Assembly (NCBI GenBank): GCA_029210545.1
Contig: JARGFV010000045.1
Span: 1-18,831, forward strand
Source of the DNA: a bacterium
Lineage (GTDB): Bacteria; BMS3Abin14
DNA length: 18,831 nucleotides
Direction: 5' to 3'
The translations under genes were made by a program, and so were the position numbers. Below are positions 1 through 18,831 of the stretch, piece after piece. The number at the start of each line of letters is the position of its first letter. Positions within the stretch are counted from its first letter, which is position 1. The notes under the pieces were generated by a model. That model saw nothing but the letters and a program-made list of their open reading frames with translations. It was not told the DNA's origin and searched no databases.

Positions 1-281
1 GGACTGGCCCGCCGGGCCTGCCTGATGGCCTTTCGGCACTGCGCTTCGGTGGGTCCCGTGACCATGCAGGTGTTGATCACGATGACCTGCGCCTCGGCAG
101 CGGATGTTCTCGTCATCCCCGCGTCTTCGAGGCTGGACGCGAGGGCGGCCGAATCGTACTGGTTGCTCTTGCAGCCCAGCGTGACCAAAGAAAACGTTTT
201 TGGGGAAAAAGTTACTGGTGGGCCTTTGCCGGATGAAAAAGGGCCGGGCCCTGACGGGCCCGGCTTCACGTGTGTTTTCAT
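1..281 (-). CDS. mtaB: tRNA (threonylcarbamoyladenosine) methylthiotransferase, N-terminal part
   Basis: Only the first codons of this minus-strand gene are present; the rest lies left of position 1. The residues LGCKSNQYDS and VINTCMVTGPTEAQCRKAI match the N-terminal UPF0004 domain of radical-SAM methylthiotransferases, whose cysteines (in LGC and NTC) hold the auxiliary 4Fe-4S cluster. The NQYDS wording fits MtaB, which converts t6A37 of tRNA to ms2t6A, better than MiaB; this is a family-level inference. The start is unsettled. The frame is open from ATG 281, with GTG 269 and TTG 188 as alternatives, but a GC-rich terminator-like hairpin (243-264) lies inside the first codons after 281. Homologues usually begin just before the KTFSLVTLGCK stretch, near position 203, which favours a start close to TTG 188. 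No clear ribosome binding site precedes any of the three. Confidence 0.8.
   Translation of the reverse strand, partial: MKTHVKPGPSGPGPFSSGKGPPVTFSPKTFSLVTLGCKSNQYDSAALASSLEDAGMTRTSAAEAQVIVINTCMVTGPTEAQCRKAIRQARRAS
236..264 (-). terminator. Rho-independent terminator of the sigma/anti-sigma operon (candidate)
   Basis: A perfect 9-bp GC stem (243-251 with 256-264, loop 252-255) is followed on the minus strand by CC and five T residues (240-236). It lies about 155 bp after the stop of the Spy-like gene and would end that operon. It overlaps the longest possible reading of mtaB. Confidence 0.6.
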
Positions 282-312
282 GGGATGTAATTTAGCGGAA
301 AGAGTTTAAAAA

Positions 313-417
313 GTTAACAGTGAACAGTGAATAGTATACGGTATAATTCAAAGGTCATAAATCACGAAGGTCATTAACCACGGTTGACTGTCAACCGTGA
401 ACCGTAAACTGTAAACT
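313..417. repeat. Two degenerate heptanucleotide tandem tracts
   Basis: Positions 313-347 are five consecutive 7-mers (GTTAACA, GTGAACA, GTGAATA, GTATACG, GTATAAT). Positions 390-417 are four more (GTCAACC, GTGAACC, GTAAACT, GTAAACT). A small palindrome (CGGTTGAC t GTCAACCG, 381-397) joins the second tract. The region lies between the Spy-like gene and mtaB and contains no gene. Confidence 0.85.
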
Positions 418-420
418 TCT

Positions 421-1065
421 CTATCTCCTCCCGCCGCCGCCTGGGCCACCGGGCCCGCCACCGGAACCGCTGCCGGAACCACCGTCCGATCCACCGCCGG
501 AGCTTCCCGAAGAGCCGCCGCCGACACTGCCGTCTCCGGGTCCGGCACGCTCATCCATACCATCGCCGGTCCTGCGCCGCTCCTGGAACGCTTCGGCGGC
601 TTTCTGCTTCATCTCCCTTTCGAACCTCAGCGTAAACATCAGGTACCGCGCCGTGCCGACGGGGTCCAGAATCTGGCGCACCCGCTTGATGTGGCGTTCT
701 TCGGCCTGGACCATCTCCCTGCGGTTGGCTGTCAGTTCGTCTAGGATCTCATCGATCCTTGCCGGTCCGGACCCCTCACCCGCGACCTCACGGGCCAACT
801 CTCTCACCAGTTCCCTGTTGCGGGTCTCGATCAGCTGGCGCTCCTGGTCCGCCTCCCGCATCGCGGGGAAAAGGCGGGCGCTCGTCTCCTCGTCGAGATT
901 GAGCTCCTCCGTGAGCTGCCACGCCCTTAACGCCTCCACCTTCTTGCGCACCCTCGTCAGATCCCCTTCTTCGGCCATCTCCCGGGCGGAGACCGGGAGA
1001 GCAGGGACAAGAAGTGAAAGACCCAGTATTAAAGCTGTCAGAGATATCCACATTTTTCCGATCAT
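421..1065 (-). CDS. Spy/CpxP-like periplasmic protein with Gly/Ser-rich tail
   Basis: The 214-residue product has a signal peptide (hydrophobic stretch 8-25, likely cleavage after ALPVSA at residue 27). A charged all-helical middle (about 30-160) follows, of the kind seen in Spy/CpxP and periplasmic heavy-metal sensor proteins, which bind unfolded proteins or damp envelope-stress signalling. The last roughly 45 residues are almost only Gly, Ser, Pro and Asp, ending in GGGGRR. The gene is third in an operon with an ECF sigma factor and its anti-sigma, starting 4 nt after the anti-sigma stop with a GAGG ribosome binding site. Family assignment rests on size, export and helix pattern plus context. 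I see no exact LTxxQ signature. The Gly-rich tail could be a flexible linker or surface anchor; its function is unknown. Confidence 0.75.
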   Translation of the reverse strand: MIGKMWISLTALILGLSLLVPALPVSAREMAEEGDLTRVRKKVEALRAWQLTEELNLDEETSARLFPAMREADQERQLIETRNRELVRELAREVAGEGSGPARIDEILDELTANRREMVQAEERHIKRVRQILDPVGTARYLMFTLRFEREMKQKAAEAFQERRRTGDGMDERAGPGDGSVGGGSSGSSGGGSDGGSGSGSGGGPGGPGGGGRR

Positions 1066-1069
1066 GACA

Positions 1070-1651
1070 TCACCCTCTTTCCACCTGGTTCAGAGTCATT
1101 TCATCAATCAGTCCCTCGAAGACCCTGATGGTCTCGGGGGACATGGTTTCCAGAAGTTCCCGGTCGAAAAGGGATCCCAGCGGATCACCGGTATCCCGCT
1201 CCGGTGATGAAACGATCCCAGCGTCAAGAAATCCATCGATGAACGCCACCTCGGAACCCGAAAGGAACAGGATTTCCTCCTCCAGGCCAAGGGAGAGCGC
1301 CGCCGGGGAGCTGTAAGTCCCAAGGTCGCCGTTTGGGGAACGCTCCGTTCCGGTTCTGAGGAAAAGGGACAGTCCGGCGACAAGGATGAGAGCGGCGATC
1401 CCGCCGGCCCAGACCGGCCTTGCCATGGTCCACGCGGGCCGGGATCGGCCCTCTTCCGTGACCCTGGCCGGAAGGGAGGCCCAGAATGAGGCGGGTGGTT
1501 CCGGGACGGAACTGTCCATCGATGCCAGGATCTGAAGTTCCTTCGAGCATTCCGGGCACCCGGCTGCGTGGCGGTTGATCGTCTCCATCTCTTCCGGCGC
1601 GAGGCTTTTCCGGTAATATTCGGGCAGCAGTTCCCTGGGACAGCTGTTCAC
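1070..1651 (-). CDS. Zinc-finger anti-sigma factor, membrane anchored
   Basis: The 193-residue product carries a putative zinc-finger motif H28-x3-C32-x2-C35 near its N-terminus, as in zf-HC2 (ZAS) anti-sigma factors that hold a cognate ECF sigma factor at the membrane. One transmembrane helix (about 80-98, WAGGIAALILVAGLSLFL) separates the cytoplasmic finger from a roughly 95-residue acidic periplasmic part with no recognised domain. The start is GTG; it overlaps the TGA of the upstream sigma gene as GTGA, which indicates translational coupling and a fixed sigma:anti-sigma ratio. A Spy-like periplasmic gene follows directly. The inferred role is to release the sigma factor on an envelope signal. 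Confidence 0.88.
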   Translation of the reverse strand: MNSCPRELLPEYYRKSLAPEEMETINRHAAGCPECSKELQILASMDSSVPEPPASFWASLPARVTEEGRSRPAWTMARPVWAGGIAALILVAGLSLFLRTGTERSPNGDLGTYSSPAALSLGLEEEILFLSGSEVAFIDGFLDAGIVSSPERDTGDPLGSLFDRELLETMSPETIRVFEGLIDEMTLNQVERG

Positions 1652-2196
1652 TGTCTTTCTCCTTTCAGGATCGCCTTGAGCTTGCCCACGGCGTGGTGGT
1701 AGCTCGCCTTTGCGGCCCCGGTGGAACAGTTCATGATCCTGGCGACCTCGTCGAAGGAGCAGCCCTCCGCGGTCCTGAGGACCAGCGCCTGCCGCTGCCT
1801 GGGGGGCAGTGTTTTCACGGCAGCCGCCAGCATCGCCCGCTCCTGGCTCTGGACGGCATCATCGAGCGGATCGCGGCCCGAGGAGAGCGGCAGCGCATCC
1901 AGGGGAACCGTTCTTCTCCTGGACCGGTCCCTGATGGTGTTTTTCCACGTGTTGGAGGCGATCCTGAAAAGCCACGTTTTAAAGGAGGAGTCGCCCCTGA
2001 ACCGCCCGATAGACCGGTAGGCTTTGACAAAAGCGCTCTGTGTGATCTCCATGGCGTCGTCCACGTTCCCCGATAACCTGTAAAGGTACCCGTACAGCTG
2101 TCTCTGGTGCATCCTGACGAGGTTCTCGAAAGCGGCCTCGTCGCCCTTCCTGGCCCTGGCCACCAGTTCCTGTTCGAGTCTGCCGTCGTCGCTCAT
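1648..2196 (-). CDS. ECF-type RNA polymerase sigma factor (sigma-70 family, RpoE-like)
   Basis: The 182-residue product has the two-domain ECF layout. Sigma region 2 (about residues 15-85) contains YGYLYRLSGNVDDAMEITQS and the FKTWLFRIASN core, and region 4 (about 125-180) contains LPPRQRQALVLR and the helix-turn-helix SFDEVARIMNCSTGAAKASY. ATG 2196 (MSDDGRLEQELV) is preferred. The frame is open upstream to a TTG at 2262, but those 22 codons do not look like sigma-factor sequence. Neither start has a strong ribosome binding site. It is the first gene of a three-gene operon with its anti-sigma and a Spy-like protein, so it probably drives an envelope-stress regulon and its own operon. I could not identify an ECF-type promoter upstream. 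Confidence 0.92.
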   Translation of the reverse strand: MSDDGRLEQELVARARKGDEAAFENLVRMHQRQLYGYLYRLSGNVDDAMEITQSAFVKAYRSIGRFRGDSSFKTWLFRIASNTWKNTIRDRSRRRTVPLDALPLSSGRDPLDDAVQSQERAMLAAAVKTLPPRQRQALVLRTAEGCSFDEVARIMNCSTGAAKASYHHAVGKLKAILKGERQ

Positions 2197-2285
2197 TTCA
2201 TCGCTGTTCCCGGCAGCGTACCGTAAGATCTCTCCACGCTGCTTGATATATGGACACCACAAGCAAGTAAAAGGTTTAAAGGGTG

Positions 2286-2347
2286 GAGTTCACAGTTCAT
2301 AGTGAAGAGCGCATTTTCGGTAAGCTGTAAACTGTCTACTGTTTACT
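2286..2347. repeat. Heptanucleotide tandem tracts between mnmA and the sigma gene
   Basis: Units of exactly 7 bp are seen at 2286-2306 (GAGTTCA, CAGTTCA, TAGTGAA) and at 2320-2347 (GTAAGCT, GTAAACT, GTCTACT, GTTTACT). The mnmA stop codon (2336-2338) lies inside the second tract, so the last codons of mnmA (SKQ) are repeat-derived. The remainder of 2197-2335 shows no gene. Confidence 0.85.
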
Positions 2348-3457
2348 CGGAGCCATGGGCTCCGTTATCCACCCGCCTCCCAGGACATACTCCCCATCGT
2401 ACACCACCACCGCCTGGCCCGGGGCCACGCCATGCTGGGGCTCGTCGAAAATGACGTCCACAGACCCGTCCCCGTTGACCGTAACGGTCGAGGGCGCCGG
2501 CGTGTGGCGGTGGCGGATCTGGACGGACGCCGTGAACCTTTCTCCCGGCGGATGCCCTTCGATCCAGGTGGAACCGGAAGCTTTCAGTCCCGGAAAAGCG
2601 GATTCCGCCCGTTTCCCGACCACCACCGTGTTGGTTGCCCCGTCGATGCGCATCACGTAAAGGGGTTCTGGAGCTGCGATGCCAAGCCCTTTCCGCTGGC
2701 CCACGGTGTAAAAACAGGCTCCTTCGTGGGTACCCAGTTCGTTCCCCCCGGTATCGACCACCTTCCCCGGGCCTGGCAGGTTGGCCCCCTTCTCCCGGAT
2801 GAAATCCCGAAGTCCCCCGTCTGGAACAAAGCAGATCTCCTGGCTTTCAGCCTTCGCGTGAACCGGAAGCCCGAAAGCTTCGGCTTTCCGTCGGACCAGA
2901 TCTTTTTTCATGTTCCCCAGGGGGAAAAGGAGACGTGCCAATTCCTTCTGACGGAGGGTAAACAGGAAGTAGCTCTGGTCCTTTCGGTCGTCGGCTCCCC
3001 TGGCAAGTCTCCACGGGTTCTTTCCCACAATGCGCGCGTAGTGGCCCGTGGCCAGCAGGTCGGCTCCCACTCCCCTGGCCTTGCGAATGAGGTGACGGAA
3101 CTTCAGATGCTCGTTGCACCGGATGCACGGGTTGGGGGTGCGGCCGGCGAGGTAGGTGTCCACGAAGGGCCTAACGACGTCGGAGAGGAACTCGGCCTGC
3201 AGGTCCAGGGTGTAGTGGGCAATGCCCAGCTTGCTGCAGACGGACCGGGCGTCGTTGAGGTGGACCGTGCCGCAGCACCCCTCCTCGGCCCCGGGAACGT
3301 CCTCGGGCCACAGGAGCATGGTGACCCCAACCACGCGGTACCCCTGTTCCTGGAGGACGGCCGCGGCCACGGAGGAGTCCACGCCGCCGGACATGGCGAC
3401 CAGGACGGTGATGTCCCGGGGTTTCACCTTCCGGGTTCCGGGTTCCAGGTTGGTCAT
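2336..3457 (-). CDS. mnmA: tRNA-specific 2-thiouridylase MnmA
   Basis: This enzyme adds sulfur to C2 of wobble U34 in Glu, Gln and Lys tRNAs, using ATP and a persulfide relay. The 373-residue product has the PP-loop SGGVDSS (23-29), the catalytic cysteine in NPCIRCNEHLKF (C111) and the second cysteine in ESQEICFV (C209). It also has the DDRKDQSYFL tRNA-binding segment and VGQRKGLG. ATG 3457 is used; a TTG at 3463 is also in frame. The first roughly 10 residues after 3457 (TNLEPGTRK) are encoded by a heptad repeat (3431-3451), so GTG 3427 (VKPRDITVLV), preceded by GGAA, may be the ancestral start. nifU lies upstream on the same strand, a common pairing because both depend on cysteine desulfurase sulfur. 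No iscS is seen here. Confidence 0.97.
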   Translation of the reverse strand: MTNLEPGTRKVKPRDITVLVAMSGGVDSSVAAAVLQEQGYRVVGVTMLLWPEDVPGAEEGCCGTVHLNDARSVCSKLGIAHYTLDLQAEFLSDVVRPFVDTYLAGRTPNPCIRCNEHLKFRHLIRKARGVGADLLATGHYARIVGKNPWRLARGADDRKDQSYFLFTLRQKELARLLFPLGNMKKDLVRRKAEAFGLPVHAKAESQEICFVPDGGLRDFIREKGANLPGPGKVVDTGGNELGTHEGACFYTVGQRKGLGIAAPEPLYVMRIDGATNTVVVGKRAESAFPGLKASGSTWIEGHPPGERFTASVQIRHRHTPAPSTVTVNGDGSVDVIFDEPQHGVAPGQAVVVYDGEYVLGGGWITEPMAPSKQ

Positions 3458-3623
3458 GAACAATCAGATAGCAGAACGGGGGGGGAAAGAACAGGGTCCA
3501 GAGTCCAGGGTCCGGAGTCCAAAGTCCAGAGAGACGGCTGACAGGCGGTTCACGGTCCATGTTTCACGGTTCACGGTTCACGCTTCACGGATCACATTTC
3601 ACGCTTCACGGTTCACTTCCCAT
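3431..3623. repeat. Three heptanucleotide tracts in the nifU-mnmA gap
   Basis: 3431-3451 holds CCGGGTT, CCGGGTT, CCAGGTT. 3495-3529 holds GGTCCAG, AGTCCAG, GGTCCGG, AGTCCAA, AGTCCAG. 3547-3623 holds eleven units in unbroken register: GGTTCAC four times, GCTTCAC twice, and single variants GGTCCAT, GTTTCAC, GGATCAC, ATTTCAC and TTCCCAT. The three tracts use unrelated units. The first extends into the mnmA 5' end and the third contains the nifU stop codon (3613-3615). Confidence 0.92.
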
Positions 3624-3990
3624 GTTTTTCCCTGTAATCCTTGATCGCGTCGTGCAGGGCGTCGGCCGCCAGGTTGGAGCAGTGCATCTTGTTGGGCGGA
3701 AGGCCGTCGAGGGCCTCGGCCACGGCCTTGTTGCTGACCGCTTCGGCCTCCCCTAACGTCTTGCCCATGACCATCTCGGTGACCATGCTGCTCGTGGCGA
3801 TGGCGCTGCCGCAGCCGAAGGTCTGGAACTTCACGTCCTTGATGACATCATCTTCCACCTTGATGTAGATCTTCATGATGTCGCCGCACGAGGCGTTCCC
3901 CACCTCGCCGATACCGTCGGCGTCCTCGATCTCGCCCACGTTGCGGGGGTTGCGGAAGTGGTCCATGACCTTTTCGCTGTACATGCTCAT
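3613..3990 (-). CDS. nifU: Fe-S cluster assembly scaffold protein NifU/IscU
   Basis: The 125-residue product is a stand-alone IscU-type scaffold on which [2Fe-2S] and [4Fe-4S] clusters are built from desulfurase sulfur before transfer to apoproteins. The three cluster cysteines are present: C35 in GNASCGD, C60 in FGCGSAIA and C104 in KMHCSNLA. The aspartate after C35, important for cluster release in the family, is also there. It begins MSMYSEKVMDHFRNPRNVG, typical of bacterial NifU N-domains, and it lacks the NFU and ferredoxin domains of nitrogen-fixation NifU. It is followed on the same strand by mnmA after a 155-bp gap filled with heptad repeats. The stop codon and terminal residues fall in the repeat tract. 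No cysteine desulfurase gene lies immediately upstream, where it would be expected. Confidence 0.95.
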   Translation of the reverse strand: MSMYSEKVMDHFRNPRNVGEIEDADGIGEVGNASCGDIMKIYIKVEDDVIKDVKFQTFGCGSAIATSSMVTEMVMGKTLGEAEAVSNKAVAEALDGLPPNKMHCSNLAADALHDAIKDYREKHGK

Positions 3991-4000
3991 TTGAATACCT

Positions 4001-4028
4001 CAATTTCAAAATTCAGATTTCATATTTC
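4001..4028. repeat. AT-rich heptanucleotide tract upstream of nifU
   Basis: Four 7-mers in register: CAATTTC, AAAATTC, AGATTTC, ATATTTC. The tract lies in the nifU leader. A TTGACA-like hexamer (minus strand, 4041-4036) sits just beyond it, but no matching -10 box at the right spacing is clear. Confidence 0.75.
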
Positions 4029-4137
4029 AAGTCAATGTCAACTCACAAAATATAACCAATATTCTTGAAAATGAAACCCGCTGAATTCATGATGTTATCA
4101 CCTAAGTAAAGCGGAACTGCATTCGGCAGTATAGGTT

Positions 4138-4421
4138 CGTTGAAATTTGATGGACTCGCAAAAAGTCCATCAACGCACCCCGCGCGGGGTGCCCAAATCA
4201 ATGACAAGCCGCGCCTGGGAAGGGCGCCCGGATCGATGACCGATGAAAGCAGCCGCGCCTGGGAGAGGCGCCCGGATCGAGTGCCAATGGCTGTGTGTTC
4301 GATCCGTGAGGGAACCGAAAACCACGCTTTTCGGTTCCCGTTGAGCCAAAGTCTTACCCGGACTTTGGCGATATTACAGCAGCCCCCGTGAGGAAAGGGA
4401 AAACCACGCTTTTCCCTTTCC
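4138..4421 (+). repeat. Composite hairpin-array element, copy 1
   Basis: This roughly 280-bp gap is almost entirely perfect inverted repeats, with no gene. In order: a 10-bp stem at 4147-4156/4164-4173 with loop CGCAAAA, an 18-bp palindrome at 4175-4192, a CCAAATCAATGAC box (4193-4205), and a 29-nt direct repeat (4208-4236 and 4252-4280). Next come a 7-bp stem at 4274-4280/4299-4305, a 12-bp stem at 4310-4321/4328-4339 with loop CCACGC, a 9-bp stem at 4345-4353/4361-4369 with loop TTACCCG, and a 12-bp stem at 4392-4403/4410-4421, again with loop CCACGC. The first, second, third and last modules recur in the same order on the opposite strand at 7170-7293. No T-tract follows any stem, so these are not simple terminators. 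Confidence 0.85.
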
Positions 4422-4509
4422 GATGAAGAAGGCTTTTGTTTGGTGCCTTTTAGCTGTGTGTCAGCATTTCACCTCTTCCTTCTTCCTTCTCATAAAGTGA
4501 GGAGCTCCC

Positions 4510-5088
4510 ATGAAAAAGCGATCGATCAAACCCTCCACCGTCCTTTCCCCTGTACCGGCTGCACTCGTGACCTGCCAGGACCGTGGAGGCCGCAGCAATA
4601 TCATCACCATCGCATGGACCGGCGTTGTATGCTCCGATCCGCCCATGGTGAGTATCAGCATCCGTCCCTCCCGTTACAGCCACGGGATCATCAAGGAGAC
4701 CGGCGAGTTCGTGGTCAACATCCCTCCTTCAAGGATCGTACGGGAGGTTGACAGCTGCGGGATCGTATCGGGCAGGAAGGTAGACAAGTTCGCCGAAACG
4801 GGTTTGACACCCACACCCGCCAGCATCGTGTCCCCTCCCCTCATCGACGAATGCACGGTGAGCCTCGAGTGCCGCGTGACCGAGATCGTTCCCCTTGGGG
4901 TCCACGACATGTTCCTGGGAGAGATCGTGGCCACCCACATTGCCGAGGAGGCCTTCGACGCCGATGGGAACCTGGACATGGCCCTCATCGACCCCCTCGG
5001 ATATTGCCCTCTGGACCAAACCTACAGGGCTGTAAGCGGTGACGCACTGGGGAGTTACGGGTACAGCAGAAAAGCTGGAAGCGATTAG
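4510..5088 (+). CDS. Flavin reductase-like FMN-binding protein (flavoredoxin type)
   Basis: The 192-residue product has the split-barrel flavin reductase fold that binds FMN. KPSTVLSPVPAALVTCQDRGGRSNIITIAWTG aligns with the N-terminal strand and the FMN-binding loop (Asn30-Ile31-Ile32-Thr33), and SISIRPSRYSHGIIKETGEFVVNIP with the second strand pair and the helix that follows. Homologues include flavoredoxins of sulfate reducers, which shuttle electrons in sulfur metabolism, and NAD(P)H:flavin oxidoreductases. The exact partner cannot be read from the sequence. ATG 4510 is preceded by a strong GAGGAG site. The gene stands alone between two intergenic repeat regions, is transcribed opposite to its neighbours, and ends with a hairpin at 5118. 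Its last codons (AGSD and the stop) lie in a heptad tract. Confidence 0.88.
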   Translation: MKKRSIKPSTVLSPVPAALVTCQDRGGRSNIITIAWTGVVCSDPPMVSISIRPSRYSHGIIKETGEFVVNIPPSRIVREVDSCGIVSGRKVDKFAETGLTPTPASIVSPPLIDECTVSLECRVTEIVPLGVHDMFLGEIVATHIAEEAFDADGNLDMALIDPLGYCPLDQTYRAVSGDALGSYGYSRKAGSD

Positions 5089-5106
5089 CTTTCAGCTTAG
5101 AACTGG
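5072..5106. repeat. Heptanucleotide tract over the flavoredoxin stop codon
   Basis: Five 7-mers in register: AAGCTGG, AAGCGAT, TAGCTTT, CAGCTTA, GAACTGG. The TAG stop (5086-5088) is inside the tract. Confidence 0.75.
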
Positions 5107-5117
5107 GAAGTCACGTA

Positions 5118-5140
5118 CCCCCGGCAAAGCCGGGGGGTTT
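5118..5140 (+). terminator. Hairpin terminator after the flavoredoxin gene (candidate)
   Basis: A perfect 8-bp GC stem (CCCCCGGC 5118-5125 with GCCGGGGG 5129-5136, loop AAA) is followed by G and TTT. The T-tract is short, so termination may be partial. Confidence 0.5.
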
Positions 5141-5161
5141 CCCGAAGCACTTAAGAGCTGG

Positions 5162-5217
5162 GGTCTGGAGTCCGTACTATCTTGTCCACTTTGGATTTTG
5201 GACATTGCACTTTGGAC
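5162..5217. repeat. Heptanucleotide tract overlapping the YgjP-like 3' end
   Basis: Eight 7-mers in register, among them TTTGGAT, TTTGGAC, ATTGCAC and TTTGGAC (5190-5217). The tract encodes the last dozen or so residues of the YgjP-like protein, including its stop at 5177-5179. Confidence 0.85.
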
Positions 5218-5770
5218 TGTTCTTCGCCCACTCCGGCACAACCTTCATCCCCCCCCTGACTGCTCTTCCGAGAGCTCTGCAATCAGGCTCAACGGTTTCC
5301 AGCATTGCCCAGAAGTCCCGTGAGTGGTTCGGGTAAACCGTGTGGCACAATTCGTGGTGAAGGACGTAACGCACAAGATCCGGTTCCAGAAACAGGAGCC
5401 TGAAATTGAGACTGATCGTACCTGTAGTCGAGCAGCTTCCCCACCGCGTCCTCTGGCCCCGGATGGTCACCTTTTGATAGGAAAGGCCAGAGATCTCGGC
5501 GAGTTCGGCGATCCATGGAACCAGGGACTCCTTCGCTGCCCTGCCAAGCCATCTGAGCAGAGCCTTCCGGACGGCCGGTTCGTCTGCCGTGTTCCCCGAC
5601 ACAACCAGGGTCCCGTTTCCGTTGCACCTTGCCTGGACGGTTGGACTGGCCGTCGGGTGGTAATGGACCGGCCATTCCTCCTCCAGTGCGGGACAGTGGA
5701 TCGATTCGGGCAGAAGAACCTTTTCCCGCTCCACAGCAAACTTTCTCATATATCGTCTAAAACGGTTCAA
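5177..5770 (-). CDS. YgjP/DUF45-type zinc metallopeptidase (M48-like)
   Basis: The product (197 residues from TTG 5770) matches the YgjP-like metallopeptidase domain. The RTRWGSC motif lies at about residues 107-113. The zinc site is H139-E140-L-C-H143, with a third ligand H149 in the NHSRDFW motif; the glutamate is the expected catalytic base. Substrates of this family are not established; some members sit beside restriction or nucleic-acid genes. TTG 5770 is chosen because GGAG precedes it by 5 nt; ATG 5749 is the alternative. The frame is open to 5860, but those codons overlap a heptad tract and the mscS-type 3' end, so they are unlikely to be translated. The C-terminal tail (NSPKCNVQNPKWTR) is encoded by a heptad tract rather than conserved sequence. 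Confidence 0.85.
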   Translation of the reverse strand: MNRFRRYMRKFAVEREKVLLPESIHCPALEEEWPVHYHPTASPTVQARCNGNGTLVVSGNTADEPAVRKALLRWLGRAAKESLVPWIAELAEISGLSYQKVTIRGQRTRWGSCSTTGTISLNFRLLFLEPDLVRYVLHHELCHTVYPNHSRDFWAMLETVEPDCRALGRAVRGGMKVVPEWAKNSPKCNVQNPKWTR

Positions 5771-5772
5771 GG

Positions 5773-5814
5773 AAGCTCCGGAAGTAGGCTGCAGGCTTTC
5801 AGCTGTCAGCTCGA
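5773..5814. repeat. Heptanucleotide tract between the mscS-type and YgjP-like genes
   Basis: Six 7-mers in register: AAGCTCC, GGAAGTA, GGCTGCA, GGCTTTC, AGCTGTC, AGCTCGA. It fills the short space between the mscS-type stop (5817) and the YgjP-like start. Confidence 0.8.
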
Positions 5815-5816
5815 CA

Positions 5817-6871
5817 TTATTTCTCAATGAATAAGGTCTGGGTGGGATAGGCAAACTCAATCCCTTGTTCCCCTAATTTCCTGAACAGGCTCAGATTGAT
5901 TGTCTGCTGGATGTCCCGGTAAAGGTTGTAGTCCCGGTCCAGCACCCAGTAGACAACCTCGAAATCCAGGGAATAGGCCCCGAAACCGGCAAAATGGGCC
6001 GGTCGAACCGGACCTGATCCATGTTCCCGATGATCTCCCGGATCATGTCAGGGATCCTTTCCAGTTTCTCCACCCCTGTCTGATAGGTCACACCGACATT
6101 GAAGAGGATCCGTCTCTCGTCCATTCGCCGGTAGTTCCTGATCCGGCTCCCGAGAAGGTCGGTGTTGGAAAAGATGATCTGTTCGCCGGAAAAGCTCCTG
6201 ACTCTTGTCGTCTTGAGCCCGACATGCTCCACAGTCCACATCTGTTCACCAACGATGATATAGTCACCGATGACGAAGGGCCGGTCCAGGACGATGGAAA
6301 GGGATGCGAAAAGATCACCCAGGATATTCTGTAAGGCAAGGGCCACAGCGATACCCGAGATGCCAAGGCCCGCCACCAGGGCGGTGATCTCGATGCCCAG
6401 GTTGTTGAGAGCAAGCAGGACCACGATGATCCAGAGGGAGGCCTTGGCCATCCAGGTGATCACCGAGTAGGCCTCCAGGTTCAACCTTTCTCCACTGTCA
6501 CTTGCGGCCCTTCTGCTCACCAGGAAGTTGATGACACCGTTGCCCCATATACCCAACTGAACCGCGATGCATAGAAAAGCGACAGATCGCGTCACCTACC
6601 CGATAGTGACCGGAAGAACAAGAACTGTGGACCCCCCGTAAAGGGAAAGGCCGGCCATGAGGACCCGTCGGGTCCTGACCTTGAGGAGATCGGCAACACG
6701 GTCATCAAAACTGTTCCGGGTGCTTTTTGAAAACCTTTCGAGTCTGCTCCCCGCAACTTTAAGCAACAGGGCGATGAGCAGATAAATAATGACCGCCGTT
6801 CCCAGCGAGGCCGCCCAGTTCGCGAGGGAGTTTCCGAGATAAAGCCTTTCAAAAAATCCGGTTGAGATCAT
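5817..6871 (-). pseudogene. Small-conductance mechanosensitive channel (MscS family), two lesions
   Basis: Joined across its lesions, this reads as an MscS-family channel of about 351 residues. It has several N-terminal hydrophobic helices, then the pore helix and beta domain (NNLGIEITALVAGLGISGIA, ALQNILGDLFASLSI, RPFVIGDYIIV), and a C-terminal part ending GIEFAYPTQTLFIEK. Lesion 1 is an in-frame TAG at 6596-6598 in the N-terminal membrane part; the frame continues unchanged past it. Lesion 2 is a -1 frameshift near 5996-6002: after DQVRFDR the frame must move by one base to read HFAGFGAYSLDFEVVYW. A missing G in a GGGCCC run explains it. The start is ATG 6871, or TTG 6877 with GGGG just upstream. 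If both lesions are real the gene is dead. A pore fragment could start at GTG 6595, but it would lack the C-terminal domain. Confidence 0.85.
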
Positions 6872-7103
6872 GATCAATAGTCCCCTTTGCGTTGGATCTG
6901 GAATTTTTCAGGGCGAACCAGGAGCCTGTCGGAGAACCTGCGCACGCAGCTGTAGACTTTTTGCGAATTCCTGAAGTATTGGCCATTTCCACTGAGCCGT
7001 CAAGGGAAGGTTCTTCACAGGGAAGGTTCTTCACCCCAGAATCGCGATTGGTTTTATTTTCGCGATTCTGGGGATAAAAAAACCTTGTTGGCGCGGTAAG
7101 TTA
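6872..7103. repeat. Non-coding gap with direct repeat and long hairpin
   Basis: No gene is seen. A 15-nt unit (GGGAAGGTTCTTCAC) occurs twice at 7004-7018 and 7020-7034. It is followed by a perfect 14-bp stem (7034-7047 with 7060-7073) with a 12-nt T-rich loop. GACTTTTTGCGA at about 6955-6966 matches the terminal motif of the neighbouring hairpin element. An adenine run follows the stem on the plus strand, so in neither direction is this a standard terminator for a gene ending here. Confidence 0.7.
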
Positions 7104-7293
7104 CGTTTCAAACTTGATAGGGTCGCAAAAAGTCCAGTCGGGACTTTTCCTGGCCCATTAATGTCCTGGGGAAAGGGAAAAGCGTCGTTTTCCCTTTCCT
7201 CACAAATCAATGACTTACGGTGTGGGTCATTGATTTGGGCGCCCCGCGCGGGGCGCGTTGATGACTTTTTGCGAAGTCATCAAACTTGAAACG
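7104..7293 (-). mobile_element. Composite hairpin element, copy 2, with inverted ends (MITE-like)
   Basis: The 190-bp segment is bounded by 31-nt imperfect inverted repeats, 7104-7134 and 7263-7293, which agree at 25 of 31 positions. Both carry CGTTTCAA at the outer end and TCGCAAAAAGTC at the inner end. Read on the minus strand it contains a 10-bp hairpin (7258-7267/7274-7283), an 18-bp palindrome (7239-7256), a 12-bp stem (7226-7237/7203-7214) and a 12-bp stem (7188-7199/7170-7181, loop CGACGC). Modules 1, 2 and 4, and one arm of module 3, appear in the same order at 4147-4421 on the plus strand. No target-site duplication is visible. Calling it mobile is inference from inverted ends, repetition and the adjacent transposase remnant. 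Confidence 0.6.
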
Positions 7294-7432
7294 ACCCAAG
7301 ATGCCATTACTTCCCATGCCGGTCTGGCCCTGTTGGGCGAGTTTTCAAAAGGGATCAGGCTTCCCTCTCTGGTGGACAGTCACCTCGCGGATTTGGGGTC
7401 TTCAGGTTGATATGCCATTGGAGATCTGACAT
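7261..7432 (+). pseudogene. Remnant of an IS1380-like transposase, N-terminus only
   Basis: A 49-codon frame runs from ATG 7261 to TGA 7408-7410. The stretch AITSHAGLALLGEF, followed by LPSLVDSHLADLGSSG, resembles the start of IS1380-family transposases (T-S-H-x-GLAL-x-GEF then L-x-D-x-HL-P-GS). The sequence after the TGA stays recognisable for a few codons (YAIGD) where homologues have RGY, so the stop is consistent with a CGA to TGA change. Nothing of the catalytic DDE domain follows; the next gene starts at 7532. The ATG lies inside the right inverted end of the hairpin element, so the two may have shared one mobile unit. The family call is from memory of the motif and needs a search. Confidence 0.55.
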
Positions 7433-7433
7433 G

Positions 7434-7458
7434 ATTAATAAAACGCTATTTTATTAAT
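7434..7458 (+). promoter_or_regulatory. AT-rich inverted repeat upstream of the chemoreceptor gene
   Basis: A perfect 10-bp inverted repeat (ATTAATAAAA 7434-7443 with TTTTATTAAT 7449-7458, 5-nt spacer) lies about 75 bp before the start codon. A weak sigma-70-like pair follows (TTGATG 7461-7466 and TATTTT 7484-7489, 17 bp apart). It could be an operator or UP-like element; no regulator is identified. Confidence 0.4.
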
Positions 7459-7531
7459 TCTTGATGGATCGTGTCAAATAGGATATTTTCATTACAGTTT
7501 TGTACCATTGAGTATGCCAGGAGGTAACGTA

Positions 7532-9547
7532 TTGTCCCAACAAACGTCCCATCTGTCCAGGATCCTGGATTTTGTGGGCAAGATCGACAACAGGTCACTT
7601 CATTACGCCTTTACAGGTCTGATCCTGGGGATCTTTGCCCCCCTGGGCTGGATCGTCCTGGAACTCCTCCTGACGTCCCATGAAGAAATTTCCTTTTTAG
7701 CACTTCTTCGCCAGATCCTCATCGGTACCCCCCGAAGCGGCTTCATGCTCCTTTACATGTTCTTCGGCACTTCGATCATCATGGGGATCTTCGGATTCAT
7801 GGTGGGCCGAAAGGACTTTAGGCTCATCAGCGAACAAAAGCGGATGTCCGAGACCCACAAGCTTTTCCTGGCAAAGGAGGAGATGTTCGAGCAGAGGCTC
7901 TTCACCCTCCACAGGAGGATGAAAGGCATCACCCAGGTCAGCGCTGCCATTCAGCGTTCGGGTAAAATTGACGAGGTGTTCAAACTTTGCGCGGACGGCA
8001 TCAGCGAGGTCCTCGATTTCGACAGGGTCAACATCTTCCGGGCCAACCACAAGAACAGAATGCTCGAATGCGTGGAGACGCGCGGCAACCTCGAAGAACC
8101 GATCGAGAACATCAGGATCCCCATGAGCGAAGCCGGCGGGATCATCTGGCTTGCCCTTAAGGAGGACAAACCTTACGTCATCAAGGATATGAGTGAAATG
8201 AAGCCGGAATACCGCCTGCACTCTCCCTATGACAAGATCAAGGCCATTCGAAGCGTCTCCTTCATGCTTATCCCATTCCACGACGGAAAAGAGGCTGTCG
8301 GTCTTTTTGCGGTGGACAACAAGTTCAAGAAATCTCCCATCAACGATGAAGAGGTGGACATCATCAAGGTCCTGGCCGATCAGACATCGGTAGCCATATC
8401 CAACATCCGTCTCATCCATGGCATCCGGCGGATGGATGATCTCATGGAGCAGGCGTTCACCACGATCAAGGCCAAGCGCGACAGGTACTCCAGTGAACTC
8501 CAGAAGCTGGCCGATTCGATCACCCGGCTTCGCGAATCGGCCGATTCCCTGACGGCCGACGCGGAACAGATCCTTGCCTCCGCCGACGAGGGGAACAGCA
8601 CGGCAAAGGAACTCGACAGCACCGGTGCCCGGATCACCCTGAACATGGATGAACTCATGGGCTCCATGGGCCAGGTGGCGGTGGTCGCACGCTCCATGCA
8701 GGAGGTGCTGGAGGAGATCAGGGCCCGTTCGGAAGAATCCGCCAAAGCCGATGAACTGACCAACCGGCAGGTTGCCGAGGGGATCCAAATCTTTCACGAT
8801 ACACGGGAAGGTATCAAGTCCCTGGAAAAGGTCACCGGCGATTTCAGGATGACCGTGGACGATCTCCGGCTGAGGTCGGATACTGTTAAGAACACGATCC
8901 AGATCATCGACGAGGTCATGGACCAGACAAAGCTCCTGGCACTGAACGCCTCCATCATAGCGGCCCAGGCGGGTTCCCAGGGGAGAAGTTTTGCGGTCGT
9001 CGCCGAGGAGATCAAGAAACTTTCGATGGGTGTTGAAGAGTCCACCGGGTCGATCCGTGACGCCATGAACGGGTTTGAAAAGGACATCGAGACCGTCATG
9101 GAGGGAACGGGAAAGATCCAGAAGGCCGTGAGTTCGGCTGTTGAAAACACCGGGAAGGTGGAAGACGTATTCAACAGGATAGACGACAGTTTCCGGCATT
9201 CCCGGGAGATCAGTCTCCTCATCCGGGATGAAACTGCCAGGCAGGGGGACGCCGCCGTCAGCGTGGTCGAGACGGCCGACAGCGTGCACAAGGTGGCCAC
9301 CGCCCTCAAGGAGGGCGCCGACAAGCAGAAGGAAAAGACCGGGGTTATCTCGGCGTCTGCGGACAGCATGACCCAGATCAGCTACCGCCTGTCCCAGACG
9401 GCAAAGGTCAACCAGGACGGCAGCCGGACCCTGATGCTGACGGTGAACGAATCCGAGCAGGTGTTCGAGACATTGTTTGTAAGTTTGCAGGAGTGGAGGG
9501 AACTCGGAAAAGAATTGCTGAAGGAATTAGAAACCTTCGGGGTTTAG
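7532..9547 (+). CDS. Methyl-accepting chemotaxis-type receptor with GAF domain
   Basis: The 671-residue product has two N-terminal membrane helices (about 24-47 and 71-91) with almost no periplasmic domain between them. A short coiled linker, a cytoplasmic GAF domain (about 137-297) and a long MCP signalling coiled coil follow. The hairpin tip is clear at about 463-497 (DQTKLLALNASIIAAQAGSQGRSFAVVAEEIKKLS), where CheA and CheW bind. There is no HAMP domain. Sensing is therefore probably cytoplasmic, through the GAF domain, rather than of external ligands. The start is TTG 7532: AGGAGGT (7519-7525) stands 6 nt upstream, which outweighs the TTG at 7508 and the ATG at 7514. It stands alone with no chemotaxis genes nearby. 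A weak hairpin after the stop may terminate it. Confidence 0.93.
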   Translation: MSQQTSHLSRILDFVGKIDNRSLHYAFTGLILGIFAPLGWIVLELLLTSHEEISFLALLRQILIGTPRSGFMLLYMFFGTSIIMGIFGFMVGRKDFRLISEQKRMSETHKLFLAKEEMFEQRLFTLHRRMKGITQVSAAIQRSGKIDEVFKLCADGISEVLDFDRVNIFRANHKNRMLECVETRGNLEEPIENIRIPMSEAGGIIWLALKEDKPYVIKDMSEMKPEYRLHSPYDKIKAIRSVSFMLIPFHDGKEAVGLFAVDNKFKKSPINDEEVDIIKVLADQTSVAISNIRLIHGIRRMDDLMEQAFTTIKAKRDRYSSELQKLADSITRLRESADSLTADAEQILASADEGNSTAKELDSTGARITLNMDELMGSMGQVAVVARSMQEVLEEIRARSEESAKADELTNRQVAEGIQIFHDTREGIKSLEKVTGDFRMTVDDLRLRSDTVKNTIQIIDEVMDQTKLLALNASIIAAQAGSQGRSFAVVAEEIKKLSMGVEESTGSIRDAMNGFEKDIETVMEGTGKIQKAVSSAVENTGKVEDVFNRIDDSFRHSREISLLIRDETARQGDAAVSVVETADSVHKVATALKEGADKQKEKTGVISASADSMTQISYRLSQTAKVNQDGSRTLMLTVNESEQVFETLFVSLQEWRELGKELLKELETFGV

Positions 9548-9558
9548 CAATTCCTGGC

Positions 9559-9607
9559 AGTACGAAGTACGGAGTGCGAAGTGCGAAGGAAAAGCTAACA
9601 GCTAATA
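9559..9607. repeat. Heptanucleotide tract after the chemoreceptor gene
   Basis: Seven 7-mers in register: AGTACGA, AGTACGG, AGTGCGA, AGTGCGA, AGGAAAA, GCTAACA, GCTAATA. It begins 12 bp after the stop codon. The unit changes partway from AGTGCGA type to GCTAACA type without loss of register. Confidence 0.9.
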
Positions 9608-9620
9608 ACCATGGCCGATG

Positions 9621-9640
9621 CGAAAGCTCCGGCTTTTTCG
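9621..9640 (+). terminator. Weak hairpin terminator of the chemoreceptor gene (candidate)
   Basis: CGAAAGC and GCTTTTTCG pair around TCCG with one bulged T. The T-run is within the stem rather than after it, so this is a weak call. Confidence 0.3.
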
Positions 9641-9773
9641 TTCCTGTGAAAGCTGTCAAAACAACCTCAAACAACTTGTCCCGCCATTGCCCAAGCGAGG
9701 GTGGATTCAGTCTGTTCTTCCCCTCCTCCCATCTCCCTCCCGCCTGTCCTTCTCCCTTTTTTCGGTCCACAAA

Positions 9774-10240
9774 TCAGTCAATGTTATCGAGGAATGACTC
9801 GAAAACCTCAAGATTGACACAATCTTCTTTATTATATTCGAGTAGCAAGTTTAACGCTTCTGTGTCCCCGTCGTTCTCCCAACGCTGCCAGAGGCGCGGG
9901 GCCACGCGTCCGTCCACAATGCCGGAATCACGGGAGATCCCCAGCAGGACCTCCACCTTTTTGAGACCACCTTCAGTCTTCTCTTGCGGCAGTCCCGGAG
10001 GAGGTCCCGGTGCCCGGCAAGGTCGCGGAGATCCAGGCCGGTGATCCGCCTGATGAACGGCAGGTCAAAGCAGGCCCCGTTGAAGGTGATGACGGTCGTG
10101 ACACACTCCAGAGCCAGCGCAATAGAAAGATCGGTGACACGGCCGCCGATGAGCTGGATCATCTCCCGGCCCGGGATGTGGATTCCCACCACGCTGATCT
10201 GGTTGTCGAAGGTTGTTTCGATATCTAGGTAGGCGCGCAA
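9774..10240 (-). pseudogene. YprB-like RNase H-fold exonuclease (DEDDy type), frameshifted
   Basis: Joined across one frameshift this is a 155-residue RNase H-like nuclease of the YprB/RNase_H_2 group. Motif I is AYLDIETT and motif II is ITFNGACFDLPFI. A conserved HRDLLRDCRK segment follows, and motif III is LLEYNKEDCVNLE, giving the D, E, D, D and Y of a DEDDy active site. Near 9967-9972 the frame slips: the first reading goes RLKVVSKRW, whereas the family has GGLKKVEVLLGI, available in the next frame. One missing G in AAGGGTGG would explain it. The start is probably TTG 10240 (RAYLDIETT); upstream in-frame codons are encoded by a heptad tract. All catalytic motifs survive on the two sides, so the lesion is either recent or an assembly error. 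Confidence 0.82.
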
Positions 10241-10245
10241 AACTG

Positions 10246-10301
10246 CAGTCCAATGTCCAAAGAGAATATAATTACCTTCCACTTTCCACTTTTAACTATT
10301 T
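10246..10301. repeat. Heptanucleotide tract between der and the YprB-like gene
   Basis: Eight 7-mers: CAGTCCA, ATGTCCA, AAGAGAA, TATAATT, ACCTTCC, ACTTTCC, ACTTTTA, ACTATTT. The central two are degenerate. The der stop codon (10296-10298) is in the last unit. Confidence 0.75.
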
Positions 10302-11621
10302 CTTGTGCCTGTCCTCCCGCCCGCGGCGGAAAAATAACCTGATGGGGGTTCCCGCAAAACCGAAGGTCTCCCGGAAGGTCCTTTCTATGAACCTGATGTA
10401 GCTGTCCTTGATCTCGCCGGGGCGGTTGGTGAAGATGACGAAAGCCGGCGGATGGGTCCCCACCTGGGTGGCATAATAGAACTTGAGCCTGCGTCCGCGA
10501 ACCAGGTGAGGCTGGTGACGTGCGATGGCCTTTTCCAGTGTGTCGTTGACTTCCCTTGTCGACAGCTCTTTTGACGCCTGGGCGAAGACCTTATCCACCA
10601 TCTCGAAAACCCTGTCCACCCGAAGTCCTATGAGACCCGAAATGGATATGACGGGGACATCGGGAAAGAAAAAAAGTTTTTCACGGATATCCTTGACCAT
10701 CTGGTCGAAGGTCTTGTGATCCTTTTCCACCAGATCCCACTTGTTGAGGCAAACCACCAGCCCGCGCCCCCTTTCATTGACCAGGCCGGCGATGCGCAGG
10801 TCCTGGTCCACGAGCCCTTCGGAACTGTCCACCATGAGGAGACAGATATGACACCGCTCAATGGCTGCCAGAGCGCGCAGGACAGAATAGTGTTCGATCG
10901 ATCCGGCTACCCTCGCCTTCCTTCTGACACCGGCCGTATCCACCAGAAGGTATCGTTTGCCGTTTTTCTCCACCAGGGTATCAACGGTGTCAGCTGTCGT
11001 ACCCGGCACATCGGAGACGAGAACCCGGTCCTCCCCAAGGATCTTGTTGACCAGGGTTGATTTTCCTGTATTCGGCTTGCCTACGACCGCCAGGCGCATG
11101 TGGTGTTCTACCTCGGGCGACATCTCCTCGTCAGGGAGCACCTGGATCAGTTCGTCCAGGACTTCGGCGACACCGGTTCCGTGAAGGGCAGATATGGGGT
11201 AAACTTCTCCCAGTCCCAGGCTGTAAAACTGGGCCGATTCGTGCTCGCGGAGCTGCCCCTCTGCCTTGTTGGCGACCACCAGGACAGGTTTTTCGGAGCG
11301 TCGAAGGAGCCGGGCCACCTCGTCGTCGGCAGGCGCGAGACCGGATCTCGTGTCCAGGACGAACAGGATGAGGTCGGCCTCCTCGATGGCGTTTAGCGCC
11401 TGCTGCCGGGTAAGTGCGAAAAGTCCCTCTTCGGCCAGGGGATCGAGCCCCCCGGTGTCCACCACGGTGAACTCCCTTCCCAGCCAGTTGGCCGCCCCGT
11501 AATTCCTGTCCCGCGTCACCCCGGGGATATCCTCGACGATAGCCTGTCGCCTCCCGATGAGCCGGTTAAAGAGAGTGGATTTTCCCACGTTGGGCCTTCC
11601 CACGATGGCGACCAGAGACAT
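10296..11621 (-). CDS. der: Ribosome biogenesis GTPase Der (EngA)
   Basis: The 441-residue product has the tandem G-domain layout unique to Der, which acts in 50S subunit assembly. First G domain: P-loop GRPNVGKST (8-16), DTGG (55-58), NKAE (118-121). Second G domain: P-loop GKPNTGKST (181-189), DTAG (228-231), NKWD (293-296). The C-terminal KH-like domain includes KFYYATQVGTHPPAFVIF and ends FFRRGREDRHKK. In the second domain the G2 segment reads GTTADTVD where most Der proteins have GTTRD, a small departure. The ATG at 11621 starts the canonical MSLVAIVGRPNVGKS. The gene follows a metallopeptidase and nuclease pair on the same strand after about 90 bp, which contains no gene or clear terminator, so it may be co-transcribed with them. 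Confidence 0.98.
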   Translation of the reverse strand: MSLVAIVGRPNVGKSTLFNRLIGRRQAIVEDIPGVTRDRNYGAANWLGREFTVVDTGGLDPLAEEGLFALTRQQALNAIEEADLILFVLDTRSGLAPADDEVARLLRRSEKPVLVVANKAEGQLREHESAQFYSLGLGEVYPISALHGTGVAEVLDELIQVLPDEEMSPEVEHHMRLAVVGKPNTGKSTLVNKILGEDRVLVSDVPGTTADTVDTLVEKNGKRYLLVDTAGVRRKARVAGSIEHYSVLRALAAIERCHICLLMVDSSEGLVDQDLRIAGLVNERGRGLVVCLNKWDLVEKDHKTFDQMVKDIREKLFFFPDVPVISISGLIGLRVDRVFEMVDKVFAQASKELSTREVNDTLEKAIARHQPHLVRGRRLKFYYATQVGTHPPAFVIFTNRPGEIKDSYIRFIERTFRETFGFAGTPIRLFFRRGREDRHKK

Positions 11622-11711
11622 GGCTTTTGCTCCTGAGTATTTGTTCCATCCGGTTAATGCTTACCTGGGTGGCTTCACTCCAAAGCTCTGAAATAGACTC
11701 TTTGAGACATT

Positions 11712-12914
11712 TTACGAGTCGGACAGGCTCCTGGTGAGGGAATTTTGCAGTTGCTGGAGGCTTTCCCCCGTCAGAGATTCGACAGCCTGCAGCGGAGCCT
11801 TGCCGTCGGTGAGCTCGGACACGAAAAGCTGGATGAAGTTACGGCCGTACCTGCCCTCGAGGTGATCCATGAAAAGAAGGCTCACAGCGTAGGACCGCAT
11901 GCGGTGTTCCGGGTCCATGGTGATGAAGCTCCGGTCAAGATCGTCCAGGTTGATGGCATACCCTTTTCCCATTTCCCGGACCATGTAAGCCCGCACCGCC
12001 TGGATGTGGTCGGGAGACTGGTTTTCGCCGACTTTCTGTGCCAGTCCTTCCTGGACCCACGACGGCAGGTTGCCAGCGGCCCGATGAAGGAGGGCATGGA
12101 CCATTTCGTGCCTAACTGTAAGGGCCAGTTTATTCCTGTCATCAATGCCCTGACCGACGTACAGGCGGATCTGCCCATCATACAGACCTTCCAGAGAGGG
12201 TTCGAAGGGATCGGCGCGCGATCCGAGTTCCTCGGTTAAAACAAGAACATCCACCGGATCTGCCGGGAAGATCCCCAGGGCCGCTGTCAGGGAATCCATT
12301 TCGTCCTGGAGTAAAGCGAGGATCTCACCTTCATATTCGAGCTTTCTCTGCCCGCTGTAATGCAGGCGGAAATTATCCCCGTCCTCCGTGACCATCCCCT
12401 CCCTGGACGCTACCATTCCCTCAAGGCGGCTGACATGTTCGGCGAGGTCCGCCCTGTCGGGCATCCTTCTATATAATTTACGTGCGTACTCTAACGCCTC
12501 TTCGTATCGTCCGGCCCGGAAGTGCAGTGTCGAAAAGCCGTCGAGAACCTCCGGGTTAACCGGCCACAACTCTTCCGATTCAGTCAAAAGTTCCAGGGCT
12601 TTTTCCCTGTCATCGAGGGATCCCCCCGCGATCCGGGCAAGGGCAACGCTGAGGTTTCTCCTCACCAAGGCGTTCCCCGGTTCCAGCCCCACGGCCTCCC
12701 GAAGCGTTTGAACTGCCTGCACCGGGTTCCCGGAAGCAAGCTCCTCGACACCCCGTGCGTTCAGTTCCAACGCCGGATGACCATTTGTCACATTTGACAC
12801 AAACGTGTCCAATGGCAGATCGATTGGGATACCACCGAAAACGATGATCGCACCCACGGCCATAGCCGGCAAAATGAGAAGGGCCAGGACGTTCCTCAAC
12901 TGTTCTCCTTTCAC
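11712..12914 (-). CDS. TPR-containing MA-family zinc metallopeptidase, membrane anchored
   Basis: The 400-residue product begins with a hydrophobic helix (about 9-29) that serves as a signal anchor or signal peptide, so the rest is exported. TPR-like helices cover about 45-165 (ARGVEELASGNPVQAVQTLREAVGLEPGN and RAGRYEEALEYARKLYRRMP). A gluzincin-type peptidase domain follows: HEMVH at 269-273 with the downstream third-ligand glutamate E289 in WVQEGLAQ, the pattern of the Peptidase_MA-like group. The substrate is unknown. The start is GTG 12914, overlapping the TGA of the upstream nuclease gene as GTGA, so the two are translationally coupled. The TPR part may recruit protein partners in the periplasm; that is inference. 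Confidence 0.85.
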   Translation of the reverse strand: MKGEQLRNVLALLILPAMAVGAIIVFGGIPIDLPLDTFVSNVTNGHPALELNARGVEELASGNPVQAVQTLREAVGLEPGNALVRRNLSVALARIAGGSLDDREKALELLTESEELWPVNPEVLDGFSTLHFRAGRYEEALEYARKLYRRMPDRADLAEHVSRLEGMVASREGMVTEDGDNFRLHYSGQRKLEYEGEILALLQDEMDSLTAALGIFPADPVDVLVLTEELGSRADPFEPSLEGLYDGQIRLYVGQGIDDRNKLALTVRHEMVHALLHRAAGNLPSWVQEGLAQKVGENQSPDHIQAVRAYMVREMGKGYAINLDDLDRSFITMDPEHRMRSYAVSLLFMDHLEGRYGRNFIQLFVSELTDGKAPLQAVESLTGESLQQLQNSLTRSLSDS

Positions 12915-13705
12915 CTGGATCCTGTCGGTGAACCACTGACAGGGTCCGGATTCAGTACAAGGATCTGATCGGGCCCGCGAAGGATGATCTCCGGTCCGTT
13001 ATATCGCTTCACCTTGCCGATGACCAGAACTTCGGCTCCCACCAGATCGCCCGGGTCGATGTCAAACTCCCTGAACCTGCTGCGTCCCTCATCGAAAAGC
13101 ACCGCGGTAAAATCGGTCCTGTAATCCTCGCCGAAATTCAGGTGCCACGCTTTGCGCCCCCTGTGCAGCGCAAGGACCTTCCCACGGACCATGACGCGGC
13201 TTCCGATATGATCATCAGCATCCAGATGAGACACCACCTTGATGGCTTCACCGCTATACAGCCCCTTTCCGTTCTTTGCCGCGATGGAGGCGTTTCGAAG
13301 GATCTCGTCGGATATTTCTGATCCACAAGGTGGAATGAGGAGCGGAAGAGCCACGCCCTCCCGGATGAGAGCCACGTTCACATTGACGTCGTCGGCCCGC
13401 ACGACAGAGAGGAGTCGTCCGTATGGATCGGTATCCCTGCAGCTGATAAGCTCCAGAGGGTTGGAGCCGATGAGTTTTTCCAGCATGGCCGAAGCTTCGT
13501 CGGCCATGGACTCCCCTCTTTCGGGGGTGTCGATACCAAGGAGCCGCACTCGCTGACCGCTCTCAAGTTCCAGGGTGTCTCCATCCACCACACGCTTGAC
13601 CACGGCGGTTGAACACACCACTCCTGCGTCCGCAGCCAGCGAGGAGGTTGCCGATGCGAGTATAAAAAGAGATGCTGCACCGGCCCTGAGCATTTGTGCT
13701 ATCAT
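12911..13705 (-). CDS. Secreted thermonuclease-like protein (SNase fold) with C-terminal OB-like domain
   Basis: The 264-residue product has a signal peptide (hydrophobic 8-24, likely cleavage near SLAA). A staphylococcal-nuclease domain (about 32-155) follows with its active-site set visible: D41 in DGDT, R54 and D59 in RLLGIDTPE, E62, and R97 in YGR. About 95 further residues (about 168-255: SRVMVRGKVLALHRGRKAWHLN and GKVKRYNGPEIIL) look like a nucleic-acid-binding OB fold. ATG 13705 is used; no strong ribosome binding site precedes it. Stop and start of the next gene overlap (GTGA). An exported nuclease coupled to an exported TPR peptidase suggests joint action on macromolecules outside the cytoplasm, but no system of this pair is known to me. 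Confidence 0.88.
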   Translation of the reverse strand: MIAQMLRAGAASLFILASATSSLAADAGVVCSTAVVKRVVDGDTLELESGQRVRLLGIDTPERGESMADEASAMLEKLIGSNPLELISCRDTDPYGRLLSVVRADDVNVNVALIREGVALPLLIPPCGSEISDEILRNASIAAKNGKGLYSGEAIKVVSHLDADDHIGSRVMVRGKVLALHRGRKAWHLNFGEDYRTDFTAVLFDEGRSRFREFDIDPGDLVGAEVLVIGKVKRYNGPEIILRGPDQILVLNPDPVSGSPTGSR

Positions 13706-13810
13706 AATTGAGCAGGACCTTTTCCTTTAAACCGTCTTCAGTCACTGAGCTTATTCACTGAGGTACCCGCGAGGTATCGGCACGTCGGCGAAGCTGATGA
13801 GGAACCAGCC
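13706..13810. promoter_or_regulatory. Divergent intergenic region
   Basis: The only divergent gap between the secreted nuclease gene (left) and the thioredoxin-like gene (right) must hold promoters in both directions. Short direct repeats are visible (TCACTGAG at 13742-13749 and again at 13756-13763, and GAGGTA twice near 13761 and 13772). No convincing -35/-10 pair was found on either strand. Confidence 0.35.
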
Positions 13811-15097
13811 ATGAATATAAGATTAAATACCTGTATAAGTGTCCTTTTACTTATACTCCTGCCGGCTGGAGGCTTCGCCCAGGACAAGAGGGATGGATCT
13901 CCCGTTCCGGGAGCGCCTCTGGAAGTGGGATCTCAAGCTCCGGTTTTTACCCTGAACGATATCCAAGGAGCTGTTTTCGGCCTCACCGGCCAGATCGGAC
14001 GTTCGGCGACCGTTCTGAGCTTCTGGTCGATCTACTGCGATTCCTGTGTCGACGAGATGCTGGCCCTCCAGAAACTCGAGGATAAGTACCGGGGGCAGGA
14101 CCTCGTGATCATGGCTGTCAACGAGGACCTCCAGGTAACGACAGACCGGATCCGCCGGTTCCTCGAAAGACTGGAAAAGTTCCGTGGAAAGATAACATAT
14201 CCCCTTCTTTATGACGAGAACGCTAAAGTGTTCAACGCTTTCGGCGTCACCTCTCTTCCCACTCTCATACTCATTGACCGGGAGGGGAAAATCGCGGGTT
14301 ATCATCGGGGTTTTGACACGGAAGGTGAGAGGAACCTCCTTTCAATCATCGAGGATCTGGCTTCGGGAAAGACGGACACGAAGGTTTCCGCACCGCGTAT
14401 TGTTGAAAGAAGCGAAATGATCACTGTCGTGGGTAAAGCCGCGCTGTGCGGATTCTTCGACGAAAGCGGTTGGCGGAAAAGCTTTACCGGAAATGAAAGC
14501 CTGGAGCAGGAGACGGTGCTGACCCGCGACCTTGCGCAAAGAGACGCAACAAGGATCGCGGTCTCCGGAGCCCTTCGCATGCTCGGGATCAACCTTTTTG
14601 CCAACGATTCTGCTACAGATTGTCTTGCTGGTGACGGGATCCATCTGGATCGTGACCCCTTCGACACAAAAGATTCCCTGAGCAAGCTCCTGTCCAGCCT
14701 CAGCTACAGTGATTTTTTCGAGACTGTCGCTGAACAGGAGATGCTCATTGACGGCACCTGGTATGTCAGTCGGGACGTCAGGATATCGATCGACAGTTTG
14801 TCGGCGGAGCTAAAAAGCATAGGTTACCTGTTTGAGCCGTTCCGTATAACCTTCACCTATGTGAACATGAGTCTCCTTGACCAGAAGCAGTTCCTCCATT
14901 CGCTTCTCGTGCAGTCCCGGTTCATCGGACGGTTCGAAAATCCGGTTTTCACTCCTCACTCCACCTCCCAGGTTTTCGAGGTTTACACTTCCTCCCAAGG
15001 GTTCTCCGACGAGATCCTCGGGATGGATTTCGGGAAACTCCGGGTGTTCGTAGAGGAAGTGACGCCTACGTCTTTGGAATTAGAAGTGTGGAAGTAG
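13811..15097 (+). CDS. TlpA-like thioredoxin-fold protein with unrecognised C-terminal region
   Basis: The 428-residue product has a signal peptide (hydrophobic 8-22, likely cleavage at GGFAQ) and a TlpA/AhpC-type thioredoxin fold (about 36-188). The active site is C76-D-S-C79 in FWSIYCDSCVDEM and the cis-proline is in TSLPTLILID. Such domains reduce or oxidise periplasmic disulfides. Residues from about 190 to 428 match nothing I recognise. They are rich in beta-strand-like segments (FRITFTYVNMSLL, FGKLRVFVEEV) and contain two further cysteines (in ALCGFF and TDCLAG). A good AGGAA site precedes ATG 13811. The gene is monocistronic: divergent from its left neighbour and closed by a strong terminator shared with ruvB. 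The C-terminal part may be the partner-binding module; this is inference. Confidence 0.85.
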   Translation: MNIRLNTCISVLLLILLPAGGFAQDKRDGSPVPGAPLEVGSQAPVFTLNDIQGAVFGLTGQIGRSATVLSFWSIYCDSCVDEMLALQKLEDKYRGQDLVIMAVNEDLQVTTDRIRRFLERLEKFRGKITYPLLYDENAKVFNAFGVTSLPTLILIDREGKIAGYHRGFDTEGERNLLSIIEDLASGKTDTKVSAPRIVERSEMITVVGKAALCGFFDESGWRKSFTGNESLEQETVLTRDLAQRDATRIAVSGALRMLGINLFANDSATDCLAGDGIHLDRDPFDTKDSLSKLLSSLSYSDFFETVAEQEMLIDGTWYVSRDVRISIDSLSAELKSIGYLFEPFRITFTYVNMSLLDQKQFLHSLLVQSRFIGRFENPVFTPHSTSQVFEVYTSSQGFSDEILGMDFGKLRVFVEEVTPTSLELEVWK

Positions 15098-15098
15098 G

Positions 15099-15142
15099 AG
15101 TGACCCACTCCCCGGCCTGAAGGCCAGGGCTTCAGGGTCACT
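15099..15142 (+). repeat. Nested palindrome after the thioredoxin-like gene
   Basis: AGTGACCC (15099-15106) pairs with GGGTCACT (15135-15142). Inside it CCTGAAG (15116-15122) pairs with CTTCAGG (15130-15136). The two stems compete for two G residues. It starts directly after the stop codon and has no T-tract. Confidence 0.6.
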
Positions 15143-15150
15143 GGCAGTAG

Positions 15151-15190
15151 AAAACAAAACCGGAGCATTAGCTCCGGTTTTGTTTTTTCT
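15151..15190. terminator. Bidirectional Rho-independent terminator
   Basis: A perfect 16-bp stem (15151-15166 with 15171-15186, loop ATTA) is followed on the plus strand by further T residues. The minus strand reads a T-rich sequence into and after the stem as well. It separates the convergent thioredoxin-like gene and ruvB and probably ends both transcripts. Confidence 0.88.
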
Positions 15191-15191
15191 T

Positions 15192-15219
15192 CTGCACCCT
15201 GCACTTTGCACTCTGCACT
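15192..15219. repeat. Heptanucleotide tract downstream of ruvB
   Basis: Four 7-mers in perfect register: CTGCACC, CTGCACT, TTGCACT, CTGCACT. It ends exactly where the 20-bp inverted copy of a ruvB segment begins. Confidence 0.85.
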
Positions 15220-15341
15220 CAGCGAACTCCTCGTGGTCGCCCTCAATCGAACAGTTTCTCCTGCCCGCCTTCAGTTCCGGGCTTTCTGTCGAGATGTCTG
15301 TAGGCAGCCTCTGTCGCAGTACGACCACGAGGAGTTCGCTG
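15220..15341. repeat. 20-bp perfect inverted repeat at the ruvB 3' end
   Basis: Positions 15220-15239 are the exact reverse complement of 15322-15341. The right arm lies within ruvB and encodes the conserved QRTPRGR motif. The left arm lies after the ruvB stop codon (15243-15245). The transcript could form a long-range hairpin with an 82-nt loop that contains the end of the coding region. Confidence 0.85.
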
Positions 15342-16271
15342 CAGATACCCTTCCTGGAGAAGGAACGGCTCGCAGATGTCCTCAATGGTGTCCCTCTCCT
15401 CCCCCACAGCGGCGGAAATCGTATCGATACCAACAGGCCCGCCACCGAACTTGTCAATGATCGTCAGCAGAACGGATCGATCCAGGTTGTCGAGCCCCAT
15501 CTCGTCGATCTCCAGCCTCTTCAGTGTGTGACGCGCCACCTCGAGGGTGATAACCCCTTCGGCCTCAACCTGGGCGAAATCCCGTGCCCGTCTCAAAAGC
15601 CGGTTGACAACCCTGGGTGTCCCCCTTGAGCGCCTCGCCAGCTCATCGGCGGCATCGTCAACCAGTTTCACCTGCAGGATCGCGGCCGCCCTGGTAACGA
15701 TCCGGTTAAGCTCCTGAACCGAGTAAAACTCAAGCCTGCACACGACGCCGAAACGGTCCCTGAAGGGCGATGACAAAAGGCCCATGCGCGTTGTGGCGCC
15801 CATGAGGGTGAACCGCGGCAGGTCCAGCTTGACTGTCCTTGCGCCGGGGCCCTTGCCGATAATGAGATCCAGGGCAAAGTCTTCCATGGCCGGATAAAGG
15901 ACCTCTTCGACAGTACGGTTCATGCGATGGATCTCGTCGATGAAGAGGACACCGTGCTCGTCGAGGTTGGTGAGGATGGCAGCGAGATCTCCGGAGCGCT
16001 CCATGGCAGGACCGGAGGTGGATCTGATGTTGACGCCAAGTTCGTTGGCAAGGATGTTGGCCAGGGTCGTTTTGCCCAATCCGGGCGGTCCGAAGAGCAG
16101 GACGTGATCCAGCGCCTCCTTGCGTTCCAGAGCGGCCTGAATGAAGACCTTCAGGTTTTCCTTGACCTTGGTCTGGCCGACATAGTCAGAAAGGCGCCTC
16201 GGCCGGATATTGGCCTCGAAAGCAGCTTCATCGTTGATCTGCCGGGGAGTTACGATGCGTTCATCGGTCAT
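15243..16271 (-). CDS. ruvB: Holliday junction branch migration ATPase RuvB
   Basis: RuvB hexamers, loaded by RuvA, drive branch migration of recombination intermediates. The 342-residue product shows Walker [10 protein letters not shown] (61-69), Walker B with DEIHR (112-116), the sensor GATTRMG and the arginine-rich lid segment [19 protein letters not shown]. The C-terminal winged-helix part contains [17 protein letters not shown] and [17 protein letters not shown]. The protein ends about 20 residues beyond the usual YRHL ([15 protein letters not shown]), which is within the range of the family. ATG 16271 ([13 protein letters not shown]) is chosen over the in-frame start at 16316, whose extra codons overlap a heptad tract and ruvA. 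It is the last gene of yebC-ruvC-ruvA-ruvB. Confidence 0.98.
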
Positions 16272-16275
16272 AACC

Positions 16276-16303
16276 GAATTCCAAATTTGAATTTTAAAAT
16301 TAC
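16276..16303. repeat. AT-rich heptanucleotide tract between ruvA and ruvB
   Basis: Four 7-mers: GAATTCC, AAATTTG, AATTTTA, AAATTAC. The ruvA stop codon (16300-16302) is inside it and the ruvB start is 5 bp beyond its left end. Confidence 0.65.
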
Positions 16304-16908
16304 CCTTTTCTCCCACTCAGTTCTTTCAGACATTCCCTGATGATTCCCTGGAAATCTTTAGGCCCGTCTTCCCTTTCCAGAACATTCCTCACGGTTTTAC
16401 GTCCCTGGGAGCTCTGGTAGCCGAGGTTGGCCAGGGCGGACAGCACGTCGGAAAGAAGTTGTTCGTCCACACCGGTGATCACGGACCCGCCGGTGTCAGA
16501 TAAGGGGCCTACCTTGTCCTTGAGCTCGAGAACGATCCTCTCGGCAGTCTTCTTCCCCACACCCGGCACGGTGCTGATCCAGGCGGAATCCTCACGGGCA
16601 ATGGCGGTTTTCAGATCGGACGGTTTCAGCCCGCCCAGCAGCGCGATGGCCACCTTGGGTCCGATCCCCTTGACCTGGACCAGGAGGTTAAATAGATCCT
16701 TCTCCTCAGCCTGGCTGAACCCGAAAAGGGTGAAGGCGTCCTCGCGAACCACCGTCACCACGTGCAGGGAAACCTCCTCACCACCCTCGGGGAGGTCCAC
16801 GAGGGTGTTCAGGGACACGAACAACCGGTACCCCACAGCTCCGGTGTCCACGATGACCGTCCCGGAAGGGTCTTTCACGGCCAGTTTACCTTTGATGAGG
16901 GCGATCAA
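16300..16908 (-). CDS. ruvA: Holliday junction DNA helicase subunit RuvA
   Basis: RuvA tetramers bind the four-way junction and recruit RuvB. From TTG 16908 the product has 202 residues: an N-terminal OB fold ([19 protein letters not shown] to [10 protein letters not shown]), then two helix-hairpin-helix motifs ([17 protein letters not shown] and [18 protein letters not shown]). The C-terminal helical domain III, which contacts RuvB, follows ([15 protein letters not shown]). The TTG gives the standard family N-terminus and has AGAGG 8 nt upstream. In-frame codons further upstream overlap ruvC and are not RuvA-like. It lies 59 bp after ruvC, with a strong hairpin at the junction. Confidence 0.97.
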
Positions 16909-16956
16909 GGGGTTGTCCTCTCCCGGCAGTTTGTCTGAAATTACAGAATACCTTTT

Positions 16957-16992
16957 CCAGGAGATTGTCAGGATCTTGAGACAATCTCCTGG
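16957..16992 (-). promoter_or_regulatory. Hairpin spanning the ruvC stop codon
   Basis: A perfect 13-bp stem (16957-16969 with 16980-16992, 10-nt loop) covers the last codons and the stop of ruvC (16968-16970). No T-tract follows on the minus strand, so it is unlikely to be a full terminator. It may set mRNA stability or lower ruvAB relative to ruvC. Confidence 0.55.
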
Positions 16993-17453
16993 TGCCATTG
17001 AAAATGTGTCAGCGCGGTTGCCAGGGCGTCGGCGGCGTCTGTAGGCGGCGTCTCCACCAGTCCCAGGGATCTGACAACCATGTGCTGTACCTGCTCCTTG
17101 GAAGCTCTGCCGTAACCGGCCACCGTTTCCTTTATCCTGGTCGCGGCGTAAGGGTAAGTGTCGAGTCCGCACCTTTGGCACACCAGGATGACGACACCGC
17201 GGACGTGACCCAGCTGCAGAGCGACCCGGCTGTTCCTGGCGGTAAAGATGTTCTCGATGGCGAGGCAATCAGGGGAGTGTTCCCTGACTACCCCCTCGAT
17301 GGCATCGGCGATATGGAGTAGGGAGTGTTCCAGGGTATCTTCCCCGTTCGTCTTGATCAGACCGTATTCGAGGACTTTCTGTGATCTGCGATCTCCATCG
17401 AGGACGGCATACCCGGTGGATCGCAGGCTCGGGTCTACACCCAGAACTCGCAT
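16968..17453 (-). CDS. ruvC: Crossover junction endodeoxyribonuclease RuvC
   Basis: RuvC resolves Holliday junctions by paired nicks. The 161-residue product has the RNase H fold with the four acidic catalytic residues in place: D7 (VLGVDPSLRSTGYA), E67 (CLAIENIF), D139 and D142 (PPTDAADALATALTH). The junction-binding segment VALQLGHVRGVVIL and the KETVAGYGRASKEQV loop are typical. ATG 17453 begins MRVLGVDP, as expected. It starts 6 bp after the yebC stop and precedes ruvA, giving the common yebC-ruvC-ruvA-ruvB order. Confidence 0.98.
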   Translation of the reverse strand: MRVLGVDPSLRSTGYAVLDGDRRSQKVLEYGLIKTNGEDTLEHSLLHIADAIEGVVREHSPDCLAIENIFTARNSRVALQLGHVRGVVILVCQRCGLDTYPYAATRIKETVAGYGRASKEQVQHMVVRSLGLVETPPTDAADALATALTHFQWHQEIVSRS

Positions 17454-17459
17454 TAAGGA

Positions 17460-18203
17460 CTACATCTTCTCCATGATATCATCGGAAATATCAAAGTTGG
17501 CGTATACCCTCTGGACGTCATCGTTGTCCTCGAGGGACTCCACCAGCTTGAGAGTCTGCTCTGCCTGCTTTTCGTCCAGGTTGATCGTATTCTGCGGGAT
17601 CATGGTAACTTCACCGACCTGATATTTCAATTCCGCCTTGTCGAAAGCGCTGCTCAGGGAATCGAAACTCTCCGGTGGACCGTAGACCTCGAAATCCTGA
17701 CCTTCTTCCGTGATATCTTCCGCGCCGGCTTCCAAAGCGATCTCCACAAGAGTATCGCCGTCAGTATCTTCCCTTGAAAAGACAAAATAGGATCTCATCT
17801 GGAAGATCCACGAAACGCACCCCGTCTCCCCGAGATTTCCGTTATGCCTCGTAAAGGTGTATCGGACATCGGATACGGTTCGATTGCGGTTGTCCGTGAG
17901 GGTCTCAACCATGATGGCCACACCCGCTGGACCGTACCCTTCATAGGTGATCTCTTCGTAATTGACGCCATCCAGATCTCCTGTCCCCTTTTTGATAGCC
18001 CTTTCGATGTTCTGCATGGGCATATTGGCGGCTCGCGCCTTGATGATAGCGGCTCTGAGCCTCGGATTGCCATCCGGATCCCCCCCGCCTATCTTGGCCG
18101 CAACCATGATCTCCTTGTTGAGCTTCGTAAATATTTTGCCGCGCACGACATCCTGCGCGCCTTTCCTGCGCTTGATATTGGCCCATTTTGAATGTCCGGA
18201 CAT
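17460..18203 (-). CDS. yebC: YebC/PmpR/TACO1-family protein
   Basis: The 247-residue product starts with the family signature [18 protein letters not shown] and continues with [59 protein letters not shown] and [16 protein letters not shown]. Members were first described as transcriptional regulators, and others assist translation of proline-rich stretches at the ribosome. Which role applies here cannot be read from the sequence. ATG 18203 has a strong GGAGGG site 6 bp upstream; the in-frame extension to 18302 runs through a hairpin region and is not family-like. It is the first gene of the ruv operon. A long hairpin lies directly upstream of its ribosome binding site. Confidence 0.97.
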
Positions 18204-18212
18204 ATTCCCTCC

Positions 18213-18302
18213 ATACAATTCCAAGAACTGAAGTTCTCGGAATTGTATCAGACAAGCTTCGCTTGCCGTCCAATCCTGATGGATTTTATACATGTCCATC
18301 AA
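18213..18302 (-). promoter_or_regulatory. Hairpins in the yebC leader
   Basis: Immediately upstream of the yebC ribosome binding site, 18213-18222 pairs with 18239-18248 (10 bp), and inside it 18224-18229 pairs with 18232-18237 (6 bp). Together they form a long stem with one mismatch. A smaller CAAGC/GCTTG stem lies at about 18252-18264. A TGATGGA/TCCATCA stem (about 18278-18302) resembles the first module of the hairpin elements at 4147 and 7258. This may be a structured 5' leader or another repeat cluster. Confidence 0.55.
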
Positions 18303-18341
18303 CTATGCCAAAAACTGGAATTAATAAAAAGCAGTATCACG

Positions 18342-18365
18342 AAAAAAACCGGACAGCATCCGGTT
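18342..18365 (-). terminator. Rho-independent terminator of the IHF/HU gene
   Basis: On the minus strand AACCGGA pairs with TCCGGTT (18359-18365 with 18347-18353, 5-nt loop), followed by a run of T residues (18348-18342). It is a canonical terminator 30 bp after the IHF/HU stop, so the ruv operon must have its own promoter. Confidence 0.88.
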
Positions 18366-18395
18366 CCTTTTAAAAATCCATACGCATAAATAACG

Positions 18396-18674
18396 TCAGT
18401 TATTTACTCGCTCCCTCAACTCCTTGCCGGCCTTGAAGTAAGGAACTCTCTTGGCCTCCACTGACACCTTGTTACCCGTTTTAGGGTTGCGGCCCTCCCG
18501 GGATCTCCTGTCTTTCACCTTGAAGCTCCCGAACCCTCTTAGTTCCACCTTATCCCCGTCCGCCAGGGAGTCGGAGATGCTCTTGAGAACCGTATTGACG
18601 ATCAATTCGGCTTCCTTTTTTGTTAATCTGTCGATCCGATCCACGAGAGCCTCGATGAGTTCAGCCTTGGTCAT
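18396..18674 (-). CDS. Integration host factor / HU family DNA-binding protein
   Basis: The 92-residue product is a histone-like nucleoid protein that bends DNA as a dimer. It begins MTKAELIEALVDRIDRLTKKEAE and contains the core GDKVELRGFGSFKVKDR. The beta-arm RNPKTGNKVSVEAKRVPYFKAGKELRERV carries the Arg-Asn-Pro that intercalates at the kink. The wording resembles IHF beta (HimD) more than HU, but the two are hard to separate without alignment. ATG 18674 has a GGAGGG site 5-6 bp upstream; in-frame codons to 18704 are not conserved. It is monocistronic, with a terminator at 18342-18365. Confidence 0.95.
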   Translation of the reverse strand: MTKAELIEALVDRIDRLTKKEAELIVNTVLKSISDSLADGDKVELRGFGSFKVKDRRSREGRNPKTGNKVSVEAKRVPYFKAGKELRERVNN

Positions 18675-18716
18675 GGTCCCTCCCGCATAAGGTTCAGGTG
18701 ACAATGCATAAAAGCA

Positions 18717-18745
18717 AGGCTATCTAAAATATCTTTGGAAGTCAA
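18717..18745 (-). promoter_or_regulatory. Possible promoter of the IHF/HU gene
   Basis: On the minus strand TTGACT (18745-18740) stands 17 bp before TAGCCT (18722-18717), about 43 bp upstream of the start codon. The -35 is good and the -10 poor. Confidence 0.35.
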
Positions 18746-18831
18746 GAGGTTAGACCCGAAATCCGCGATTGGTTTGGGCCGGCCTCCGGTCGGGGTGTCT
18801 GAGGGGTCTGTTTTTGACACGCCGGTCCTGG
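18746..18831. other. Window end, no gene seen
   Basis: No coding signal is evident. CGCGATTGGTTT (about 18763-18774) is identical to 12 nt in the long hairpin near 7044-7055, and short palindromes follow (for example GTGTC with GACAC). It may be the edge of another hairpin cluster or the 5' region of a gene beyond the window. Confidence 0.3.

Follow-up and report, generated by a model that had tools for sequence, protein, structure and literature searches.

The intergenic DNA of the bacterial genome studied here carries arrays with a strict 7-bp period, and these arrays often stand opposite a reverse-complement partner within 200 bp that carries the same local word. We put at about even chances the reading that such heptameric SSRs are made and remade by direct slippage together with fold-back template switching. 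The starting point was a single window, by which we mean the whole stretch of 18,831 nucleotides analysed (contig JARGFV010000045.1, assembly GCA_029210545.1, lineage BMS3Abin14). Statements on its genome of origin (hereafter the own genome) are based on 0.41 Mb of 2.72 Mb, supplemented by whole-genome pattern searches.

Within the window, identity at lag 7 reached 0.320 in intergenic DNA (n = 2702), compared with 0.24–0.28 at lags 4–6 and 8–13, and the signal echoed at lags 14, 21 and 28. Coding DNA was flat at lag 7 (identity 0.249). Tracts were called by a rule of at least 17 of 21 lag matches and, independently, by Tandem Repeats Finder, which recovered the main tracts. The first rule gave eight lag-7 tracts, seven of them fully intergenic, and none at lags 4–6 or 8–11. 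Of the eleven starting positions named in a preliminary description of this DNA, eight were solid (Table 1). Of the remaining three, 10274 is short (2.3 copies) and 5190 weak, and at 5773 a short word occurs twice and forms no tract. Tandem Repeats Finder added two short tracts to that list, at 3429 and 4474. The weak tract at 5183–5212 encodes a tail of the YgjP-like protein past its Pfam domain (last domain residue 196; protein length 227). No Rfam match was found in the window.

Table 1. Heptameric tracts of the window, with the starting position given in the preliminary description where there was one.
Coordinates	Earlier position	Tract	Detection
307–336	313	AGTGAAC-type, 3.4 copies	both detectors
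387–418	390	GTAAACT / GTGAACC-type, 4.4 copies	both detectors
2320–2347	2320	GTAAACT-type, enters mnmA 3' end (stop at 2336)	17/21 rule
3429–3451		TTCCGGG, short, 3.3 copies, within predicted mnmA 5' end	Tandem Repeats Finder
3492–3531	3495	GTCCAGA-type; scores also as period 14 (two-unit repeat)	both detectors
3546–3616	3547	GGTTCAC-type, 10 units, longest tract of the window, up to iscU stop codon	both detectors
4002–4030	4001	ATTTCAA-type, immediately upstream of iscU	both detectors
5183–5212	5190	TTTGGAC-like, weak, 3' end of YgjP-like gene (5177–5860, minus strand)	below both detectors
9557–9589	9559	AGTRCGA-type, 4.3 copies, shortly past stop at 9547	both detectors
10274–10297	10274	ACTTTCC, short, 2.3 perfect copies	Tandem Repeats Finder score 32 only
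15191–15223	15192	CTGCACT-type, 4.3 copies, beside strong hairpin between convergent genes	both detectors

The same signal extended well beyond the window. Other contigs of the own genome, sampled over 399 kb, contained 66 lag-7 tracts (166 per Mb), compared with 0, 5, 18 and 4 tracts at lags 5, 6, 8 and 9, respectively, and no more than 5 at each of lags 4, 5, 6, 9, 10, 11 and 13. Expressed as densities, neighbouring lags gave 0–13 tracts per Mb except for lag 8 (45 per Mb), whose tracts form a second, G-rich class. Intergenic lag-7 identity was 0.293–0.337 versus 0.253–0.262 in coding DNA (G000 and G001). All 12 family members sampled showed a lag-7 excess, ranging from 36 per Mb in G009 to 336 per Mb in G001, with 0–4 tracts per Mb at control lags. 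The 7-bp periodicity claimed in the preliminary description, which had proposed autocorrelation over intergenic and coding DNA as its check, is therefore borne out: the excess is strong, specific to lag 7 and confined to intergenic DNA in the window and in the genome sample. The 7-bp period is real.

The units are many, but they are not arbitrary. The 72 tracts of the own genome used 48 distinct units (69 expected for random intergenic heptamers), and G001 had 25 in 74 tracts (null 70). Ten units were common to the own genome and G001 (null mean 1.3, maximum 6), 9 to the own genome and G011 (null 1.3, maximum 5) and 13 to G003 and G008 (null 1.4, maximum 5), whereas Cyanobacteria did not share these units. 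Units are thus drawn from a small word list common to the family, and the earlier description of them as unrelated is only partly right. That the same words occur at different places suggests copying between distant loci as well. In the mnmA–iscU neighbourhood, gaps of most family members hold heptamer arrays with differing words; those of the two array-poor genomes of genus g5 hold none. We rejected a single-protein binding site, including iterons, given the number of distinct units and the lack of a common word. A sequence-specific binding protein is unlikely given a constant period with freely varying sequence, an argument made at the outset and now supported by the many words, by the want of any common motif and by close relatives whose words differ in the same gap.

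The earlier suggestion that each unit was copied from the last fared less well. In long tracts, identity fell only from ~0.88 at lag 7 to 0.81–0.86 at lag 35, so that stepwise copying is only weakly visible and neighbours are barely closer than distant units. Some clean blocks do agree with it (e.g., ACCCAAA four times followed by AACCAAA three times), and higher-order units such as CATTTTC/TATTTTC/TATTCTC were also seen.

A gap comparison between the close relatives G003 and G011 was what first suggested inverted pairing. For the pairing test, the reverse complement of each array was aligned to its flanks (200 bp per side) with a score cut-off of at least 13; the four controls used the array as it stands, its reversed form, its complement, or flanks swapped in from other arrays of the same genome. 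In the own genome, 23% of arrays had an inverted partner, compared with 9% for direct partners and 5% for swapped flanks (20 of 87 arrays paired, 4.2 expected). The corresponding values were 26%, 0% and 7% in G003, 34%, 4% and 8% in G011, and 52%, 7% and 5% in G008, which places genus g4 at 26–52%. Random intergenic 28-mers had an inverted partner in 1–6% of cases, and swapped-flank pairing was overall about 5–23% across the own genome, g4 and other phyla. With the consensus units of detected tracts as query the signal was weak, because partners are often only two or three units long; local alignment with controls made it clear.

Pairing was also seen in other phyla, using 120 loci fetched by the GTTCACN pattern, a choice that biases array density at these loci. 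Inverted versus direct partners were found for 51% versus 3% of arrays in Cyanobacteria, 50% versus 0% in Acidobacteria, 67% versus 8% in Gemmatimonadota, 44% versus 11% in Chloroflexota and 29% versus 0% in the delta group, and in most fetched phyla the pairing held for arrays of non-GTTCACN words too. Bacteroidota loci showed no inverted excess (22% versus 25% direct), nor did G001, where direct partners reached 46%. Permutation gave p < 0.0005 in each of the own genome, G003, G011, G008, Cyanobacteria, and Acidobacteria, Gemmatimonadota and Chloroflexota combined. The GTTCACN pattern is also carried by 75 viral-contig stretches. In the window itself, no array reached the cut-off of 13. The best pair there (307–336 with 379–395) scored 11, no better than the direct partner of that tract (12), and is ambiguous, since GTNNAC words resemble their own complement. 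Most of the window's arrays resemble single or decayed members.

Inverted pairing, which the preliminary description had missed, is not expected from plain direct slippage. It is possible to argue that slippage acts alone and that pairing is secondary or stems from word sharing. Slippage is the published general explanation for heptameric SSRs (PMC4692102 and PMC4679880, citing Mrazek 2007), and the neighbouring seventh bases of GTTCACN arrays, mostly equal in the own genome and G003, speak for it. However, the swapped-flank controls remove the effect of word sharing and the pairing survives them; hence we hold slippage alone to be very unlikely.

The anatomy of the pairs bears on two further readings. 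The loop between the arms has a median of about 42 bp (80% between 8 and 121 bp), and loops recur no more than other intergenic DNA in G003, G008, G011 and G000. Since most of the sequence separating the arms is unique, the pairs do not represent copies of a single mobile element. Own-genome arrays likewise have no common flanks, and likeness ends at the array, as it does for the window tract at 387–418. We accordingly rejected a mobile, MITE or REP element for the own genome. The broader view, in which the arrays belong to dispersed mobile or composite repeats that spread through the genome by copying, draws on G001, whose arrays, with their many direct partners, sit in dispersed composite repeats with conserved flank words (GACCGCC and CGAAAAGAC on either side of GTGATTN..), and on one loop common to three G003 pairs. 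Against it stand the mostly unique loops and the array-limited similarity just described; for the own genome these results refute it as a general explanation, and overall we judge it improbable.

Selection offers another route to the pairs: slippage would build direct arrays, and selection for hairpins in RNA or DNA (at transcript ends, for mRNA stability or as cruciforms) would keep complementary arms. Unit-specific inverted pairs in many phyla are consistent with this, as is the Xanthomonas GGGAATC repeat, whose paired or single state is usually preserved between species and most of which are transcribed (PMC4692102). Nonetheless, of 110 pairs only 9 had a T-run after the right arm and 11 an A-run before the left, and gene orientation was near background with no strong preference for convergent gaps, although these orientation counts are rough because sample genes were called by a crude longest-ORF scheme. 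Intrinsic terminators were rejected on this basis. Selection for pairing, moreover, needs no tandem repeats, and replacement of all units of both arms at ~93% flank identity would be fast for compensatory point changes. We consider hairpin selection unlikely.

This replacement was evident between G003 and G011, whose flanking DNA is mostly 88–96% identical. Among 27 non-aligning gaps, arrays were present in 12 and 14, respectively, and in both species in 10; the words differed in at least 8 of these 10. In the two gaps paired in both species, both arms differed together (GAAGGAR versus TTGGAAC; GTGAACC versus GGATTCN). In one gap the arms kept their ACGCAGN word and the 150-bp loop was inverted end to end in the relative (L362:9604–9767 versus L351); the inverted alignment scored 40, compared with 26 for the direct one and at most 20.5 for shuffled sequence. 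The comparison of gaps in close relatives proposed in the preliminary description thus yielded mostly changes of unit identity, with most G003/G011 gaps replaced outright, and a unit difference at the CTGCGTN array upstream of iscU (G003 versus G008); all of these are species-level comparisons. Gap replacement is not array-specific, since array-free gaps were also often replaced (11 of 25, versus 11 of 16 with arrays; Fisher p = 0.2), and we rejected the idea that arrays make gaps break, as the difference is not significant.

Slippage combined with fold-back switching is the simplest account of the period, the freedom of the words, the inverted matching, the unique loops and the flipped loop, although the step size of 7 lies outside it. 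Under this model, replication copying errors, one unit at a time, would make and remake non-coding arrays. Direct slippage would gain or lose a 7-nt unit and so produce both the 7-bp period and the higher-order repeats of 14 and 21 bp. In fold-back (snap-back) switching, a nascent end would pair with a nearby complementary stretch and copy it, which would lay down a reverse-complement array, keep both arms on one local word and could flip the DNA between them. Point mutations would afterwards alter the word, and old arrays would decay. The observed basis of the model is the 7-bp period, the intergenic restriction, the limited word list, unit-specific pairing, the flipped loop and word replacement; from these we infer replication template switching as the agent.

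The small drop of identity along arrays, the missing inverted excess in G001 and Bacteroidota and the words shared between different places count against the model. Two further aspects are not directly predicted by either type of error, namely the concentration of variation in one column (G001, G003, G008) and, in G001, the avoidance of identical neighbours. In arrays such as GTGATTN, TGAGATN and CTGCGTN from these three genomes, 12 of 35 and 7 of 15 cases had both of two changes in the same column, compared with 7–10% in simulated slippage arrays run through the same detector; the own genome showed no such excess at two events (2 of 25). Arms of pairs matched at 83% of ordinary positions and at 48% of the most variable column (independence 33%). 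In G001, neighbouring free bases were equal in about 8 of 98 listed GTGATTN places, below independence, in a count made by eye that includes overlapping, non-independent entries from the same array. A possible interpretation is that slippage quickly removes identical neighbours and leaves the unlike ones.

The free seventh base could instead point to a dedicated enzyme (special polymerase, reverse transcriptase or terminal transferase) that lays down six templated bases and one free base per step. Besides the six fixed columns and one free column in part of the G001, G003 and G008 arrays, a second Y-family polymerase is encoded in seven array-bearing genomes and absent from the two poorest complete ones. 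Its link to array-rich genomes is weakened, however, by G004 and G009, which have lag-7 tracts without it, and by G008 (assembly 81% complete), which is array-rich and lacks it, so that as a cause it is suggestive only. Loss of MutS was rejected as a cause, since most array-bearing genomes have a MutS1-class match, with G003 and the incomplete G002 as exceptions. Such an enzyme seems to us extremely improbable, and the untemplated or special polymerase raised earlier finds no positive support. We also think it improbable that a general, as yet undescribed process writes units of seven bases, of which six are fixed and one is free, together with their reverse complement into the intergenic gaps of many phyla, taking the units from a lineage word list and changing both arms in the time over which close species diverge.

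In many bacteria, heptamers make up the most abundant class of long simple repeats, whose origin has rested since 2007 on a short polymerase-footprint proposal. If a large fraction of them are arms of inverted pairs with a common local word, direct slippage cannot be the sole cause, and accounts of how intergenic DNA evolves in bacteria would need a fold-back or arm-to-arm copying step. Our results also caution against taking each word as a regulator-binding site. The fold-back idea can be checked in public genomes and in mutation-accumulation lines.

The arrays belong to the heptameric SSRs reported as over-represented in many bacteria and attributed to slippage, which a polymerase contact of ~7 nt is proposed to favour (Mrazek 2007, cited in PMC4692102 and PMC4679880); a mechanism has thus been proposed, where the preliminary description knew of none. 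As far as those citations convey the surveys, both sets share a prominent unit of 7 in imperfect head-to-tail copies beyond chance, an intergenic concentration and a presence in many phyla, but the surveys count repeats and do not describe locus-specific words with an inverted partner or word turnover. A 7n3 pattern appears in PMC4060949. The Xanthomonas GGGAATC repeats come closer, with a 7-base unit, partly free positions (GGGANTN), intergenic placement, repeat length varying between species and opposite-strand pairs, counted as 70 cases in 186 patterns in Xcc and 75 in 183 in Xac (Rehm et al. 2015, PMC4692102). Nearby opposite-strand partners were likewise found in the own genome, although for none of the window arrays. 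However, the Xanthomonas repeat is one G-rich word viewed as G-quadruplexes, whereas here there are tens of words per genome, mostly not G-rich, and no quadruplex-capable GGGANTN word among them. Nostoc pairs are few according to the same study, in contrast to the sampled cyanobacterial loci, about half of whose arrays pair. Beggiatoaceae TAACTGA repeats are also intergenic heptamer arrays with related split units, but of a single word, with one inverted case in 170 sets and a position mostly just upstream of start codons (PMC4679880). Geobacter metallireducens has tandem heptamers in and between genes (GGACCGG and MTYCTGA, the latter in site pairs), interpreted there as families, each with one consensus, that bind a regulator or act as regulatory RNA (PMC2700814). 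REP- and MITE-type palindromic repeats are intergenic inverted repeats as well; own-genome arrays, unlike them, have no common core or ends and mostly unique loops, and conserved sequence beyond the array was found in G001 but not in the own genome. Heptameric repeats with a slippage proposal, and opposite-strand pairs for one Xanthomonas word, were therefore known already; what is new is pairing across many words and several phyla with controls, and words and arms that differ between close relatives.

Heptamer content and repair genes were compared among the family genomes. Heptamer arrays are scarcest in G004 and G009. Set against G000, G001, G003, G007 and G011, these two are without a second Y-family polymerase; they also carry two additional MutS_V proteins (~500 aa, close together). 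A MutS1-class match was not found in G003 (99% complete), where the sole match was a weaker MutS2-class one. The longest perfect arrays, with ~11 identical GTTCACG units, also occur in G003.

A second class of arrays has a period of 8 bp and uses G-rich words of its own (GACACGGR, TCCCCGCG and GAGGGGGC). In G001, several heptamer and octamer blocks are joined with conserved spacer words into dispersed composite repeats, which also contain the motifs GATTGCTTCACGCGGG..CGCAATGACA and CCTGCCCTGAGCCTGTCGAAGGG.

Coordinates of repeat features in the window and in sampled stretches (L-numbers)
Feature	Location	Position
8-bp arrays	L021	2594-2635
	L031	6989-7067
	L038	6704-6779
8-bp arrays, G001	L044, L049, L050	
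Composite repeats, G001 (examples)	L043	7451-7750
	L044	around 12400-13190
	L045	15419-17676
Dispersed repeat, ~260 bp	window	4150-4422
Decayed heptamer tract	window	5177-5212
16-bp unit AGGGAAGGTTCTTCAC, two perfect copies	window	7003-7034
Hairpin	window	15151-15188

Within the window, the YgjP-like gene has a C-terminal tail past its Pfam domain, and this tail consists of a decayed heptamer tract. The dispersed repeat is separate from the heptamer tracts and has many full and partial copies in the genome sample, several of them located at contig ends. The CTGCACT tract immediately adjoins a near-perfect hairpin (AAAACAAAACCGGAGC-ATTA-GCTCCGGTTTTGTTTT) with convergent genes on either side, and this hairpin is likely to be a two-way terminator.
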